A stretch of 64,000 nucleotides of DNA. Origin: Bacteroidales bacterium (GTDB taxonomy: Bacteria; Bacteroidota; Bacteroidia; Bacteroidales; F082). Shown piece by piece: positions 1-64,000 of the stretch. Below the pieces are notes generated by a model. The model was not told the DNA's origin and made no database searches. It saw nothing but the letters and a program-made list of their open reading frames with translations. The translations under genes and the position numbers were made by a program. The DNA is taken from assembly GCA_017549805.1 (NCBI GenBank), contig JAFYNJ010000003.1:62001-126000 (forward strand). The letters are read 5' to 3'. Numbering within the stretch: the stretch's first letter is position 1; the number at the start of each line of letters is the position of its first letter.

Positions 1-190
1 TGCCAGTGGTTTTGCCAATTCGGAACGATTTCTATTGCCAGGCCTTCCTGTGCTATTGATCCTTTCGGCGTACGGGGTTTCTTTGCTTAACGCCAGGTAT
101 TATCGTTTTATCAAGATCTGGTATGTGATTGTGCCGGTCATGATTATTGGCTGGGCTGTGTTTAAATTGGGCTCACGAGGCATGCTCTAA
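1..190 (+). CDS. C-terminal end of a polytopic membrane protein (partial, possible polysaccharide polymerase)
   Basis: An open frame enters from the left edge and ends with TAA at 188-190, giving the last 62 residues of a protein. It holds two hydrophobic segments separated by a basic loop (LNARYYRFIK), preceded by a NSERFLLPGLP stretch. It lies 11 bases before a glycosyltransferase in the same direction. Wzy/EpsG-like polymerases and membrane glycosyltransferases of polysaccharide loci end in this style, so one of these is my inference. The fragment has no catalytic motif that would settle it. Confidence 0.5.
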   Translation, partial: ASGFANSERFLLPGLPVLLILSAYGVSLLNARYYRFIKIWYVIVPVMIIGWAVFKLGSRGML

Positions 191-201
191 GAATTGGAGA
201 A

Positions 202-1209
202 ATGAGAATTCTGTTGATAGCCAATTATCGTCAGGGTGTGGGAGGGATTTCCGGTCAAGTGGAGATCTTGCAAAAGAAATTGCGCGAGGAAGATCATTCT
301 GTTGACGTCTTCAACACAAAGGGCTCGGTGCTTTCCCGTCTCATGCTGGCTCGACGGCTTCGTAAGTTGGGCGGGAACTATGATGTTTTTCACATCCATT
401 GTTGCTCAAATTGGGGGTTCCTTCCTGCGGTGATTGGAATCAGAGTTGGAAAGAGATTGAAAAAAAGGATTGTGCTCACCTATCATGGTGGCGGTGGTGA
501 AGCATTTTTCGATAAACATCCACGTCTTGTTCATCGTTATTTGACGCGTACTGATGTCAATATCGTGCTGTCAGGTTTTCTCTCCAAGGTGTTTGAAAAG
601 CACCAACTGCCTTATGTTGTTATCCCGAATATCATCGAACTGGATTCGTCCCGTTTTAGGGAACGCAATCCATTGTGCCCCTGTTTCATTAGCATTCGTT
701 CCCATGAATCGCTCTATAATATTCCTTGTATTCTTCGAGCCTTCCAACATGTCCAACAGACTGTTCCGGAGGCCTCTTTGATTTTAGTGGGAGACGGGTC
801 GCAACATGAACAACTGGTACAAAAAGCTGAAACCATGGACTTGCAACATGTTGTTTTTACAGGGCGTGTTGAAAATAAGGAAATCTACAACTATTTGGAT
901 CAGGCCGATATTATGCTTTCTGCTCCCAAAGTGGATAATATGCCAGTTTCACTGATAGAGGCCATGAACGCGGGCTTGTTGGTTATCGCATCAAGAGTGG
1001 GAGGCGTTCCTTATATGATCGAAGACGGTGTGAACGGTCTGCTGTTTGAAAGCGACAATGATATTGAACTTGCTGAAAAGATGAGGTGGGCAGTGGGGCA
1101 CCCTGTTGATTCCGACAGCATGACGAGGCAAGCATTCCAGTCTGTGAAAAAGTATTCGTGGGAACAAATTCGTGTTTCCTTGTTGTCAGCATATAATAAT
1201 AGAAATTGA
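202..1209 (+). CDS. Glycosyltransferase family 4 (GT-B fold)
   Basis: 335 residues, the usual length for a compact GT4 enzyme, which transfers a sugar from a nucleotide-sugar donor to a lipid-linked acceptor at the inner face of the membrane. The N-terminus (residues 1-20, GVGGISGQ) has the glycine-rich acceptor-side loop. The C-terminal half has the donor-binding pattern: VGDGSQHEQL, then FTGRVENKEIYNYL, then the E-x7-E region PVSLIEAMNAG near residue 248, followed by a GGVPYMI loop. It follows the upstream membrane fragment by 11 bp and precedes the adenylating enzyme by 3 bp, so the genes are co-transcribed. Codon use is AT-rich like the rest of the left end. The sugar and acceptor cannot be told. 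Confidence 0.88.
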   Translation: MRILLIANYRQGVGGISGQVEILQKKLREEDHSVDVFNTKGSVLSRLMLARRLRKLGGNYDVFHIHCCSNWGFLPAVIGIRVGKRLKKRIVLTYHGGGGEAFFDKHPRLVHRYLTRTDVNIVLSGFLSKVFEKHQLPYVVIPNIIELDSSRFRERNPLCPCFISIRSHESLYNIPCILRAFQHVQQTVPEASLILVGDGSQHEQLVQKAETMDLQHVVFTGRVENKEIYNYLDQADIMLSAPKVDNMPVSLIEAMNAGLLVIASRVGGVPYMIEDGVNGLLFESDNDIELAEKMRWAVGHPVDSDSMTRQAFQSVKKYSWEQIRVSLLSAYNNRN

Positions 1210-1212
1210 AAT

Positions 1213-2616
1213 ATGGGATTCTATAATATACTTGATCGACATGTCCTTTTACCCTTGGCTGATTTGGCTTATGGTAGTGAGATAGCCCGTCAATGGAAAG
1301 AGTTGCGTCGCACAGAGTTTTTACCATATCCGGAAATCCTTGCACTGCAAAACATCAAGTTGAACAGGCTTATTGAGCATTGTTACGACAGTGTGCCTTA
1401 TTATCGTAAGCTATTTGACAGGCTGGGTCTTCGCCCTGAGGATATCCTGACTAAGGAGGACCTGAGCAAGTTGCCAATCCTTACCAAACAGATCATCCGT
1501 GACAACTATGACGATATGTTCAGTACTACCATTGATCCAAAACGGTTTCGGAGATCTTCGTCAGGTGGTAGTACGGGAACTCCCTTAAAGTTTTGCACCG
1601 ACAACCATGAGTGGAGCATGCAACGAGCTTCGACTTTACGTGCTTGGGATTCATACGGTTTAAAGCTGGGAGATAAGGTTTTTTCTTTGGGAGGCGATTC
1701 GATAGCTCGAAAGAAAAATGCGGTTTCGTTTAAAAATGTTTATGATACGGTAATCATGAGGAACTATAAGTTCAATAGTTCTGAAGTGGATGATGCTGGT
1801 ATGAAACAACATTTGGATAGCTTTAAAAGAATCAGTCCAAGTGCCATCAGGGGATATGGATCCTCATTGGTGATTTTTGCCAGATACATCAAGGAGACTG
1901 GCTATAAGCCATCGGGTATTAAAGTGGTTCTTACTACAGGGGAGGTGCTCATGCCGAATTACCGAAAAGAATTGGAAGAGGTGTTTAGTGCGCCTGTTTT
2001 TGATGCTTATGGTGCAGGAGATGGTGGCATTGTTTCTCATGAATGCAGTTGCCATAACGGATTGCATATTACCGAAGAGTTGTGCGTGATTGAGATCACG
2101 GATAAGAATGGTAATGTCCTTCCAGATGGAGAAACGGGTTTTGTGACCACAACTGATTTAGAGAATTATGCTTTCCCATTCATTCGGTATCACGTGGGGG
2201 ACATGTCCTATTTCAAAAAAGATTCATGCTCTTGCGGACGTCACACAAGGCAATTAGGAGAAGTGATGGGTCGTGCCGGCAAGTTGCTATATAACAAACA
2301 AGGGGTTCCGATATCTCCTACCATGTTGCCCATCATGTTATACCCCAATTTGGATTATCATTGTGTAGAATATCAGCAAGAATACAACAAAATAGATCGT
2401 TTTCAAATTCGTCAAGATAATAAGGGAGATATTCAAATCATGCTGAAAATGAAGGAAGGGGTAAAGGATACGGTTTTTAAGGAGGACATTGTTGAAAACT
2501 ATAAGCGCCATTTTGTTGGATCGGAAGTCTCGTTGTTGATTGTTGATGATATTCCCTTGCTTCCTTCTGGAAAAGAAGATTATTGCGTTTCGGATTTTCA
2601 TTTGTTTGAACAATAA
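1213..2616 (+). CDS. PaaK/CapK-like AMP-forming ligase of a polysaccharide locus
   Basis: 467 residues of the phenylacetate-CoA ligase (PaaK) superfamily, in the branch often called CapK in capsule loci. Visible are the ATP-binding P-loop SSSGGSTGTPLKF (about 115-127), the adenylate motif YGAGDGG (266-272), and two Cys pairs, HECSC (276-280) and DSCSCG (337-342), which probably form the structural zinc site found in this branch. Classical PaaK activates phenylacetate as an acyl-AMP and then a CoA thioester. Capsule-locus members have no settled substrate. Placed directly before a carboxyethyl-amino-acid synthase-like gene, it may activate an acid used to decorate the glycan; this is inference. 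Confidence 0.8.
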   Translation: MGFYNILDRHVLLPLADLAYGSEIARQWKELRRTEFLPYPEILALQNIKLNRLIEHCYDSVPYYRKLFDRLGLRPEDILTKEDLSKLPILTKQIIRDNYDDMFSTTIDPKRFRRSSSGGSTGTPLKFCTDNHEWSMQRASTLRAWDSYGLKLGDKVFSLGGDSIARKKNAVSFKNVYDTVIMRNYKFNSSEVDDAGMKQHLDSFKRISPSAIRGYGSSLVIFARYIKETGYKPSGIKVVLTTGEVLMPNYRKELEEVFSAPVFDAYGAGDGGIVSHECSCHNGLHITEELCVIEITDKNGNVLPDGETGFVTTTDLENYAFPFIRYHVGDMSYFKKDSCSCGRHTRQLGEVMGRAGKLLYNKQGVPISPTMLPIMLYPNLDYHCVEYQQEYNKIDRFQIRQDNKGDIQIMLKMKEGVKDTVFKEDIVENYKRHFVGSEVSLLIVDDIPLLPSGKEDYCVSDFHLFEQ

Positions 2617-2629
2617 CAAAAACATTTTT

Positions 2630-3589
2630 ATGAAAGCCATAGGTCTCCCAATATCCCACAAAGAGAATGAACGACGCAGGGCGTTGATTCCGAATGATGT
2701 TCAATATATCAAACATCCAGAAATGGTCTATATTGAAGCCGGTTACGGTAAAGTGCTGGGCTATACAGATGAAGAATACACTCGACGGGGCATACGAGTC
2801 GGGACGCGAATAGAAATCTTGTCTAAAGATATCATCTGCGACCCCAAGATAGGTGATGCCGAGTATTTGGATCAACTTGACGGCCAAACCATCTTTGGTT
2901 GGGTGCACGCTGTTCAGAATAGAGATATTACTGATAAAATCATTGCACGACAACTGACTTCTTATGCTTGGGAGGATATGTATGAAGAGGGACGGCATTC
3001 TTTCTGGCGCAACAATGAGATTGCCGGTGAAGCTGCGGTTTTTCATGCCTATATGTGTCACGGGATATTCCCGTACCATACAAAAGCAGCCGTGTTGGGT
3101 AAAGGGAATATTGCGAGAGGTGCGATCAAGACGCTCAATTACATGGGTGCTGAAGTCATTCAATATGATCGGAAACAGGAAGCTTTGTTTCGAAAAGAAC
3201 TAGACCGTTACGATGTGGTGGTAAATGGTATTTTATGGGACACTTCCAGAAAGGATCATATCATCTATCGTGAAGATTTGAAACGGATGAAACACAATGC
3301 ATTAATTATTGATATTTCATGCGACAGGAATGGCGGTGTAGAAACCAGCATTCCGACAACTATTGAAAACCCGATTTATGTGGTCGATGGTGTTACACAT
3401 TATGTAGTGGACCATACGCCCACCTTGTTTTGGAGGACGACTTCTGAGAGTTTGAGCGCAGAGTTCGTCAAGTATGCTGATGACTTTATCGAGGACAGAG
3501 CTAATGACAATCCTGTTTTGAGAGGTTGTCACAACTTTGAAAAGGGGGCTGTCCTGGATCAAAGAATCATTGAATTTCAAAACAGATAA
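2630..3589 (+). CDS. N5-(carboxyethyl)ornithine synthase-like NAD(P)-dependent dehydrogenase (AlaDH/PNT family)
   Basis: 319 residues from the ATG at 2630, which gives the family N-terminus MKAIGLPISHKENERR; an in-frame extension to 2540 lies inside the previous gene and is not needed. The conserved substrate-side KENERR pattern is at 11-16 and a Rossmann GKGNIARG at 157-164. AlaDH/PNT proteins include alanine dehydrogenase, saccharopine dehydrogenase and N5-(carboxyethyl)ornithine synthase. The last is about 313 residues and condenses pyruvate with the side-chain amine of ornithine or lysine. The short length favours that branch. Its place between a CapK-like ligase and a glycosyltransferase-like gene suggests it makes an unusual amino-acid substituent for the polysaccharide (inference). 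Confidence 0.68.
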   Translation: MKAIGLPISHKENERRRALIPNDVQYIKHPEMVYIEAGYGKVLGYTDEEYTRRGIRVGTRIEILSKDIICDPKIGDAEYLDQLDGQTIFGWVHAVQNRDITDKIIARQLTSYAWEDMYEEGRHSFWRNNEIAGEAAVFHAYMCHGIFPYHTKAAVLGKGNIARGAIKTLNYMGAEVIQYDRKQEALFRKELDRYDVVVNGILWDTSRKDHIIYREDLKRMKHNALIIDISCDRNGGVETSIPTTIENPIYVVDGVTHYVVDHTPTLFWRTTSESLSAEFVKYADDFIEDRANDNPVLRGCHNFEKGAVLDQRIIEFQNR

Positions 3590-3597
3590 GATTGTCC

Positions 3598-4695
3598 ATG
3601 AAAAACGTACTCTTTTATCTTGGCCATCCAGCGCAATATCATTTTGTGAAAAACACTGTCGTTCAGTTAAAACATGATGGCAATGATGTGATAGTTTTAA
3701 TTAAAACCAAAGATATTTTAGAGGATTTGCTCAAAGAAGATGGTGTGGAATATGTGAATATCCAAAGTCAGCCTCGTGGAAATGGGAAACTGGATATTTT
3801 GATAGCTTCATTTCGAAGAACTAAGGCGGTGTTAAGCATCGCTAAGAAGTTTAAAGCCGATGTTTTGATAGGCACTGATTCATCGGTGGCGCAGGTGGCT
3901 TGGATGTTGAGAAAACCCGCCATCACGGTTCTTGAAGACGATTATGAAGTGATAAAGAACTTAGCGAAGTTGACATATCCTTTTACGAGTTGTATCCTTG
4001 TTCCCTCGGTGTGCCAAGTGGGACCATATGAAAAAAAGAAGGTGGGCTACTCGGGATATATGAAATTGGCCTATTTGCATCCCAATTGTTTTACTCCTGA
4101 TAAAGCGATTCTTTCAAAATACGGTTTGCCTGATCAATTTATTTTAATTCGGTTGGCTAAGCTGTCGGCGCATCATGACGTTGGAATAAAAGGATTGAAT
4201 TTGGATTTGGTCCATGAGATGATATCCAAAGCGGAAAAATATGGCTATCGTGTTTATATCACATCAGAAACAGATTTGGATGTTTCATTACAACCATATC
4301 AGCTTCGCATAGCATATCGGGATATTCATCATATATTAGCTTTTGCGGGTTTGTTGGTTTCAGATAGCCAAAGCATGTCGGTCGAAGCTGCCGTTTTGGG
4401 TGTTCCATCTGTTCGCTTTAGTGATTTTGCAGGGCGCATCAGCGTGCTGGAGGAACTCGAACAGACATATCACCTTACATTCGGAGTCCCCACGGATAAA
4501 CCAGAACAATTGGTGGAGAAAGTGGATAAATTGTTGTCTGATACAGAGCTTCGGGAAACGTTCCAAAGAAACCGTGCGTTAATGTTGGATGACAACATTG
4601 ATGTTACCAGTTTTTTTACATGGTTTATTGAAAACTATCCTGAAAGCCAAAAGATCATGAAAGAGAATCCTGGATATCAATATGAGTTTAAATAG
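3598..4695 (+). CDS. DUF354-type GT-B-like protein (predicted glycosyltransferase)
   Basis: 365 residues from the ATG at 3598; an in-frame TTG at 3592 is less likely. The opening LFYLGHPAQYHFVKN and the later VLEDDYE and SDSQSMSVEAAVLGVP (around residue 255) are the marks of the DUF354 family, proteins with the GT-B / UDP-GlcNAc 2-epimerase fold that occur in polysaccharide loci of bacteria and archaea. No member-specific function can be assigned. The reading frame starts 8 bp after the previous stop. The 3' end (to 4695) carries the promoter-like region of the next gene, suggesting that the export genes have their own start site as well as read-through. Confidence 0.75.
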   Translation: MKNVLFYLGHPAQYHFVKNTVVQLKHDGNDVIVLIKTKDILEDLLKEDGVEYVNIQSQPRGNGKLDILIASFRRTKAVLSIAKKFKADVLIGTDSSVAQVAWMLRKPAITVLEDDYEVIKNLAKLTYPFTSCILVPSVCQVGPYEKKKVGYSGYMKLAYLHPNCFTPDKAILSKYGLPDQFILIRLAKLSAHHDVGIKGLNLDLVHEMISKAEKYGYRVYITSETDLDVSLQPYQLRIAYRDIHHILAFAGLLVSDSQSMSVEAAVLGVPSVRFSDFAGRISVLEELEQTYHLTFGVPTDKPEQLVEKVDKLLSDTELRETFQRNRALMLDDNIDVTSFFTWFIENYPESQKIMKENPGYQYEFK

Positions 4696-4705
4696 AATTA
4701 TTTGT

Positions 4706-4714
4706 TATTTTTGC
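4706..4714 (+). promoter_or_regulatory. Bacteroidota -7 promoter element before wza
   Basis: TATTTTTGC fits the TAnnTTTG consensus of the main Bacteroidota sigma factor. It is 22 bp before the ATG of the export lipoprotein. A good TTTG -33 element is not obvious; TTTA at 4687-4690 is the closest. It would let the wza-wzc-cpsB module be expressed separately from the biosynthetic genes. Confidence 0.5.
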
Positions 4715-4735
4715 AATTCAAAAGAACTACATAGA

Positions 4736-5518
4736 ATGAAACCAATCAGATTATTTTTTACTTTAATAGTCATAGCTTTTGTGGCAGGCTCCTGTGTTTC
4801 CTCCAAAGAGGTGAGTTATATGCAGGATTTGGAGTCAAATAAATCCATTCCCTTGAACAACAAGTTCGAAGCGGTGATCAGTCCATACGATCAGTTGCGC
4901 ATCACGGTGATTGGTGTGGGTGACGAAAAGGAATTGGCTGAACCGTTCAATCCTTTCGGGAATGCCCAAAACATGGCCAGTCAGAACTCGGTCGGATATT
5001 TGGTAGATGTCAATGGCGACATTCAGTTCCCCACCTTGGGAACCCTCCATGTGAAAGGCAAAACCCGTCTGGAATTGCAAGAAGCCATTACCCAAAGATT
5101 GATTGCAGGAGGGTATATGAACAAACCCATGGTGGATGTGCGGTTCATGAACTTCAAAGTTTTTGTGTTGGGAACTTCCGATGGGGGTAAGGTGCTGAAC
5201 ATCAACAATGAGCGTTGTACCTTTTTGGAAGCTTTGGCCATGGCAGGAGGCTTGAACCAATATTCCAAACGCGACCGGATTGCCGTGATGCGTGAGGTGA
5301 ATGGTAAAATGGTTACCCATTTTTTGGACCCACGTTCCTCGGAGGTGTTCAATGATCCGTTTTTCCTGCTGCAACAGAATGACATCATCATCACCCAGTC
5401 GTTCCGCAGGGCATACCTCCAGGATAGCTTCAACACGAGTATGTCGGTTGTTACTGCTATTGCCTCAGTGCTGTCGTCTGTAGCCATGATTTACCTGGTG
5501 ATGGGTGGAAAGGATTAA
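4736..5518 (+). CDS. wza: Polysaccharide export lipoprotein, Wza/OPX family
   Basis: 260 residues starting at the ATG at 4736, which gives a lipoprotein signal MKPIRLFFTL...VAGSC with the acylated Cys at residue 20; longer in-frame starts would bury that signal. The Poly_export domain (about 50-140, LRITVIGVG ... VDVNGDIQFPTLG) and one SLBB-like domain (about 150-220, FKVFVLG ... LEALAMAGGL) follow. The last 25 residues are hydrophobic (VVTAIASVLSSVAMIYLVMG), where classical Wza has its outer-membrane helix. OPX proteins form the outer-membrane pore for capsule or exopolysaccharide. It is followed by the Wzc-type kinase after 26 bp, its usual partner. Confidence 0.9.
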   Translation: MKPIRLFFTLIVIAFVAGSCVSSKEVSYMQDLESNKSIPLNNKFEAVISPYDQLRITVIGVGDEKELAEPFNPFGNAQNMASQNSVGYLVDVNGDIQFPTLGTLHVKGKTRLELQEAITQRLIAGGYMNKPMVDVRFMNFKVFVLGTSDGGKVLNINNERCTFLEALAMAGGLNQYSKRDRIAVMREVNGKMVTHFLDPRSSEVFNDPFFLLQQNDIIITQSFRRAYLQDSFNTSMSVVTAIASVLSSVAMIYLVMGGKD

Positions 5519-5544
5519 ACTAATGATTGTCAATTTCTCGAACC

Positions 5545-8040
5545 ATGAGTACTAATAACCCGAATACCAACGAAGACCTTTCTTTCTTGGAAGATGAGAA
5601 AGCAGGAGGATTGCAGTTTAAGGACATCCTGTTCTTAGTGCTGCACAACCTCCACTGGTTTATCCTGTGTGCCTTGATTTGCGGCGGTTTGGCCTATTAC
5701 AATGTGAAAGGGAAAGATAGAATCTATTCCAGTGCTACTTCCATCTTGCTCAAAACAGGAACCAGCGGTGGGTCGGAGTCATTCCGTTCTTCTGCGCTCA
5801 TGTCGCAAGTGGCAGGTGCTAACGGTGTGGCTGTCAGCACCATCAACAACGAGATCATCATCATCAAATCGCAGACGCTGATGGAAAATGTGGTACGGCG
5901 GTTGAACCTCAACACCATGTATTCCTATACCACCCGCTTGGCCAAGCGAAACAAGACCTTATATAAGGATTCACCCATTGAGGTAACTTTCCCGGGGGCA
6001 AACGAGCAGCTTTCTGTATCGATGATCGTAACCCCCAAAAACACTAAAGAAGTGGTGCTGTCTAATTTTAACGAACAAGAAAATGCACCCGCTATGACGG
6101 TGAAGGTGGGCGAAGAGATCAATTCTCCAGTAGGGAAAGTGGTCATCGAATATACCTGGTTCTACAATGACTTTTTTAATGGGACACCCATCTTGGTGCG
6201 CCGCCAACCTGTGGCGATAGTTGCCGCCCAATACCGCCAGGCCATTAATGTGGCACGTGATGATGAGAAAAACACTATCCTCAATCTATCATTGGCGGAC
6301 ACTTCACCAACCCGTGCTGCGGATGTGCTGAATACCCTTGTGGAAGTGTATAACGAAGACTCTATGGAGGACCAGAAGCGCATTTTGGCCTATTCAACGA
6401 AATACATCGACGATCGTATTGCCTATTTGGACGGCGACATCGACTCCATTTCGAGGCAGGTGGTCAACTTCCAGCAAAGGCACAACATCATCGACTTGGG
6501 AAGCTACGGACAGTCGTTTGTGGCTTCCAGCACGGAATATTCGCAGGAGTTGAAAGAACTGGAGGTACAACGCGGCTTGGCCCAATACCTGCTCGAGTTC
6601 GTGCAAAACAACAAAGAACACGACCTCATCCCCAGCAACATGGGCTTGAAAGGCAAGACGGCCACGCTGATCGACAAGTATGACGAGGTGGCACTCCAGA
6701 TGAACAAGTACAAGCAGGCGGGTACCATGAACAACCCGCAGGCCCAAGCCAAGATGGCGGAACTGCTTACCATGGAAAGTAGTGTGGTGGAGTCGCTGGT
6801 GTCGTACATCGCCGAGTTGGACACCCGAATCCGTTCGGCCTCGCAAGGCCGCCAGAGTGCCAATGCCCAAGTACAGGCAGTGCCGGTGGAGCAGCTTCGT
6901 GTGCGAGCCATTGAGAGCAAGAAGCAAATCAAGGAGGGATTGCTGCTGACCATGCTCACCAAGCGTGAGGAACTGCTCTTGAACGAGCCGAAGATTGAAC
7001 CTTCGTGCAAGGTGATCGACCAGGCTTGGCCCAACTATGCGGCCATCGCCCCCAATCCGAAAAAGGAAGTGTTGAGGGGCATCCTGATCGGTTTGCTGAT
7101 TCCTGTCATCGTCATCGTGTTGCGCCGTTTGCTCGACACCAGGGTGCATTTCCGCGGCGATGTGGAGAAGCTGACCAAGACCCCGTTCTTGGGTGAAATC
7201 CCCTTCAAGGAGAAGGCAAAGGACCATGCCATCGTGGTGAAGGAAAACGGCCGCGACTCGGTATCGGAAGCCTTCCGACTGGTGCGCTCCAACCTCGAAT
7301 ACATGAAGAATTCGGAGCAGAAAGGCGGTCAGGTGGTGATGTTTACCTCCTTCATCGTGGCTTCGGGTAAGACCTTCGTTTCCACGAACCTGGCATCCAG
7401 TTTCGCGCATGCCAACAAGAAAGTGGTGCTGGTGGACCTCGACATTCGCAAGGCTACCTTCAACAAGGTGTTCAATGTGCGCCCGAAACAAGGTGTGTCG
7501 AGCTACCTCTCCGGCACGGTGGACAATGTGGAAGATCTGGTGGTGACCGACCTGGTGACGCAGAACATGGACGTCATCTTCTCAGGACCTATCCCGCCCA
7601 ATCCTGCCGAGTTGCTGATGAGCGACCGCCTGGATCAATTGGTCGCCTACCTGCGCCAGCATTATGACTTCGTTTTCCTCGACAACGTGCCGCTGGGCAT
7701 CGTGGCCGACCCGGAGATCGTCAAGCGTGTGGCCGACGTCACTGTGTTTGTGGTGCGCGCCAACAAAACCGACAAGCGCCTCGTGGCGGAACTGGAGAAG
7801 ATCTACAAGTCAGAGCGCTACCCGAACCTGGCCGTGGTGCTCAATTCGGTGAAATACAAGAAGGGCAAGGGCTATGCCTACGGCAACTATGGCTATGGCT
7901 ACGGTTATGGCTATGGTTACGGATACGGCTATGGTTATGGCTACGGATACGGCGGCTACGGCTATGGCAACGATGAGGACGACGGCAAGAAGAAGCACCG
8001 CCGCCACAAGCATCACGACACATCGAGCCAGGAGGAATAA
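5545..8040 (+). CDS. wzc: Wzc-type polysaccharide co-polymerase / BY-kinase with Gly-Tyr tail
   Basis: 831 residues from the ATG at 5545 (a TTG at 5527 is also in frame). The order is: Wzz-type chain-length domain with TM1 near 30-55, a long coiled periplasmic part, TM2 at about 508-530, then the cytoplasmic kinase with Walker A ending ASGKT (606-610), Walker A' VVLVDLDIRK and Walker B FVFLDN. BY-kinases autophosphorylate a C-terminal Tyr cluster; here that cluster is extreme, 15 Tyr alternating with Gly at about 777-806, followed by an acidic and then Lys/His-rich end. Walker A reads VASGKT rather than the common GEGKT. The gene is AT-richer at its 5' end and clearly GC-rich in the kinase half. 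The phosphatase gene follows with no gap. Confidence 0.92.
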   Translation: MSTNNPNTNEDLSFLEDEKAGGLQFKDILFLVLHNLHWFILCALICGGLAYYNVKGKDRIYSSATSILLKTGTSGGSESFRSSALMSQVAGANGVAVSTINNEIIIIKSQTLMENVVRRLNLNTMYSYTTRLAKRNKTLYKDSPIEVTFPGANEQLSVSMIVTPKNTKEVVLSNFNEQENAPAMTVKVGEEINSPVGKVVIEYTWFYNDFFNGTPILVRRQPVAIVAAQYRQAINVARDDEKNTILNLSLADTSPTRAADVLNTLVEVYNEDSMEDQKRILAYSTKYIDDRIAYLDGDIDSISRQVVNFQQRHNIIDLGSYGQSFVASSTEYSQELKELEVQRGLAQYLLEFVQNNKEHDLIPSNMGLKGKTATLIDKYDEVALQMNKYKQAGTMNNPQAQAKMAELLTMESSVVESLVSYIAELDTRIRSASQGRQSANAQVQAVPVEQLRVRAIESKKQIKEGLLLTMLTKREELLLNEPKIEPSCKVIDQAWPNYAAIAPNPKKEVLRGILIGLLIPVIVIVLRRLLDTRVHFRGDVEKLTKTPFLGEIPFKEKAKDHAIVVKENGRDSVSEAFRLVRSNLEYMKNSEQKGGQVVMFTSFIVASGKTFVSTNLASSFAHANKKVVLVDLDIRKATFNKVFNVRPKQGVSSYLSGTVDNVEDLVVTDLVTQNMDVIFSGPIPPNPAELLMSDRLDQLVAYLRQHYDFVFLDNVPLGIVADPEIVKRVADVTVFVVRANKTDKRLVAELEKIYKSERYPNLAVVLNSVKYKKGKGYAYGNYGYGYGYGYGYGYGYGYGYGYGGYGYGNDEDDGKKKHRRHKHHDTSSQEE

Positions 8041-8769
8041 ATGGTTTTCGATCTGTTTAAATCGGTCATGCCTTCCTCCGTTTTCGAAGGGGCATGCGAC
8101 ATGCACTCGCACCTGCTTCCAAGGGTGGACGACGGCTTCAAGTCGTTCGAGGAGTCGATGGAGGGCTTGGCCTTCCTGAAAGGCAAAGGCTTCGTGAAAG
8201 CCAAGATGACCCCACATTTCATGCGGGATTATCCCGAAAACACCCGGGCGGCCATCGAACAAAAATACCAGGCATTCCTGCAAAAGGCAGGGGACAATCT
8301 TCCCGTGGAGCTTACTTTGGGTGGGGAATACATGCTGGATTCGCACTTCCTGGAACGCTTTGAAGAGGGCTTCCTGACACTCGACAAGACGCAGTCGCTG
8401 GTGCTCTGCGAGACCTCTTACATGATGATGGACCCCATGGCCAAGGAGATGCTGTATCAGGTGATGCTGAAGGGCTACCAGCCGGTCATCGCCCATCCCG
8501 AGCGCTACATGTATGCGAACATGCCGATCTACAAGCGGTGGAAGGAGCGTGAATACCTGTTCCAGCTGAACCTGCTGTCGCTGTCGGGCTATTACGGCAA
8601 ACCCGCCGAGGAGAAGGCGCGCCAACTGCTGAAGGAGGGTATGTACGACTATGTGGGTACGGATCTCCATCGCGTCTCCAACGTGGAAAACCTGATATCG
8701 TCCATACGACTCTCGAAAAAGGAACTGGACCGACTGTTAATCCTACTGGAAAACAATAAGACACTATAA
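8041..8769 (+). CDS. cpsB: Tyrosine-protein phosphatase CpsB/YwqE type (PHP fold)
   Basis: 242 residues; the ATG follows the wzc stop directly. The PHP metal motif MHSHLLPRVDDG (H22, H24, D30) is intact, with later metal residues in IAHPERY and GTDLHR. This family of Mn-dependent phosphatases removes phosphate from the Tyr cluster of the cognate BY-kinase and so sets export and chain length. The adjacency to the Gly-Tyr-tailed kinase supports that pairing. It is the last gene of the locus; a cluster of palindromes follows. Confidence 0.9.
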   Translation: MVFDLFKSVMPSSVFEGACDMHSHLLPRVDDGFKSFEESMEGLAFLKGKGFVKAKMTPHFMRDYPENTRAAIEQKYQAFLQKAGDNLPVELTLGGEYMLDSHFLERFEEGFLTLDKTQSLVLCETSYMMMDPMAKEMLYQVMLKGYQPVIAHPERYMYANMPIYKRWKEREYLFQLNLLSLSGYYGKPAEEKARQLLKEGMYDYVGTDLHRVSNVENLISSIRLSKKELDRLLILLENNKTL

Positions 8770-8771
8770 AG

Positions 8772-8802
8772 ATCATCCGCCTTGGCGGATGATAGCTCTA
8801 TA
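8772..8802 (-). repeat. TATAGAGCTA-type hairpin repeat, copy 1
   Basis: Read on the minus strand this is TATAGAGCTATCATCCGCC followed by AAGGCGGATGAT, a hairpin with a 10-bp perfect stem (8772-8793) and an AGCTCTATA tail. The same tail and hairpin design occurs at 8884, 11178, 14935 and 23073. It lies just after the phosphatase stop and may also end transcription. Confidence 0.75.
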
Positions 8803-8823
8803 GCATAAGGTGGTTCCATTCTA

Positions 8824-8859
8824 ATCAGCGCCTCGGCAGAATTCTGCCGAGGCGCTGAT
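8824..8859. repeat. 36-bp perfect palindrome between convergent genes
   Basis: The sequence from ATCAGCGCCTCGGCAGAA to its exact mirror is a perfect 36-bp palindrome centred on GAATTC. It lies between the ends of the convergent cpsB and patatin genes. As RNA it would be a long hairpin on either strand, so it could act as a bidirectional terminator, although no T-run follows. A second perfect 12-bp palindrome, GGCAAATTTGCC, is at 8872-8883. Confidence 0.7.
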
Positions 8860-8883
8860 GGTTAGAGGGGTGGCAAATTTGCC

Positions 8884-8910
8884 TATAGAGCTAGCATCCC
8901 TTGGGGATGC
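8884..8910 (+). repeat. TATAGAGCTA-type hairpin repeat, copy 2
   Basis: TATAGAGCTAGCATCCC then a short loop and GGGATGC. It abuts the stop codon of the patatin gene (8912) and directly follows the 12-bp palindrome at 8872-8883. Confidence 0.75.
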
Positions 8911-8911
8911 A

Positions 8912-11176
8912 TTAAAAGGTATATCCCAAACTGAAATAGCCTCCCAAGGATCGGGTGATATTGGAATAGTGCAAATCGAAGAAAAGGGGACCGATGGGGC
9001 TGCTGTAGGAATACCGTACCCCTAATCCAAAGCTGAAATCGCTGATGAGATTGCCTCGCCTGAGGTGTTGCGCATCGGTGCCCAGCAGGAAGTTGGTCAT
9101 GGCAGTGACATAATGTTTGCCGTAGAAGTTGTAGCGCAGGTCGCAACGTAGGATGGTAGCCATGTCGTTGGCTTTGCTGAGATGGGTCACGCCGATGAAA
9201 GGCATCTGCTGGTCGATGTGACGGCCCAGGATGTCACCGCCGACGACATTCCAAAGGTTGGCGTATTGGGTGTTGCCAAACACAAGGCGATTGTATAGCT
9301 GCGGAATGTAGGTGAGCCGTCCGTTTTCGGGCGTATAATAACCTTCAAAGGAAAAACTGTAGTCCTGGATGAAGGTTTCCGCTTGGGCTGGATCGAAGTG
9401 CATCTGGGCCCTGAACCGGGTGTTGATACCATGGCGCGCAAAATAGGCGTGGTCGAGGTTGTCGTATTGAAGGTTGATGAAAGGCCCTCCGAGTCGGTTG
9501 TTGTCGAAGGCCTGGTCGAAACGCGTGATGGCGAATGAAAAGCCCAATGCAGTATTGAGTTCGCGGGTTTGGTACTGTGAAGCGAAAACGCTGAAACGAT
9601 GCTGCTCGTAATGAAGGTTGGTGTTCTGGTCTTGTAGCATCGTCTTGAAGTGCTGGCTGCGGTAGTCGTAGGCGGCGTTGAAGTTGGCAAAGGGAATCAT
9701 CGCGTAGGTGCCGGTCACATTGAACCGAGGGTTGTAGCTTAGCCTTCCGGTCAGATTCAGTTTGAAGCCTGAGAGCCGTTTCTCGTTGAGCCCGAGACTG
9801 ATCAACATGGCGGCGCCTTCCTCGGTGTCGTACCGTGTGCCGATTCCCAAGACATGGGGGAGCGTCGGCTTGAAGTTAAGGACAAGGCTGTAGGTGTCGG
9901 TGTTGTCGGGAAGCCGCATCTCGTTTTCATAGATGTTGTAGGTGATGTCGTTGAAGGCGCCGGTTCCCCGGTAGAGGTTCACGGCGCGTTCGATGTCCTG
10001 CGACGAGATGAATGTCCCAACCTCAAGGCCGCCTTTCCTGGCCAACCAGTCACTCGGCAGGTTCTCGCTTTGGTTCATGGTGATGGTGCTGACAAAGATG
10101 GGAGCGTCCTTGAGATTCTTGGCCTTCGGCGCATTCAGAAGCTTCTGTAAGGGATCGGGTGACGATTGGCCTACATACTGCTTGATGCGGAGCAATTGCT
10201 CACGACAATCCTTGGCTTTCTGATAACCGCGTTGTACCAGCGTGTCGATGGCTTCGGGAGTGAAGCTCAATGTGCCGTATCCCGAGATGTCAGGGTCGAG
10301 ATAAAGGGTGCAGAGGTGCCTGTTTTCCTCTCTTTTCGAACCGACGGCATTGGTGATCAGATAGCTGAGGACCTGCGGCAAGGAAGGGATCTCGTCGAGT
10401 TCGTTCTCGAGTTTGTCGCTGACTTCCACCCCGATGATGATGTCGGCTCCCATGTCTCTCACCACATCGGCAGGGAAGTTGTTGACCAGTCCGCCGTCAA
10501 CGAGGACTTTGTGGTCCATGAGAACGGGTGTGAACACGCCGGGGATGGCCATACTTGCCCGCATGGCAGTGGGAACACTGCCGTGCCGTATCACCACCTC
10601 ATTACCGGTGGCGATGTCGGTGGCCACGCAAGCGAAGGGGATGGGTAGCTCGTTGAAGTCGGTATCTTCCTGGTAGCCGATGCACAAGTCGTTGAACAGG
10701 TTGATCAACGCAGTGTTGTTGACGTAGGCGCTGGGCAGGTTCCCAGTGATGGGCCTGCTGCTGCTTTTCCTATTCTTGATGCCCTCCATGCTGAACGGGA
10801 TGTTCATAAACATGGTGCTGCTACGTTTCCGCAACTCGGGCGACATATACAAACGGTCAATGCTGTTGCCAACGTATTCCGACCAGTTGATGTCGGCGAT
10901 GAGCAAGGAAAGCTCGTCGGGAGAATAGCCCATGGCATACAATCCTCCGATGATGGAACCCATGCTGGTGCCCGCCACATAATCGATGGGAATCCCCACT
11001 TCCTCTATGTACTTCAGGACTCCGATGTGGGCGGCTCCTTTGGCACCTCCGCCACCCAACACGATGCCTACCTTGGGTCGCGGCGCACGGATGGTGTCGC
11101 CAGGCAACGTGGAGGCAAATGTGGGTACACAAATAGCGCAAAGCGCCACAAATAATGTGATTCTTACAATCCTCAT
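8912..11176 (-). CDS. Patatin-like phospholipase with C-terminal outer-membrane barrel
   Basis: 754 residues with a signal peptide (cleavage near TFA/STLPG). The patatin domain (about 30-330) has the oxyanion GGGGAKG, the nucleophile GTSMGS (Ser near 71) and the catalytic Asp in DGG (near 227). A POTRA-like stretch (about 350-420) leads into a BamA/Omp85-like beta-barrel (about 430-754) that ends in YFSLGYTF with the aromatic last residue typical of outer-membrane proteins. This layout, common in Bacteroidota, recalls type Vd autotransporters of the PlpD kind, although those carry their own barrel differently. The likely role is a surface or periplasmic phospholipase A. A hairpin repeat sits only one base before its start codon. 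Confidence 0.88.
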   Translation of the reverse strand: MRIVRITLFVALCAICVPTFASTLPGDTIRAPRPKVGIVLGGGGAKGAAHIGVLKYIEEVGIPIDYVAGTSMGSIIGGLYAMGYSPDELSLLIADINWSEYVGNSIDRLYMSPELRKRSSTMFMNIPFSMEGIKNRKSSSRPITGNLPSAYVNNTALINLFNDLCIGYQEDTDFNELPIPFACVATDIATGNEVVIRHGSVPTAMRASMAIPGVFTPVLMDHKVLVDGGLVNNFPADVVRDMGADIIIGVEVSDKLENELDEIPSLPQVLSYLITNAVGSKREENRHLCTLYLDPDISGYGTLSFTPEAIDTLVQRGYQKAKDCREQLLRIKQYVGQSSPDPLQKLLNAPKAKNLKDAPIFVSTITMNQSENLPSDWLARKGGLEVGTFISSQDIERAVNLYRGTGAFNDITYNIYENEMRLPDNTDTYSLVLNFKPTLPHVLGIGTRYDTEEGAAMLISLGLNEKRLSGFKLNLTGRLSYNPRFNVTGTYAMIPFANFNAAYDYRSQHFKTMLQDQNTNLHYEQHRFSVFASQYQTRELNTALGFSFAITRFDQAFDNNRLGGPFINLQYDNLDHAYFARHGINTRFRAQMHFDPAQAETFIQDYSFSFEGYYTPENGRLTYIPQLYNRLVFGNTQYANLWNVVGGDILGRHIDQQMPFIGVTHLSKANDMATILRCDLRYNFYGKHYVTAMTNFLLGTDAQHLRRGNLISDFSFGLGVRYSYSSPIGPLFFDLHYSNITRSLGGYFSLGYTF

Positions 11177-11177
11177 C

Positions 11178-11204
11178 TATAGAGCTAGCATCCCTTCGGG
11201 ATGC
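11178..11204 (+). repeat. TATAGAGCTA-type hairpin repeat, copy 3
   Basis: TATAGAGCTAGCATCCC, loop TTC, GGGATGC. On the minus strand the repeat ends one base before the patatin ATG (11176), so it would lie within the 5' leader of that mRNA. Confidence 0.78.
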
Positions 11205-11206
11205 CT

Positions 11207-11256
11207 GGTTTTCCGTTCTCCGTTTTCACCTCTAAACTCTCAGTTCACTCCAGTCC
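11207..11256. repeat. Heptad-period array at the end of the M3 peptidase gene
   Basis: TTTTCCG TTCTCCG TTTTCAC CTCTAAA CTCTCAG and further degenerate units follow each other in 7-bp steps. On the minus strand the array begins inside the last codons of the M3 peptidase and runs on for about 40 bp after its stop. Confidence 0.6.
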
Positions 11257-13362
11257 TCTCGCTCTCAGGTAAGGCTCCTTATCCGGATCCTGTCCCCTGA
11301 ACTTGCGGTACTGCACCATGCCCTCGTCGTTGCCGCCGTCTTGCAGGCAGTACTGGCGGAAGGCCTTGGCCAGCTCGGGGTTGAACAGGTTGCCTGACGA
11401 CTTGAAGTAGTTGAAGGCGTCCTTGTCCAAGACCTCGGCCCAGGTATAGCCATAGTAGCCGGCACTGTAGCCGCCGTTGAAGATGTGGGCGAAGTTGGTG
11501 GCGCGGTAGCGGGGCAGGATCTCGGGCATCAGGCCGATGGCATCCATCTGCTGTTTCTCGAAGGCATCCACGTCGAGGTTGTCCACATCGGTGAGCTCGT
11601 GGAACTTCATGTCGAGGATGGAGGCAGCGATGAGCTCGGTGGTATTGAAGCCTTGGTTGAACAGGGCACTGTTCTCGATCTTCTCAATCAGGCTGTCGGG
11701 CATGACTTCGCCAGTTTGGTAATGCTTGGCATACATGCGGATGACTTCGGGCTCGGCTGCCCAGTTCTCCATGATCTGCGAAGGCAGTTCCACAAAGTCG
11801 TGCGGCACGGCACCGCAGGTGCGGCTGTAGAGCCCGTCGGAGAAGAAGGCGTGCAGCGAGTGGCCGAACTCATGCCACATGGTCTCGGTCTCGTCCCAGT
11901 TGAGCAGGGCGGGGACGCTGTCGGTGGCAGGGGTGAAGTTCATCACCAAGGAGATCAGCGGATAGATCTTGTCGCCGTTGATGTCATGGCCGGCCTCGCG
12001 GAAGCTGGTGCACCAGGCGCCGCCGCTCTTGCTGGCGCGCGGGTAGTAGTCGAGATAAAGGATGCCGAGGAAGTCGCCGTTGGCTTCCTTCACCTCATAG
12101 GTCTCCACGCCGGGATAATATACCGGGATGGTGTTGTTCGGCGTGAAGGTCACGCCATAGAGCTTGTTAGCGGCGTCGAACATGCCGTTTCGGACGTTGT
12201 CAACGGTGAGGTAAGGCTTGATCTGGTTCTCGTCGAAGTCGTATTTTTCCTTGCGGAGTTTCTCGGCATAATACCACCAGTCCCAGCCTTCGAGCTTGAA
12301 GCCGGCGCCTTCGGCATCGGCGATGGCCTGCATCTCGGCGAGTTCCCTCTTGGCCAGCTCCTGTGCGGGATGGAAAATCTCGTCGAGGAACTGATCGACG
12401 GTGGCGGCATCGTGGGCCATGTTGACGGAAAGCACGAAGTTGGCGTGGTTGTCGTAACCCAACAGCTGGGCTTTCTGCTGGCGCAGCTTGAGCATCTGCT
12501 TGATGAGCTCCTTGTTGTCGTAATCGTTGCCGTTGTCGCCACGGTTGTAATATTCCTTATACATCTTCTCGCGGAGGTCGCGGTTGTCGGCGTACTGCAG
12601 GAAGGGGATCAGGCTGGGCTTGCTGAGGGTGAACACCCACTTGCCTTCCATGCCGTCGGCCTTGGCTTGCTCGGCTGCAGCGTCGATGCTGCCTTGGGGC
12701 AGACCGGCGAGGTCGGCTTCGTTGTCGATGACGAGCTTGAAGTTGCTGTTTTCCTTGAGCAGGTTGTTGCCAAACTGCAGACTCAAGGTGGAGAGCTGCT
12801 CGTTGATCTCGCTCAGTTCGGCTTGCTTGTCCTCGGGAAGGGCGGCACCGCTGCGGACGAAATCCTCATGGTATTTCTCCACCACACGGATCTGCTGGTC
12901 GTCGAGACCCATTTCGTTGCGATGCTGATATACATAGTCGATCTTCTCGAAGAGTTTCGGGTTCATCGAGATGGCATCGCCATGTTTCGAAAGCATCGGC
13001 ATGACCTGCTCAGCCAGGGCTAACAACTCGTCGTCGGAGTTGCACTCCAGGATATTGAAGAACACATTGCTGACGCGGTTCAGCGTCTGGCCCGATTTGT
13101 CCAGGCAGAGGACGGTGTTCTGGAAGGTGGGCGTTTCGGTGTTGTTGACGATGGCGTCGATTTCCTCAAGCTGCTCCTTCATACCAGCCTCGAAAGCGGG
13201 CATGAAGTGCTCGGTCTTGATCTTGTCGAAAGGCACCACCTTGAAAGGCGTCTGGTATTCGGTCAGGAAAGGATTTTCATTGGTTTCTGTTTTCTTCTCG
13301 CTGTTGGTGCAGGAAACCATGATGATGCTTAAAGCTATCATAGGAATGATTTTTTTGTACAT
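11245..13362 (-). CDS. dcp: M3-family zinc oligopeptidase lipoprotein (peptidyl-dipeptidase Dcp type)
   Basis: 705 residues, the usual length for M3A peptidases. The N-terminus MYKKIIPMIALSIIMVSC is a lipoprotein signal, so the enzyme is tethered in the envelope. The zinc motif HEFGHSLHAFF is at about 496, with further conserved FREAGHD and RYRATNFAHIFNGGYSAGYYG regions. Members trim short peptides by removing C-terminal dipeptides (Dcp) or cutting internally (oligopeptidase A); the Tyr-rich YYGYTWAEVLD region is common to both. It is divergently transcribed from nfeD, with both -7 elements visible in between. Confidence 0.9.
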   Translation of the reverse strand: MYKKIIPMIALSIIMVSCTNSEKKTETNENPFLTEYQTPFKVVPFDKIKTEHFMPAFEAGMKEQLEEIDAIVNNTETPTFQNTVLCLDKSGQTLNRVSNVFFNILECNSDDELLALAEQVMPMLSKHGDAISMNPKLFEKIDYVYQHRNEMGLDDQQIRVVEKYHEDFVRSGAALPEDKQAELSEINEQLSTLSLQFGNNLLKENSNFKLVIDNEADLAGLPQGSIDAAAEQAKADGMEGKWVFTLSKPSLIPFLQYADNRDLREKMYKEYYNRGDNGNDYDNKELIKQMLKLRQQKAQLLGYDNHANFVLSVNMAHDAATVDQFLDEIFHPAQELAKRELAEMQAIADAEGAGFKLEGWDWWYYAEKLRKEKYDFDENQIKPYLTVDNVRNGMFDAANKLYGVTFTPNNTIPVYYPGVETYEVKEANGDFLGILYLDYYPRASKSGGAWCTSFREAGHDINGDKIYPLISLVMNFTPATDSVPALLNWDETETMWHEFGHSLHAFFSDGLYSRTCGAVPHDFVELPSQIMENWAAEPEVIRMYAKHYQTGEVMPDSLIEKIENSALFNQGFNTTELIAASILDMKFHELTDVDNLDVDAFEKQQMDAIGLMPEILPRYRATNFAHIFNGGYSAGYYGYTWAEVLDKDAFNYFKSSGNLFNPELAKAFRQYCLQDGGNDEGMVQYRKFRGQDPDKEPYLRARGLE

Positions 13363-13389
13363 GGAATTTATTGTTTAAGATTTGTTGCA

Positions 13390-13416
13390 GCAAAGATACA
13401 AAAAACTTATCTTTGC
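13390..13416. promoter_or_regulatory. Divergent -7 promoter pair for M3 peptidase and nfeD
   Basis: On the minus strand TATCTTTGC (13398 to 13390) faces the M3 peptidase; on the plus strand TATCTTTGC (13408-13416) faces nfeD. Both match TAnnTTTG exactly, and only 9 bp separate them, so the two polymerases cannot bind at once. Confidence 0.6.
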
Positions 13417-13420
13417 AAAA

Positions 13421-13456
13421 ACTTCTTACTTCTTACTTCTGTCTTCTAAATTCTAA
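13421..13456 (+). repeat. Heptad-period array in the nfeD leader
   Basis: ACTTCTT ACTTCTT ACTTCTG TCTTCTA AATTCTA: five 7-bp units between the -7 element and the nfeD ATG. The leader RNA therefore consists almost wholly of the repeat. Confidence 0.7.
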
Positions 13457-13460
13457 AACC

Positions 13461-13901
13461 ATGCAAGCTTACCTGATTTGGCTTATTGCCGCTCTCGCAT
13501 TGATTATTTTTGAAATCTTTTCCGCCACCTTTGGTGCCATCTGCTTTGCCATCGGAGCGGGCTTCTCGGCGCTGGCTGCCGGTTTGGGTGCCAACCTGAC
13601 CTGGCAAATCGTCGTCTTTGCCGTCGTATCGTTGCTGACTTTCATTTTCCTGCGCCCCTTCATGCTGAAGATCTTGGACAGGAAGTCGAAGGATGTGAAG
13701 ACCAATGCCGATGCTTTGGTGGGTCGCAAGGCGATCGTCTCGGAGCGTATCGATGCCGCCCAACACACTGGTCGCGTTGCCGTGGATGGCGACGACTGGA
13801 AAGCCGTTTCCGTTGATGGTTCCATTATTGAAAAAGGTGATGAGGTCGAGATTGTAAAACTTGACAGCATCATTTTGACCGTGAGGAAAACGGAAAACTG
13901 A
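13461..13901 (+). CDS. NfeD-like membrane protein (YbbK type)
   Basis: 146 residues from the ATG at 13461; the frame is open further upstream, but that part is the repeat-rich leader. Two or three hydrophobic segments fill residues 1-70 (LIWLIAALALIIFEIFSATF, then VVFAVVSLLTFIFL). A soluble OB-fold beta-barrel follows (about 90-140: LVGRKAIVSERI ... VAVDGDDWKAVS ... GDEVEIVKLDS). This is the NfeD short form, which works with SPFH proteins in membrane microdomains; the SPFH gene is next. The last codons (TVRKTEN) are part of a 7-bp repeat array. Confidence 0.88.
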   Translation: MQAYLIWLIAALALIIFEIFSATFGAICFAIGAGFSALAAGLGANLTWQIVVFAVVSLLTFIFLRPFMLKILDRKSKDVKTNADALVGRKAIVSERIDAAQHTGRVAVDGDDWKAVSVDGSIIEKGDEVEIVKLDSIILTVRKTEN

Positions 13902-13955
13902 AAACGGAGAACGGAAAACTTCTTACTTCTTGCTTCTGACTTCTAAATTCTAAAA
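13884..13955 (+). repeat. Long heptad-period array between nfeD and the SPFH gene
   Basis: Ten units in 7-bp register: GGAAAAC, GGAAAAC, TGAAAAC, GGAGAAC, GGAAAAC, TTCTTAC, TTCTTGC, TTCTGAC, TTCTAAA, TTCTAAA. The unit changes halfway from a purine-rich to a TTCT type, but the period holds. The array encodes the last residues of NfeD, contains its stop and reaches almost to the next ATG. Confidence 0.75.
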
Positions 13956-13957
13956 AT

Positions 13958-14914
13958 ATGAGCGCATTAAACATCGTATTAACTGTCTTGGTCGTCCTCG
14001 TGGTCATCTATATCTTAAGAGGCATCAAAATCGTCTCCCAGTCGGAGACTTTGATTGTTGAACGTCTCGGTAAATACAACCGCACGCTCAACGCTGGCAT
14101 CAACGTCATCCTGCCCATCATTGAGAAGGCCAAGGAAACCATCGCCCGCCGTCAGGACGGTCGCCTGATCGCCACCTCGCGCATCGACATGCGTGAGCAG
14201 GTGTACGACTTCGACAAGCAGAGCGTAATCACCAAGGACAACGTCATGACCGAGATCAATGCCTTGCTGTATTTCCAGATTGTCGATCCCATGAAGGCCG
14301 TCTATGAGATCCAGAACCTGCCCGTCGCCATCGAAAAGCTGACCCAGACTACCCTCCGTAACGTGGTGGGTGAGATGGAACTCGACGAGACGCTGACTTC
14401 GCGCGATACCATCAACTCGAAGCTGCGCAACGTGCTCGACGATGCCACCAACAAGTGGGGTGTGAAGGTGAACCGCGTGGAGCTGCAGGACATCACGCCG
14501 CCCGAGAGCATCCGCCGCACCATGGAACTCCAGATGCAGGCCGAGCGTAACCGTCGTGCCGAGATCCTGAAGGCAGAAGGCGAGAAGCAGGCCCAAATCC
14601 TGAACTCCGAAGGTGAGAAACAGGCCGAGATCAACGCCGCCGAGGCCGACAAGCAGGCCAACATCCTCAAGGCCGAGGGTGAGGCGCGCGCCAAGATCCT
14701 CCAGGCCGAAGCCGAAGCCACCGCCATCCGCAACATCACCGAAGCGGTTTCCAGCGGTGGCGCCGATCCGGTCAACTACCTGCTGGCGGTGAAATATGTG
14801 GAGGCCTTGAAGGAGATTGCCTCTGGTCAGCAGAACAAGACCGTGTATCTGCCTTACGAGGCCACCAACATGCTGGGCTCCATCGGCGGAATCAAAGACT
14901 TATTCCAGAAATAA
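13958..14914 (+). CDS. qmcA: SPFH-domain stomatin-like protein (QmcA/YbbK-partner type)
   Basis: 318 residues. One N-terminal membrane anchor (IVLTVLVVLVVIYILRGI), then an SPFH/band-7 domain (about 25-200, SETLIVERLGKYNRTLNAGIN ... REQVYDFDKQSVIT). A long charged coiled coil follows (about 200-265) with repeated EKQAQIL, EKQAEIN, DKQANIL, EARAKIL heptads, and a C-terminal conserved SSGGADPVNYLLAVKYVEALK. The family oligomerises into membrane rings and is usually paired with NfeD, as here, suggesting a role in membrane quality control. No SD sequence is seen; the leader is the 7-bp repeat array. Confidence 0.92.
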   Translation: MSALNIVLTVLVVLVVIYILRGIKIVSQSETLIVERLGKYNRTLNAGINVILPIIEKAKETIARRQDGRLIATSRIDMREQVYDFDKQSVITKDNVMTEINALLYFQIVDPMKAVYEIQNLPVAIEKLTQTTLRNVVGEMELDETLTSRDTINSKLRNVLDDATNKWGVKVNRVELQDITPPESIRRTMELQMQAERNRRAEILKAEGEKQAQILNSEGEKQAEINAAEADKQANILKAEGEARAKILQAEAEATAIRNITEAVSSGGADPVNYLLAVKYVEALKEIASGQQNKTVYLPYEATNMLGSIGGIKDLFQK

Positions 14915-14934
14915 TGTTGTTAGGGCGTCTTTTC

Positions 14935-15010
14935 TATAAAGCTATCATCCGCCAAGGCGGATGGCTTTAACAAAAAGGTCCAATAATTATTCGCACCCCG
15001 TTAGGGGTGC
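14935..15010 (+). repeat. TATAGAGCTA-type hairpin, copy 4, and a second hairpin
   Basis: This is the first part of a 367-bp gene-free stretch (14915-15281). TATAAAGCTATCATCCGCC with AAGGCGGAT (14935-14962) is the same element as copy 1 in the other orientation. A second hairpin, GCACCCC-GTTA-GGGGTGC, is at 14993-15010. Both lie just after the SPFH gene. Confidence 0.7.
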
Positions 15011-15024
15011 TCCATTGGTAAAAA

Positions 15025-15079
15025 ATGACAATTTGTCATAATAATTTGTAATAATTGCTTATAAATCAGACAAATTGTC
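15025..15079. promoter_or_regulatory. Twin GACAA-n-TTGTC palindromes
   Basis: ATGACAA-T-TTGTCAT (15025-15039) and GACAA-A-TTGTC (15069-15079) are two copies of the same dyad. Their centres are 42 bp apart, about four helical turns, so a dimeric repressor could bind both on one face. They could also pair with each other as a long stem. They lie upstream of the small heat-shock gene but before a terminator, so the gene they control is unclear. Confidence 0.4.
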
Positions 15080-15092
15080 ATAAAATATCATT

Positions 15093-15119
15093 AAAGCGGC
15101 TTGAAAAGGCCGCTTTTTT
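15093..15119 (+). terminator. Rho-independent terminator
   Basis: AAAGCGGC-loop-GCCGCTTT followed by further T residues. It would end transcription coming from the nfeD-SPFH operon and separates it from hsp20. Confidence 0.8.
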
Positions 15120-15142
15120 GTTTTGGCTCGCTATTTGACAAA

Positions 15143-15247
15143 CGTCATTGCGAGCGAAACGAAGTGAAGCGAAGCAATCCAACATGACGCAACTTAGATG
15201 GCTCAAGTTGGATTGCCACACTCGCCAAAGGCTCGCTCGCAATGACG
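15143..15247. repeat. 105-bp GCAATGACG-type inverted repeat in the hsp20 leader
   Basis: Two 41-bp arms (15143-15183 and 15207-15247) begin and end with CGTCATTGCGAGCG / CGCTCGCAATGACG and pair imperfectly in the middle; the ends and the inner CAATCCAAC parts match exactly. A smaller CAACTT/AAGTTG hairpin forms the loop. Similar CATTGCGAGCGAAGCGAAGCAATC elements are dispersed in many bacterial genomes. It ends 34 bp before the hsp20 start codon, so it probably lies in the mRNA leader. Confidence 0.85.
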
Positions 15248-15281
15248 AAAAAAACAACTTAAAAAATAGGAGACCAAAATT

Positions 15282-15707
15282 ATGTATCTTACTCGTAGAA
15301 CTCAGGATTTCATTCCTACCTTATTCAATGAACTGATGAACATGGACACCGTGTCCTATTCAGAACCGAAGATGAACATCATCGAAAACAAGGAAAACTA
15401 CCTCATCCAGTATTCAGTGCCTGGCCTGAAGAAGGAAGACCTGAAGATTTCCATCGATGCCGAAGGCAACCTGGTGGTGGAGATGAGCAAAGAGAACAAC
15501 CACAAGGACGACAAGAAGGACAATGGCGTTCGTTACCTGCGTCGCGAGTTCACCTCCGAGCAGTTCCGCAACACCTTGGTGCTTCCTGAAGACATCCACC
15601 GCAACCAGATCTCGGCCAAGGTCGAGAATGGCATCCTCGAAGTCACCTTGCCAAGGGTGACCGTCGAAGAGAAGAAGGCGCTGGTGCAGAACATTGAAGT
15701 GCAATAG
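15282..15707 (+). CDS. Small heat-shock protein, Hsp20/alpha-crystallin family
   Basis: 141 residues, typical for a bacterial sHSP. The N-terminal arm (TQDFIPTLFNELMNMD) is followed by the alpha-crystallin domain (about 35-130): NIIENKENYLIQYSVPGLKK, VEMSKENN, and NGILEVTLPR with the usual A-x-x-x-N-G-[IV]-L signature (AKVENGILEVTLP). It holds unfolded proteins in oligomers without ATP. A clear SD-like AGGAGA lies 8 bp before the ATG, unusual for this window. The leader contains a 105-bp hairpin; the promoter must lie in or before that repeat because only 34 bp remain after it. Confidence 0.95.
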   Translation: MYLTRRTQDFIPTLFNELMNMDTVSYSEPKMNIIENKENYLIQYSVPGLKKEDLKISIDAEGNLVVEMSKENNHKDDKKDNGVRYLRREFTSEQFRNTLVLPEDIHRNQISAKVENGILEVTLPRVTVEEKKALVQNIEVQ

Positions 15708-15742
15708 TGAGAAGTTAGAAGTAAGAAGCAAGAAGCAAGAAG
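15708..15742 (+). repeat. Heptad-period array after hsp20
   Basis: TGAGAAG TTAGAAG TAAGAAG CAAGAAG CAAGAAG: five 7-bp units starting directly at the base after the TAG stop and running into the terminator stem. Confidence 0.75.
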
Positions 15743-15772
15743 CCGCTGGGCGTTAGCCTGGCGGCTTTTTTT
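15740..15772 (+). terminator. Terminator of hsp20
   Basis: AAGCCGC-loop-GCGGCTT followed by a run of T. The left arm is made from the last repeat unit (AAGAAG) of the heptad array. Confidence 0.85.
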
Positions 15773-15805
15773 ATGCTCAATGGCGAATCCATACGGAAAT
15801 CTCTC

Positions 15806-15814
15806 TATCTTTGC
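15806..15814 (+). promoter_or_regulatory. -7 promoter element before the porin gene
   Basis: TATCTTTGC, an exact TAnnTTTG match, 16 bp before the ATG at 15831. It also argues against the longer in-frame start at 15780, which would lie upstream of the transcription start. Confidence 0.6.
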
Positions 15815-15830
15815 GCAAAATAAAGATGTG

Positions 15831-16856
15831 ATGAGAAGAGCGTTTTTTCTTGTTTTTTGTCTGATGCTGGTTTCTTGTGCTTTCTCACAGAATCAGCTGA
15901 TTACGGTGAATAGGTTGGATCTTGACACCCGTGCCGACTTTACCTACGAGAACTATCTGGGCCGTGATTCCGTCGCCCACGGATTTGCCGGGAAGTATCT
16001 CCGCTTCCGCATTGATGGCAACATCACCGACAAGTTTTCCTACCATCTTCGTCAACGCATCAACTCGCCCAATATCGGTTTTGCCAACACCTTCTTCCAA
16101 GGCACCGACTGGGCTTATCTGAACTGGAATGTCACCGACCGTTTCTTCATCTCGGCAGGTAAGCAAATCGTTGCCATCGGCGGCTGGGAATATGACGCCG
16201 ACCCGATCGACATCTACTATGGCACCGACTTCTGGAACCATGTGTGCTGCTATGAGATGGGTGTCTCCTTGAATTTCCTCGACAAGTCGAAGAAAAACCA
16301 TTTCTTGGTGCAGATGACCAATTCGCCTTTCATCAGCTCGGCCATGGAGAGCATCTATTCCTACAACCTGATGTGGTATGGCGATTTCAATGTGTTCAAG
16401 ACGGCTTATTCCGTGAATTTGATCGAGTACAAGCCGGGCTCCTACATCAATTACATCTCTTTGGGCAACAAGGTGCAGTATGGCATCCTGGAGATGTACA
16501 TCGACTTCCAGAACCGCGCTTCGTTTGAGCAGGAACAGTTCCTGGGACAAGATTTCACCGCCCTCATCGGTGCGGGATTCGACATCGGCAAGAAGTGGAT
16601 CGTCTATGGCAAGGCGGGTTACGACTTCAACAAGGCACAGGCCCACACCACGCCCGATCCCTTCGACCAATATGTCACGCCAGGCCGCAAGGTGGACTTC
16701 GAGAGTGTCGGCTTCGAGTACTATCCCTTGGAAAGCCGCAACTTGCGCCTGCACTTCTGCGGCTCACACACCAACATCGACGGCGAAAACAACTTCCAAG
16801 CCAACCTCGGTTTGACCTGGAAGGTTGACTTATTGCATAGCAAAATAATGAAATAA
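15831..16856 (+). CDS. Phosphate-selective porin O/P-like outer-membrane barrel
   Basis: 341 residues from the ATG at 15831, giving the signal peptide MRRAFFLVFCLMLVSCAFSQ. The mature part is a continuous beta-barrel of alternating strands (FRIDGNITDKFSYHLRQRIN, WAYLNWNVTDRFFISAGKQ, GGWEYDADPIDIYYGTDFWN, FGVEYYPLESRNLRLHF). It closely resembles OprP/OprO-type porins of Bacteroidota, which are annotated as phosphate-selective on homology alone. The end (LGLTWKVDLLHSKIMK) is slightly longer than a typical aromatic terminus. The substrate is not visible. Confidence 0.78.
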   Translation: MRRAFFLVFCLMLVSCAFSQNQLITVNRLDLDTRADFTYENYLGRDSVAHGFAGKYLRFRIDGNITDKFSYHLRQRINSPNIGFANTFFQGTDWAYLNWNVTDRFFISAGKQIVAIGGWEYDADPIDIYYGTDFWNHVCCYEMGVSLNFLDKSKKNHFLVQMTNSPFISSAMESIYSYNLMWYGDFNVFKTAYSVNLIEYKPGSYINYISLGNKVQYGILEMYIDFQNRASFEQEQFLGQDFTALIGAGFDIGKKWIVYGKAGYDFNKAQAHTTPDPFDQYVTPGRKVDFESVGFEYYPLESRNLRLHFCGSHTNIDGENNFQANLGLTWKVDLLHSKIMK

Positions 16857-16868
16857 ACCCACAAGATT

Positions 16869-18110
16869 ATGCCCCGCAATCCATTCAAAACCCATAGAAA
16901 CAAGACGCTTTCCTACGGCAAAAGGGTAGAAGCGCTGTATGAGAAGGTGGAGCAAATGCTGAAGCGTCCCCTTCGGTTTACCACCAAACGTAGCGTGGAG
17001 GCCTTCATCTTCTTGATTCTCTTCTTTGCCTTCTTCGGACTGCTGGCTTGGAAGATGACCCTGCCGAAGATGCTGAACACCTTCATGCAGACCTCCTACC
17101 ATCTTTTGCTGGAGACGGTGTTCTACATCATGGCCATCTGTGTGCTGATGGGTGCCATCAGCAAGCTACTCATCGAGTTCGGTGTGGTGCGTCTGCTGGA
17201 AAACATCCTGAAGCCGCTGATGAAGCCGCTTTACAACCTTCCCGGTGTTGCCGCATTGGGCGCTCTGATGACCTTCATGAGCGACAATCCCGCCATCATT
17301 ACCTTGGCGCACGACCGCAACTTCAACCGGTACTTCAAGAAATACCAACTGGTGTCGCTGACCAACTTCGGCACGGCATTCGGCATGGGCTTGGTGGTCA
17401 TCGCCTTCATGACGGGTCTCGGCTACGGCAAAGGCGCTTTGATCGGCTTGGTCGGTGCCGTGGTGGGCAGCATCGTCTCGACGCGCATCATGCAACGCAT
17501 GACCTTGAAAGCCTATCCTGAGCTGGACGCTCCCGTTGACGAGGCGGATACCGGCGACGAGCAACAGATCTCCTTCAAGAGCGAGGGCGGTGTGTTCCTG
17601 CGTTTCCTCAACTCATTGCTTGACGGTGGCAAGGACGGCGTGGGTATCGGCTTGGCCATCATCCCGGGCGTGCTCTGCATCTCTACCCTTGTGATGATGC
17701 TGACTTTCGGCCCCTCGGGCGAGAATGGTGAATACATGGGTGTGGCTTACGAAGGCGTGCCGGTCATCACCTGGCTGGCCAACAAGATCAACATCGTCTT
17801 TGAATGGCTGTTCGGCTTCAAGAGCGGTGCCTTGATTTCCTTCCCCATGACAGCCCTCGGTGCCGTGGGTGCCGCCATCGGTCTGGTGCCGCGCTTCATC
17901 TCGGAAGGCATCATCGACAACAACGCCATCGCGGTGTTCACGGCTATCGGCATGTGCTGGAGCGGATTTCTCTCTACCCATGCTGCCATGCTCGACTCAC
18001 TCGGCTACCGCAAGCTCATCGGCAAGGCCATCACGGCACACGCCATCGGCGGTCTCTTCGCCGGCATCGCAGCGCATTGGCTCTACGTCCTTTTGGCTTT
18101 GATTTTCTAA
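16869..18110 (+). CDS. Nucleoside-recognition (GATE) domain membrane protein
   Basis: 413 residues, with about eight membrane segments. Two GATE-type modules are seen: one around ALGALMTFMSDNPAIITLAHD (about 130-150) and one around GFKSGALISFPMTALGAVGA (about 315-335). SpmA/SpmB and YjiG/YjiH proteins have related modules; in Bacteroidota this single-chain form is common and uncharacterised. A cytosolic loop between the halves is acidic (DEADTGDEQQ). It follows the porin by 12 bp and ends in a strong terminator shared with the opposite gene. Confidence 0.75.
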   Translation: MPRNPFKTHRNKTLSYGKRVEALYEKVEQMLKRPLRFTTKRSVEAFIFLILFFAFFGLLAWKMTLPKMLNTFMQTSYHLLLETVFYIMAICVLMGAISKLLIEFGVVRLLENILKPLMKPLYNLPGVAALGALMTFMSDNPAIITLAHDRNFNRYFKKYQLVSLTNFGTAFGMGLVVIAFMTGLGYGKGALIGLVGAVVGSIVSTRIMQRMTLKAYPELDAPVDEADTGDEQQISFKSEGGVFLRFLNSLLDGGKDGVGIGLAIIPGVLCISTLVMMLTFGPSGENGEYMGVAYEGVPVITWLANKINIVFEWLFGFKSGALISFPMTALGAVGAAIGLVPRFISEGIIDNNAIAVFTAIGMCWSGFLSTHAAMLDSLGYRKLIGKAITAHAIGGLFAGIAAHWLYVLLALIF

Positions 18111-18131
18111 CAATCGCTATGGGATAAAACA

Positions 18132-18160
18132 AGAAAAGCACCCGTCATGGGTGCTTTTCT
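18132..18160. terminator. Bidirectional terminator between convergent genes
   Basis: AGAAAAGCACCC-GTCAT-GGGTGCTTTTCT has a 12-bp perfect stem with T-rich sides both ways. The stop codon of the minus-strand gene (18145-18147) lies in its loop, so the hairpin encodes the C-terminal residues of that protein. Confidence 0.9.
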
Positions 18161-18579
18161 GTTTGTTCTATTTGATCTATTTCAGATTCTTTTTTTGGTT
18201 TGATGAGAATCTTTTTCTTCTTTAGGGTTTTGCCAGGTTCGGTAGTCATCATCTTATTGCGGTAGGTTGAGTCTTGATTGACACCAAGTTTGTTGATGAT
18301 GTCTTCCATGTTGACAATGATTAAATCCGGCTGGGCTTGCTCATTTAACTCGTTCGCTTCATTCGCAGCTTGGAGCATTTGCTCTCTTCGTTTGTTTACG
18401 GCGTTGATTTTCTGGATTTTCTTGGTTTTTATCTTGGCCTGATCGCTCGTCCCACTTGTGTCATTCGCGGATTGAAGCATCTGCTCTCTTTGTTTGTTCA
18501 CTTGCGCATTGGCGTTCTGAATGGTCGCTAAATTGATGGCGAAGAAAGCCATGGCTCCGAGTATAATTGCTTTTTTCAT
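18145..18579 (-). CDS. Small secreted protein of unknown function with an internal duplication
   Basis: 144 residues, with a signal peptide (MKKAIILGAMAFFAINLATI, cleavage near ANA/Q). The mature part is hydrophilic, helical and without Cys. A 13-residue block occurs twice: NKQREQMLQSAND (28-40) and NKRREQMLQAANE (62-74), so part of the gene was duplicated. The C-terminal third is Lys-rich then Glu-rich (LKKKKILIKPKKESEID). No family is recognised. It is transcribed alone, ending in the bidirectional terminator. Confidence 0.65.
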   Translation of the reverse strand: MKKAIILGAMAFFAINLATIQNANAQVNKQREQMLQSANDTSGTSDQAKIKTKKIQKINAVNKRREQMLQAANEANELNEQAQPDLIIVNMEDIINKLGVNQDSTYRNKMMTTEPGKTLKKKKILIKPKKESEIDQIEQTEKHP

Positions 18580-18701
18580 ATCGATGTTGCTTTAGGTTTG
18601 AAAAAAAATATGATTTCCGAACAAGATGTAAAAATACAATTATTATACCAAACACCAAAAATACTTTAAAAAGAAAAGGAGGCCGACCTTTAGTCCAGCC
18701 C

Positions 18702-18732
18702 CCTTCTTACTTCTTACTTCTTGCTTCTATTA
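18702..18732. repeat. Heptad-period array after the M16 peptidase gene
   Basis: CTTCTTA CTTCTTA CTTCTTG CTTCTAT: 7-bp units of the TTCT type. On the minus strand they begin at the M16 stop codon. Confidence 0.7.
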
Positions 18733-21591
18733 TTCTTTAATAATTTGCTTATACTTAAGCTTGGTGACCTTGCCATACTTGCCAAGATCCTTGGCTTTGA
18801 CGCTCTTCGGACCCGACATCATGATAATCACTGGGCGGTCCTTGATCATGCGGTTGTAGAAGCTTTCCACGTCCTTGAATTCGGCCTTGCGGATAATCTC
18901 GGATGTCTCGGCGCGTGGATCCTGTTTGTAACCTTTCTTCAACCAATACTGGACAGTGAGTGGCTTGTTGCGGAAGGTGACATAGTTGCTGGCTCTCGAC
19001 TTCAGGAGGGCTTCCTTCGAGGCATTGAATTTCTCAATGCGTTCGGGCATGTCCTTGATCAAACCGCTGAAGGCGTCGATGCCGTCGAGGGTCTTATCGC
19101 CCTGGGTGCCCAAGAAACCGTATAGCAAACCAGGCTTGCGCTCCAGATAGTCGTAGTCGTAGTTGGCGTAGGCAGTGTAACCCAAGGAACGGAACTCGCG
19201 GATTTCCTGGAACACGATGGAGTACATGTCGGTGCCGAAATACTTGCTGAACAGGCTGGCCATGGCTTCATCCTCAAGGCTCAGCTTCTCACCGGGCACA
19301 TGGAACCAGATATTGCTTTGGCGGAACTTCTTGTTGGAGGCGAAGAACACCTGGGGCTCGGTAAACTGTGTTTCAAGCCTGAAAGACTCTGTCCTGTGGA
19401 GTGGTTTCAACGGGAGGATGCGGTGGGCCTTAATCGACTGAACCAGCACATCTGGATATTGGTTGCCGCTGAAGGTGACATAGCCGTCATATTTCAGGGG
19501 TTCGGCCACTTCGGCCAGCAGCTCGTTGCCGCTGCGTTTCGACCATTCCTTGAGGCTGACGGTATTCAGATAGATGGATTTCTTTCCGTAGAGGGCATAT
19601 TCCTTTACGGCACGAGCCCAAGTAGAGGCATCGTCCTTACGGGTTTGGATGTCTATCTTTTCCCCATCGACAAGAACGGCAATCTGGCTCTCGTCGTTGG
19701 AGGGATGGTAGAGCTTCTGATAGCAGAGTTCCAGCAGCCGTTCCAGGTCTTTCTCGAAGCCGGTGACGGTCACGACATACTCATTGTCGTCGGAGTGGGC
19801 ATAAATGCTGGCTCCCATCTTTTGGAGTTCCAGGGCGAATTCCTGATAAGGCATGTCCTCGGTGCCTTGCAGCGACTTGTAGCTGGAAGCCCTCGACAGG
19901 TCGGGATCGTCGAGCAGACCGTAGTTGAAGTGGAACTTCAGCTCGAAGATGTCGTTGGCGGTGTTGATGGCTGAATAGAGCTTGAATCCTTCGCTGATGT
20001 CGGTGATCTTGACGTCTTCGCCGAACTTGATGACCTGCGGGGTGACTTCAGGCACTTCCTCGGCCTCGATCATCTTGGCGAAGTCTGACTTCATGTTGGT
20101 GTTCTTGGCCTCCAGCGGTTTCCAGTTGGGTTTCTCCACCTTGTCCTTGTCGGGGAAGCCCATCTTGGAACGGACATCCAGGTAGTCGTTGCCGAAGTAT
20201 TTGTTGGCGATGGCCACCACCTCGTCCTTCGTGATGGTCTTGATGCGCTCCGTCTCGGCGAGGAACTCCTCGTAGGTTTGGCCGGTGCTCTCCATCTCGA
20301 GGAAGAGGTTGGCCAGCTTGTAGAGATCCTCGGTAGCGCGGATGCGTCCCATCAGCATGTCCATGCGAACGGCTTCGAACAGCTCGTCGCTGAACTCGCC
20401 GCGCTTCAGCTGGTCGAGGCATTCAAAGACCAAGGCTTCGGCTTCCTCGTGCGACTGGCCGATCAACTTGGGGATAATCAACATCAGGTTGGCGCCATGG
20501 TCCTCGAGTGACAAGGGCATGAGCATGGCACCCATCAACTTGTTTTCAAGCGTCAGCTTGTCGGCCAGACCGGTCTCGCCATTGAAGAAGATGCTGCATG
20601 CCATGGAGAGCGGAATCATGTCGGGGTCGGAGTTCTTGATGCCGGGGAAGATGAGCGCGCCCATCTTCACGGGCGTCAGATGCACTTCCTTGACGGTGGG
20701 ACCGTTAAACTTGGGCAGGGTATAGGTGGGCTGCTTGGGCAGCTCGCCGCTACGCCAGGTGCCGAACTTCTCGGCAATCATGGGCTCGATCTCCTCGGTG
20801 TTGAAGTCGCCGACCAGGATCAAGGTCATGTTGTTGGCCACATAGTAGGTGTTGTAGAACTCGCGCATCTTGGCGGGCTGGGGGTTCTTCAAGTGCTCGG
20901 TGTAGCCGATGACGGGACGGCCGTAGGGATGCTCGCCAAAGGTTTCCTTGAACATATATTCTTGGAAGCCGTTGATCGGGCTGTCGCCATACATGTTCTT
21001 CTCCTCATATACGGCTTCCAGCTCGCTCTGGAACAGGCGGAACACGGGGTTGCGGAAGCGTTCCACATACACGTCCATCCATTTGGAAAGCTGGTTTGAC
21101 GGGAAGAGGTTGTAATACATGGTCATATCGTAGGAGGTGCCGGCGTTCAGGCTTTTGCCGCCCATCTGGGTGAGGATTACGTCCACCTCGTTGGGGATGG
21201 CGTAGTCGGTGGAGGCGAGCGACAGCTCGTTGATCTTCATTTGGATGGCGTTGCGAGCCGCTGGGTCGGTGGTCGCGTGAAGCTTGTCGTACATCAGGCT
21301 GATGCTGTCGAGATACACCTTTTCTTTCTCCCAGTTGATGGTGCCGATGCGGTCGGTGCCCTTGAACATGATGTGCTCGAAGTAGTGGGCCATGCCAGTG
21401 GCATCCAAAGGATCGTTCTTGCTGCCGGCGTGGACATACACGGCGCCATAGATCTCAGGTTGGTGATGGTCTTCGCAAAGCACGACCTTCAAGCCGTTGT
21501 CGAGGTGATAGGTTTTGGTTTTTAGGCCCGTTTGCGCGGAAACCATACCGCAGAACAGCAGGGCAATGAGGATGAAGAGTGTTTTTTTCAT
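18730..21591 (-). CDS. M16-family zinc peptidase (pitrilysin/insulinase type, two-half)
   Basis: 953 residues, with a signal peptide (MKKTLFILIALLFCGMVSAQ). The inverted zinc motif HYFEH is at 69-73 with the distal Glu in ELEAVYEEKN about 75 residues on. Residues 1-480 form the active half; 500-953 form a second, inactive half (FNYGLLDDP ... HVPGEKLSLEDEAM). The clam-shell architecture is that of PqqL and pitrilysin, and Bacteroidota versions are periplasmic. They degrade short peptides; the target is unknown. It lies downstream of the M28 peptidase gene on the same strand, 36 bp apart, so the two may form an operon. Confidence 0.92.
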   Translation of the reverse strand: MKKTLFILIALLFCGMVSAQTGLKTKTYHLDNGLKVVLCEDHHQPEIYGAVYVHAGSKNDPLDATGMAHYFEHIMFKGTDRIGTINWEKEKVYLDSISLMYDKLHATTDPAARNAIQMKINELSLASTDYAIPNEVDVILTQMGGKSLNAGTSYDMTMYYNLFPSNQLSKWMDVYVERFRNPVFRLFQSELEAVYEEKNMYGDSPINGFQEYMFKETFGEHPYGRPVIGYTEHLKNPQPAKMREFYNTYYVANNMTLILVGDFNTEEIEPMIAEKFGTWRSGELPKQPTYTLPKFNGPTVKEVHLTPVKMGALIFPGIKNSDPDMIPLSMACSIFFNGETGLADKLTLENKLMGAMLMPLSLEDHGANLMLIIPKLIGQSHEEAEALVFECLDQLKRGEFSDELFEAVRMDMLMGRIRATEDLYKLANLFLEMESTGQTYEEFLAETERIKTITKDEVVAIANKYFGNDYLDVRSKMGFPDKDKVEKPNWKPLEAKNTNMKSDFAKMIEAEEVPEVTPQVIKFGEDVKITDISEGFKLYSAINTANDIFELKFHFNYGLLDDPDLSRASSYKSLQGTEDMPYQEFALELQKMGASIYAHSDDNEYVVTVTGFEKDLERLLELCYQKLYHPSNDESQIAVLVDGEKIDIQTRKDDASTWARAVKEYALYGKKSIYLNTVSLKEWSKRSGNELLAEVAEPLKYDGYVTFSGNQYPDVLVQSIKAHRILPLKPLHRTESFRLETQFTEPQVFFASNKKFRQSNIWFHVPGEKLSLEDEAMASLFSKYFGTDMYSIVFQEIREFRSLGYTAYANYDYDYLERKPGLLYGFLGTQGDKTLDGIDAFSGLIKDMPERIEKFNASKEALLKSRASNYVTFRNKPLTVQYWLKKGYKQDPRAETSEIIRKAEFKDVESFYNRMIKDRPVIIMMSGPKSVKAKDLGKYGKVTKLKYKQIIKE

Positions 21592-21606
21592 TGATAATTG
21601 GTATTA

Positions 21607-21627
21607 ATTGAATAACTGAATAACTAA
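21607..21627. repeat. Octad-period array between the M28 and M16 genes
   Basis: TTGAATAACTGAATAACTAA has GAATAACT in an 8-bp step. It lies just after the M28 stop codon on the minus strand. Confidence 0.5.
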
Positions 21628-23067
21628 TCAAAAGTAGTAACCGATGTTGAAACTTCCGGCATGGATATGTGCTTTGGGCAGACCTGGATCGCCAATGAAG
21701 AAGGGATTGAGTTGATAGCGGCGGCTTCCCGAAATCATCACCTTGCCGAGTCGGCAGCCGATTGACCAATTGAGTCCCCATTGGTTGGGATTGATGTTGT
21801 CATGGGCATCCAGCAATTCAGCTTTGAGGACATGCCCGTAAAAGCCGCCCATTTCCACAAACACATCCACACCCGGTGCTCCGCCTATTTTCACGAGGAG
21901 GTTGGCAGGGACCAGGATTGACTGCTGTCGATATGGCAAATAGCCATCGAACAAGTCGCCTTCATCTGGGGCTTTCGCTCTCAACAACTCATACTGCGCT
22001 CCCGTTTTCAAAGCAAAATGAGAGCTGAGATTGAGCTGTGCCATAAGACCGGCATTGACTCCGTATCGGCTTTTCCCGACAAAACCTGACTTGGGGAAAT
22101 CGATGTACCCATTGACCAATGACACCGTCGGCATGATCTCAAGCGTCTTTTTCTTGCCACTATGGATGGGGGAGATCTTCCCTGAAGGGGCGAAATCCTC
22201 ATCGGTGGCGCAACGCATGGTCACGTTAGCCATGTAATCGGTAACCTTGTCCAATCCGGGGTAGTCGATGAGTTCGGGGTCGTCCTCGGGCTGGTGGTAA
22301 GGCGACTTCAGTCCAGTGGTGACATACCAGGTGGCCACGCCTTTCTCTGCAAAGCTTTGGGTGTCGGTGGCTCCAAACACGGAGGACTCGAATTTCTTGG
22401 GCTTGATGTCGATATGCATCTTTTCGGCCTCTTCGCGAAGCAGACGTTTGCCGTCCTTGATGGTGGCCACGCCTTCAAAACGCAAAGTCTTGCCTTTCTC
22501 GAGCCAGCCCACCATGTCAATGCTCATCATCAGCTTGATCTTCGACAAGTCCAGTTGCTTCGAAAGGTAATTCGAGCCCCAAAGACCTATTTCTTCGGCA
22601 TCGAATGCGGCAACGATGACGCTGCGCTTCAAGCTGCTTTGTTGGCTTTTGAGGATGCGGGCCATCTCGATGATGGTTGCCGAACCGGAAGCGTTGTCGT
22701 CGGCACCATTGTAGATTTGGTCGTTCATAACGCCAAGATGGTCGTAATGGGCACCGATGATGATATACTCGTCTTTCAGGACAGGATCGTTTCCGGGAAT
22801 GATGCCGATCACGTTCTTGTAGGTCTTACCGTTCCTTTCGAAAGGTTGGTACCATCCTTCCTCATAATAAGGTTGGATGCCGATTTCCTCGAACTGAGCG
22901 ACAATGTAAGCCGCTGCCTTGGCGGCATCTTCACTACCTGCCTTACGTCCGCGCAGAGAATCGCCAGCCAAGGTATACACATGGCGAGTCAGGCGTTCCT
23001 GCTGGGTTTGGGCGAAAATCGTAATGCAGCCTGACAGGGCAATCAAGAAAAGGAATGTTTTTTTCAT
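21628..23067 (-). CDS. M28-family metallopeptidase with a C-terminal outer-membrane-like beta domain
   Basis: 479 residues, with a signal peptide (MKKTFLFLIALSGCITIFAQ). The M28 catalytic core (about 85-300) shows metal ligands in GAHYDHLG (His107), GADDNASGS (Asp123) and FDAEEIGLWG (Glu158/159). From about 315 to 479 there is a second part of alternating beta-strands (YIDFPKSGFVGKSRYGVNAG, LNLSSHFALKTGAQYELL, VFVEMGGFYGHVL, GLNWSIGCRLGKVMIS) ending SFNIGYYF with a terminal Phe, as in small outer-membrane barrels. That would fix the peptidase to the outer membrane. Substrates are probably N-terminal amino acids of peptides. A hairpin repeat lies 5 bp before its start. Confidence 0.82.
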   Translation of the reverse strand: MKKTFLFLIALSGCITIFAQTQQERLTRHVYTLAGDSLRGRKAGSEDAAKAAAYIVAQFEEIGIQPYYEEGWYQPFERNGKTYKNVIGIIPGNDPVLKDEYIIIGAHYDHLGVMNDQIYNGADDNASGSATIIEMARILKSQQSSLKRSVIVAAFDAEEIGLWGSNYLSKQLDLSKIKLMMSIDMVGWLEKGKTLRFEGVATIKDGKRLLREEAEKMHIDIKPKKFESSVFGATDTQSFAEKGVATWYVTTGLKSPYHQPEDDPELIDYPGLDKVTDYMANVTMRCATDEDFAPSGKISPIHSGKKKTLEIMPTVSLVNGYIDFPKSGFVGKSRYGVNAGLMAQLNLSSHFALKTGAQYELLRAKAPDEGDLFDGYLPYRQQSILVPANLLVKIGGAPGVDVFVEMGGFYGHVLKAELLDAHDNINPNQWGLNWSIGCRLGKVMISGSRRYQLNPFFIGDPGLPKAHIHAGSFNIGYYF

Positions 23068-23072
23068 TTTGT

Positions 23073-23136
23073 TATAGAGCTAGCATCCCTTGCGGGATGC
23101 GGATGGTTTTCATCCGCATCCGTAGGATGCTAGATA
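23073..23136. repeat. Composite TATAGAGCTA-type repeat, copy 5
   Basis: TATAGAGCTAGCATCCC with GCGGGATGC (23073-23100) is followed by GGATGG-TTTT-CATCC and an inverted second half, GCATCC-GTA-GGATGC then TAGATAT (to about 23136). The two halves face each other. On the minus strand the element fills the space between the GntR stop and the M28 start. Confidence 0.75.
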
Positions 23137-23138
23137 TT

Positions 23139-23489
23139 TTATTGATTGGCAAATTTAAGAAATTCCTCATTGGTGATCCCTAACAGTTTCATCTTCTTGA
23201 TGACCTGCGGCAGCTCGTCGTTGATGAATTCCTCTTTCATCTGTTTAAGCACCAAGTCCTTGGCATTCTCGGCGATGAAATAGCCGATGCCGCGTTTGTT
23301 GTAGATGATGCCGGCGTTCTGCATAAGCTCATACGAACGCATGATGGTATTGGGGTTCACACCCAGCTCGATGCCGAGCTCGCGGACCGAAAGCAGCCGG
23401 TCGTCGGCCTTTAGCTCTCCGCCAAGGATCTTCTCGTAAATCTGTGAGCAGATCTGTAAGTATATGGGTTTATGTGCGTTGAATTCCAT
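23139..23489 (-). CDS. GntR-family regulator, YtrA subfamily
   Basis: 116 residues: an N-terminal winged helix-turn-helix (about 10-75, PIYLQICSQIYEKILGGELKADDRL ... RELGIELGVNPNTIMRSYELM) and a short C-terminal tail of about 40 residues with no effector domain, which defines the YtrA type. Members dimerise and repress the ABC transporter genes they are encoded with; here it is the last gene of that operon. A matching inverted repeat lies at the operon's promoter (25941-25964), so autoregulation is likely. Confidence 0.9.
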   Translation of the reverse strand: MEFNAHKPIYLQICSQIYEKILGGELKADDRLLSVRELGIELGVNPNTIMRSYELMQNAGIIYNKRGIGYFIAENAKDLVLKQMKEEFINDELPQVIKKMKLLGITNEEFLKFANQ

Positions 23490-23492
23490 GAT

Positions 23493-24350
23493 TTAATACT
23501 TTTGGGTTTTTAGTTTGAAGTATATACCGATGTAAAGTCCAATGGTGAGAACGGCGTGGAGAATGTTGCTGAAGTTCATCGATCCATTGACGAAATGGGT
23601 AATGGTGTCGAGGTCTGCTGAGATACCCATGGTGTCGCCATTTACCCAAGGGAAGATGCCTTTGGAAAGAAGGAAGACCTGCATCAGCATGGAAAGGACG
23701 TAAGAGATACCGATCACGCAGGCAAGCGTCTTGCCTGTCTTATGGGTCTTGAACAGCAGATTGCCCAACATGAAGAGACCGATGTTAAAGACCAAGCTGA
23801 TGATCATTCCGATGCTGTAGGCAGGACCAAACATATTGAAAACTTTTGGGAAATCATCACCTAAATCGTTGACGACATCGGTATCGGTCATCGAATTAAT
23901 CTCCGTGATGAAGTCCTGCATGGCCCCGTTCATTCCAAAATGCTTGATGTATTGATGGAAACCTCCCAAAGGTAGCAAGGTCAGCAGGGAATCAACTGCC
24001 CAGGAACCCAAGAGAATGACTACAGGAGTCAGCAGGCAGAAGAGCACGTAGCTCAAGTATTTTTCGAGGTTGGAGACGGGCAGCATGGCATAGCGCACGC
24101 CTTCACGGGAGAGGTTGATATCGCCGAAAGCCTTGGCGGGAACCATGATGATGCCCAGTAACATGGCAAGATAGATACCTCCCCAGCGAGGCAGCGTGGG
24201 CATGGTAAAGCCAAAGATCAAGGTGAGGAGCCAGCCTATGATCGGAATGCCGCAGAGGATGGCCAGGGTGATCCCGAAGTTGCGGAGGTATTTCCTGCCG
24301 TCGTAGGCAAGAAGACTTCCGAACCGATTGATATTGAATGTGTTGTTCAT
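23493..24350 (-). CDS. ABC transporter membrane subunit (second paralogue)
   Basis: 285 residues with about six membrane segments. The layout matches its upstream neighbour closely: the cytosolic start FNINRFGSLLAYDGRKYLRNFGITLAI, then FGDINLSREGVRYAMLPVSNLEKYLSYVLF and LGSWAVDSLLTLLPLGGF, which occur in both. The insert at about 145-190 (FITEINSMTDTDVVNDLGDD) is unique to this copy. Together they would form a heterodimeric permease. It starts 4 bp after the first permease gene and ends 3 bp before gntR. Confidence 0.75.
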   Translation of the reverse strand: MNNTFNINRFGSLLAYDGRKYLRNFGITLAILCGIPIIGWLLTLIFGFTMPTLPRWGGIYLAMLLGIIMVPAKAFGDINLSREGVRYAMLPVSNLEKYLSYVLFCLLTPVVILLGSWAVDSLLTLLPLGGFHQYIKHFGMNGAMQDFITEINSMTDTDVVNDLGDDFPKVFNMFGPAYSIGMIISLVFNIGLFMLGNLLFKTHKTGKTLACVIGISYVLSMLMQVFLLSKGIFPWVNGDTMGISADLDTITHFVNGSMNFSNILHAVLTIGLYIGIYFKLKTQKY

Positions 24351-24354
24351 ATAT

Positions 24355-25071
24355 TTAGTATTTTTGGTTTTTGATTCTGCGATAGGTGAGATAATAGAAC
24401 ACGGCGGCGAGGACGAACATGAAGCCGTTGCTTATCCAGACGAAGGTGGTGGAGTTGACATCCCAACGGGCAAAGGCCTCCCAGAAGTGGCACAGCTGCA
24501 GGATCATGGTAATGACAAATACAATGAGCATGGTCCATGCGATGGTCTTTCCTGCTTTGCGTTTCTTGAAAATCATGTTGCCGAACAGGAAGATGGATGA
24601 AAACAGCAGCACCGAACAAGCGATGGTGGCCAACTGCATTCCTAAATGGCTCTTTGGAAGTACTACGAATTCGTAGAATCCGCCAAATGGCAACAAAGTA
24701 AGGAGCGAGTCAACGGCCCAGCTTCCCAATCCTACGATGATAGGAGTGAGGATGGAGCAATAGAACAACATGCTGAAGAACTTCTCGGTGTTGGTGGCGG
24801 GTAAAGTGGCAAAGTTGACGCCGTCGCGTGAGAGGTTGGCTTTACCGTAAACCTTGGAGGGTACAAACATCAGCACAGAGTAAACCAGGGAGGCGATGAC
24901 GGCGATTCTTCCGTCGGCACCCATATTGACATCGAAGATCAGCGTTGTAACCCAAAACAAAATCGGGATGCAACTCCACACGATCAGCGAGATGCCGAAG
25001 TTCCGGAAGTAGTCCTTCCAGTCCTTGGCAAGCACCTGACCGAAACGATCGAAACTGAATTTGTTTTTCAT
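24355..25071 (-). CDS. ABC transporter membrane subunit (first paralogue)
   Basis: 238 residues from the ATG at 25071; a TTG two codons upstream is possible but not needed. Six membrane segments. The conserved blocks KVYGKANLSRDGVNFATLPAT and LGSWAVDSLLTLLPFGGF are shared with the next gene, showing tandem duplication. It fits the uncharacterised ABC-2-like permeases found beside YtrA regulators in Bacteroidota. It follows the ATPase gene by 15 bp. Confidence 0.75.
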   Translation of the reverse strand: MKNKFSFDRFGQVLAKDWKDYFRNFGISLIVWSCIPILFWVTTLIFDVNMGADGRIAVIASLVYSVLMFVPSKVYGKANLSRDGVNFATLPATNTEKFFSMLFYCSILTPIIVGLGSWAVDSLLTLLPFGGFYEFVVLPKSHLGMQLATIACSVLLFSSIFLFGNMIFKKRKAGKTIAWTMLIVFVITMILQLCHFWEAFARWDVNSTTFVWISNGFMFVLAAVFYYLTYRRIKNQKY

Positions 25072-25086
25072 AACCAATGCCCTTTC

Positions 25087-25911
25087 TTATCCAAAGAGTT
25101 GCTTGATGGTTTCCTTGTTCTTCATGACGGTGTTGAAGAGGATCTCCACGCTGACTTTGCTGTCCACACCTTCGGGGTTGCGGGTCACGTTGACATAGCC
25201 GCCAGGGATCATCTCGCTATAGAGAGCGCTGTCATCTTTCTCCGTGCCGTAGTCGAAGTAGAGCTTCTCGGTGATAGTGCGGAAGGTGGCCTTCAGCAAA
25301 ACCTCGTCGTGGTCGAGGATGATGATGGGGTCGATGAGGTTCTCCACATCCTTCACCTGATGGGTGGAGATGATGATGGTGCGGTTCTCGTTGGAGTGCT
25401 TGGCGATGACCTGACGGAAGAGGGTCTTGGAGGGGATGTCCAAGCCGTTGGTGGGTTCATCCAAAAGCAGGTAGTCGGTGTTCAAGGCCAAAGCCGTAGC
25501 GATCAAGCATTTCTTCTGTTGGCCGAAGGAGAGCTCAGCATACTTGCGGGTAGGATCCACTTCCATCTCCTTGCAGAGTTCCTTGAACTGGGCCTCGTTG
25601 CAGTTGGGGTAGAAGGGGGCAAGTTCCCTTATATTATTAATAGGAGTTCCTTCGGGAATGGCGAAGTCTTCCGAGATGAAGAAGATCTTCTGCAAGGTCT
25701 CAGGCAGACGCTTGAAGGGAGCGACCTCGTCCACCAGACATTCGCCGGTGGTGGGTTTCTGCAGACCGCTGATGAGCTTCAAAAGGGTGGTCTTGCCCAC
25801 GCCGTTTTCGCCCAACAATCCGTAAATGTTGCCTTTTTCGAAGTTCAGGCTGATGTTGTTGAAGACCGGTTGATACTTGTAACCGAAGTCTAAGTTTTTG
25901 ATTTCTATCAT
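25087..25911 (-). CDS. ABC transporter ATP-binding protein
   Basis: 274 residues. Walker A GENGVGKTT (about 34-42), Q-loop region, signature LSFGQQKK, Walker B YLLLDEPTNGLD, and the switch His in ISTHQVKDVENL. The C-terminal 70 residues (TFRTITEKLYFDYGTEKDD) resemble the tail of YtrB/EcsA-type exporters. It energises the two downstream permease subunits. First gene of the operon ABC-permease-permease-gntR. In Gram-positive bacteria YtrA-controlled transporters respond to cell-wall antibiotics; whether that holds here is unknown. Confidence 0.92.
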   Translation of the reverse strand: MIEIKNLDFGYKYQPVFNNISLNFEKGNIYGLLGENGVGKTTLLKLISGLQKPTTGECLVDEVAPFKRLPETLQKIFFISEDFAIPEGTPINNIRELAPFYPNCNEAQFKELCKEMEVDPTRKYAELSFGQQKKCLIATALALNTDYLLLDEPTNGLDIPSKTLFRQVIAKHSNENRTIIISTHQVKDVENLIDPIIILDHDEVLLKATFRTITEKLYFDYGTEKDDSALYSEMIPGGYVNVTRNPEGVDSKVSVEILFNTVMKNKETIKQLFG

Positions 25912-25940
25912 TTTAAATTGATTTTAAGTTGTGTTTCTAT

Positions 25941-25973
25941 AGTGTATTAGTGATGTAGTACACTGCAAAAGTA
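25941..25973 (-). promoter_or_regulatory. GntR operator overlapping the start of the ABC operon promoter
   Basis: AGTGTA-N12-TACACT (25941-25946 and 25959-25964) is an inverted repeat with extra matching TA steps inside (AGTGTAnTA ... TAnTACACT). On the minus strand it directly follows the -7 element TACTTTTGC (25973 to 25965), so it covers the transcription start. This is where a repressor would block initiation. The GTGTA/TACAC half-site style fits GntR-family operators, and the operon encodes such a regulator. Confidence 0.7.
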
Positions 25974-26012
25974 CAACAAAAAAACAATTTGTCAAGAAAA
26001 AATGAGATTTTT

Positions 26013-27104
26013 TTAAAAAAAATTCTTCTTACTTCTTACTTCTTTCTTCTTTCTTCTTTCTTCTAACTTCTGATAATGGCACATTAAAATGCCATCAGAA
26101 TCCTTTCTATGCAGGTGCATAGCGCCACCGAGGCAGTTTTTATAGACTTTGCAATCCTTGCAAATGCCAGTCTTCATCCAACTGCGGTCGCGGAAGATTT
26201 GGAAGCGGTTCTCCCAGATGTCGAGGAAGTCGTCCTGATAGATGTTGCCTTGGACGAAGCGGCGGTCGATGTTGGGGCAGGCGGAGATGGAGCCATCGAC
26301 CAAGATGGATCCGATGGTGATGCCGGCGCGGCAGAAGTAGTACCAGTCGCGCACTTTGCGCTCGTAAGGCCCCACGTATGCTTCGCAGCTGAACTTGGCG
26401 TCGATCTTGCCTTCCTTTCGGGTGGCGACGATGAAGTCCATCAATTGACGGAACTGCTCGTTACTGAGTTGCAGGTTAGGGTCGTTGGCGGCACGACCGA
26501 TGGGCTCAATGGTGAAGAAACGCCAAGCCTTTACATGATGCTCGATGAGCAACCGTTTCAGTTCATCCAGTTCGCCCAGGTTCATGGGACTGACACAGGT
26601 GACGATGTCGTAGGCGGGGAGCTTTTCCTCATTGGCCACCAAGTCGATGGCGCGCAAGGCGTGGTCGAAGCTGCCTTGGCGTTTTCGGAAGGCATCGTGG
26701 GTCTCGCGCAACCCATCCAGACTGAAGGTGACGCTGCACAGTCCGGCCTTCATCAGCTCTTTGTGCCGCTCCTCGTCGTAGGCCCAGCCGTTGCTGACGA
26801 TGCCCCAGGGGAAGCCATGTTGCCGCAGCTGCCGACCGCAGTCGGTCAAATCCTTGCGTACCAAAGGCTCGCCACCGGTGATGACCACCAGGATGGAGTT
26901 GCGTTTGAACTTGGTTTCAAGGGGCTGGATGGCCTTCAGGAAATCCTCGAAGGGCATGTCCTTATACAAAGAAGAAACGGTGCAATCCGAACCGCAATGC
27001 ATGCAGTTCAAGTTACACCGTTGCGTACACTCCCAAAAAAGATAGTTCAGCTCGTGAAGCTGTGTCTCCTTCTTGCGGAAATAATTGTGGAAGGCCTGAA
27101 GCAT
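26013..27104 (-). CDS. Radical SAM/SPASM enzyme of the rSAM-lipoprotein pair
   Basis: 363 residues. The radical SAM cluster motif is C30-x3-C34-x2-C37 (ECTQRCNLNCMHC), with an additional Cys at 26. GGEPL follows at the usual place. The C-terminal SPASM-type auxiliary cluster site includes ISACPNIDRR, GICKDCKVYKNCLGG and MCHYQ. This is the layout of maturases that modify peptides (compare anSME, PqqE). The gene follows a tiny lipoprotein gene by 3 bp, the arrangement known in Bacteroidetes as TIGR04133 with TIGR04134. The modification is not known. The last 18 residues (Lys/Arg/Glu, ending SKKNFF) are encoded by a 7-bp repeat array and may be dispensable. Confidence 0.87.
   Translation of the reverse strand: MLQAFHNYFRKKETQLHELNYLFWECTQRCNLNCMHCGSDCTVSSLYKDMPFEDFLKAIQPLETKFKRNSILVVITGGEPLVRKDLTDCGRQLRQHGFPWGIVSNGWAYDEERHKELMKAGLCSVTFSLDGLRETHDAFRKRQGSFDHALRAIDLVANEEKLPAYDIVTCVSPMNLGELDELKRLLIEHHVKAWRFFTIEPIGRAANDPNLQLSNEQFRQLMDFIVATRKEGKIDAKFSCEAYVGPYERKVRDWYYFCRAGITIGSILVDGSISACPNIDRRFVQGNIYQDDFLDIWENRFQIFRDRSWMKTGICKDCKVYKNCLGGAMHLHRKDSDGILMCHYQKLEERRKKKEVRSKKNFF
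26022..26072. repeat. Heptad-period array encoding the C-terminus of the radical SAM enzyme
   Basis: TTCTTAC TTCTTAC TTCTTTC TTCTTTC TTCTTTC TTCTAAC TTCTGAT: seven units in strict 7-bp register. Read on the minus strand they encode the basic tail of the radical SAM protein; the stop follows directly. Confidence 0.8.
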
Positions 27105-27107
27105 GGA

Positions 27108-27302
27108 TTATTCGGTTTCGATCATGCTGGGGACTTCTTGAACAGGATCCTGGATGGTGTCGTTGTCCAAAGTGTATTCCTCCTCGTCATAGTATGGATC
27201 GTCCCTCATTTGGGGAGCGCCATAGCAAGCTTGCATGACGAACATGACCGTAGCGAATGCCGAAGCTTTCAGCAGCCCTCTGAACCATTTGTACGTTTTC
27301 AT
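27108..27302 (-). CDS. Small lipoprotein, putative substrate of the adjacent radical SAM enzyme
   Basis: 64 residues from the ATG at 27302, which gives the lipoprotein signal MKTYKWFRGLLKASAFATVM and lipobox MQAC. A longer frame to 27338 runs back past the -7 element and is less likely. The mature part is only about 34 residues: CYGAPQMRDDPYYDEEEY and an acidic tail. The CYG-x-P start after the lipobox is, as I recall, the mark of the Bacteroidetes TIGR04134 lipoproteins always found beside a TIGR04133 radical SAM protein. The Tyr- and Asp/Glu-rich tail could be the modified part, which is inference. Confidence 0.78.
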   Translation of the reverse strand: MKTYKWFRGLLKASAFATVMFVMQACYGAPQMRDDPYYDEEEYTLDNDTIQDPVQEVPSMIETE

Positions 27303-27325
27303 GACTCTTTGTGATGGTTTGTGAT

Positions 27326-27334
27326 GCAAAGATA
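27326..27334 (-). promoter_or_regulatory. -7 promoter element of the lipoprotein-radical SAM operon
   Basis: TATCTTTGC on the minus strand, exact TAnnTTTG match, 24 bp before the lipoprotein start at 27302. It supports that start and shows the pair has its own promoter. Confidence 0.6.
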
Positions 27335-27378
27335 ACAAAACATTTCAAAAATTGCAAGAAGATGCAAATTTTTGAGTG

Positions 27379-29196
27379 CTATCGGATGACGATGCGCGTG
27401 GCGATGCCGTCCAACCGGATCAAGTACAGTCCTGGCGATAGGCTGGTGGAGATGGGGATGTTGTTTTCGCCTTCAAATAGATAGAGCTCTTTCCAATAAA
27501 CCTTGCGCCCCATGATGTCGAAAATCTCGATAGGAGAGACATAGTTGGCTTCCGAATGGAAACGGATGCAGAACGTCCCCGTGGAGGGATTGGGCGAGCA
27601 ACAGAAAGAGCTGATCGAAGGCTCGCCAACCGAGATGTATTGCAGGATCTCCTCCTTGAAATAATTGTGTCGGCTGCTGATGAAAAGCTCCGCATCCTCA
27701 AGCCCTTCATGCCATTTGTCCATATTGACGGGGAAATGGAAGCGCTCCGACTGGGCGGTCACCTCGCCTTCGACAAGCTGTTGGTACCGGTCCAATATGG
27801 ATTTCAGGTAGGAGTAGCTGAAGTGGGTTTCCAATAGCTGAAGATAGCGTTCGTAGAAGGTGCGACGGAAATGGGCGTTCTCCAGGAAATGCTTGATGAC
27901 CACGCTGTTGCCGCCTTGATGGTGTGCGTTTTCCAGGGCATTGAATTGGGGCCTGGTGAAACAGCCGTCGCCGTCGTAGAAGATCCATCGGAACGACTGG
28001 CCGGCTTCGGGTTGCCAGATCAGCACGTTGTTCTGCGGCCAGTCGAGGTTGGCGGAATAGGTCTCCAGAAGGAGGTAGTCGATGAGGTTGTTTACATCGA
28101 TGCGTGAATAGGCGTATGCCGAATCCTCGGGCAGACTTAAATCGGCCGAATTGATCCAGGTATAAAGGCTCCACCAATTCGATCCGTCGCCGTATTGCGT
28201 CACACCCCAATATTTGATGATGTTGAGTTTTTCGAGGTCCACGTCGTAGTGGTCCTCGAGATAGCGCTCGTCGGGCGATTCTTCCAGGGTATAGATGCCC
28301 CAATACTCTCCGTTGATGAACACGACGGTTTGCCGCACGGCCAGGGCTTCGACGTCGAGGTTGGCGGCCACGGTCTGGGCAAGGTATTCTTGTCCACCCG
28401 TCTGCAACCAGTTGCTGCAACGGAAAGGATGCAAGTTCAGGCGCTTGAAGCTGGCGATAGGCGTCGACTCGAAGAACCGGTGCTTGAAACGTTTCTTGCC
28501 GTACTCTTCGCGGGCATAGAACCGCATGCCTTTCTGCTGGTACCATCGCGAGGCTCCGCCATGGGTGCGAAGTCCGCATGGTTGGTTGATGCCGGTGTTG
28601 TCGGGCTCGTAAAACTCCATGTTGATTAGGCGTTCCCATTCCCGTCCCCGTTGGCAATAGTTGCCCGTATGGGTGGAGTCGGAGGGATCGTAGTGAATGC
28701 CTGGAATGAAAATGCCCGTCTCGTAATCGAACAGCGACAACGAGTCGGCCACGATGGAGATGACGGGCAGGCCATGAAAGTCGCATCCCAAGGAGCGGAT
28801 GAAATAGCTGTTGGTGGCTATGGGACTGATGATGCTGTCGTTTTCGTCGAACACCGCCGCGCGGATGACGATGGCCTTTTGGATGTGGTCGGGGAGATAG
28901 AAGACCGAAGGAATGCTGTTGACGATGGTGTAGATGTCGGACTTGGAATACAAGCCTTCATTCAAGGTCAAGGGATCGGTGTACAAAGCCGAAGTCGGCG
29001 TTGGACTGTCGCCGTTGATGGTGTAACGGACGTGATGGTTGCCATAGCAGCAGCCAAGGCTGATGGGGAAACTCTCCTCGTAAAATCCTCCTGGAGCGGA
29101 AAACAGCACCTGTTCTTCTTGGGCGGAAGCCTGCAATAGGCAGCCCGTCAGGAGCAGAAACACCGCTTTCAGTCTCCAGCGCATGGTGAGGATCAT
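27379..29196 (-). CDS. CotH-like kinase family protein with T9SS sorting domain
   Basis: 605 residues, with a signal peptide near the N-terminus (LKAVFLLLTGCLLQASAQ). It carries a chitobiase/beta-hexosaminidase-like C-terminal domain near 40-110 (YEESFPISLGCCYGNHHVRYTINGD, split by me), then a CotH domain (about 130-480) with KRLNLHPF, NGEYWGIYTLEE and the metal-site FYDGDGCF. Spore-coat CotH proteins are atypical kinases that phosphorylate proteins outside the cytoplasm. The end (PNPSTGTFCIRF ... PIEIFDIMGRKVYWKEL ... LSPGLYLIRLDG) is a type-A T9SS sorting domain, so the protein is exported and probably surface-bound. Its start overlaps the upstream stop (ATGA). Confidence 0.85.
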   Translation of the reverse strand: MILTMRWRLKAVFLLLTGCLLQASAQEEQVLFSAPGGFYEESFPISLGCCYGNHHVRYTINGDSPTPTSALYTDPLTLNEGLYSKSDIYTIVNSIPSVFYLPDHIQKAIVIRAAVFDENDSIISPIATNSYFIRSLGCDFHGLPVISIVADSLSLFDYETGIFIPGIHYDPSDSTHTGNYCQRGREWERLINMEFYEPDNTGINQPCGLRTHGGASRWYQQKGMRFYAREEYGKKRFKHRFFESTPIASFKRLNLHPFRCSNWLQTGGQEYLAQTVAANLDVEALAVRQTVVFINGEYWGIYTLEESPDERYLEDHYDVDLEKLNIIKYWGVTQYGDGSNWWSLYTWINSADLSLPEDSAYAYSRIDVNNLIDYLLLETYSANLDWPQNNVLIWQPEAGQSFRWIFYDGDGCFTRPQFNALENAHHQGGNSVVIKHFLENAHFRRTFYERYLQLLETHFSYSYLKSILDRYQQLVEGEVTAQSERFHFPVNMDKWHEGLEDAELFISSRHNYFKEEILQYISVGEPSISSFCCSPNPSTGTFCIRFHSEANYVSPIEIFDIMGRKVYWKELYLFEGENNIPISTSLSPGLYLIRLDGIATRIVIR

Positions 29197-29882
29197 TTTT
29201 TGATGCTCAGGATCACGCCCAAGGCGACGCCGAGGAAGGCGGCAAACAGCACTTGCAGTGTGGGCGGCAACAGGAAGGTGATGGTGTGCATGGGATACCA
29301 GAACAGCGGGATGGTCTTGGCAAAGACAAAACCGTATTGGATGTCCCAGTTGATCTTTTTCGAAAGCGTCTCGCGAATCTTCAACGGATGGCTGAAGAAG
29401 CCTGTCAGAGACCCTCCGGTTTCAGCGATATGGATGTCGGTGATCTTGTGGAAGGTCATGAAGACGGGCGCGAACAGGGTGTTCATCAGCACACTCACGC
29501 AAAGCGCTACGAAGAATTTGCCCCAGCTGAGTTCACCTGCGAACCATTCGGCTGCCTTGCCATTGAGATGGAACCCTCCGTCGAGCAGCTTGACGGTGCC
29601 GGTCTTGAAGATGGTCATGGCCGATGCAATCACCACGCCCAACACACCCCAAACCAACAGCTTGGGCAGCAGTCCGAAGCCTTTCTTGATATACACGCCC
29701 TCTCTGATGCGCAACGACAGCATCTCGCCGAAGGTGCCCAGGATGGCGAACTTGAAGAAACTCATCAGCAGGCCGTGGTTGGCGGTGGTGGTGTTGAACC
29801 ATTCCCATGCACCTGGGATGAAGGCGAAGCCGCAAATCACCGCGGCCACGATGAGTAGGGTGAGTAAGTCAGCTTTTTTCAT
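29193..29882 (-). CDS. Integral membrane protein, Mpv17/PMP22-like
   Basis: 229 residues with four or five membrane segments. The C-terminal block NWDIQYGFVFAKTIPLFWYPMH followed by TITFLLPPTLQVLFAAFLG recalls the conserved last helices of the Mpv17/PMP22 family, and bacterial members of that family are known in Bacteroidetes. Function unknown. It overlaps both neighbours by 4 bp (ATGA), so three genes form a tightly coupled operon ending with the CotH gene. Confidence 0.5.
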   Translation of the reverse strand: MKKADLLTLLIVAAVICGFAFIPGAWEWFNTTTANHGLLMSFFKFAILGTFGEMLSLRIREGVYIKKGFGLLPKLLVWGVLGVVIASAMTIFKTGTVKLLDGGFHLNGKAAEWFAGELSWGKFFVALCVSVLMNTLFAPVFMTFHKITDIHIAETGGSLTGFFSHPLKIRETLSKKINWDIQYGFVFAKTIPLFWYPMHTITFLLPPTLQVLFAAFLGVALGVILSIKK

Positions 29883-30199
29883 TCGTCCAAATCATGTTTT
29901 CTTCTCTTGTCCAACTCTTTGTTTTGCCAGTATCTTCCGAGAAGACAGAGCACGCATACACCGAACAGGATACCACCCATTACGAATCCCGTTTGGGAAG
30001 CAATCTCGTAGTTGGTCTCCTTGTAGTGGAAATAGAGCCATAATCCGTAACCGAGGATGCCCAAGTCGCCGATGATGCATGTCAGATAGCCTAAGGTGCG
30101 CGACGTCTTGTCGGTTTTCTTTAAAAGTCGGTCGCCGAAAAAGGTAAACAGCACCAAAGCGGCGTAAATCAAGTAGATGATGGATCGGCTGGTGATCAT
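29879..30199 (-). CDS. Small membrane protein of unknown function
   Basis: 106 residues with three hydrophobic segments (IIYLIYAALVLFTFFGDRLL; LGYLTCIIGDLGILGYGLWLY, split by me; GFVMGGILFGVCVLCLLGRY) and a charged C-terminus (NKELDKRRKHDLDE). No family recognised. It starts 6 bp after the acyl-CoA synthetase gene and overlaps the next gene by 4 bp. Confidence 0.6.
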   Translation of the reverse strand: MITSRSIIYLIYAALVLFTFFGDRLLKKTDKTSRTLGYLTCIIGDLGILGYGLWLYFHYKETNYEIASQTGFVMGGILFGVCVLCLLGRYWQNKELDKRRKHDLDE

Positions 30200-30205
30200 G
30201 GTCTC

Positions 30206-32278
30206 TTATTTTTCGATTCTGATACGGGCATCAACGGCGGTGACGTAGCGAGGATTGCCCAACAATGGGTTGAGGTCCATCTCGGCGATCTCGGGAGCGG
30301 CCTGTACCAAGGCGCTCACACGGGCCACTTGGTCGGCATAAAGGTCGATATTCACGCCTTCCTGACCGCGCACGCCTTGCAGGATCTTGTATCCCTTGAG
30401 TTGCTTGAGCATTTCCTTGGCTTCGTCGGCAGTGATGGGGGCGAGGGCGGATTGAACATCCTTGAGCACCTCGATGAAGATGCCGCCCAAACCGAAGAAG
30501 ATCTGATGACCGAACTTCGGATCCTTGATGGCGCCGATATACACGTCGATACCGTCAAGCATTGGATACATCTCCACGGCGTAGGTCTCGGGGATGACGA
30601 TAAGGCGGTCGAACTCCTTGGCCACGGTGTCGAGGTCTTTCACGCCGAGGGTCACGCCGCCTACGTCGCTCTTGTGGAGCGGTCCGACGACCTTCATCAC
30701 AAGCGGTACGTCCTTGGAGCAGCCCACTTCCTTGGCGAAGGCAAGGGCGTCTTCCTTCTTGCTTACCTCAACGCTCTTCTTGCGGCTGATGCCAGCGGCG
30801 TCGAGCAGCTCGTTGTAGTCGGCGATCTCCAGATAGCCTGACTTGCAGCGGTCGATGGTGCGGCGAATGCGGGCCACGTCGATCTTCGGCAGCTCCACAT
30901 GCTCGGGCTGGGGTTTCGGAGTGTTATAGACTTTGCAGAGTGCATTGCCCAATACGCATTCCTCGGGGAAGTTGATGCGTCCCTTGGCGATGAAATCCTC
31001 GATCTCGTCCTTCACGTTGATGATGGAAGGCAACACGGGGAAGATGGGCTTCTTGCAGGTCTTCATCTTCTCATCGAGCAGGTCATAGACCTCCTTGTTG
31101 CTGAAGAGTCCGGGAGAGCCGAAAATGACCACGGAGAAGTCGATCTCATCGTATTCGTTCTCGACAGTGTCGATGATATAGCCCAGTTGTTCGGCGGTGC
31201 CGGTGGCGAGGAAGTCGATGGGGTTGCCCACCGAGGAGCCTCCGAAGAGTTTAGCGAGCAGGGCAGGGCTGGCCGGATGATCCTTCAGCGAAGGGACTTC
31301 CATGCCGCCGTTCGACAGAACGTCGGTGAGCATCACGGCGGGACCGCCGGCATGGGTGATGACGGCGCAGCGCTTACCTTTGATTTCAGGATGCATGAAG
31401 ACACCGCACACGGTAGTCAGCTCCTGGCGGTTATGGCAACGCACAATGCCTGCCTTGCGGAACAGGGCATCCACGGCGGCGTCGTTGGTAGCCAAAGCAC
31501 CGGTATGGGATGAAGCGGCACGCGATCCTGCTGCGGAGCCACCGCTCTTGATGGCGGCGATATGGCAACCTTTGTTGATGAGGCTGCGGCTATGCTTGAG
31601 CAGGCGTTGCGGGTCGCCGATCTTCTCCATGTAAAGCATGATGACATGCGATGACTTCTCAGGCTCGAAGGTCTCGTCGAGGTGTTCCAGCACATCCTCG
31701 ATGCCCAACTGGGCGCTGTTGCCCACTGCCCACACGCTGTTGAACTTCAATCCGTTGCTCATGCCGTATTCCTTGATAAACACGGCGGTGGCACCTGAAC
31801 CGGTGATGAAATCAACGCCCTTGGGATCCAACGGTGGGATGGGGGTGTCGAAACAACCGGCGTAGTTCACATTGAGGAAGCCGGTGCAGTTGGGGCCAAT
31901 CAAAGAGCCGCCCACGCTGTTGATGGTGTCGGCGATATGCTTCTCGATCTCGGCACCCTCGTGGCTCTCTTCCGAGAAGCCGGCGCTGACGATGATGAAG
32001 CCCTTGCAGCCTTTTTGTAACGCCAGCACGTCCACCGTCTGGGCGCAGAACTTGGCGGCAATGCAGAGGATGGCGCAGTCCACCTGCGGCAGGTCGTCCA
32101 CCTTGGCGTAGCACTTCACGCCTTGCACTTCGGTTTCTTTGGGATTCACGGCGTAAATCTGGCCTTTGAAGGGGCTCTCCAAGAGGTTTTTCAGCGATTT
32201 GCCGCCGGGTTTATGTACATCACTGGAAGCACCGCAAATAACGATGCTTTTGGGATTCAGTAATTCTTTTGCAATCAT
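30206..32278 (-). CDS. acdA: ADP-forming acyl/acetyl-CoA synthetase (fused alpha-beta)
   Basis: 690 residues. The N-terminal part is a CoA-binding domain (PKSIVICGASSDVHKPGGK), followed by two succinyl-CoA-synthetase-like flavodoxin domains with the phospho-His in SSHTGALATND (about 257). The C-terminal part is an ATP-grasp domain (about 470-690; KEVGCSKDVPLVMKVVGP ... MDLNPLLGN). The enzyme converts acetyl- or other acyl-CoA plus ADP and phosphate to the acid, CoA and ATP, saving energy in fermentation. The single-chain form is full length. It has no close TAnnTTTG promoter that I can see. Confidence 0.92.
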   Translation of the reverse strand: MIAKELLNPKSIVICGASSDVHKPGGKSLKNLLESPFKGQIYAVNPKETEVQGVKCYAKVDDLPQVDCAILCIAAKFCAQTVDVLALQKGCKGFIIVSAGFSEESHEGAEIEKHIADTINSVGGSLIGPNCTGFLNVNYAGCFDTPIPPLDPKGVDFITGSGATAVFIKEYGMSNGLKFNSVWAVGNSAQLGIEDVLEHLDETFEPEKSSHVIMLYMEKIGDPQRLLKHSRSLINKGCHIAAIKSGGSAAGSRAASSHTGALATNDAAVDALFRKAGIVRCHNRQELTTVCGVFMHPEIKGKRCAVITHAGGPAVMLTDVLSNGGMEVPSLKDHPASPALLAKLFGGSSVGNPIDFLATGTAEQLGYIIDTVENEYDEIDFSVVIFGSPGLFSNKEVYDLLDEKMKTCKKPIFPVLPSIINVKDEIEDFIAKGRINFPEECVLGNALCKVYNTPKPQPEHVELPKIDVARIRRTIDRCKSGYLEIADYNELLDAAGISRKKSVEVSKKEDALAFAKEVGCSKDVPLVMKVVGPLHKSDVGGVTLGVKDLDTVAKEFDRLIVIPETYAVEMYPMLDGIDVYIGAIKDPKFGHQIFFGLGGIFIEVLKDVQSALAPITADEAKEMLKQLKGYKILQGVRGQEGVNIDLYADQVARVSALVQAAPEIAEMDLNPLLGNPRYVTAVDARIRIEK

Positions 32279-32289
32279 AATTTTGAATA

Positions 32290-32325
32290 CTAACTATTAT
32301 CTTTTATCTCTTATCTTTTATCTTT
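32290..32325. repeat. Heptad-period array at the end of the Nudix gene
   Basis: TATCTTT TATCTCT TATCTTT TATCTTT: units of 7 bp. On the minus strand it encodes the last Nudix residues (LKDKR), holds the TAA stop and runs up to the acyl-CoA synthetase gene. Confidence 0.7.
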
Positions 32326-32823
32326 CAAATGAAGCGATGTCAGTCGCTCTTCACAGTCGAGTAGCAGCTGGTAATGGATCTTGTTGAACTTCCCTTCGTC
32401 GCAGAGCTTCTCAATCTCCTCGCGGCTCATCCATTGTACCGATTCCACTTCTTCCTTTTGAAGTCGCAGCATCTCGATGGGGACATTGCTCCGAAGCATG
32501 TAGAGGAGGGTGAACTTATAGCCGTATCGCCTGATCCTCAACAGCTTGAGCTCGCTTTTGGTGACGGAGAGCCCCAACTCCTCCTTGAGTTCGCGCAACA
32601 TGGAGATGGTGAAGTCCATCTCGCCCGACTTGACATGCCCGGCCGTGGTAGCATAATAGCCGCCCTTCGATTCGGCCACCTTTTGGATGAGGTACTTGCC
32701 CTCGTTGTTATGGATGAATACGGCCACGATGGGGATCATAAGTCCCTGAGGGACAAGCTGTCCGCGTTCCACGGTTTGACCAGTGGGCTTCAAGTCGCTG
32801 TCGTACAAATCCAATAATTCCAT
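32311..32823 (-). CDS. Nudix hydrolase (IDI-like subgroup)
   Basis: 170 residues. The fold is clear (YDSDLKPTGQTVERGQLVPQG ... AVFIHNNEGKYLIQK, split by me). The Nudix box GHVKSGEMDFTISMLRELKE then ELGL has all key Glu residues, but there are eight residues between the first E (68) and RE (77-78), one more than the usual seven. The N-terminus is like that of isopentenyl-diphosphate isomerase-related Nudix proteins such as YfcD. The substrate, a nucleoside diphosphate linked to some X, is unknown. It is divergent from the MFS gene. Confidence 0.85.
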   Translation of the reverse strand: MELLDLYDSDLKPTGQTVERGQLVPQGLMIPIVAVFIHNNEGKYLIQKVAESKGGYYATTAGHVKSGEMDFTISMLRELKEELGLSVTKSELKLLRIRRYGYKFTLLYMLRSNVPIEMLRLQKEEVESVQWMSREEIEKLCDEGKFNKIHYQLLLDCEERLTSLHLKDKR

Positions 32824-32840
32824 GCTTGTATCTCAATACG

Positions 32841-32891
32841 GCAAAAATACGAAAATCCTCGTTACCATAACGACTTCTTTGTTATTTTTGC
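32841..32891. promoter_or_regulatory. Divergent -7 promoter pair for the Nudix and MFS genes
   Basis: On the minus strand TATTTTTGC (32849 to 32841) and on the plus strand TATTTTTGC (32883-32891) point away from each other, 33 bp apart. Each lies about 20 bp before its gene. Confidence 0.55.
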
Positions 32892-32913
32892 GCCACGAAA
32901 GGCAGAGAACGTC

Positions 32914-34110
32914 ATGGAGGAAAAACTGTTCAATAAGAATTACCTGTGCTTGTGTGCGGCTAACTTCTTGTTTTTCTTCTCGTTCTATCTTTTGCTTCCT
33001 GTACTGCCCTTTTTCATCATCGAACAGTTCCAAGGGAGTAATGCCATCATCGGCACGGTGATTTCGTGCTATACTTTGGCCACCTTGGTAGTGCGGCCTT
33101 TTTCGGGCTACATGATGGACACTTTCAAGCGGAAACCCTTGTATCTGCTGGCGTTGTCGCTGTTTACCGCCGTGTTTGTGGGTTATCTTTTTGCCGCTAC
33201 TATCACCGTCTTGATCATCATTCGTATTGTGCACGGTTTGGCCTTCGGCTTGACATCGGTGGGCGGCAACACCTTGGTGATCGATGTGGTGCCGTCGGAG
33301 CACAGGGGAGAGGGCATAGGCTATTTTGGGGTGGCCAACAACATCGCCATGGCGGTGGGACCGATGACGGGCTTGTTCGTTTACGAGCATTTCAGCTTCA
33401 ATGCCATCTTCATGGGATGCATGGCATGTAGCCTGTTGGCGGCATTGTTCGCTTCAAGGATCCATACCAAGGTGCGTCCTCCAGTGAAGCGTCCTCCCAT
33501 CTCCTTGGACCGTTTCATCTTGGTCAAAGGCGTGTTGGCAGGCGTTTCCTTTATGTTGCTGGCTTTCGCATACGGACAGATCTCCAATTATATCGCCTTG
33601 TATGCCAAGGAGATGGAATTGAGCATCAGCAGTGGCCTGTTCTTCACCGTGTATGCCGTGGGCCTGATAGCCTCCCGTCTTTTTGCCGGCAAGAGGATCG
33701 ACCAAGGCAAGGTCACGCAGACCATCGCCTTGGGTTTGGGCATCACCGTGTTTGCCCTGTTGGGACTGGGTTTGTGCCATTATGTCAATGCCATCGGGTC
33801 GGATTACACCGCTGTGGCCTTCCTGTTGATCGCCCTGTTTTGTGGCTTGGGCTTCGGTGCTGCCTTCCCGTCATTCAACGCCCTGTTCATCAACCTCGGT
33901 ACCAATGCACAGCGTGGAACCGCTACCTCCACTTATCTGACTTCCTGGGATTTAGGACTCGGCATCGGAATCTTTTCTGGAGGTATGTTGGCGGAGCATT
34001 TTTCTTTCTCCACAGCCTATTTGGTGGCCTCTGGATCCGTTTTGGTCTCGCTCATTTTCTTCCTCATCGTGGTGACGCCGCATTATCAGAAAAACAAATT
34101 GCGTTCATAA
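32914..34110 (+). CDS. MFS transporter
   Basis: 398 residues with twelve hydrophobic segments. The loop 2-3 signature appears as RPFSGYMMDTFKRKP (about 63-77), and the second half repeats it as SRLFAGKRIDQGK. It belongs to the general drug/metabolite exporter group of the major facilitator superfamily; no substrate can be read. A helix-rich start MEEKLFNKNYLCLCAANFLF is typical of Bacteroidota members. The EEP-family gene follows by 1 bp. Confidence 0.9.
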   Translation: MEEKLFNKNYLCLCAANFLFFFSFYLLLPVLPFFIIEQFQGSNAIIGTVISCYTLATLVVRPFSGYMMDTFKRKPLYLLALSLFTAVFVGYLFAATITVLIIIRIVHGLAFGLTSVGGNTLVIDVVPSEHRGEGIGYFGVANNIAMAVGPMTGLFVYEHFSFNAIFMGCMACSLLAALFASRIHTKVRPPVKRPPISLDRFILVKGVLAGVSFMLLAFAYGQISNYIALYAKEMELSISSGLFFTVYAVGLIASRLFAGKRIDQGKVTQTIALGLGITVFALLGLGLCHYVNAIGSDYTAVAFLLIALFCGLGFGAAFPSFNALFINLGTNAQRGTATSTYLTSWDLGLGIGIFSGGMLAEHFSFSTAYLVASGSVLVSLIFFLIVVTPHYQKNKLRS

Positions 34111-34111
34111 T

Positions 34112-35056
34112 ATGAAAAAACTGACTCTCTTTCTTCTGCTGCTGGTTTCATTCCAGCTTTCTGCCCAGCAACTCCTGGTGGGCTCCTACAACATCCGGTA
34201 TAAGAATGAAAAAGACAGATTTCAAGGTGATGTGTGGAGCAAACGCTGTCAAGTAATCTGCGACCAGGTAAACTTCATGGCGCCCGATATCTTTGGGGCC
34301 CAAGAGGTGCTTTTTAGTCAGCTTCAAGACATGAAACAGGCTCTCGATGGGTATGACCATATCGGTATCGGCCGTGACGATGGCAAGCATGCTGGCGAAC
34401 ATGCAGCCATTTTCTATAAGAAAGACAAGATTAAGCTATTGGATCATGGCGACTTCTGGCTGAGCGAGACGCCTGGGAAACCTGGCTTGGGTTGGGATGC
34501 CGTTTGCAACCGTATTTGCACATGGGGCAAGTTTTGCGTCAAAAGGCAGGAACAGCGGCATGGTTTGTTCAACAAAAAGAAAGATGATCAAATAGTCTTC
34601 TATTTTTTCAACCTCCACATGGATCACGTGGGTGTGGTGGCACGGCGTGAGGCAGCCAAGCTGGTGGTGGCGCGCATTCGTGAGATTGCCCAAGGCGCTC
34701 CAGTGTTTCTCACAGGCGATTTCAACGTGGATCAAACCAATGAAATCTATACCATCTTCACCCAGTCGGGATTGCTGAAGGACTCATACGATGCCGCTCG
34801 TATCCGCTTCGCGGAGAATGGCACCTTCAATGCGTTCAAGACAGAATACTATACCACTAGTCGTATTGATCACGTCTTCGTTTCGCCTGAAATGAAGGTG
34901 GAATCCTACGGCGTACTTACCAACAGCTACTGGACTCCTGACGAAACTAAAGAAACCATCAAATCATCCGACGCTCCGCAAGAGATAGCGTTTGACAAAT
35001 ACGTACGGAGGAATCCTTCGGACCATTATCCGGTTTTCGTGAAGGTGAAATTCTAA
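34112..35056 (+). CDS. Secreted endonuclease/exonuclease/phosphatase (EEP) family protein
   Basis: 314 residues, with a signal peptide (MKKLTLFLLLLVSFQLSA/Q). EEP motifs are in order: YNIRYKNEKD, FGAQEVLFSQL (metal Glu), FFNLHMDHVG, LTGDFNVDQTNE (catalytic Asp and Asn), RIDHVFVS and PSDHYPVFV (catalytic His at the end). Bacteroidota have many exported members that are thought to be phosphodiesterases or phospholipase-like. The substrate is unknown. It is co-transcribed with the MFS gene and converges on trmH. Confidence 0.9.
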   Translation: MKKLTLFLLLLVSFQLSAQQLLVGSYNIRYKNEKDRFQGDVWSKRCQVICDQVNFMAPDIFGAQEVLFSQLQDMKQALDGYDHIGIGRDDGKHAGEHAAIFYKKDKIKLLDHGDFWLSETPGKPGLGWDAVCNRICTWGKFCVKRQEQRHGLFNKKKDDQIVFYFFNLHMDHVGVVARREAAKLVVARIREIAQGAPVFLTGDFNVDQTNEIYTIFTQSGLLKDSYDAARIRFAENGTFNAFKTEYYTTSRIDHVFVSPEMKVESYGVLTNSYWTPDETKETIKSSDAPQEIAFDKYVRRNPSDHYPVFVKVKF

Positions 35057-35060
35057 TTAG

Positions 35061-35828
35061 TCACTTTCTTCTCTGTCTTACCGCCTCAAAAGTAACAATG
35101 GCCGTGGTGACCGACACATTCAGCGAGTCGGCGATGCCGTTCATCGGGATGATGATGTTTTGGTCGGCGGCATCCACCCAAGCCTGAGAGATGCCCGTGG
35201 CTTCGGTGCCCATGACGAGGGCAGAGGCTTTGCGGAAGTCGGCATCCAGATAGTCGATGGAAGCTTTCAGGTAGGTGCAATAGATGGTAATGCCGTTTTG
35301 CTTCAACCATTGGATGCATTCCTCGGTGGAGCAGGCATAGACCGGCACGCTGAAGATACACCCGATGCTGGCCCGGATGGCGTTGGGATTGTAGAGGTCG
35401 GTGGCAGGATCGGCCACGATGACGGCATCCACGCCAGCGGCATCGGCGGTGCGCATTACCGCACCCAGGTTGCCAGGCTTCTCTACGGTTTCCAACACGA
35501 TGATCAAAGCATCTTTCTTTGGCTTGAACTCGTTGAGGTTCTTGTATTTAGGTATGGCTACTGCAAGTAATCCATCACTACCTTCGCGGTAGGCGATTTT
35601 CTCGAAAACCTCCTCTGTGACGGTCTCCACCATACCGGCTTTTATGCGTAAAGGCTCACGCAACAAAGGCTCGCAAACATAGAGTTGCTCGATCTCAAAT
35701 CCGCATTGTTGGGCTCGCTCAATTTCCCGCTGACCTTCAATGAGAATACGGCCTTGCTCACGACGTTCCGAAGCCTTCTGGAGCTTCACGAGGTTCTTTA
35801 TCTTTTGGTTTGTTTTACTAGTTATCAT
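35061..35828 (-). CDS. TrmH/SpoU-family RNA 2'-O-methyltransferase
   Basis: 255 residues. An N-terminal substrate-binding domain (KLQKASERREQGRILIEGQRE) precedes the SPOUT domain. The three SPOUT motifs are present: GNLGAVMRTADAAGV, ALVMGTEATGIS and MNGIADSLNVSVTTAI, which form the trefoil knot that binds SAM. The exact target, 23S rRNA or tRNA, cannot be told. The gene ends 4 bp from the EEP gene. Confidence 0.92.
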   Translation of the reverse strand: MITSKTNQKIKNLVKLQKASERREQGRILIEGQREIERAQQCGFEIEQLYVCEPLLREPLRIKAGMVETVTEEVFEKIAYREGSDGLLAVAIPKYKNLNEFKPKKDALIIVLETVEKPGNLGAVMRTADAAGVDAVIVADPATDLYNPNAIRASIGCIFSVPVYACSTEECIQWLKQNGITIYCTYLKASIDYLDADFRKASALVMGTEATGISQAWVDAADQNIIIPMNGIADSLNVSVTTAIVTFEAVRQRRK

Positions 35829-35840
35829 AGTTAGTTGGGA

Positions 35841-35906
35841 GTTGTTCAGTTGTTCAGTTGTTCAGTTGTTCACCTTTCACCTCTCACCTTTCACCTTTCA
35901 CCTTTA
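35841..35906. repeat. Mixed octad and heptad array between trmH and eamA
   Basis: First GTTGTTCA in 8-bp steps (about four units, 35841-35871), then CTTTCAC, CTCTCAC, CTTTCAC, CTTTCAC, CTTTACC in 7-bp steps to 35906. On the minus strand it encodes the last residues of the EamA protein (KVKGER), contains its stop and fills the gap to trmH. Confidence 0.75.
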
Positions 35907-36774
35907 CCTGCGACAATACCAGACCAATAATGACAACCACAATGCCGATCATTTTGAACAGCGTGATCTCCTCATGGATCAGGAAATAGCTAAAGCATGC
36001 AGTGAATATCGGGATGGTGTTGGTATAGACATTGGATCGGGCAACGCCCAGTTTGCTAACAGAGTAGGTGTAGAGCACATACGACAGGGAGCTGGCCAGT
36101 ACCGCCAATAGCAGCAGAGGCACAAGGTAATTGCTCACAGGCAGCAGGTTGCCCAGCGAGTGGCGTTCGAGCAGCAGCACAAACGGGATAAAATACAGGA
36201 TGCCGATGGAGTTGACCGTGCCCACCACGGTAAGGGCATTGTATTTGTCGGCGAGTTTTTTCAGCGCCACGCTGTAAAACACTGCCACCACCACTGCCAT
36301 GAAGATAAACAGCAATCCCGATACCGAGGCGGTCAGTTCCAAATTCTTGTTGAAAAGCATGAGCAACACCCCGAGGAAGGAGACAATCAGCCCAACGATG
36401 TTCATCGCGCTGATACGTTCCTTCAGCATGAAGAAAGCCGCGATGGGTGCAAATAGCGGAATGGTGGCCACGATGGCCGAGCAAATGGTGGGTGAGACCC
36501 GTAGCAGGCCGTAGCTCTCGCCGATGAAATAAAGGAAGGGCTCAAAAAAAGCGGCAAGGAAAAACAGCTTGATGTCGCTGCGCTCAATCTTCTCGGTCTT
36601 CTTGAGCAAGACCATCGCCAGGAAGAGGATGGCACTGGATAGGATGAGCCGCAAAAGGATGGTCGTGCCGGGTTTCAGGTATTGGAATACTTGTGTTGAC
36701 CACACGTACGATCCTCCCCAAATAATCATGGCGATTAGGGCGGTAACATGAGGCAGAAATCCTTTGCTTTTCAT
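35884..36774 (-). CDS. EamA/DMT-family transporter
   Basis: 296 residues from the ATG at 36774; a start at 36816 would lie upstream of the -7 element at 36793-36801 and is not used. Ten hydrophobic segments in two homologous EamA halves (VTALIAMIIWGGSYVWSTQ in the first; LLFIFMAVVVAVFYSVALKK in the second). The family exports or imports small metabolites; the substrate is unknown. The C-terminal KVKGER comes from the 7-bp repeat array. Confidence 0.88.
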   Translation of the reverse strand: MKSKGFLPHVTALIAMIIWGGSYVWSTQVFQYLKPGTTILLRLILSSAILFLAMVLLKKTEKIERSDIKLFFLAAFFEPFLYFIGESYGLLRVSPTICSAIVATIPLFAPIAAFFMLKERISAMNIVGLIVSFLGVLLMLFNKNLELTASVSGLLFIFMAVVVAVFYSVALKKLADKYNALTVVGTVNSIGILYFIPFVLLLERHSLGNLLPVSNYLVPLLLLAVLASSLSYVLYTYSVSKLGVARSNVYTNTIPIFTACFSYFLIHEEITLFKMIGIVVVIIGLVLSQVKVKGER

Positions 36775-36792
36775 CACGGGAAAATATTGTCG

Positions 36793-36831
36793 GCAAAAAT
36801 ACGTTTTTTGGTGCAATTGTTGTATGTTTGC
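36793..36831. promoter_or_regulatory. Divergent -7 promoter pair for eamA and the lipoprotein genes
   Basis: Minus strand TATTTTTGC (36801 to 36793) for the EamA gene; plus strand TATGTTTGC (36823-36831) for the tandem lipoproteins starting at 36872. Confidence 0.55.
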
Positions 36832-36871
36832 AAGGTAATTGGAAGAATTATTAATCTAAAATACACTCACA

Positions 36872-37360
36872 ATGAAAAAGGTAAAAGTAATTTGCATGGC
36901 ATTGCTGGCAATGATTTGCATGGTGTCATGCCGCGGTCCGAAAACAAATGCCAATGTCTTTTCATCGACCGTCACAGTTTATTCGTCGGATTGGTATTGG
37001 GACAATACCTCCTGGAGGGTTGACATCGAGTATGATGCCATCGACCTTGCAGTGAATAGTTATGGTGCCGTGCTTGTTTACATGAACAACGAGAACACTT
37101 GGCGTCAGATCCCCATGACTTACTATTATACTGACATTAGTAATGGACAGACCATCTATTGTTCATCGTCGCTTGAAGTTTCCAGTTATCAAGGAGGTGT
37201 GAGCATTTTCTGGACGGAAAACGACTTCTATAACGGCAAGCGTCCTACGGATCATCAATTCAAGATTGTAGCCCTCTCGTCGGTTGACTTCAGCGAGCGT
37301 TCCGATGTGGACTTCAGCAATTACGAAGCAGTAAAGGAAGCATTCCAACTTAATGATTGA
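36872..37360 (+). CDS. Lipoprotein of unknown function (paralogue of the next gene)
   Basis: 162 residues with a lipoprotein signal (MKKVKVICMALLAMICMVSC, Cys20). The mature domain begins after a short linker and is aromatic-rich: STVTVYSSDWYWDNTSWRVD, NNENTWRQIPMTYYYTD, SYQGGVSIFWTENDF. Every one of these blocks recurs in the next gene. No family recognised; the strand-rich pattern suggests a beta-sandwich. It is more AT-rich than its partner. Six base pairs separate the two genes. Confidence 0.75.
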   Translation: MKKVKVICMALLAMICMVSCRGPKTNANVFSSTVTVYSSDWYWDNTSWRVDIEYDAIDLAVNSYGAVLVYMNNENTWRQIPMTYYYTDISNGQTIYCSSSLEVSSYQGGVSIFWTENDFYNGKRPTDHQFKIVALSSVDFSERSDVDFSNYEAVKEAFQLND

Positions 37361-37366
37361 TAAGCA

Positions 37367-37924
37367 ATGAAAAAGCTCAGTAGAATTCTTTTGGCCTTGA
37401 TCGCAGTGACGCTCATGGTTGCCTGTGGCAAGGAAGGCCCGATGGGTCCACAAGGCCCGATGGGTCCCATGGGACCGCAAGGTCCTGCAGGTCAGGATGG
37501 TCAGGATGGCTATGTCAACGTGGTTTCGAGTACCTTGACGGTGTATCCTGAAGACTGGTACTGGGACAACACGTCATGGCGCGTTGATTTCGATTACGAT
37601 GCCGTCAACTACGATGTCTATAACAGCGGCGTGGTGCTCGTGTACATGGAAATGGGCGAGACCTGGCGCCAGATCCCGATGACCTTCTACTATACCTACG
37701 AAGAAAACGGGAATGTCTATTACTACTCTTCCTCGTTGGAAACCTCGTTCTATCAGGGTGGCGTGAGCGTGTTCTGGACAGAGAGCGACTTTTATGACGG
37801 TTACCGTCCCGAAGAGCATCGTTTCCGCCTGGTGGCTATTGAGGCTGGCTATTATTCCTCACATCCCGAATTGGATTACAGCAATTACGAAGTAGTCAAG
37901 GAAGCGTTACAACTGGCGGATTGA
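37367..37924 (+). CDS. Lipoprotein with a collagen-like stretch and the same C-terminal domain
   Basis: 185 residues, lipoprotein signal ending LMVAC (Cys20). Directly after it come nine Gly-x-y triplets (GKEGPMGPQGPMGPMGPQG, then PAGQDGQDG), a short collagen-like spacer. Residues 50-185 repeat the domain of the preceding gene (DWYWDNTSWRVDFDYDA; TWRQIPMTFYYTY; FYQGGVSVFWTESDFYDG). The triplets would trimerise the protein at the membrane and hold the domain away from it (inference). The end (NYEVVKEALQLAD) is conserved between both. Ends one base before the opposite gene. Confidence 0.8.
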   Translation: MKKLSRILLALIAVTLMVACGKEGPMGPQGPMGPMGPQGPAGQDGQDGYVNVVSSTLTVYPEDWYWDNTSWRVDFDYDAVNYDVYNSGVVLVYMEMGETWRQIPMTFYYTYEENGNVYYYSSSLETSFYQGGVSVFWTESDFYDGYRPEEHRFRLVAIEAGYYSSHPELDYSNYEVVKEALQLAD

Positions 37925-38878
37925 TTACGCCGAGATGATCGTATAGGTCATAAAACCTGCAAAGGCAAGAAGCATCAAAAACCCTTCAAAACGGGAAAGC
38001 TTCCTGCCTTTGCCCGTAAATACAAACAACAACATCAGCAGGTTGGCCACGAAAAGGATGCCAAGCGTGATGTTCATTTGTGTATCGAACTGCAAAGGTG
38101 TGATCAAGCCGCTGATGCCGAGAACGCCAAATACATTCAGAATGTTGGATCCCAGAACATTGCCGATGGCGATGCCTGAGTTTTTCTTGGTGGCGGCCAC
38201 AATGGAAGTGATCAACTCAGGCAAGGAGGTGGCAATGGCCACTACCGTCAAGCCGATCATCGATTCGCTCATACCCCATGCCTTGGCAATGATTTGGGCA
38301 TTGCGTGAGACCAACTCGCCTCCGGCATACAGTCCGCCAACGCCGAGGACAAGTAATAGGATGGTCTTCCCCCAAGGCATCGGAATCTGGACGGCTTCCA
38401 CTTCTGTGCTGGGTGATTCGTTTTTGACCATGGTAAGATAAAGGTACCCTCCAGCAAAAAGCAGCAGGATCAAACCTTCAATCCAATTGATGGTGTGACT
38501 GTCGCCGATGAAAAAGTCGTTGGCCATCAGAAATAGTGCGGCTGTAGCCAAAAAACCCACGGGAATGTCTCGCTTGATGGAGATACGGCTCACGTCGATG
38601 GGATAGATGATGGAAGCCACACCGAGGATGAGCAGGATGTTCATGATGTTGCTGCCCACGATGTTGCCGATGGCCAATCCTGAACTTCCGCGGGCACAGG
38701 AGAACACGTTGATGATCAGCTCGGGCAACGAAGTGCCGAATGCCACGATGGTCAAACCAATGATCAACGGCGAGAGTTTGGCTCGGATGCCGACACTGGT
38801 GGCACCGTCAACGAGCCAGTCCGCCCCGAGAATCAGGACGACAAATCCAACTACTAACAATATGATCGGAATCACCAT
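37925..38878 (-). CDS. Calcium/sodium antiporter, YrbG type
   Basis: 317 residues with ten hydrophobic segments in two inverted halves. Both alpha-repeats are intact: GTSLPELIINVFSCARG with GNIVGSNIMNIL in the first half, ATSLPELITSIVAATKK with GNVLGSNILNVF in the second. These Glu/Asn residues bind the cations. The family exchanges Na+ or H+ for Ca2+ across the inner membrane. It is encoded after yggS in one operon, 6 bp apart; the join is a short repeat (38880-38902). Confidence 0.93.
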   Translation of the reverse strand: MVIPIILLVVGFVVLILGADWLVDGATSVGIRAKLSPLIIGLTIVAFGTSLPELIINVFSCARGSSGLAIGNIVGSNIMNILLILGVASIIYPIDVSRISIKRDIPVGFLATAALFLMANDFFIGDSHTINWIEGLILLLFAGGYLYLTMVKNESPSTEVEAVQIPMPWGKTILLLVLGVGGLYAGGELVSRNAQIIAKAWGMSESMIGLTVVAIATSLPELITSIVAATKKNSGIAIGNVLGSNILNVFGVLGISGLITPLQFDTQMNITLGILFVANLLMLLFVFTGKGRKLSRFEGFLMLLAFAGFMTYTIISA

Positions 38879-38879
38879 A

Positions 38880-38902
38880 AACTCCTAACTATAAACTCTA
38901 GG
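38880..38902. repeat. Short heptad-period array spanning the yggS stop
   Basis: AAACTCC TAACTAT AAACTCT: three 7-bp units covering the yggS stop codon and reaching the start of the antiporter gene. Confidence 0.5.
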
Positions 38903-39553
38903 TCCAAATATCTTGCTTCCTACTCGGATTAAAGTCGCGCCTTCTTCGATGGCAATCGGGTAATCCTCCGACATGCCCATCGAGATCTCCTTGAATTGGG
39001 GTTGATAGGCGAAATAGTCCTGTTTCAAGGTCTCAAAAATGGATTTTAAATGCTTGAATTCTTTACGGACTTCTTCCATGTCGTCGGTGAAAGTCCCCAT
39101 GCCCATCACACCGCAGATGCGAACATTCTCCATGGTTTTGAACGCATCTGAGTCGAGCAGTTGCCGGGCTTCCTCAAGGTCAAGGCCGAACTTGGTCTCT
39201 TCCAGCGCGATGTGGAACTGCAACAGGCAATCCACCACGCGGTCGTGTTTCTTTGCCTCCTTGTTGACAGCTTCAAGCAAGTTGGCCGTGTCGATGCTGT
39301 GGATGAGTGTGACGAAGGGGATGATGTATTTGATCTTGTTGGTCTGCAAATGGCCGATGAAGTGCCACTGGATATCTTGGGGCAACATTTCGTGCTTGTC
39401 GCGCAGCTCTTGGGGATAGTTCTCTCCGAAGACACGTTGACCTGCGTCGTAGGCTTCTTGTATGTCGCTGATTGGCTTGGTTTTGCTGACGGCCACCAAG
39501 GTGACGCCATTAGGAATCGTTTCCTTGATTCTTTCCAGATTCTCTTTAATCAT
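38885..39553 (-). CDS. yggS: PLP-binding protein, YggS/PLPBP family
   Basis: 222 residues, the usual length. The PLP lysine is in LVAVSKTKP (about 25), followed by FGENYPQELRDK, WHFIGHLQTNK, and the phosphate-binding end SMGMSEDYPIAIEEGATLIRVG (split by me), FG. YggS balances free pyridoxal phosphate and amino-acid pools and has no known catalytic reaction. Divergent from ffh. Confidence 0.95.
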   Translation of the reverse strand: MIKENLERIKETIPNGVTLVAVSKTKPISDIQEAYDAGQRVFGENYPQELRDKHEMLPQDIQWHFIGHLQTNKIKYIIPFVTLIHSIDTANLLEAVNKEAKKHDRVVDCLLQFHIALEETKFGLDLEEARQLLDSDAFKTMENVRICGVMGMGTFTDDMEEVRKEFKHLKSIFETLKQDYFAYQPQFKEISMGMSEDYPIAIEEGATLIRVGSKIFGPRVYS

Positions 39554-39573
39554 GATGAATCATTTTTAATTGT

Positions 39574-39601
39574 GCAAAAATAACATTTTTTCTATCTTTG
39601 C
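39574..39601. promoter_or_regulatory. Divergent -7 promoter pair for yggS and ffh
   Basis: Minus strand TATTTTTGC (39582 to 39574) faces yggS; plus strand TATCTTTGC (39593-39601) faces ffh. The latter shows that an in-frame TTG start at 39598 for ffh is not used. Confidence 0.6.
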
Positions 39602-39621
39602 ACCCAAATTATTTTGAAGCT

Positions 39622-40956
39622 ATGTTTGAAGGTTTAAGCGAAAAACTAGAACGCTCGTTCAAGATCCTGAAAGGACAAGGATATATTACTGAAGTCAACG
39701 TGGCCGACACCATGAAGGAGATCCGCCGTGCGCTGCTCGACGCGGACGTCAGCTACAAGATTGCCAAGGATGTCACCAACAATATCAAGGAGAAGGCGTT
39801 GGGCCAGCAAATCCTGACTTCGGTGAAGCCGGGCGACATGATGGTGAAGATCGTCCATGATGAACTTGCCGAACTCATGGGTGGGCAAGAGGTTGAAATC
39901 AACCTGAAGGGACAACCTGCCATCATCCTGATTGCAGGTCTGCAAGGTTCCGGTAAGACCACTTTCTCGGCCAAGTTGGCCAACTATCTGAAACGCAAGA
40001 AGAGCAAGCAGGTGCTGCTGGTGGCGGGCGACGTGTATCGTCCGGCTGCTATCGACCAGTTGAAGGTCCTGGGCCAGCAGGTCGAAGTGGAGGTCTATAG
40101 CGAAGACGGCAACAAGAACCCCGTGGAGATTGCCCAACACGCCATCGAGCATGCCAAGGCGCAGAACAAGAGCGTGGTCATCATCGATACCGCTGGCCGT
40201 TTGGCTGTTGACGAGGAGATGATGAACGAGATCGCTCGCATCAAGGAGACCGTGCATCCGCATGAGACCCTGTTTGTGGTGGATGCCATGACGGGTCAGG
40301 ATGCCGTCAACACGGCCAAGGCCTTTAACGACCGTCTCGACTTCGACGGCGTGGTGCTCACCAAGTTGGACGGCGACACCCGTGGCGGTGCCGCTCTCAC
40401 CATCCGTACCGTGGTGGAGAAGCCTATCAAGTTCGTCGGTATCGGCGAGAAGATGGACGCGTTGGATGTGTTCTATCCGAAACGTATGGCCGACCGTATC
40501 CTCGGCATGGGTGACATTGTCTCCCTGGTGGAACGTGCCCAAGAACAGTTCGACGAGGAAGAGGCTCGCAAGCTGCAACGCAAACTGGCCAAGAACGAAT
40601 TCAACTACAACGACTTCCTCAAGCAGATCCAGCAGATCAAGAAGATGGGCAACATCAAGGACTTGGCCAGCATGATCCCGGGCATGGACAAAGCCATGAA
40701 GGGCGAGGAGATTGACGATGACGCCTTCAAGAGCATCGAGGCCATCATCTATAGCATGACGCCGGCAGAACGCGAGAATCCGAACCTGCTCAATGGCACC
40801 CGCCGCAAGCGTATCGCCATGGGTAGCGGCACCTCCATCGTCGAGGTGAACCGCCTGGTCAAGCAATTCGAGGAAACTGCCAAAATGATGCGCATGATGA
40901 CCACCGGCGGTGGCAAGAAGATCATGCGGATGGCGAATGCGATGAGGAGAAGATGA
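39622..40956 (+). CDS. ffh: Signal recognition particle protein Ffh
   Basis: 444 residues from the ATG at 39622 (MFEGLSEKLERSFKILKGQG). N domain about 1-90, G domain with P-loop GLQGSGKTT (about 108-116), DTAGR, TKLDGDTRGG, then the Met-rich M domain (about 300-444; MIPGMDKAMKG ... KMMRMMTTGGGKKIMRM) that binds signal sequences and 4.5S RNA. It sends nascent membrane and secretory proteins to FtsY. The end (RRR) and stop form the first unit of a 7-bp repeat. Confidence 0.97.
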   Translation: MFEGLSEKLERSFKILKGQGYITEVNVADTMKEIRRALLDADVSYKIAKDVTNNIKEKALGQQILTSVKPGDMMVKIVHDELAELMGGQEVEINLKGQPAIILIAGLQGSGKTTFSAKLANYLKRKKSKQVLLVAGDVYRPAAIDQLKVLGQQVEVEVYSEDGNKNPVEIAQHAIEHAKAQNKSVVIIDTAGRLAVDEEMMNEIARIKETVHPHETLFVVDAMTGQDAVNTAKAFNDRLDFDGVVLTKLDGDTRGGAALTIRTVVEKPIKFVGIGEKMDALDVFYPKRMADRILGMGDIVSLVERAQEQFDEEEARKLQRKLAKNEFNYNDFLKQIQQIKKMGNIKDLASMIPGMDKAMKGEEIDDDAFKSIEAIIYSMTPAERENPNLLNGTRRKRIAMGSGTSIVEVNRLVKQFEETAKMMRMMTTGGGKKIMRMANAMRRR

Positions 40957-40981
40957 AAGCTGAGAGGTGAAAGCTGAAAGT
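40954..40981 (+). repeat. Heptad-period array after ffh
   Basis: TGAAAGC TGAGAGG TGAAAGC TGAAAGT: four exact 7-bp units; the first TGA is the ffh stop codon. Confidence 0.75.
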
Positions 40982-40998
40982 TTTTAAAGTATTTAAAT

Positions 40999-41883
40999 AT
41001 GGAAAAGATTATAGACGGAAAGCTGATTTCCGACCAAATCAAAAAAGAAATCGCAGCCGAAGTGGCTGACATGATCGACCATGGCAAACCTGCCCCGCAT
41101 CTCGCAGCAGTCATTGTGGGTGAGGACGGTGCCAGCAAGACCTACGTGGCCTCGAAAGAGAAGGCCTGCCACTCGGTGGGCATGACCTCGTCGGTCTATC
41201 GTTTGCCAGCCAAGACCACGGAACAGGAACTGCTCGACACGGTGAAGTTCCTGAACGACGATCCCGAGATCGACGGCTATATCATCCAATTGCCCTTGCC
41301 GAAGCATATCGACGAGGACAAGATCATCAACGCCATCCGTCCCGAAAAGGATGTGGACGGCTTTACCAGCATCAACGTGGGCCGACTCCAACTGGGTCTG
41401 CCTTGCTTTGTCCCTGCCACGCCAAACGGCATCATGGAGCTCATCAAGCGCTCAGGCATTGAAACCGTTGGCAAGGATGTGGTGGTGTTGGGCCGCTCCA
41501 ACATCGTGGGTACGCCCATGGCCATCCTCATGTCGCGCAAAGGCATCGACTCCACGGTGACACTCTGCCATAGCAAGACACAGAACCTGCCTGAAATCTG
41601 CCGTCGTGCCGACATCCTTGTGGCTGCCATCGGCAAGCAGGGCTTTGTGACTGCCGACATGGTGAAGCCAGGTGCCGTGGTCATCGACGTGGGCATCCAC
41701 CGCATCGAGGATCCGACCAGCCCCAAGGGCTATAAGATCATGGGCGACGTGGACTATGACGAGGTCTATAAGGTGGCTTCGAAGATCACGCCCGTCCCGG
41801 GTGGTGTGGGTCCGATGACCATCGTCTCGCTGCTTCAGAACACCTTGAAGGCTGCCAAGGGCGAGATCTATCCGAAAGAATAA
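40999..41883 (+). CDS. folD: Bifunctional methylene-THF dehydrogenase / methenyl-THF cyclohydrolase FolD
   Basis: 294 residues. The catalytic Lys is in SKEKACHSVGM (about 56), then GYIVQ-type IDGYIIQLPLPKHID, PATPNGIMEL, the NADP loop VVLGRSNIVGTPMA, and the C-terminal PVPGGVGPMT. It converts 5,10-methylene-THF to 10-formyl-THF via methenyl-THF in the cytosol. Follows ffh by 42 bp, most of it repeat. Confidence 0.96.
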   Translation: MEKIIDGKLISDQIKKEIAAEVADMIDHGKPAPHLAAVIVGEDGASKTYVASKEKACHSVGMTSSVYRLPAKTTEQELLDTVKFLNDDPEIDGYIIQLPLPKHIDEDKIINAIRPEKDVDGFTSINVGRLQLGLPCFVPATPNGIMELIKRSGIETVGKDVVVLGRSNIVGTPMAILMSRKGIDSTVTLCHSKTQNLPEICRRADILVAAIGKQGFVTADMVKPGAVVIDVGIHRIEDPTSPKGYKIMGDVDYDEVYKVASKITPVPGGVGPMTIVSLLQNTLKAAKGEIYPKE

Positions 41884-41887
41884 GAAG

Positions 41888-42826
41888 ATGAAAAGCCTTC
41901 GGATTGCTTCGTTGCTAATGCTTCTCGCAATGACGTTGTTCATTGTGCCATTGGCAAAGGCACAACAAGAAGGCTATGCGGGCTATACGCCCTTGTTTGC
42001 CCCTGAATTCAAGTTGGAACTTCCCAAGGAAGTGAAGGAGACCTCTGGGCTTTTTTTCCATAACGGGCGGTTGTGGACGCACAACGACAGCGGCGGCAAG
42101 CCGATCCTCTATGGTTTGGATACCACTACCTTCGAGGTGGTGCAGCAAATCACTCTTGTCAACGCAAAAAACAAGGATTGGGAAGATGTTTGCACCGACG
42201 GTCAGAAGGTTTATGTGGGTGATTTCGGCAACAACAAGGGCAAACGCAAGAACCTGCGCATCTACTTCTTCTCCTTGGATGATATCCCAGCCGAAGGGAA
42301 CGCTTCGGTGACAGTGGATTCCATCCGTTTCAGCTTTGCCGACCAAACGGTGTTTGAATACGAGAAACACCAACACGACTACGACTGTGAGGCCATGTTT
42401 GCCACCGACGAATACCTCTATCTGTTCAGCAAAGGTTGGGCTACGGGTACGACACGTCTTTACCGTCTCTCCAAAACAACGGGAACACAGGCGGCCGAGG
42501 TGGTCAACGGCTTTGACTCGCAAGGTCTCATCACGGGTGCCGACTACGACCGCGAAACGGGAGTGCTGGCATTGGTGGGTTACGTAAAGAACGTTTGGCT
42601 GCCTTTCCTGTATTTGATCTATGACTTCGACGATGCCGGTGTGAAATTGTCGAATCGTCGTTTCGAGCTACACAATTATCTTGGCACCCAAACCGAAGGC
42701 ATCTGCTTTTATGACAAAGGGAGGTGCTTCCTTTCCGCCGAAACGTCACCGACGTCCACCGCTCGCGTGTTTACCATCGACTTCCGGAAACGGATTGAAA
42801 AAGACCTTCAAAAGAACAGGCAATGA
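41888..42826 (+). CDS. Secreted beta-propeller-like protein of unknown function
   Basis: 312 residues. A signal peptide (cleavage near AKA/Q) precedes a repeated strand pattern (GLFFHNGRLWTHNDSGG, VCTDGQKVYVGDFGNNKG, AMFATDEYLYLFSKGWATG, SQGLITGADYDRETGVLALV), consistent with a propeller of the SdiA-regulated/phytase-like kind. Asp residues in HNDSGG and DFGNNK could bind calcium. The signal peptide codons 41901-41935 match a dispersed repeat element. The stop overlaps the ATG of the OmpA-like gene by ATGA. Confidence 0.7.
   Translation: MKSLRIASLLMLLAMTLFIVPLAKAQQEGYAGYTPLFAPEFKLELPKEVKETSGLFFHNGRLWTHNDSGGKPILYGLDTTTFEVVQQITLVNAKNKDWEDVCTDGQKVYVGDFGNNKGKRKNLRIYFFSLDDIPAEGNASVTVDSIRFSFADQTVFEYEKHQHDYDCEAMFATDEYLYLFSKGWATGTTRLYRLSKTTGTQAAEVVNGFDSQGLITGADYDRETGVLALVGYVKNVWLPFLYLIYDFDDAGVKLSNRRFELHNYLGTQTEGICFYDKGRCFLSAETSPTSTARVFTIDFRKRIEKDLQKNRQ
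41901..41935 (+). repeat. GCAATGACG-type repeat remnant inside a signal peptide
   Basis: GGATTGCTTCG near the start and CTCGCAATGACG at the end frame a 35-bp element like the right arm of the 105-bp repeat before hsp20. It is read in frame as RIASLLMLLAM, the hydrophobic core of the signal peptide. Confidence 0.6.
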
Positions 42827-44481
42827 AAAGGTTTTTTCTGATCGGTTTGCTTTTGTGTGTTTCGTGCCTTTGCTTCGCCCAACATCCGAAGAAGGCTGCG
42901 AAAGCCTACGAAGCCGCGAGGAAGGCTTTCGTGGAACGCGATTATGAGCAGGCATACCGTCAGGTGCAAAAAGCCGTGTCGGCAGATCCTGAATTTGCCG
43001 AGGCATGGCTCCTGCAAGGCGAAATCGGCATGGAGACCCGCGATTTCGACTTGGCACTGGAAGGCTATGAACAGTCATTGAGGGCCGACTCGATGCTGTT
43101 TCCACCTTCTGCCTTGACTTTGGCCCGGCTGTATGACAAAAAGATGCGTTATGCCGAGGAGATCAAGATGCTGGAATGGTTCCAAAAAACGGCTCCTGGC
43201 AACAAGGCCAACGACGAAAAAGCCGCTGAGATGTTGGTGAATGCGCGATTCCGTGAAGAGGCGATAAAGCATCCCGTGGAGTTTAGCCCGGTTAATTTGG
43301 GCGCAGGGGTGAATACCGCTGACGATGAGTATATCAATGCATTGATGCTGTCGGGCTCGGAGATGCTGTTTACCCGCAGGTTCTCCTCTTCCTCGGATCG
43401 ATTCCAGGAGGAAGGGCTCTTTGTGGCCAATGCCGCTGATGGCACATGGTTTCCTGCCAATCAGCTAAAGGTGGATCCTGAGATGGATGACCATGCGGGC
43501 GCAGCCTTTATCACCTATCAAGGCGACCAGATTTTCTTTACCGTTTGTGGCATGGATCGGCACAACCAGGGATGCGACCTCTACATGGCGGTCAGAGATG
43601 CCCGAAATGGATATTGGCATAGTCCCCGCAATTTGGGAGAAGGTGTCAACGACCCGGCTTGGGACTCCCAACCTTGCCTCAGCCTTGACGGGAAGGAACT
43701 TTTCTTCGCCTCGCGCCGTAATGGCAATGCGGATCTTTATCATTGCTATCGCGATGAAGACGGCCATTGGTCGGAACCCGAAAACCTTGGTCCGGTCATC
43801 AACACCAAAGGCACGGAGATGGCACCATTCCTGCATCCCGATGGAAAGACCCTGTACTTTTCCTCCGAGAAGCATCCGGGCATGGGAGGCTATGACCTCT
43901 TCGTGAGTCGCTGTAACGAAAAAGGGGAGTGGTCGGAACCTGTCAATTTGGGCTATCCCATCAATACCCCCGGTGATGAAATCAACTTCATTGTGGCTGC
44001 CGATGGCCATACGGCCTTGATATCGTCGGCTCGTGAAGGAGGATTCGGCGGCTACGACATCTATAGCTTCCAATTAAAGGACGATGACCTGAAACCGGAA
44101 CAGGTCAATGTTTACGATGTACTGGTGGAAAACTTGGAGCCTGGCACAGTGGTCCAACTTGTGAACATTCAGTTTGAATTCAACAGTTCCGCTCTGACAA
44201 ACGATTCACAGGAAGGCATTGACATGTTGGCGTCCTTCCTCGAAAGCCATCCTGAGATCAACGTGGAGTTGGCCGGACACACTGACAATGTGGGCTCGGA
44301 TGCCTATAACCTGAAACTTTCAGAGGAGCGCGCCCAGGTGGTGCGACAAGCCCTGGTTGCCAAGGGAATCGGCGAAACACGCCTTACTGCCAAAGGCTAT
44401 GGCTCCACGAAACCCATCAAACCCAATGACACGGAGGAACACCGGGCGATGAATCGCAGAACGGAGATGGTTGTTTTTTAA
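42823..44481 (+). CDS. OmpA-family envelope protein with TPR and PD40 domains (PorE-like)
   Basis: 552 residues, with a signal peptide (cleavage near CFA/Q). Order: TPR-like helices (about 22-110, KAYEAARKAFVERDYEQAYRQ, split by me), a PD40/WD40-like propeller (about 150-420; DGKELFFASRRNGNADLYH, PDGKTLYFSSEKHPGMGGYD), and an OmpA peptidoglycan-binding domain (about 450-552; LAGHTDNVGSDAYN ... LSEERAQVV ... AMNRRTEM). PorE of the T9SS is TPR-propeller-CRD-OmpA; this one lacks the CRD. A related role as peptidoglycan anchor is possible. It is coupled to the preceding gene. Confidence 0.85.
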   Translation: MKRFFLIGLLLCVSCLCFAQHPKKAAKAYEAARKAFVERDYEQAYRQVQKAVSADPEFAEAWLLQGEIGMETRDFDLALEGYEQSLRADSMLFPPSALTLARLYDKKMRYAEEIKMLEWFQKTAPGNKANDEKAAEMLVNARFREEAIKHPVEFSPVNLGAGVNTADDEYINALMLSGSEMLFTRRFSSSSDRFQEEGLFVANAADGTWFPANQLKVDPEMDDHAGAAFITYQGDQIFFTVCGMDRHNQGCDLYMAVRDARNGYWHSPRNLGEGVNDPAWDSQPCLSLDGKELFFASRRNGNADLYHCYRDEDGHWSEPENLGPVINTKGTEMAPFLHPDGKTLYFSSEKHPGMGGYDLFVSRCNEKGEWSEPVNLGYPINTPGDEINFIVAADGHTALISSAREGGFGGYDIYSFQLKDDDLKPEQVNVYDVLVENLEPGTVVQLVNIQFEFNSSALTNDSQEGIDMLASFLESHPEINVELAGHTDNVGSDAYNLKLSEERAQVVRQALVAKGIGETRLTAKGYGSTKPIKPNDTEEHRAMNRRTEMVVF

Positions 44482-44506
44482 GAAGTCAGAAGAAAGAAGT
44501 TAGAAT
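44479..44506 (+). repeat. Heptad-period array filling stop to start
   Basis: TAAGAAG TCAGAAG AAAGAAG TTAGAAT: exactly four 7-bp units from the stop codon of the OmpA-like gene to the base before the SGNH ATG. The whole intergenic region is the repeat. Confidence 0.85.
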
Positions 44507-45196
44507 ATGAGAAGTAAAACTGGATTATTGATTGTGGCGATGGCATTGTTTTTTGCTTCTTGCGGCAAAGACCCCGAACCGTCCCAAGACCTCCGTTTTT
44601 CGGTGTTGGGCGACAGCTATTCCACCTTTGATGGCTATGTGGATCCCGAGACCAACGACGTGTGGTCGTATTACGATGTGATAGGCGTCACCCAAGTGGA
44701 ACAGCTGTGGTGGTATCAGGTTTCGCAAGCCACGGGATGGGAGTTGGAAAAGAACAATTCCTTCTCGGGATCATTGGTGTGCAACATGAACTATGACAAC
44801 TATTACGGCCCACATTCCTTCCTGCGTAGGATGGATGACTTGGGGAATCCCGATGTGATCTTTGTTTTTGGCGGCACCAACGATGTATGGGACGAGGCGC
44901 CTATGGGCGACTATGTGTTTGGCCAGTGGACTGATGACGAGCTGTGTGCGTTTCGGCCTGCCTGTGCCGCGCTGCTCGATGGGTTGATGCGCCTTTATCC
45001 CAAGGCAAAGGTGTATTTCATGTTGGATACCGCATTGGGGGAGGAGATGGTGGAATCCGTCCATCTCATTACGGAATTTTATGGCATTCCATGCATTGAC
45101 TTGAAGGGAATCCAAAAGGATTGGTCCCATCCCAACGTGGAGGGCATGACCACGATAGCCTCGCAGGTGTTGGCTGCGTTGGGCGATAGGGATTAG
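44507..45196 (+). CDS. SGNH/GDSL-family hydrolase lipoprotein
   Basis: 229 residues, lipoprotein signal ending FFASC (Cys19). Block I GDSYS with nucleophile Ser37, block III GGTND, and block V DWSHPN with the catalytic Asp/His are all present; the Gly of block II is in NNSFSGS. SGNH enzymes are esterases or O-acetyl hydrolases, many acting on glycans or lipids; the target is not visible. It has an insertion rich in Trp/Tyr near 45-70. Its stop overlaps the rhomboid stop (TTAG) tail to tail. Confidence 0.88.
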   Translation: MRSKTGLLIVAMALFFASCGKDPEPSQDLRFSVLGDSYSTFDGYVDPETNDVWSYYDVIGVTQVEQLWWYQVSQATGWELEKNNSFSGSLVCNMNYDNYYGPHSFLRRMDDLGNPDVIFVFGGTNDVWDEAPMGDYVFGQWTDDELCAFRPACAALLDGLMRLYPKAKVYFMLDTALGEEMVESVHLITEFYGIPCIDLKGIQKDWSHPNVEGMTTIASQVLAALGDRD

Positions 45197-45912
45197 CGTC
45201 TGAACCGGTATTGTACCGTCAATTCATCATCGGTAGGAGTGGGGACGTCCCAATAGGGTCTCTCGCCTCCATTGTTGTTATCGTCATCGTCTTCCTTGTC
45301 ATCTTCATCCTCCCAGTGGTGCACTTCTTTCTGAGGTCCTTTCTTGCGATATACAAAGGCTAACACGATGCCGACAATGGCACCGCTGAGATGGCCTTCC
45401 CAGGAGATGTTCTGCAATTTGGCCAAGGATGGTATCATGCCCCAGATGAAACTCCCGTATAGAAACACCATGATGAGCGAGATCACGATGAGTAGGCGGT
45501 TGCGGCGTATGAAGCCGCTCACGATGAGGAAGAGATTGAGTCCATAGATGAGGGCACTGGCGCCGACGTGGACGGAATGAGGGTTGCCGATGCACCAGGT
45601 GAGCAAACCGCTGACAAGCCAAGTGATGAGCATGACGCGATTTGCAAGGGTGGGGTAGCAGTAGTACAAGGCGGTGCCCAAGACGAGAATGGGAACGGCG
45701 TTGGTTAGCAGATGCTCCCAATTGCCGTGAAGGAAAGGCAAGGTGAAGATGCCAATAAGACCATGAGCCGTCTGGGGGATCACCCCCCAGCGGCTCATGT
45801 CGATTCCAAAAGCGGTCTCGATCACCTTGACGGCAAACATGATGGCTACCAGCAAGGCGGGAACGGCGAGACTGCCGAAGAACTTTTTCCGTTCGCTTTT
45901 GTCTTCCATCAA
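45193..45912 (-). CDS. Rhomboid-family intramembrane serine protease
   Basis: 239 residues with six membrane segments. The rhomboid features are HGNWEHLLTNAVP in TM2, the nucleophile Ser119 in VGASALIYG and His174 in EGHLSGAIVG. A soluble, acidic C-terminus (EDEDDKEDDDDNNNGGE) is unusual for short rhomboids and AT-rich in asparagine codons. It cleaves membrane proteins near their lumenal end. Overlaps gcvT by 4 bp (ATGA), so translation is coupled. Confidence 0.93.
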   Translation of the reverse strand: MMEDKSERKKFFGSLAVPALLVAIMFAVKVIETAFGIDMSRWGVIPQTAHGLIGIFTLPFLHGNWEHLLTNAVPILVLGTALYYCYPTLANRVMLITWLVSGLLTWCIGNPHSVHVGASALIYGLNLFLIVSGFIRRNRLLIVISLIMVFLYGSFIWGMIPSLAKLQNISWEGHLSGAIVGIVLAFVYRKKGPQKEVHHWEDEDDKEDDDDNNNGGERPYWDVPTPTDDELTVQYRFRR

Positions 45913-47024
45913 GCCAGGAATGGCATCTTGACCACGATGGCCTTGATGAGTTTGTTGCGGATCTTGATGTAGAGTTCCGTGTCTTTCTTGCTGAAAGCCT
46001 TCTGCACCAAGGCGGTGCCGATGTTCTTACCGGTGGAGGGTGACGGGCTGCCCGAGCGGACCATGCCGATCACGTTGCCCTCGGCGTCGCACACCTCATA
46101 GCCGTTGCGCGGAATGCCGCGGTCGATCATCTCGAAGCCGACGATCTTCTGGCTCACGCCATTGGCTTTCTGGGCGGCGAAGATCTCACGGTTGAGGAAG
46201 TCGTTGCCATCCACGAACTTGGTGATCCAGCCGAGACCAGCCTCGATGGGACTGATGGTGTCGTCGATCTCGTGGCCGTAGAGGCAGAAGCCTTTCTCCA
46301 AACGGAGGGTGTCGCGGCAACCAAGGCCTGCGGGCATGATGCCGAATTCCTTGCCAGCCTCGAACACGGCGTCCCAAACCTTCTTGGCGTGAGCGACGGG
46401 GATGTAGATCTCGCAGCCGCCGGCACCGGTGTAACCCGTGGTGGAGAAGATGATGTTGTCAACACCGGCGAAGGTGATGATCTGGAAGGTGTAGTATTCC
46501 ATGTCAACGACGTTGGCGGTAGTGAGCTTCTGCATGGCCTTCAGGGCGTTGGGACCCTGCACGGCGAGCTGTGCCCACTGTTCGCTCTCGTTCATGAACT
46601 CTTCACCGAGTTTCATGCCGAACTTCTCGGCGATCTGGCTCATCCAGTTCCAGTCCTTCTCGATATTGGCAGCATTGGGTACCATGAAGTAATGGTCGTC
46701 GGCGATGCGATAGACGAGCATGTCGTCAACGATGCCGCCCTTGCCGTTGGGAAGGCAGGTGTATTGCACCTTGCCGTCGCTCAAGGCGGCCACGTCGTTC
46801 ACGGTGCAGTATTGCATGAACTGCTTGGCCAACGGGCCCTTGGCGCGGAACTCGCCCATGTGGCTTACGTCGAACACGCCGACGTTGTTGCGGACGTTGT
46901 TGTGCTCTTCGACAAGGCCGGTGTATTGGATGGGCATGTCGTAACCTGCAAATTCAGCCATCTTGGCTCCCAAATCGTGATGAATCTGGTTGTAAGGAGT
47001 CTTTTTCAATTCTGTGTTTTCCAT
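45909..47024 (-). CDS. gcvT: Aminomethyltransferase, glycine cleavage system T protein
   Basis: 371 residues. The folate-binding pocket is marked by YDMPIQYTGLVEEHNNVR, FDVSHMGEF, the catalytic Asp in TVNDVA, GYTGAGGCEIYIP and CRDTLRLEKGFCLYG. It transfers the aminomethyl group from lipoyl-H protein to tetrahydrofolate, producing methylene-THF and ammonia. P and H genes are not in the window. GTG/TTG starts are not needed. Confidence 0.95.
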   Translation of the reverse strand: MENTELKKTPYNQIHHDLGAKMAEFAGYDMPIQYTGLVEEHNNVRNNVGVFDVSHMGEFRAKGPLAKQFMQYCTVNDVAALSDGKVQYTCLPNGKGGIVDDMLVYRIADDHYFMVPNAANIEKDWNWMSQIAEKFGMKLGEEFMNESEQWAQLAVQGPNALKAMQKLTTANVVDMEYYTFQIITFAGVDNIIFSTTGYTGAGGCEIYIPVAHAKKVWDAVFEAGKEFGIMPAGLGCRDTLRLEKGFCLYGHEIDDTISPIEAGLGWITKFVDGNDFLNREIFAAQKANGVSQKIVGFEMIDRGIPRNGYEVCDAEGNVIGMVRSGSPSPSTGKNIGTALVQKAFSKKDTELYIKIRNKLIKAIVVKMPFLA

Positions 47025-47042
47025 ATTCGATTGTTTGTTGGA

Positions 47043-47636
47043 TTATCTTGTTGTATCGTCAAATGATTTCTTGAGATTCGGTCCGAAGTTCCACTGTTGG
47101 TATGACAAATTATAGGTGGTAACCTCGTAAGCCGGGTTGTCGTTGACCTTGCGGCGCAGTGTGCAGCCGTTGGAAGGATCCACCCAGTAGCGGATAGCTC
47201 CATCTTCGGGGAATTCCAAGAGAAACACCCAGCAATCAATTCCCATGACCTTTTCCATGCCTTTGTAATAGGGAGAGAGGTCTTCGCTGGTGTTTGCCTC
47301 ATGAGCAAATGAATAGAGGGGGAAGAAGCTTTCGCCGAAAGGCTCGAACTCCCAATTTACATCGTCTGTCCAGCCTTGGGAATCAGGGACGTAAAACCAG
47401 TTGGCACCGGTTTCGTTGCTCCAAAAACGGTCGATCTCATTTCCGTTGGTATAGGCTTCCTCGGGTCCTATCTTTACATAGGTCTCATAACTGTTGTCAG
47501 CCAAGTTGGTAACGGTGATGAAGAAATGGTCTTGCGGAGGATTGAACTGATAATGCCCGTTAAACGTCAATGATTGAGCGAAGCTGCATGGGATGAGAAA
47601 ACACCATGTCAGCAATACGAATAAAACTTTTTTCAT
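47043..47636 (-). CDS. Secreted protein of unknown function
   Basis: 197 residues with a signal peptide (MKKVLFVLLTWCFLIPCSFAQ). The mature part is Trp/Tyr-rich and strand-like (FNGHYQFNPPQDHFFITVTN, ETGANWFYVPDSQGWTDDV, CWVFLLEFPEDGAIRYWVDP). There are two Cys residues that may pair. No family recognised. It lies between gcvT and fadD on the same strand but has its own -7 element. Confidence 0.65.
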   Translation of the reverse strand: MKKVLFVLLTWCFLIPCSFAQSLTFNGHYQFNPPQDHFFITVTNLADNSYETYVKIGPEEAYTNGNEIDRFWSNETGANWFYVPDSQGWTDDVNWEFEPFGESFFPLYSFAHEANTSEDLSPYYKGMEKVMGIDCWVFLLEFPEDGAIRYWVDPSNGCTLRRKVNDNPAYEVTTYNLSYQQWNFGPNLKKSFDDTTR

Positions 47637-47661
47637 GTGATGAAGCGATTATGATTGAATC

Positions 47662-47670
47662 GCAAAGATA
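47662..47670 (-). promoter_or_regulatory. -7 promoter element before the secreted protein gene
   Basis: TATCTTTGC on the minus strand, 26 bp before the start at 47636. Confidence 0.55.
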
Positions 47671-47676
47671 CACATT

Positions 47677-49449
47677 TTAGCAATACATGGATTGAATTAC
47701 TGCCTGATATTTTGCACTCACTACTTTTCTTTTGACTTTCAAGGTGGGTGTGAGGATGTTGTTGGCAGTGCTCCATTCGTCGGCAATCAAGGTGTAGCGC
47801 TTGATTTGCTCGGTTTCGCCAAACAAACCGTTGTACTTCTTGACCTCTTGTGCGATGCGTTCCTTGATGGCCTTGAGGTTGATGGCTTCAGCCGGCGAGG
47901 TGAACGTGAGCTGATGGCGCTTGCACCAATCCTTGAGGAAGTTGAAGTCGGGAACGATGATGGCGGCAGCGTATTTCTGGCCTTCGCCAAACACGACCAC
48001 ATTCTCAAAGAACTCGCTCTCGGTGAACTTTTCCTCGATGACTTGCGGGTTGACGTATTTTCCCATGGAGGTCTTGAAGAGGCTCTTCAGGCGGCCAGTG
48101 ATGTACACCTGCCCGAATTCGTTGATATAGCCGATGTCGCCTGTGTGCAGCCATCCGTCGGAGTCGATGATCTCCTTGGTGAGCTCTTCGTTCTTGTAAT
48201 AGCCCATCATCACGTTGTGACCGCGGCAGCAGATCTCACCATTGGGCGTAACCTTGATTTCCACTCCCGGAAGGGCAGGACCCACTGTGCCGACTTCACG
48301 GCCGTAGGGGTTGTTGTTGCTGACCGCAATCACAGGGGAGGTCTCGGTCATGCCGTAGCCTTCGTAAACCGGCATCTTGATGGCGGAGAAGAAGGCTGCA
48401 ATCTTAGGCTGGATGCTGGCAGCGCCCGAAACCACGATGTCGAAGTTCTCGGCACCCAGGTTGGCCCTGATTTTCGAATACACCAGCTTGTCGGCAAGCT
48501 TCAACTTGGTGTTGTACCACCAAGTGCGCTTGTCGGGGTCGATCTTGTAGCGTTCGGCCAGTTTCAGTGACCATTTGAAAATGTTCTTCTTGATGCCTTT
48601 CTGCTTTTCGCCGCTTTGGACGATCTTTTCGTACATCTTTTCCAACAGGCGCGGCACGGCCGACATCATGGTGGGATGCACCTCCTTCATGTCGGAGCCG
48701 ATGGTTGCCAGGCTTTCGGCATAATACACCGACATGCCCAGGAACTGGTACAGGTAAACCAGCATGCGTTCGTAGGCGTGGCAGATGGGCAGGAAGCTGA
48801 ACGCCACCTTTGACCAAGGAGCTGGAGTGTCCTTGAGGTTGTAGAGCTGGTGCATGATGTTGCTGTGCGACAGCATGACGCCCTTGGGGGTTCCTGTGGT
48901 GCCCGAAGTGTAGAGGATGGTGGCGCAGTGCTCGGGTCGGACGGCATCCATGCGCTTTGCCAGCTCCTCCTCGTGGGGATGTTGCTCGCCCATGGCAATC
49001 AGTTGGGCAAAATAGGGGTATTTTTCCCGGTCTTGGAAGGTGTAAAGGTATTTCAGCTTGGGAATCTCATTGCGAACTTCTTCCACCTTGTTCATTACCG
49101 CCACGCCTTCCAACACAACCATCTTGGCATCGCAGTTGTCGAGGATGTAACGGTAATCCTCCTTGCTGATGGTGGGGTAGATGGGTACGGTGATGGCCCC
49201 GACCTGCATGATGGCCATATCGAGGATGTTCCATTCGGGACGGTTGCCGCTGATCAAGGCCACCTTGTCTTTCGGCTCAATGCCGAGCTCTATCAATGCA
49301 TAGCTGACCTTGCGGGTCAACTCCCTGTATTCCGTTGGACTGTATTTTCTCCAGGCCCCGTTCTCCTTCCTTGCCAAAGCCACTTGCTGTTCGGGCCATT
49401 TTTCCGAGTAAACTGTTAAAATGTCGAAGATTCTGCTTTCTTTGCACAT
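47677..49449 (-). CDS. Long-chain fatty acyl-CoA ligase (FAA1/FadD15 type)
   Basis: 590 residues. AMP-binding core: P-loop YTSGTTGTPKGVMLSH (about 180), linker motif, YGMTETSPVI, hinge TGDIGYIN and GRLKSLFKTSMGKYV with the C-terminal catalytic Lys region near 555. The C-terminal QYQA-type end KRKVVSAKYQAVIQSMY is typical of the longer eukaryote-like ACSL branch. It activates fatty acids to acyl-CoA. Upstream is a TTTCTTTGC -7-like element (about 49476-49484) and a 21-bp tandem repeat. Confidence 0.93.
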   Translation of the reverse strand: MCKESRIFDILTVYSEKWPEQQVALARKENGAWRKYSPTEYRELTRKVSYALIELGIEPKDKVALISGNRPEWNILDMAIMQVGAITVPIYPTISKEDYRYILDNCDAKMVVLEGVAVMNKVEEVRNEIPKLKYLYTFQDREKYPYFAQLIAMGEQHPHEEELAKRMDAVRPEHCATILYTSGTTGTPKGVMLSHSNIMHQLYNLKDTPAPWSKVAFSFLPICHAYERMLVYLYQFLGMSVYYAESLATIGSDMKEVHPTMMSAVPRLLEKMYEKIVQSGEKQKGIKKNIFKWSLKLAERYKIDPDKRTWWYNTKLKLADKLVYSKIRANLGAENFDIVVSGAASIQPKIAAFFSAIKMPVYEGYGMTETSPVIAVSNNNPYGREVGTVGPALPGVEIKVTPNGEICCRGHNVMMGYYKNEELTKEIIDSDGWLHTGDIGYINEFGQVYITGRLKSLFKTSMGKYVNPQVIEEKFTESEFFENVVVFGEGQKYAAAIIVPDFNFLKDWCKRHQLTFTSPAEAINLKAIKERIAQEVKKYNGLFGETEQIKRYTLIADEWSTANNILTPTLKVKRKVVSAKYQAVIQSMYC

Positions 49450-49529
49450 GATGCTTTCGTTTTAAAATGCGATGCAAAGAAACGCATGTTTTTTCAGTTT
49501 CACTGAAAAGAGTTATTATGTCAGCTGCT

Positions 49530-49634
49530 TTGTGACAAAAACAGGCTGTTTTGGGACGAAACACCGCGTTTTAGTGACGAAAAAACACCGAATTGGGACG
49601 AATTTTCTAAAAATTGGGATAAAACCCATCGTTC
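49530..49634. repeat. Five-unit tandem repeat with an exact 21-bp period
   Basis: The core G(T/G)GAC has its G at 49534, 49555, 49576, 49597 and 49618 (the last GAT), each exactly 21 bp apart. Unit starts read TTGTGACAAAAACAGG, TTGGGACGAAACACCG, TAGTGACGAAAAAACACC, TTGGGACGAATTTTC and TTGGGATAAAACCC. It fills the space between the end of the C25 protease gene and the start of fadD, both on the minus strand. A 21-bp step puts every unit on the same face of the helix. Confidence 0.75.
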
Positions 49635-49637
49635 CTT

Positions 49638-52600
49638 TTAGAACACGACGATATGGGTGTTATAGGCCTGTTTTTCGCTAATTATCTGAATATCATATAG
49701 TCCGCTTCTGAAATCGGCGACATTGACCTGAGTCTCAAAATGCTTGTCGGAAACATGCTTTTCAGTCGAGAAAACCACCTTGCCTTGGCTGTCGATCATG
49801 CGGATGAGGACTTGGCCGTAGGGCAGGGCATCCGACTTGATGCAGATTTGGTCCTTGGCCGGGTTGGGATAGACCATGATCTTCGCATACGCGTCGTCGT
49901 TGACGGAGGTCGAATTGATGACTTCGATGTCCAAGGTCGTCTCTTCGCTTTCGCCGCAGGCATTGCCCAACTTGACGCCGAGGGTGGCCCAACCTCTGAA
50001 ACTGTCGTCCCAAGTCACAGTGGCATGCGTGCCTTCGGATTCGACAACACCCGCTTCAGTAGGTTCAAGTGTCCAGACAATACCATTCGTTTCTTCCATA
50101 TCGACATGATACTCGTTGGCTGTCAGGAGTCTTAGATCGACATGCGTTTCGCCAATGGGGGCGTTTGGAGTGATTCCCTCGAAGTCGTCCAGCAAGTTGA
50201 CCAAGATCCCTTTGCTCTGTTGTGTCTCGTCAAGGCTTGAAGTGGCAGTCATCGTAAGGGTTACTTGTCCTTGGTCCAAGTCGTTTGTGCCGAAATGGTA
50301 GGTCGGTTGCTCCAAGGTGGGGTCGTCAAAGGTGCCGTCGCCGTTGGTATTCCAAAGGATGCCGTTGTAGTTGGAGGCGTAACTGTTGGGTGTGAACGGC
50401 TCGTTGGGACAACTATCGGCTTCGTCATCGGCAAATAGGATGAGGCTTGCCAAAGGCGGGAAATAGAACTCGTCAACGAAAGCGCAATCTTCACCGGCGC
50501 TTCCATCGGAATCTTTCTTGTAAACAAACTTGAGCAGGTTGAATCCTTCTTTCAAATCGAATTGGGCTTCTTCCCAATCGTTTTCACCGCTCCAAGCCGC
50601 CTGTTCTTTGTTGTTGATGTAGAAAGTGAGCTTGTCGCCCTGTTCCGAGGAGGTTTTGTACTGGAACGAAACGGTTCCGGGCTTGTCGCAAGTGATGGCA
50701 ATGAACAGACTGGCTTTCTTGTTGTTGCCAAGCTCGGGAGAGCGCAAGCAATGGCCTCCTGTTGCGGTTGGATCTTCGGCGACATACCAGAATTTGTTTT
50801 GTGATCCGAGTTCCCATCCCAGCAATGGATTCAGCGTGTCGCCCTCGAAGTCCTCGATGGTGTAACCCAGCTGGATCGATCCTGCCATGGTTGCCGTATG
50901 GTAACCGCTTTGGGCGTCAACGATATAATCAAGGATGTTTCCGCCGGGGGCGTCGTCGTGGACATCGACGCGGAATGTCACTTGCGAAGCGTCACCCGCT
51001 TCGATTTCCGGGATGGTCAGATGGTTCTCGGCGATGCTCAAGAAAGGAGCCTTGATGAATAGGTCGTGATTCAGCTCCAACGACTTGCTGTGTCCGATGT
51101 TTTGGATGTCGAATGTCAACAAGGTGGATGCTCCCCGCAACAACCGATCGGAGGGTTCTCCGTCGAGATGGGAGAAGGAGAGGTTTGTGTATTGAAGCAG
51201 CGGTGCGTTGACAGCAATTTGGATGCTGTCGGTGAAACTTGTGCTATTGTTGCCAAGATGCAAGTACAACCTGACGCTCTCTCCATCCATGAATCCATCG
51301 CCCAGCTGGACGGTAAAGGCGTTGTTGACCGTTTGGATGCCGTTCGGCTCGATGTTGGAATAGGAGGCCTGGTCCTGCAGGATGTGCACTTCCGGATTCG
51401 GGCATGACAGCGATGCCGTGACGTTGTCGATTCCGTCGGAACCCACGTTTTGCAGGCTGACGTGGAGTTGGAAGGTCTCGTTGTAGTCGGCGGTTTGGTT
51501 GTGGTTGCCATTTTCATCGTTGATCTCGGCGGCGTTGAAGATCAGATAGGGACCTTCGGCGGGAATGGTCGCCAGTTCATGTTCATACCGATAGTAGTTC
51601 TGTTTCTTGATGGTCAACCTCACTCTCGTTCCAGTTTCTTGAGGTGTTACGGGTATTTCTTGAAGGGTACCGGTGCCTTGGCCGAAACCGATGATCTTGT
51701 CGCCAACGGTCAGGCAAACAGTGGCGCCTTCGTCCACTTTAATCGTATAGGAGTCTCTCCCGGCAATCAGCACCGGAAGCATCTCAATATCGAGATGCTG
51801 CGGCATTTCGCTGTAAAGGTTCATGTAGGCGTCGCCGTGCTGGTGGAAAAGGTAATAGGTGATTTCCTTGACGCCATCGTCGGTCCAGGAGGATTGTCTT
51901 AGGAAATACTTGCCGGCAGCGTTTCCAAAAGCGGGAAGGATGAAATTGGTCGCATGTTGGGTGCCGTAGGTGGGCAGGAAATCAGGCCACATATTGTCAT
52001 AAACGCCCCATACATACACGTCGTTGACGAAGGAATAGGACACCTGGGTGGCTGCGACGAGTCCCAAGGCTCCATACTGGTGACGGTGGAAAGCCTCGGC
52101 AAAGCAGCCGTTATCCCCGTTGTAGTTGAAACGCCCTGTGAGGCAGTTGTTCGACATGACGTAGGTCAGATCGTTGTTGGTCAGTCTTTTGATGTAGCCG
52201 ATAGTGTAACTGGGTTCGCCCCATAGTTCTTCCGCCCCGTGGTCGCGATGTTGCAAGATAAAGGCACCGTTGTTGATGGCTTCGTTGACTTTGTTGCCGT
52301 TGGCACTCCAGTCGGTAAGATGCGACATGTTGTTGGGAACATAGCCGCATCCGGTTGGACCGAAGTAATTGAGCACGGTGTTGGTGTATTCGTAGGTGGA
52401 CCAAAGGCTTCCTGGGTTGCCTTGGTAAATGGCATTGAGCCTGACGGGATGTTTCTCGAGTCCGTATTCCCAAAAGCCATTGACTACCTCGGAACAGAGT
52501 TGGAACCAGCGTTCCAGCTGGAATCCCATGGCGGTAACGGGCTTGTCGTAAAAGTCGGGATTGGTGGGAGGGTTGCGCTCGTAATCCAGGTCTTTCTTGA

Positions 52601-53717
52601 TCATGCGGTACAACTCGTCGAAGTCGCGTCCCGTAATGCGGCCAATGATGATGTTGGGCATGTGGTTGTTGCCTGTGACAGCGTATGCATGGTCGGAGAT
52701 GTAGGGATTGTATCCGTCTCCACCCGGATGGTTGTTCATGGTGAAGGAAACGACGCCTTTAGTGCCGTCGGCGTGATGGTCTCCCAAGATCAAGACCGCC
52801 GCAGGAGGCATGTCCCAGGTGTTGTAGGCATTACGGATGAAGTTACGAATGGCCGTTCCTTCGTTGCCGCCGCATTGGTCCACGGTAAAGACTTCCGTGG
52901 GAATGCCTTGGTTGATCCTGAATTGCTTGATGCTGTCCGCCAATTGGATAAAGTCTTCGTTGTCGGGGGTGATGATGATGTATTCGCATCCGGTTTCCCT
53001 GTTTTCATAGTGCTTGCGAAGCATTTCGCCGTAATCCACTTCGGGGAGCACTTCGCGGTTGAGTAGCATGTCGGAGAGGATCTGGTCCCATTCCGGGGTG
53101 CGGTAGCGGTTGTCGCCGTAAGTGCCGTCACCTCCTTCGTAAGTCAGTTGCAACTCCATGTCTTCATATACCAAAAGTTCCTTGGTAACGGGATTGTATT
53201 GGAAGGGCATCACACCCACTTGAACCATTTCCACGCCACGGACGGTTATTACCTCCGAAATCTGATAAGGTGTGGCTGGATAGAATGCGTTGCGGTGATA
53301 AATGCTTGGGTCTTTCTCGTAAACGGCCTTGGAATCGTCGTTGTCCAACTGTGGCTGTGGGGCAGGGATCAAGTCAATGTCCTTGATGAGCTTGGTCTTC
53401 GAGTTGACTATGCTCAGCGATGCCTTGGCACCGTTAGGAATGGCGACGAAAGCGCTGCTGCTCGGCAGGTCGGGTGCCCCAGCCTGGTTGGCGATGTGGA
53501 TGCCCGTGAGGGTGATGAACTGGCCTTCCAAGCCGTCGCGGTCGGCTTCTTCGATGGTGACGGCACTGACGTTATAGTCGATGTTGAGGGTCGTGTTGGA
53601 CTTGCTGGCAACGCTGAAGCCGTCGGGCTTGGCGTTGAAGCGGTATTCAGTTTGCGCAGATAAAGAAAGCCCAGTAAGCAGGGCCAAAGCGAGAAAGAGT
53701 TGGTGTAGATGCTTCAT
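49638..53717 (-). CDS. Gingipain-like C25 cysteine protease with T9SS sorting domain
   Basis: 1359 residues. Signal peptide (cleavage near LSA/Q), then an N-terminal propeptide (about 25-230). The C25 domain (about 235-640) has the catalytic His493 in RDHGAEELW and Cys525 in SNNCLTGRF. Several immunoglobulin-like and CARDB-like domains follow (about 740-1180). The end is a type-A T9SS sorting domain: VYPNPAKDQICIK ... VLIRMIDSQGKVVFS ... FRSGLYDIQIISE. Gingipains are secreted to the surface by T9SS and degrade proteins. Specificity (Arg or Lys) cannot be told. It is transcribed alone with its own -7 element. Confidence 0.92.
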   Translation of the reverse strand: MKHLHQLFLALALLTGLSLSAQTEYRFNAKPDGFSVASKSNTTLNIDYNVSAVTIEEADRDGLEGQFITLTGIHIANQAGAPDLPSSSAFVAIPNGAKASLSIVNSKTKLIKDIDLIPAPQPQLDNDDSKAVYEKDPSIYHRNAFYPATPYQISEVITVRGVEMVQVGVMPFQYNPVTKELLVYEDMELQLTYEGGDGTYGDNRYRTPEWDQILSDMLLNREVLPEVDYGEMLRKHYENRETGCEYIIITPDNEDFIQLADSIKQFRINQGIPTEVFTVDQCGGNEGTAIRNFIRNAYNTWDMPPAAVLILGDHHADGTKGVVSFTMNNHPGGDGYNPYISDHAYAVTGNNHMPNIIIGRITGRDFDELYRMIKKDLDYERNPPTNPDFYDKPVTAMGFQLERWFQLCSEVVNGFWEYGLEKHPVRLNAIYQGNPGSLWSTYEYTNTVLNYFGPTGCGYVPNNMSHLTDWSANGNKVNEAINNGAFILQHRDHGAEELWGEPSYTIGYIKRLTNNDLTYVMSNNCLTGRFNYNGDNGCFAEAFHRHQYGALGLVAATQVSYSFVNDVYVWGVYDNMWPDFLPTYGTQHATNFILPAFGNAAGKYFLRQSSWTDDGVKEITYYLFHQHGDAYMNLYSEMPQHLDIEMLPVLIAGRDSYTIKVDEGATVCLTVGDKIIGFGQGTGTLQEIPVTPQETGTRVRLTIKKQNYYRYEHELATIPAEGPYLIFNAAEINDENGNHNQTADYNETFQLHVSLQNVGSDGIDNVTASLSCPNPEVHILQDQASYSNIEPNGIQTVNNAFTVQLGDGFMDGESVRLYLHLGNNSTSFTDSIQIAVNAPLLQYTNLSFSHLDGEPSDRLLRGASTLLTFDIQNIGHSKSLELNHDLFIKAPFLSIAENHLTIPEIEAGDASQVTFRVDVHDDAPGGNILDYIVDAQSGYHTATMAGSIQLGYTIEDFEGDTLNPLLGWELGSQNKFWYVAEDPTATGGHCLRSPELGNNKKASLFIAITCDKPGTVSFQYKTSSEQGDKLTFYINNKEQAAWSGENDWEEAQFDLKEGFNLLKFVYKKDSDGSAGEDCAFVDEFYFPPLASLILFADDEADSCPNEPFTPNSYASNYNGILWNTNGDGTFDDPTLEQPTYHFGTNDLDQGQVTLTMTATSSLDETQQSKGILVNLLDDFEGITPNAPIGETHVDLRLLTANEYHVDMEETNGIVWTLEPTEAGVVESEGTHATVTWDDSFRGWATLGVKLGNACGESEETTLDIEVINSTSVNDDAYAKIMVYPNPAKDQICIKSDALPYGQVLIRMIDSQGKVVFSTEKHVSDKHFETQVNVADFRSGLYDIQIISEKQAYNTHIVVF

Positions 53718-53735
53718 TTTTTGAGAAATAAGACT

Positions 53736-53744
53736 GCAAAAATA
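53736..53744 (-). promoter_or_regulatory. -7 promoter element of the C25 protease gene
   Basis: TATTTTTGC on the minus strand, 19 bp before the ATG at 53717, directly after the terminator of the P5C dehydrogenase gene. Confidence 0.6.
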
Positions 53745-53776
53745 AAAAAATCCGTCAAATTTTGACGGATTTTTTT
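53744..53776. terminator. Terminator after the P5C dehydrogenase gene
   Basis: AAAAAAATCCGTCAAA with its mirror TTTGACGGATTTTTTT; the A-run and T-run make it work in both directions. Confidence 0.9.
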
Positions 53777-53788
53777 GTGACAGGTCAT

Positions 53789-53816
53789 GTAGAGACGTGG
53801 CGCGCCGCGTCTCTAC
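53789..53816. repeat. GTAGAGACG palindrome
   Basis: GTAGAGACG-TGGCGCGCCG-CGTCTCTAC: 9-bp outer arms with a GC-rich core that is itself nearly palindromic. It lies 10 bp after the P5C dehydrogenase stop. Similar GTAGAGACG elements are common dispersed repeats in bacteria; only one copy is in this window. Confidence 0.7.
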
Positions 53817-53825
53817 AAGGGACGA

Positions 53826-55457
53826 TTAATCCTTGGCCAGGAACGGATACCCGTAGGCGGCAGCAGGAACGAAAGTGTTCTTGATGGCGCGTGGGCTGGT
53901 CCAGCGGATGAGGTTCCACAGGCCGCCGGCCTTGTCGTTGGTGCCGCTGGCGCGGGCGCCGCCGAAGGGCTGCATGCCGACCACAGCTCCCGTGGGCTTG
54001 TCGTTCACGTAGTAGTTGCCGGCTGCGTGGCGCAACTTGTCGTTGGCAATCTTCTGGGCCTTCATGCAGTTGCCGAAGAAGGCACCGGTGAGGGCGTAAG
54101 GCGAGCTCTGGTCGCAAACATCCAGCATCTCCTCGAACTTGTTGTCGTCGTAAACGTAAATGGTGATGATGGGTCCGAAGATCTCCTGAACCATGCTTTC
54201 GTAATCCGGCACCTTGGCGAGGATGACGGTAGGTTCCACAAAGTAACCGACGCTCTTGTCGCAGTTGCCGCCGAAGACGATCTCGGCGTCCTTGCTGGCC
54301 TTGGCGCGGTCGATGTAGCCCTTGCAGTTGTCGAATGAGGCCTCGTCGATGACGGCGTTGACGTAGTTGGTGAAGTCTTTCACGTCACCCATCTTGATGG
54401 TGCTCATCATGTCGCCCACGCGGTGCTGAACATCGTTCCACATCGAAGCAGGGATGTAAGCACGCGAAGCGGCGGAGCACTTCTGGCCTTGGTATTCGAA
54501 GGCGCCACGGACGATGGCGACGGCCACCTCTTGCGGGTCGGCGCTGTTGTGGACGAAGATGAAGTCCTTGCCGCCGGTCTCACCGATGAGGCGAGGATAC
54601 GACTTGTAGAGGTCGAGGTTCTGGCCGGTGGTCTTCCACAGGCTCTTGAAGGTGGCGGTGCTGCCGGTGAAGTGGATGGCGTTGAAGTTCTTGTCCTTCA
54701 GGGCCACACTGCTGATCAAGCTGCCCTTGCCAGGCAGGAAGTTGACGACACCGTTCGGAAGGCCGGCTTCCATGAAGATGCGCATGTCGGTGTAGTTCGA
54801 CAGCAGGGCGGTCGTCGAGGGCTTCCAGATGGTGGTGTTACCCATCAGGGCGGGAGTCATGTTCAGGTTGGAGGCGATGGACGAGAAGTTGAAAGGCGTG
54901 ATGGCGAACACGAAGCCTTCCAAGGGACGGTATTCCACGCGGTTCAGCTGGTCGTTGGCCGAAGCGGGCTGCTCGGCGTAGAGCTTGCTGGCGTAGTAGT
55001 TGTTGTAACGGAAGAAGTCGATGGTCTCGCAGGCACTGTCGATCTCGGCTTGGAAGCAGTTCTTCGATTGGCCGAGCATGGTGGCGGCGTTGATGCGGGC
55101 GCGGTATTTGGTGGCCAACATCTCGCCAATGCGTGCCATGATGGCGGCGCGCTCGTCCCAAGGCGTGTTCTCCCAGTCGTGCTTGGCGGCTTGGGCGGCG
55201 TCGATGGCCATGCGGACTTCCTTCTCGCCGACCTTGTGGTAGCGGGCGATGACGTGCTTGTGGTCATGAGGCATCACCACTTCACCCATGTCGCCGGTGC
55301 GGACTTCCTGGCCGTTGATGATGGCGGGGATTTCGACGACTTCGTTCGATTGTCTTTCCAGTTCCTTTTGGAGCTCGATGCGCTCCGGGCTGCCCGGACG
55401 GTAAGCCTTTACCGGCTCGTTGTCAGGCTTCGCAAAAGTAATCAATGCGTTGTTCAT
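53826..55457 (-). CDS. pruA: L-glutamate gamma-semialdehyde (P5C) dehydrogenase
   Basis: 543 residues, the stand-alone form. NAD pocket HFTGSTATFKSLW, catalytic Glu in IGETGGKDF (about 290) and nucleophile Cys327 in GQKCSAASRAYIP; the C-terminal MQPFGGARASGTNDKAGG is diagnostic of the P5CDH class. It oxidises glutamate semialdehyde to glutamate in proline breakdown. No proline dehydrogenase gene is seen. An exact -7 element TAAATTTGC lies at 55507 to 55499. Confidence 0.95.
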   Translation of the reverse strand: MNNALITFAKPDNEPVKAYRPGSPERIELQKELERQSNEVVEIPAIINGQEVRTGDMGEVVMPHDHKHVIARYHKVGEKEVRMAIDAAQAAKHDWENTPWDERAAIMARIGEMLATKYRARINAATMLGQSKNCFQAEIDSACETIDFFRYNNYYASKLYAEQPASANDQLNRVEYRPLEGFVFAITPFNFSSIASNLNMTPALMGNTTIWKPSTTALLSNYTDMRIFMEAGLPNGVVNFLPGKGSLISSVALKDKNFNAIHFTGSTATFKSLWKTTGQNLDLYKSYPRLIGETGGKDFIFVHNSADPQEVAVAIVRGAFEYQGQKCSAASRAYIPASMWNDVQHRVGDMMSTIKMGDVKDFTNYVNAVIDEASFDNCKGYIDRAKASKDAEIVFGGNCDKSVGYFVEPTVILAKVPDYESMVQEIFGPIITIYVYDDNKFEEMLDVCDQSSPYALTGAFFGNCMKAQKIANDKLRHAAGNYYVNDKPTGAVVGMQPFGGARASGTNDKAGGLWNLIRWTSPRAIKNTFVPAAAYGYPFLAKD

Positions 55458-55498
55458 GTTTTGTATTTAAAGATTTGTATTTTTTGAATTAAGCGAGC

Positions 55499-55507
55499 GC
55501 AAATTTA
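55499..55507 (-). promoter_or_regulatory. -7 promoter element of pruA
   Basis: TAAATTTGC on the minus strand, 41 bp before the start at 55457, matching TAnnTTTG. Confidence 0.5.
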
Positions 55508-55537
55508 TAAAAAACTTACGATAACTTGTTGCGAAGA

Positions 55538-56257
55538 TCAAACAATTCTCTTGATGACCTGCAACCGATGCGTATGTTCGTTCCGTTCCTTGTTGAAGAT
55601 GCCCGTCTGGTCGAGGTAATCGATGCGGACCTGGCCTGAGGCGTGAAGGATACGCTCATTGTCGAGCATCATGCCCACATGGACGATGTGGCCGTCTTCG
55701 TTGCCGAAAAAGGCTAAGTCGCCAGGCTGGATCTCGGGCAGGAAATACACCAACTCGCCTTCGAGGACTTGCTGTGAAGCGTCGCGGGGGAGGAGCTTGC
55801 CTGCCGCACGGGCACAGAGTTGGACGAAACCGCTGCAGTCGATGCCTGACACCGTCCTGCCGCCCCAGAGATAGGGCGCTCCCAGCATTTTTTGGGCGAA
55901 TTCCAGCATCAGAGCAGGGGAGAAGTGGTCGGGTATGGTCATGGTGCCGGCCACGGGTTCGTCAAGCAAGGTACCCAAGGAAAGTTGAAGGCCTTGGTAG
56001 TCCAAAATAGGCCGATCCACCACAAAGCGTTCTTTCCCCTTAAGCGTCAAAAAATCTTGCTCGCTGATGGCATGATGCTGGATGCCTTGAATCCACCCCT
56101 CATACTGGTCTTCGTCCGACTTGATCAAGTACCATCCTGGCTTTTCATCCAGCACTTCATAAAGCTCATTGAAAAGCAGTTGGCTTACCATCTCGCTGGT
56201 GTGGCTCGGCTCCTTACGGATAGGGATGACCGATAGCTTGCAAATTCCGCAGTTCAT
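55538..56257 (-). CDS. NlpC/P60 (C40) cell-wall peptidase with SH3 domains
   Basis: 239 residues from the ATG at 56257 (MNCGICKLSVIPIRKEPSHT), the N-terminus of the cytosolic Bacteroidetes form; an upstream ATG at 56302 would place the start before the -7 element. Two SH3-like domains (about 8-110) precede the C40 domain. The catalytic Cys is in GIDCSGFVQ (about 151), the His in HIVHVGMML and the third polar residue near ERILHAS. Relatives cut the gamma-D-Glu-diamino-acid bond of recycled peptidoglycan peptides. No signal peptide is present, so it acts in the cytosol. Confidence 0.9.
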   Translation of the reverse strand: MNCGICKLSVIPIRKEPSHTSEMVSQLLFNELYEVLDEKPGWYLIKSDEDQYEGWIQGIQHHAISEQDFLTLKGKERFVVDRPILDYQGLQLSLGTLLDEPVAGTMTIPDHFSPALMLEFAQKMLGAPYLWGGRTVSGIDCSGFVQLCARAAGKLLPRDASQQVLEGELVYFLPEIQPGDLAFFGNEDGHIVHVGMMLDNERILHASGQVRIDYLDQTGIFNKERNEHTHRLQVIKRIV

Positions 56258-56278
56258 AGTCTTGACAGTTTCGATAGG

Positions 56279-56342
56279 GCAAAAATAAAAAACAACTTTC
56301 AATTTTCAATTTTCAACTTTCAATTTTTTTCACTATCTTTGC
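56279..56342. promoter_or_regulatory. Divergent -7 pair with a heptad array in between
   Basis: Minus strand TATTTTTGC (56287 to 56279) faces the C40 gene; plus strand TATCTTTGC (56334-56342) faces pgpH. Between them CTTTCAA TTTTCAA TTTTCAA CTTTCAA TTTTTTT (about 56296-56330) is a 7-bp array, so here the repeat lies inside a divergent promoter region. Confidence 0.65.
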
Positions 56343-56360
56343 GCTTTAACAAGTTCTCAC

Positions 56361-58424
56361 ATGGGTAAACTCAAAGACTTTGTCAATAGCATTCGTCATC
56401 GTTATTATGAGCTTGCGAAGGTTCTCATGTTCCTGTTGGCCATTGTCGTGGTGTATTGGCAGATGCCTCGAGTAGGCAAGTTCCGTTACGAGTACCAGCT
56501 GTACAAGCCCTGGCAGCATGAAACCTTGTATGCACCCATCGACTTCCCGATCTATAAGGATGCCGACATGCTGAAGCAAGAGAGCGACGAGATTGTGAAG
56601 TCGATCAAACCGATCTTTAAGTTGGACAGCGAAGCCACACGTCAAGCCAAATCGAGGCTCGACGAGTCGTTTGAGCAGCAATGGCGCGCCCACGACGGCA
56701 TGGATGCGGAAACCAACAAACGGACGCTGATGGAACTGTTCGACCAGGTGCAAAACCGGGGCGTGGTGGCTTACGACAAGGCATTGTCGGACTTCTCGGC
56801 CGAGACGCCAATCAGCTTGGTGAGGGACCAGACGGCCTCCACGGTGGCTTTCGGCAACCTTTACACCATGAATTCGGCTCGTGAAGCCGTGGAGCAATGG
56901 ATGGAACATGGACATCCCGGCATCGACGTGCAGCTGCTCTCGACCCTCTTGCTGAATGTGTTGCAGCCCAATGTGGTGTATGACATATCCATGACGCAGC
57001 AGGAACAGGACAAGGCCCTTTCGAAGATGTCGCTGACCTACGGCATGGTCCAAAAGGATGAACTGATTATCACCGAAGGGGAAATTGTGGACGATAATGC
57101 CTTTGCCATCCTGAATTCACTTCAAAAGGAATACGCTACAGGCTCTTTTGCCAAAAACGATTCGACCCAGGTGCAGCTCAGTCAGCTCTTCCTGGTGGCC
57201 TTGCTTTTTGTCATGTTGGCGCTGTATCTGAAGGCGCTGCATAACAAAGATGTGTTCGCCGAGCTGAGCAAGATCAACCTGATTTTGCTGTTGATGGTTG
57301 TCATGATCATCCCATCCTATTGGATCATGAAGTTGCATCCTTCCTTTATCCTAATGATGCCAGTAGTGATGCTGACCATGGTAATGGTGACGTTTTTCAC
57401 CTCGGCGTTGGCGTTTACCGTGCAGGTGTTCACGGTGTTGCTAATCTCCATGGCGGTGCCTAATCCTTTCCAATACATCTTCATGCAGTTGGTGGCCAGC
57501 ATGATCGTGATCTTCATCCTGTCGCACCATCGGTCGCGCAGGCATTATTTCATCAGCTCCCTGTTGCTGTTTGTGGTGTATTTCGTGGTTTATCTTGCCT
57601 TTGCGTTCCTCTCTTCGGCAGCCATCGACTGGTCGGTGGTGGGCTTGTTGGCCTTGAATGCGTTGTTCACGATGCTGGCGCTGCCGGTGATCTTCCTTTT
57701 CGAGAAGATGTTCCGCATGACGACTTCCCTGACGTTGATGGAGCTGAACAACACCAACACGCCATTGCTTCGCAAGCTTGCCCAGACGGCTCCGGGAACC
57801 TTCCAACATTCCATCCAGGTGGCGAACTTATGCGATGAGGTACTGTATGCCATCGGAGGAGACTCGTTGTTGGCACGTACGGGTGCTTTGTACCATGACA
57901 TCGGCAAGATGAAGAATCCGATGTATTTCACCGAAAACCAGCATGGGGGCTATAACTCCCACAACGATATCTCCAATGTAGAGAGCGCCCAGATCATCAT
58001 CTCCCATGTTTTGGATGGCATCGAGATGGCCAAGAAAGCTCGGCTTCCTGAGCAAGTGGTCGAGTTTATCCGCACCCATCATGGCACGCGCCGCACCGAG
58101 TATTTCTACATCATGGAGAAACGGGAGCATCCCGACGAAGAGGTGGATCCTGCCGATTTCACCTACCACGGCCCGATTCCGTTCTCGCGCGAGACCGCCG
58201 TGCTGATGATCTGCGACTCGGTGGAAGCGGCCTCAAGAAGTCTGAAGGAACCTGATGAGAACAACATCAGCAACTTGGTTGACAACATCATCCAAAAGCA
58301 GACGGACGATGGGCAATTCCAGAATGTGGACCTCACCTTGCGTGACTTCACGACCATCAAGAAGGTGCTCAAGAAGAAGCTGATGAGCATTTATCACATT
58401 AGGATTGCTTATCCTGAAAAATAA
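56361..58424 (+). CDS. pgpH: 7TM-HD cyclic di-AMP phosphodiesterase, PgpH type
   Basis: 687 residues. An N-terminal anchor (about 20-35), an extracytoplasmic 7TMR-HDED sensor domain (about 50-260), seven membrane helices (about 270-470) and a C-terminal HD domain with H512-D513 in YHDIGKMKNP, then NSHNDISNVESAQIIISHV (split by me) and IRTHHGT. PgpH enzymes hydrolyse c-di-AMP to pApA and so affect osmolyte and cell-wall control. The last codons overlap a dispersed repeat remnant and the end of the opposite wbqC gene. Confidence 0.93.
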   Translation: MGKLKDFVNSIRHRYYELAKVLMFLLAIVVVYWQMPRVGKFRYEYQLYKPWQHETLYAPIDFPIYKDADMLKQESDEIVKSIKPIFKLDSEATRQAKSRLDESFEQQWRAHDGMDAETNKRTLMELFDQVQNRGVVAYDKALSDFSAETPISLVRDQTASTVAFGNLYTMNSAREAVEQWMEHGHPGIDVQLLSTLLLNVLQPNVVYDISMTQQEQDKALSKMSLTYGMVQKDELIITEGEIVDDNAFAILNSLQKEYATGSFAKNDSTQVQLSQLFLVALLFVMLALYLKALHNKDVFAELSKINLILLLMVVMIIPSYWIMKLHPSFILMMPVVMLTMVMVTFFTSALAFTVQVFTVLLISMAVPNPFQYIFMQLVASMIVIFILSHHRSRRHYFISSLLLFVVYFVVYLAFAFLSSAAIDWSVVGLLALNALFTMLALPVIFLFEKMFRMTTSLTLMELNNTNTPLLRKLAQTAPGTFQHSIQVANLCDEVLYAIGGDSLLARTGALYHDIGKMKNPMYFTENQHGGYNSHNDISNVESAQIIISHVLDGIEMAKKARLPEQVVEFIRTHHGTRRTEYFYIMEKREHPDEEVDPADFTYHGPIPFSRETAVLMICDSVEAASRSLKEPDENNISNLVDNIIQKQTDDGQFQNVDLTLRDFTTIKKVLKKKLMSIYHIRIAYPEK

Positions 58425-58445
58425 TACGTCATGCTCGCAATGACG
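58402..58445. repeat. GCAATGACG-type repeat remnant at convergent gene ends
   Basis: GGATTGCTT at 58402 and CGTCATGCTCGCAATGACG (58427-58445) match the ends of the dispersed repeat seen before hsp20. It encodes the last residues of PgpH on one strand and of WbqC on the other. Confidence 0.55.
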
Positions 58446-59068
58446 GCTGCCGCCTCGGGACCTTCGTTGAAGATCAAATCCAAAACACTCAGATCTGGCG
58501 CAAAGGGGAACTTGGCGCTGAAAACCTGATAGTATTCCGGAAACAAGCTGGGATCGACTTTGGCTTTCGGGCTGAAAACCTCACGCAAGTCGTTGTCAAC
58601 CGTCTTGAGGTAATCTGTCGTGTGTACGATTTCCTTCTTGGTTTTCAACATCTTCAAAACAGCCTGTAAGGCAGCGTCGTTCAGGTCGATGAGCCGTTCG
58701 AAACGCTCTTCAAAGATGGGTTCCAGATAAGGGAAGTAATGATCGAAATAAGGGGCTGCTTTGTAGGCCGATTCCAGGCAGCGGCGGTGGATCTGCTGCC
58801 AAGGTTCCACGTAACTCACGGCCATGTCCTTGGTCATGGTGTGGTTGCCGTTGACTTTTACCACGGGAACACTTAGCGACTGAACGCCATTGGCGGTCAT
58901 CACGCGGCAACGGTTTCGGTAAGTCTGCTTATGGTAGGTCTCGAAAATTTCAATGCGAGGCTCGTCGTCCTGAAGGAAACGGGCCATGTAACTGATGCAA
59001 GGAAAGTATGCAGTACTGAAAATAGCCAAGTCGTGAAGCTTTGTTTTATTTGACGAGGTATTTGTCAA
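58409..59068 (-). CDS. WbqC-family protein
   Basis: 219 residues. The family start is IFSTAYFPCISYMARFL, with FETYHKQTYRNRC, SLSVPV and the later QQIHRRCLESAYKAAPYFDHY. WbqC proteins resemble a nucleotide-binding fold and are found near O-antigen or amino-sugar genes, with unknown reaction. The final residues (VIASMTYYFSG) are encoded by a dispersed repeat remnant. Its start overlaps the thioredoxin gene by 23 bp; the first 13 residues are not typical of the family, so the true start may be downstream. Confidence 0.8.
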   Translation of the reverse strand: MTNTSSNKTKLHDLAIFSTAYFPCISYMARFLQDDEPRIEIFETYHKQTYRNRCRVMTANGVQSLSVPVVKVNGNHTMTKDMAVSYVEPWQQIHRRCLESAYKAAPYFDHYFPYLEPIFEERFERLIDLNDAALQAVLKMLKTKKEIVHTTDYLKTVDNDLREVFSPKAKVDPSLFPEYYQVFSAKFPFAPDLSVLDLIFNEGPEAAAVIASMTYYFSG

Positions 59069-59474
59069 CGACTTCTCTGAATTGGGCTTCGTCCATCGCG
59101 CCCACTTGCATCATGGGCTTGCCTTCCAACGGGATGAAAAGCACCATGGGGATGCTGCTTACACGGAAGGCACTGGCAAGTTCCTGCTCCTGATCTACGT
59201 TGATCTTGTAAACCGTCAGCTTTCCTTCATATTCGTTAGCCAGCTTTTCAAGGATGGGAGCCACTTTGCGGCAGGGACCGCACCAGTCGGCATAGAAATC
59301 CACAATGGCAGAAGTCTTTCCTTTGAAAACAAAGGCTTGGGGATTTTTTTCAAAGTCCCATACCTTGGAGAGGAATTCCTTATAGGTGAGGTGTTGTACC
59401 TTGGTCTTTCCTTGGGCCATGGCGATGCTGCCTGTCATGAACAACAAAAGGGCAAAAACAACGGTTTTCTTCAT
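59046..59474 (-). CDS. Secreted thioredoxin-like protein
   Basis: 142 residues, signal peptide MKKTVVFALLLFMTGSIAMA, then a thioredoxin fold with active site WCGPC (Cys65, Cys68) and the cis-Pro in SSIPMVLF. It is a periplasmic disulfide reductase or exchange protein. An exact -7 element lies upstream, back-to-back with that of hutI. Confidence 0.93.
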   Translation of the reverse strand: MKKTVVFALLLFMTGSIAMAQGKTKVQHLTYKEFLSKVWDFEKNPQAFVFKGKTSAIVDFYADWCGPCRKVAPILEKLANEYEGKLTVYKINVDQEQELASAFRVSSIPMVLFIPLEGKPMMQVGAMDEAQFREVVDKYLVK

Positions 59475-59494
59475 AGTTTCTTAAAAATAATTGT

Positions 59495-59522
59495 GCAAAG
59501 ATAGAATTATTTTTTATCTTTG
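59495..59522. promoter_or_regulatory. Divergent -7 pair for the thioredoxin gene and hutI
   Basis: Minus strand TATCTTTGC (59503 to 59495) and plus strand TATCTTTG (59515-59522), 11 bp apart. Confidence 0.6.
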
Positions 59523-59542
59523 TACAATTTTAATACCACAAT

Positions 59543-60784
59543 ATGTTACTGGTAAACATTAAGGAACTTGTCGGCATTGAAGAGAAGGGACTCTTGATGA
59601 AGAGCGGCCTCCAAATGTCCAAGACGGGAAGGATCAAGAATGCCTTCCTTTTGACAAAAGGAAAAAGAATTGTCGACTACGGCAAGATGAACTCGCCGGA
59701 GTGCAAGAAATACCTGGAAGAAAACCATCGCGTATATGACCTCAAGGGAAGTGTGGTGATGCCCGCTTTTTGCGACTCGCACACGCATCTGGTGTATGCC
59801 AACTCCCGTGAGATGGAGTTCGTTGATAAGATTCGGGGCTTGAGCTATGAGGAAATCGCCAAACGAGGCGGTGGCATCTTGAACTCGGCGAAAGCCACGG
59901 CAAAGGCATCGGAAAATGAGCTTTACGACATGGCTTGCAAGCGCCTCGACGAGGTGATGCGCATGGGAACAGGTGCCATTGAGATCAAGAGCGGCTATGG
60001 CCTAACCACCGAGAGCGAGCTGAAGTTGTTGCGCGTCATCCGCAGGTTGAAGGAGAATTCTCCATTGACCATCAAGTCGAATTTTCTGGGCGCCCATGGC
60101 ATCCCGATGGAATACCGTGGCCATCAGGAAGACTATGTGGATCTCGTGATTAACGAGATGATACCGTTGGTGGCTGCCGAGGACCTGGCCGACTTCATCG
60201 ATGTTTTCTGCGACAAGGGCTTCTTTACCTGTGAGGATACGGAGCGCATCTTGATGGCGGGCATCAAATACGGCATGAGGCCGAAGATCCATGCCAATGA
60301 GATGGCCATATCGGGAGGCGTTCAAGTGGGCGTGAAGTACGGCGCTATTTCCGTGGATCACTTGGAACAAATAGGGAAGGAGGAGATCGAGTGTCTGAAA
60401 GGCACCGAAACCATGCCGACCATCCTGCCGGGATGCGCCTTCTTCCTGAATCTACCGCTGTCTCCTGCACGCGAGATGATCCAAAACGGCTTGCCCGTGG
60501 CCATGGCCTCCGACTTCAATCCGGGCACCTCGCCGTCGGGCAACATGCAGCTGATCTTCTCCATGGCCTGCATCCGCTACCGCTTGACACCAGAAGAGGC
60601 CTTGAACGCCACCACGCTCAACACCGCTTACGCCATGGGCGTCAGCGATGAGCTGGGCAGCATCACCCGAGGGAAAATCGCCAACCTCATCGTGACCGAA
60701 CCGATGACCCAATTGGAGTTCATACCTTACTATTATGGCACTAACAAAGTGGCTAAGATGATTTTGAACGGAAAATATGTGTAA
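59543..60784 (+). CDS. hutI: Imidazolonepropionase
   Basis: 413 residues. Metal-dependent amidohydrolase: H80-T-H82 in CDSHTHLVYANSR, then FLGAHGIPMEYRG, HANEMAISGG, VDHLEQI and the Asp in ASDFNPGTSPSG. It opens imidazolone-propionate to formiminoglutamate, the third step in histidine breakdown. No other hut genes are in the window, so the pathway is scattered or incomplete here. Confidence 0.95.
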   Translation: MLLVNIKELVGIEEKGLLMKSGLQMSKTGRIKNAFLLTKGKRIVDYGKMNSPECKKYLEENHRVYDLKGSVVMPAFCDSHTHLVYANSREMEFVDKIRGLSYEEIAKRGGGILNSAKATAKASENELYDMACKRLDEVMRMGTGAIEIKSGYGLTTESELKLLRVIRRLKENSPLTIKSNFLGAHGIPMEYRGHQEDYVDLVINEMIPLVAAEDLADFIDVFCDKGFFTCEDTERILMAGIKYGMRPKIHANEMAISGGVQVGVKYGAISVDHLEQIGKEEIECLKGTETMPTILPGCAFFLNLPLSPAREMIQNGLPVAMASDFNPGTSPSGNMQLIFSMACIRYRLTPEEALNATTLNTAYAMGVSDELGSITRGKIANLIVTEPMTQLEFIPYYYGTNKVAKMILNGKYV

Positions 60785-60795
60785 AACCCAACAAT

Positions 60796-62364
60796 ATGAA
60801 GAAACTTGTACTATTAGGAATGGCATTGGTCGTATCGGCCTTGCTGATTTTCTCCTGTAACAAAAACCGTTTCGACTTTGAAAACCTCGAGTCGATAGAA
60901 GGCTCTGGACAATGGAAACTGCCTATCGGATCCTTGTATGTCACGCTTGGCCAGGTGATTGACCAGTTGGAAGAGAACAATTTGCTCTCATACGATGAGA
61001 ATGGCAATTACCAAATTAGGTATGACTTTGCGATGGAAGAGATTCTTAAAGGATCGGAATTCCTGAATCTTGGAACTATGACGTTTGGATTCGAGATGCA
61101 TATCAACGATCAAGATACCAGTTTGTTTGTGATCCAAGATTCCATCTATGGCACCTTGCGTTTTAGCCAGGAGATCAAACTATCCATGGATAGTGCGGGA
61201 ATTGAGACGGCCGTCATCAAATCGGGCGAGTTGTTGATGTCGATGGTGACTGATATCGGTCATGTCACAGGAATCGTTTTTTCTTCCTCCGACATCATCA
61301 TGCCCAATAACGATACGCTTACATGCTATTTCAACGAGATGAACAATACAGTGGATATCGCAGGCGCCACTTTCGAGATGCGTAAGGATCCCGTGACCGG
61401 CATGTCCGATTCCACCCTTGTCTTCAATTATGAAGTCCATTATGAGGTGACGGATCTGAGTTTAACGGAGTTTGACCTTGCCACTGAAATAGGGCTCGTC
61501 GATGTAAAGGTTCAGGAAATCAGCGGTTATATCGATCATTATGAATATGATTTCACCTATGATACCACCTTTGCATTGCCGATTTCGAACCTTTATGGAG
61601 GATTGTCGCTTGTGGGAGTGGATCTGCAGGTGCAAGAACGGAACACATTCGGACTCAATGCCTTGTTGGATATCGACCAGGCGGAGTTTTATGGACAGAA
61701 TGGGTTGACCGCGCCGTTGTTCAGCCAATATCCCTGCACGTTGCAGGTGCATTCAACCCCGTATTTCACCAATGTCATGCCTGAAAATGGAGTCATCAAC
61801 GATCACCTCTCATACCATACCGATTGTGACGGTTTCCGTTTTGCTTCAAGGTTGATTCTCAATCCTGACTCGGGAAATGATCTGATCATGATCAATGACA
61901 CCTCGGCACTTGGCCTTGCTGTGAGTGCACTGGTTCCTTGCCAGTTCAACATTCCCGGTGTTTCATACGTGGATACGGTTGATATCAATGTTTCCGGAAT
62001 TACCGGTCCGGAACTGGTGAGAGAAATCATCCTGGGCATCATCTTCAAGTCACAAATGCCGTTCAATTTGAGTGCACAATTCTATACGATCGATTCCTTG
62101 ACAGGCCAGATCTCGGATTCGCTGATGGCCAATGCCCTTCGCATCAATGGTTCGTTTGACGGTACCCTTGTGGAAACCGAGGCGGATATTTCGGTCACCC
62201 ATGAGCGTCTGAACAGTTTGATGGCCGCCAACAAGCTCATCATGCGCTTGGGCATCGATACGCAAGACTTGGATGTTTACCTGAACCGTGAAACCGGTTT
62301 GGGTGTGACCATCAAGGCGGATATCTTCTATGACGGTGAAATTGAAATCGATCAATTAAGGTAG
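60796..62364 (+). CDS. Large lipoprotein of unknown function
   Basis: 522 residues with a lipoprotein signal ending LLIFSC (Cys21). The mature part is a long series of strands rich in Asp/Ser/Thr with hydrophobic alternation (GYIDHYEYDFTYDTTFALPI, LVGVDLQVQERNTFGLNALL), fitting several beta-sandwich domains. No family recognised. It is followed at 11 bp by an outer-membrane barrel, suggesting that the lipoprotein works with it. Confidence 0.7.
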   Translation: MKKLVLLGMALVVSALLIFSCNKNRFDFENLESIEGSGQWKLPIGSLYVTLGQVIDQLEENNLLSYDENGNYQIRYDFAMEEILKGSEFLNLGTMTFGFEMHINDQDTSLFVIQDSIYGTLRFSQEIKLSMDSAGIETAVIKSGELLMSMVTDIGHVTGIVFSSSDIIMPNNDTLTCYFNEMNNTVDIAGATFEMRKDPVTGMSDSTLVFNYEVHYEVTDLSLTEFDLATEIGLVDVKVQEISGYIDHYEYDFTYDTTFALPISNLYGGLSLVGVDLQVQERNTFGLNALLDIDQAEFYGQNGLTAPLFSQYPCTLQVHSTPYFTNVMPENGVINDHLSYHTDCDGFRFASRLILNPDSGNDLIMINDTSALGLAVSALVPCQFNIPGVSYVDTVDINVSGITGPELVREIILGIIFKSQMPFNLSAQFYTIDSLTGQISDSLMANALRINGSFDGTLVETEADISVTHERLNSLMAANKLIMRLGIDTQDLDVYLNRETGLGVTIKADIFYDGEIEIDQLR

Positions 62365-62375
62365 GAGGATGAACG

Positions 62376-63818
62376 ATGAAACAGTTGAGGATATATTTTA
62401 TTCTGATGCTGATGGCACTGGGTTCGGTCGCCGTCGCACAAATGGTTTCACCTGTCGATTTCATGCGCAACAACCCGAGGGCTGCGTTCGCCAATCCAGC
62501 CACGTATGTCGCCGATTATGGCTATTTCGACATGGGGTTGGGAGGCATCAACATTGGTGTCATGAATTTGGGTTTGAAATACGACAAGTTTTTCCGGTTC
62601 AACAGCCAGGGCCAGCCTGTAGTGGTTGATTTGGATCAAGGGGTGGCAAGCCTTCGTAGGAAGAACTATGTAAACTCATTTGTGAATGCCGATATCTTCC
62701 ATTGCGGCCGTCGAACCAAACACGGCTATTTCACCTATACGCACCGGATTCGTGAAAAGGAGTCGATGAGCTACACTAGGGACCTGCTCCAGTTGCTTGC
62801 CAAAGGCAACGCCGCATTTGTAGGAGAGTCGAACCCTGCCAATATTGATGTTAGGGTGTCGGCGAAAGCGTTCCAAGAGTTCGCTTTCGGCTATCAGATG
62901 AGCCTTACCGAGCAATTGAACGTCGGACTGCGCTTGAAGTTCTTGATGGGATACATGGATACCAAAAGCAAAACCGTCAACGCCAAGCTTTACACCGATC
63001 CCGAGACATATACTTTGAAGCTGATGACAGCTGCCGATGCACGCGGAACGTTACCATACGAGCTGTATAAGGAAGATGGCAAGATCAAGATCAAAGATGG
63101 CAGGTTCAATATTGCGAACCTTTTCAAGAACTATGGTCTGGGCATCGATTTGGGCGGCGAATACAAGATCAACGATGAGTTTGGCGTGGCTGCGGCAATT
63201 AACGATTTGGGCTTCATCAGATGGAACAACTTTTCCGTCAGGTTCAAGGGTGAATTGACGGATGGCGGGTCATACTATGACAATGGTGCCTTTGTGTTCA
63301 CTGGAGTGACGCCGCAGCAGGTGATCGGTATCATGCAAGATCCGCAATATCTCCCCAAGCTTGCCGATTCCCTTACGAAGTATTTCCAAATCAATCCTGA
63401 GAGTCTCACCAAATACACCTCTGGCATAAATGCCAACCTGATGGCGCGAGGCTACTATGACTATACGCCCGAGCATCGTTTTTCGGCCCAGCTGATGGGA
63501 TACAACCTGGGTCTTGGGCTGAAACCGGCCTTGACACTTGCCTATACGGGCTCTTTCGACGAGAAGTACGATGTGGTTGCCACCTACACCATGATGCCTG
63601 GCAGTTACGACAATCTCGGTGTCGGTTTGAGCGCCAATTTGGGAGGCATGCTGATTTATGTGGCCACCAACAACCTGTTCGGGTTCTTCAATCCAGCCAA
63701 CAGGACCTTCTTGAATGCCCAGTTCGGCATCTCGTTCATGAGTGGCGAAAACATCAGTCGAAGCGAGACGATCATTTTGAGGGATCAAGCGGCCGAGGCA
63801 GCAGCCGATGAAGAGTGA
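62376..63818 (+). CDS. Outer-membrane beta-barrel protein, DUF5723-like
   Basis: 480 residues, signal peptide cleavage near AVA/Q. The start of the mature protein, SPVDFMRNNPRAAFANPATY, is like that of PorV/FadL-type and DUF5723 barrels, where an N-terminal plug segment lists NPA motifs. About 14 alternating strands follow (YGLGIDLGGEYKINDEFGVA, YVATNNLFGFFNPANRTFLN, LNAQFGISFMSGENISRSE). The C-terminus ends in a charged tail, not the aromatic usual for barrels. It pairs with the lipoprotein before it. The stop overlaps the next start (TGATG). Confidence 0.7.
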   Translation: MKQLRIYFILMLMALGSVAVAQMVSPVDFMRNNPRAAFANPATYVADYGYFDMGLGGINIGVMNLGLKYDKFFRFNSQGQPVVVDLDQGVASLRRKNYVNSFVNADIFHCGRRTKHGYFTYTHRIREKESMSYTRDLLQLLAKGNAAFVGESNPANIDVRVSAKAFQEFAFGYQMSLTEQLNVGLRLKFLMGYMDTKSKTVNAKLYTDPETYTLKLMTAADARGTLPYELYKEDGKIKIKDGRFNIANLFKNYGLGIDLGGEYKINDEFGVAAAINDLGFIRWNNFSVRFKGELTDGGSYYDNGAFVFTGVTPQQVIGIMQDPQYLPKLADSLTKYFQINPESLTKYTSGINANLMARGYYDYTPEHRFSAQLMGYNLGLGLKPALTLAYTGSFDEKYDVVATYTMMPGSYDNLGVGLSANLGGMLIYVATNNLFGFFNPANRTFLNAQFGISFMSGENISRSETIILRDQAAEAAADEE

Positions 63819-64000
63819 TGTGTAAGGCGCGCATCATAGGAGTGAGTCGGCACAGGCTCTCGACGGATGGCGAGGGCGTCACTACCTTGGTGGCATTCAA
63901 CGGTTGCCCGTTGCGCTGTAAATACTGTCTCAACAGCCATTGCTGGAATCCTGAGATGGGTCGGGAATATACTCCTGAATCACTTTATGAGGAGACCAAA
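63818..64000 (+). CDS. Radical SAM glycyl-radical-enzyme activase-like protein (partial, N-terminus only)
   Basis: The ATG at 63818 overlaps the previous stop. The first 61 residues contain VAFNGCPLRCKYCLNSHCWN: the C-x3-C-x2-C radical SAM motif with the NxxCWN continuation seen in PflA/YjjW-type activases, and the following MGREYTPESLYEET, which in that family leads to the second part of the barrel. These activases generate a glycyl radical on a partner enzyme. The rest is outside the window. Confidence 0.85.
   Translation, partial: MCKARIIGVSRHRLSTDGEGVTTLVAFNGCPLRCKYCLNSHCWNPEMGREYTPESLYEETK

Follow-up and report, generated by a model that had tools for sequence, protein, structure and literature searches.

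Purine-rich heptanucleotide tandem arrays with changing units at gene junctions and inside genes of a Bacteroidales genome

Why do gene junctions of a Bacteroidales bacterium carry short tandem arrays that hold a step of 7 bp while their units change from one site to the next? The question is posed by a stretch of 64,000 nucleotides (contig JAFYNJ010000003.1, positions 62,001 to 126,000; hereafter the window), in which an earlier note had listed twelve heptad sites and two sites with 8-bp units. Eight of the twelve are strong (13419, 13884 with 13917/13933, 15706, 18701, 26022, 32294, 35868 and 56292); those at 40950 and 44479 were found by TRF, but are imperfect (79% and 66% matches), and 11207 and 38880 hold just two or three degenerate units as judged by eye. 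The 8-bp sites are confirmed at 21603 and 35838. The source organism is a rumen or gut bacterium. In the list of features, R stands for purine-rich and Y for pyrimidine-rich.

11207-11230, minus strand: weak array of the GGAAAAC family (GTTTTCCGTTCTCCG on the plus strand), read from the sequence and under the threshold of 12 matches in 14.
Junction 11176/11245: palindrome TAGCATCCC..GGGATGC adjoining the 11207 array.
13419-13460, minus strand, which is the R-strand: TTCTTAC heptad array drifting to TTCTAAA as it nears the start codon of an NfeD-like ORF (TRF and lag scan).
13884-13915, plus strand: R-array of GGAAAAC/TGAAAAC containing the stop codon of the upstream ORF, which ends at 13901 (TRF and lag scan).
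13917-13954, minus strand: Y-array as read on the plus strand, from ACTTCTT to TTCTAAA (lag scan), in phase with the 13884 R-array, with which it forms an R-to-Y pair, and ending 3 bases ahead of the ATG at 13958.
15706-15745, plus strand: R-array of TTAGAAG/TAAGAAG immediately 3' of a stop codon; by eye, a hairpin resembling a terminator comes next.
18701-18729, minus strand, which is the R-strand (GTAAGAA): array at the 3' end of ORF 18730-21591(-).
21603-21627, minus strand: 8-bp array of the AACTGAAT family (TRF).
26022-26071, minus strand: array of TTCTTAC/TTCTTTC within the 3' end of ORF 26013-27104(-).
32294-32327, minus strand: AGATAAA-family array between ORFs 30206-32278(-) and 32311-32823(-).
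35838-35875, minus strand: 8-bp array of AGTTGTTC (reverse complement, AACTGAAC family), running into the heptad array at 35868 (TRF).
35868-35908, minus strand: heptad array with R-unit AGGTGAA at the 3' end of ORF 35884-36774(-).
40950-40980, plus strand: imperfect AAGCTGA array spanning a stop codon (TRF).
44479-44517, plus strand: imperfect array of AGAAGTC/AGAAGAA in a stop-start gap (TRF).
56292-56327, minus strand: TTTTCAA array (R-unit TTGAAAA) at a divergent junction, upstream of TATCTTTG.

The TATCTTTG near the last of these arrays resembles the TAnnTTTG promoter element of Bacteroidota. The junction at 35868 is very short in three of four relatives, and the three matching relatives of ORF 26013-27104(-) align only up to residue 347 or 348 of its 363 residues. 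A plasmid search with one gene of the window as query returned no match.

The proposed 7-bp periodicity is real. Within the window, 10 segments reach the threshold of 12 matches in 14 positions at lag 7, compared to 0.2 expected from 20 local shuffles, with 2 segments at lag 8, 5 at lag 9 and 0-1 at lags 4-6 and 10-11. In a deduplicated sample of 789 kb from the 2.73-Mb genome, we detected 85 noncoding segments with period 7, whereas other noncoding periods are near chance, except for 8 bp (14 segments). For this genome, the counts on polarity, neighbouring arms, unit distances, shared orders, unit deviations and quadruplex tracts likewise derive from the deduplicated set. Autocorrelation against shuffled noncoding DNA gave 88 lag-7 segments where 2.1 were expected (8 dinucleotide shuffles), a comparison made on the redundant sample of 818 kb, in which roughly 28 kb are repeated at contig ends. 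The outcome of this autocorrelation test, named in the earlier note as a possible refutation, is in favour of its claim. Noncoding DNA is strongly favoured: it accounts for 14% of the sequence, as called by a home-made script that missed or misplaced some ORF ends, and contains 85 of the 118 segments. As a correction to the earlier note, none of the 118 arrays is perfect, and the median length is 4.6 units. Their sequence does vary between sites, yet they group into recurrent purine-rich families. Departures from the array unit comprise 197 transitions and 220 transversions, which does not support a drift driven by transitions.

The statement that the arrays are found almost only at gene ends does not hold. 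At least 65% of the length falls inside ORFs in 33 of the 118 segments, as defined by the same home-made calls, which may include errors; under stricter filtering, 17 are retained. The array at 26022 occupies the last codons of its ORF, and alignments of ileS, sufS and mfd place others in frame in housekeeping genes. At all eight species-sites of sufS (3) and ileS site 1 (5), two opposite arms are arranged R-to-Y; the sufS genes of G003 and G020 contain two arrays of the same direction, and G023 is ambiguous at mfd site 2. By eye, the array in sufS replaces native loop sequence, and those at ileS site 1 continue in phase into native codons. The sufS segment directly precedes residues that match VLVTAMEHHSN with one gap in an alignment to a PDB sequence; a SufS structure model, with a mean pLDDT of 51.5, was too poor to show whether the array lies in a loop. 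Peptides such as STLNSQL or TENGK in these proteins should be regarded as repeat DNA read as protein.

The arrays mostly share one polarity. The G-rich strand is directed away from the flanking coding sequence in 48 of 54 classifiable arrays of the genome and in 27 of 32 such arrays of relatives, and opposite neighbours consequently follow each other as R then Y. Where such neighbours are located within 200 bp, G-C skew assigns this order to 24 of 25 and purine content to 23 of 24, a count that omits eight neighbours of the same direction. The two arms resemble each other more closely than shuffled ones do (1.63 versus 2.64 differences, reached in 1 of 2000 shuffles), with differences at two or more positions in 7 of 19 pairs, and in many arrays a single arm was detected.

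Comparison between species, based on one representative genome per species, mostly MAGs, shows how units are exchanged in place. The proposal that period and position are conserved rather than sequence is borne out at the orthologous sites examined, although many relatives lack an array there. Units have turned over at the NfeD-SPFH junction, the 13362-13461 junction, sufS, ileS and mfd. The 13362-13461 junction contains arrays in G033 (with one additional unit), G013, G061 and G022 and none by eye in G035, and in G032 the genes are not adjacent; the number of units thus differs by one between sister species. At ileS site 2, inspection by eye shows that units have switched in concert between G060 (GGAAAGT) and G022 (GGAAAAC) with an ATG interruption retained and that they are mixed in G061, and the stop codon of NfeD is located inside the array in several species. 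Units from different sites of the same species are closer (distance 2.14) than the 2.54 found in the comparison (2 of 2000 permutations, in a test that ignores kinship among species), which argues for species dialects, and since units at the same site of different species show an equivalent distance of 2.16, the history of a site counts as much as the dialect.

On a larger scale, the presence of arrays across the genus is patchy. In 26 genomes, matches to GGAAAACGGAAAACGGA range from 0 to 70 and to GGAAAGTGGAAAGTGGA from 0 to 39, which are overlapping matches and not arrays. Reversed patterns also match (up to 23 in G026, 56 in G010, 41 in G004 and 12 in G000), and they do not define a chance level because the reverse of GGAAAGT belongs to the AGGTGAA family. 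In a survey of 392 Bacteroidota genomes with 24 positives including our own, the control is weak, as the reversed pattern overlaps with the unit. Outside of the genus, the period-7 excess is largely carried by single genomes (G355 contributes 23 of 31 segments), and the margin of lag 7 over lag 8 at named outgroup loci is small (24 versus 18).

Copying between sites is indicated by recurring orders of variant units. Shared stretches of 28 bp or more that contain at least two different heptads connect 21 pairs of arrays, compared to a mean of 3.25 and a maximum of 6 in 12 shuffles of unit order. One order of 27 bp is found at eight loci with unrelated flanks (five exact, three with one mismatch), where ATG follows directly at three and within 3 bases at two more. 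The variant order of the 32294 array recurs at seven other loci of our sample with at most one mismatch, and leaders resembling the 13917 array at seven places with at most two; six of the latter shortly precede a start codon (five ATG and one called GTG), the seventh being truncated by the end of the stretch. Inspection of recurring arrays by eye revealed neither a flank nor a core in common apart from the heptads.

Collectively, we assign a probability of about 0.6 to the view that the arrays belong to a large and rapidly changing set of dispersed tandem heptanucleotides, which are prone to slippage, copied, inverted and persist at tolerant sites. Arrays would be born and resized by polymerase slippage strongly favouring a 7-nucleotide step, and point changes would spread through them and drift at a fixed period since slippage shifts whole units. 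A second arm would be made and matched by fold-back or quasipalindrome template switching on the nascent purine-rich strand, thereby setting the R-to-Y order, a step read only from its final product. Ectopic template switching or gene conversion would copy arrays between sites and so generate dialects, and purifying selection would spare them where extra DNA is tolerated, as in leaders, in permissive parts of proteins and in the gap between a stop and the next start. The stop codon of the upstream gene can be provided by array units, and these can also extend to the ATG of its neighbour. The earlier argument that ordinary slippage would yield a single consensus per family does not follow, as point change, whole-unit slippage and copying together keep the step while the unit of any one array or species is free to drift, and the one-unit difference between sister species leaves slippage a viable process, with shared variant orders reflecting copying. 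Against this reading, slippage alone accounts neither for the preference of 7 over 6, 8 or 9 nor for the strand rule, and the leaders of the same order before start codons could equally be retained by selection.

This last point leads to a role of the heptads as leaders, stops or terminators bound by protein or ribosomes and selected at gene ends, which we consider unlikely. It would fit the same-order leaders in front of start codons, the proximity of ATG to the 27-bp order and the location of the 13421 array between an ATG and an element resembling TAnnTTTG, and excerpts of MacGregor 2015 (PMC4679880) propose translational regulation by TAACTGA repeats. It is at odds with arrays inside enzymes, with units that are swapped or missing at orthologous junctions and with the patchy distribution in the genus. 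A regulatory role at some sites may exist and is not required. Quite unlikely is an origin as mobile palindromes akin to the Rickettsia palindromic element (RPE) or to MITEs, moved by a transposase with heptads as their arms. Excerpts of PMC10969869 provide the RPE precedent, and as in such elements the sufS and ileS site 1 arms are inverted repeats in frame within ORFs; moreover, the same segments of sufS and mfd carry quite different palindromes in other species. The lack of a family consensus in the copies inspected by eye and the many single arms, however, speak against this origin.

The outward strand on both sides and the R-to-Y order would equally result if a reverse transcriptase or similar polymerase added purine-rich heptads to broken 3' ends that were later joined, as in telomere fusions, and the replaced loop of sufS agrees with such addition. 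Since the many unit families of a genome would demand as many templates, and the arrays in phase with native codons at ileS site 1 suggest local seeds, we regard this as very improbable. An artefact of assembly or binning, suggested by the abundance of MAGs and the duplicated contigs and contig ends of G000, is scarcely credible given that arrays at orthologous sites differ between independent assemblies, preserve the reading frame of housekeeping genes and are also found in G355 on a contig of 3.15 Mb. Two further candidates were rejected. Selection for stops in three frames would be reflected on the purine strand, where 26 of 33 distinct units contain a stop compared to 22.7 expected from permuted letters (p 0.07); either-strand (28 versus 24.2, p 0.03) and Y-strand versions (11 versus 6.6, p 0.02) are nominal and were not built upon. 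Quadruplexes of G3+ tracts are excluded as cause, since none of the 118 arrays has four such tracts; four G2+ tracts are present in 29.

A bolder and unlikely proposal is an undescribed mode of DNA synthesis with a built-in 7-nucleotide step, common to several phyla, which would lay purine-rich strands at 3' ends, close them by fold-back and write the prevailing dialect of the species over gene junctions and protein loops. If true, the outward G-rich strand in Bacteroidota, and in Xanthomonas and Nostoc as described in excerpts of Rehm 2015 (PMC4692102), would be the common footprint of this process. In favour of slippage and copying as the preferred account, the same excerpts report 7-nucleotide slippage as an earlier hypothesis. 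With aligned orthologs showing that one unit has taken the place of another, even within ileS, sufS and mfd, satellite-like concerted evolution becomes testable in bacteria.

Short tandem heptanucleotides (STRRs) were reportedly described by Mazel in 1990 in Calothrix and other cyanobacteria, and our arrays resemble them and other heptamer SSRs as dispersed 7-bp tandem units far above chance (88 versus 2.1), although phylum and units differ. Excerpts of Rehm 2015 (PMC4692102) cite the Calothrix heptanucleotides and recount that in 2007 heptamer repeats were found over-represented in many bacterial genomes and polymerase contacts were put forward as a hypothesis, with little detailed work. In excerpts of MacGregor 2015 (PMC4679880), TAACTGA repeats are found in Beggiatoaceae, cyanobacteria and five Bacteroidetes, with indels between two Cyanothece strains mostly in 7-nucleotide increments and other heptamers in Gramella, Aequorivita and Elizabethkingia. 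Both sets contain heptads ahead of start codons and in intergenic DNA; in the TAACTGA system one unit is favoured and related heptamers are rare in BOGUAY, whereas TAACTGA is the consensus of none of 93 arrays here and the 8-bp AACTGAAC family resembles it in part only. Excerpts of PMC10969869 describe RPEs as palindromic repeats in frame inside ORFs in families of about 150 bp, unlike our arrays, which have just the 7-bp step and strand order in common. The closest relationship is to the GGGNATC heptamers of Xanthomonas and Nostoc, which according to the excerpts of Rehm 2015 are tandem, genome-wide and mostly noncoding, with the G-rich strand as non-coding strand up to 50 bp upstream of ORFs and as coding strand up to 50 bp from stops, are mostly retained between the same gene pairs of sister species with other length and sequence, prefer four units and include intragenic and inverted repeats. 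Heptamer repeats with this strand rule are thus already known, and dispersal, noncoding bias, outward G-rich strand (48/54 and 27/32) and unit turnover between related species are common to both. Instead of one G-rich consensus, we find many AT- and purine-rich unit families incapable of forming a G3+ quadruplex, and the retention of step and strand polarity across these units speaks against quadruplexes as a general explanation. Our arrays differ from the GGGNATC repeats by their in-frame presence in housekeeping genes with species-specific units and by matched R-to-Y arms, and what had been noted for the window is extended by the segments inside ORFs, the outward strand rule, unit replacement with dialects and recurring variant orders.

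Arrays were found at all 12 places in the window where the earlier note had listed them from the sequence alone; eight are strong, and those at 11207, 38880, 40954 and 44479 are weak or imperfect. With a segment defined by at least 12 of 14 matches at a given spacing, the window contains 10 segments at lag 7, compared to 0.2 expected. The comparison with shuffled noncoding DNA, which the note had named as a check, bears out period 7: in 818 kb of the genome, 88 noncoding segments at lag 7 stand against 2.1 expected from eight dinucleotide shuffles of noncoding DNA, with 14 against 1.25 at lag 8 and 0–6 at lags 4–6 and 9–13. The assembly (2.73 Mb in 33 contigs, listed contamination 7.58) carries duplicated contigs or contig ends at C8/C30, C13/C14 and C6/C14, which inflate naive whole-genome counts. 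Upon removal of duplicated contig ends, 85 noncoding and 33 ORF segments at lag 7 are left in 789 kb. Segments at lags 6, 9 and 12 are frequent in ORFs of this sample (21–23 each), which, these being multiples of three, is expected for coding repeats, and the other lags between 4 and 13 that are no such multiples yield 0–3. By extrapolation, the whole genome would hold about 400 arrays; none of those found is perfect and their median length is 4.6 units. The host is a Bacteroidales species probably inhabiting the ruminant gut, several of the closest named records being uncultured Bacteroidales from ruminant stomach samples; among the proteins of window genes are some with a T9SS sorting domain.

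The arrays obey a strand rule. Based on G–C skew and stricter gene calls, 48 of 54 classifiable arrays of the own genome have their G-rich strand directed away from the nearest coding sequence, as do 27 of 32 from relatives, at 3' and at 5' gene ends. Outside this count are arrays that span gaps (21 in the own genome, 7 in relatives), lie in ORFs (17 and 8), are separated from the gene on either side by over 60 bp (11 and 2), are located at stretch edges (10 and 0) or have no skew (5 and 3). Where opposite arrays are at most 200 bp apart, the purine-rich array precedes the pyrimidine-rich one in 24 of 25 pairs defined by G–C skew and 23 of 24 defined by purine content, with eight same-direction neighbours left out of the count.

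Pairs with the purine-rich array first, by sample
Own genome: 14 of 15
Genus: 2 of 2
Named outgroups: 1 of 1
Other Bacteroidota: 7 of 7, six of them from the single genome G355

In the lone exception (locus L120), an additional purine-rich array follows the pyrimidine-rich arm of a pair. The match between arms exceeds that of shuffled arms, yet two or more positions differ in 7 of 19 pairs. On the 3.15-Mb contig of G355, consecutive arrays nest as such paired structures in two unit families; at its loci L291 and L292 these consist of GACAGAT and GGATGTT with their complements, and the 23 segments in 40 kb are the densest seen.

Among 93 arrays from the own genome and its relatives, recurring purine-strand families include TGAGAGT, TGAGAGG, TAAGAAG, TAAAAGA, TAGAATT, TAAGAAT and GGAAAAC. 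The 8-bp arrays (window 21603 and 35838, and the own sample) belong mostly to the single family AACTGAAC/AACTGAAT, whereas the 7-bp arrays are diverse.

Units differ between species at orthologous junctions. At 13362–13461, TTCTTAC is common to the own genome and its relative G033, which has one unit more, whereas G013 carries AACTCCT, G061 AACTCTT and G022 ATTCTTA; by eye, G035 has no array, and in G032 the genes are not adjacent. At the NfeD-SPFH junction, visual inspection reveals a gap of few bases in many genus members and arrays in closer ones, with units CTCTTAA, CTTCTAA/CTCCTAA, TGAAAAC and CGGAAAA, and GGAAAAC followed by TTCTTAC in the own genome; the array often contains the stop codon of the upstream gene. 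At other window junctions relatives frequently lack an array, as at 35868, where the junction is short in three of four.

Arrays also reside in frame within genes, including ileS (two sites), sufS, mfd (two sites) and an S41 peptidase, all above the NCBIfam cut-off, and look-alikes of biotin carboxylase-type, ApbE, CysQ and glutamate synthase small subunit-like proteins, whose best models score below it; some other array-bearing ORF calls are short, of low score and possibly wrong. Where it is the purine strand that is read as sense, the reading frame steers clear of the stop codons of the unit, as judged by eye in mfd and ileS.

Loci with heptad arrays at protein sites (looser threshold of 11 of 14; a few short runs may be due to chance)
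sufS: 8 of 25
ileS, site 1: 7 of 22
ileS, site 2: 8 of 22
mfd, site 1: 5 of 19
mfd, site 2: 13 of 19

Other loci have a short loop at the site, or else palindromic repeats that are unrelated. At ileS site 2, units have switched in concert between G060 and G022, and G061 is mixed. At site 1 the array appears by eye to continue in phase into conserved FKL codons, which in the own genome, G033, G022 and G061 agree with the unit of the respective species. Corresponding segments of mfd (L299–L318), sufS (L201–L225) and ileS (L175–L196) hold unrelated palindromic repeats depending on species, as would be seen if repeat DNA were generally tolerated there. The sufS segment of G004 and G013 is occupied by pieces resembling, by eye, a large palindromic repeat at window 15143–15247 (TCATTGCGAGCG..GAAGCAATCC and complement), and mfd of G008, G033 and G060 contains repeats similarly resembling the AGCTAGCATCCC..GGGATGC type found at window 11180–11204 and 23078–23135.

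The preference of a species for certain units was quantified with arrays from the five protein sites and two junctions, the latter in chosen species (own, G033, G013, G061 and G022, with G008 and G060 for one). Unit distance is 2.14 within one species at different sites, compared to 2.54 where site and species both differ, a difference equalled in 2 of 2000 within-site label permutations that leave species kinship uncorrected; it is 2.16 at one site in different species and 1.25 between the arms of a single site. GGAAAACGGAAAACGGA matches 70 times in G008, 53 in G022, 22 in G060, 15 in the own genome, 5 in G010 and 2 in G033 and is absent from 20 of 26 genomes (reversed control: four matches, G009 only). 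GGAAAGTGGAAAGTGGA matches 39 times in G060, 22 in G010, 7 in G022, twice in each of four others and never in the own genome; its reversed control is the AGGTGAA family itself, matching in five genomes. TTCTTACTTCTTAC is present in 9 of 60 genomes, the own included, and its reversed control in five. Among sampled relatives, array density is highest in G022, with 16 per 100 kb, and zero in G035, G003 and G011, each sampled over 20–38 kb. Among 84 own arrays no shorter than 28 bp, 21 pairs have in common a stretch of 28 bp or more that includes at least two different heptads; when unit order was shuffled 12 times, the mean was 3.25 and the maximum 6. The order AAAGATAAGAGATAAAAGATAAAAGTT recurs at eight loci with unrelated flanks, five exact and three with one mismatch, and at three of the eight ATG directly follows the array.

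The earlier note had held the constancy of period despite changing units against ordinary slippage, an argument we do not find compelling, since whole-unit slippage combined with copying would keep the step fixed and let the letters drift. What still needs a mechanism is the 7-nt step and the strand polarity. Fold-back or quasipalindrome template switching, a process described in the consulted parts of papers on E. coli and yeast, could generate matched arms and their purine-to-pyrimidine order.

The pattern AGKTGAR, whose control overlaps the unit, occurs in 24 of 392 Bacteroidota genomes (own included) and 16 of 174 genera. Away from known arrays, 400 kb of positive genomes hold 31 segments at lag 7, 23 of them from G355, and 6 at lag 8. 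Sampling one genome per family (328 kb) yields 10 segments at lag 7, five in one genome, and 3, 6, 4 and 9 at lags 5, 6, 8 and 9; in 498 kb of named outgroup loci the numbers are 24, and 4, 18, 18 and 17, respectively. These counts, which pool coding and noncoding DNA, show strong 7-bp dominance for the own genus and single genomes elsewhere and not phylum-wide.

Heptamers of some Bacteroidetes appear in the consulted part of an earlier report (MacGregor 2015, PMC4679880). Among the top search matches in open-licence literature, we found neither in-frame heptad arrays in Bacteroidales housekeeping genes nor concerted unit replacement in such arrays. None of the 118 arrays is capable of forming a G3+ quadruplex, and the polarity described here can therefore not depend on such structures. 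In the sections consulted of Rehm et al. 2015 (PMC4692102), sister species mostly keep the gene pairs and vary the sequence, and an earlier hypothesis is cited by which heptamers mirror the stretch of DNA that the polymerase holds; the G-rich heptamers of Xanthomonas and Nostoc described there have the same G-rich strand polarity as the present arrays.
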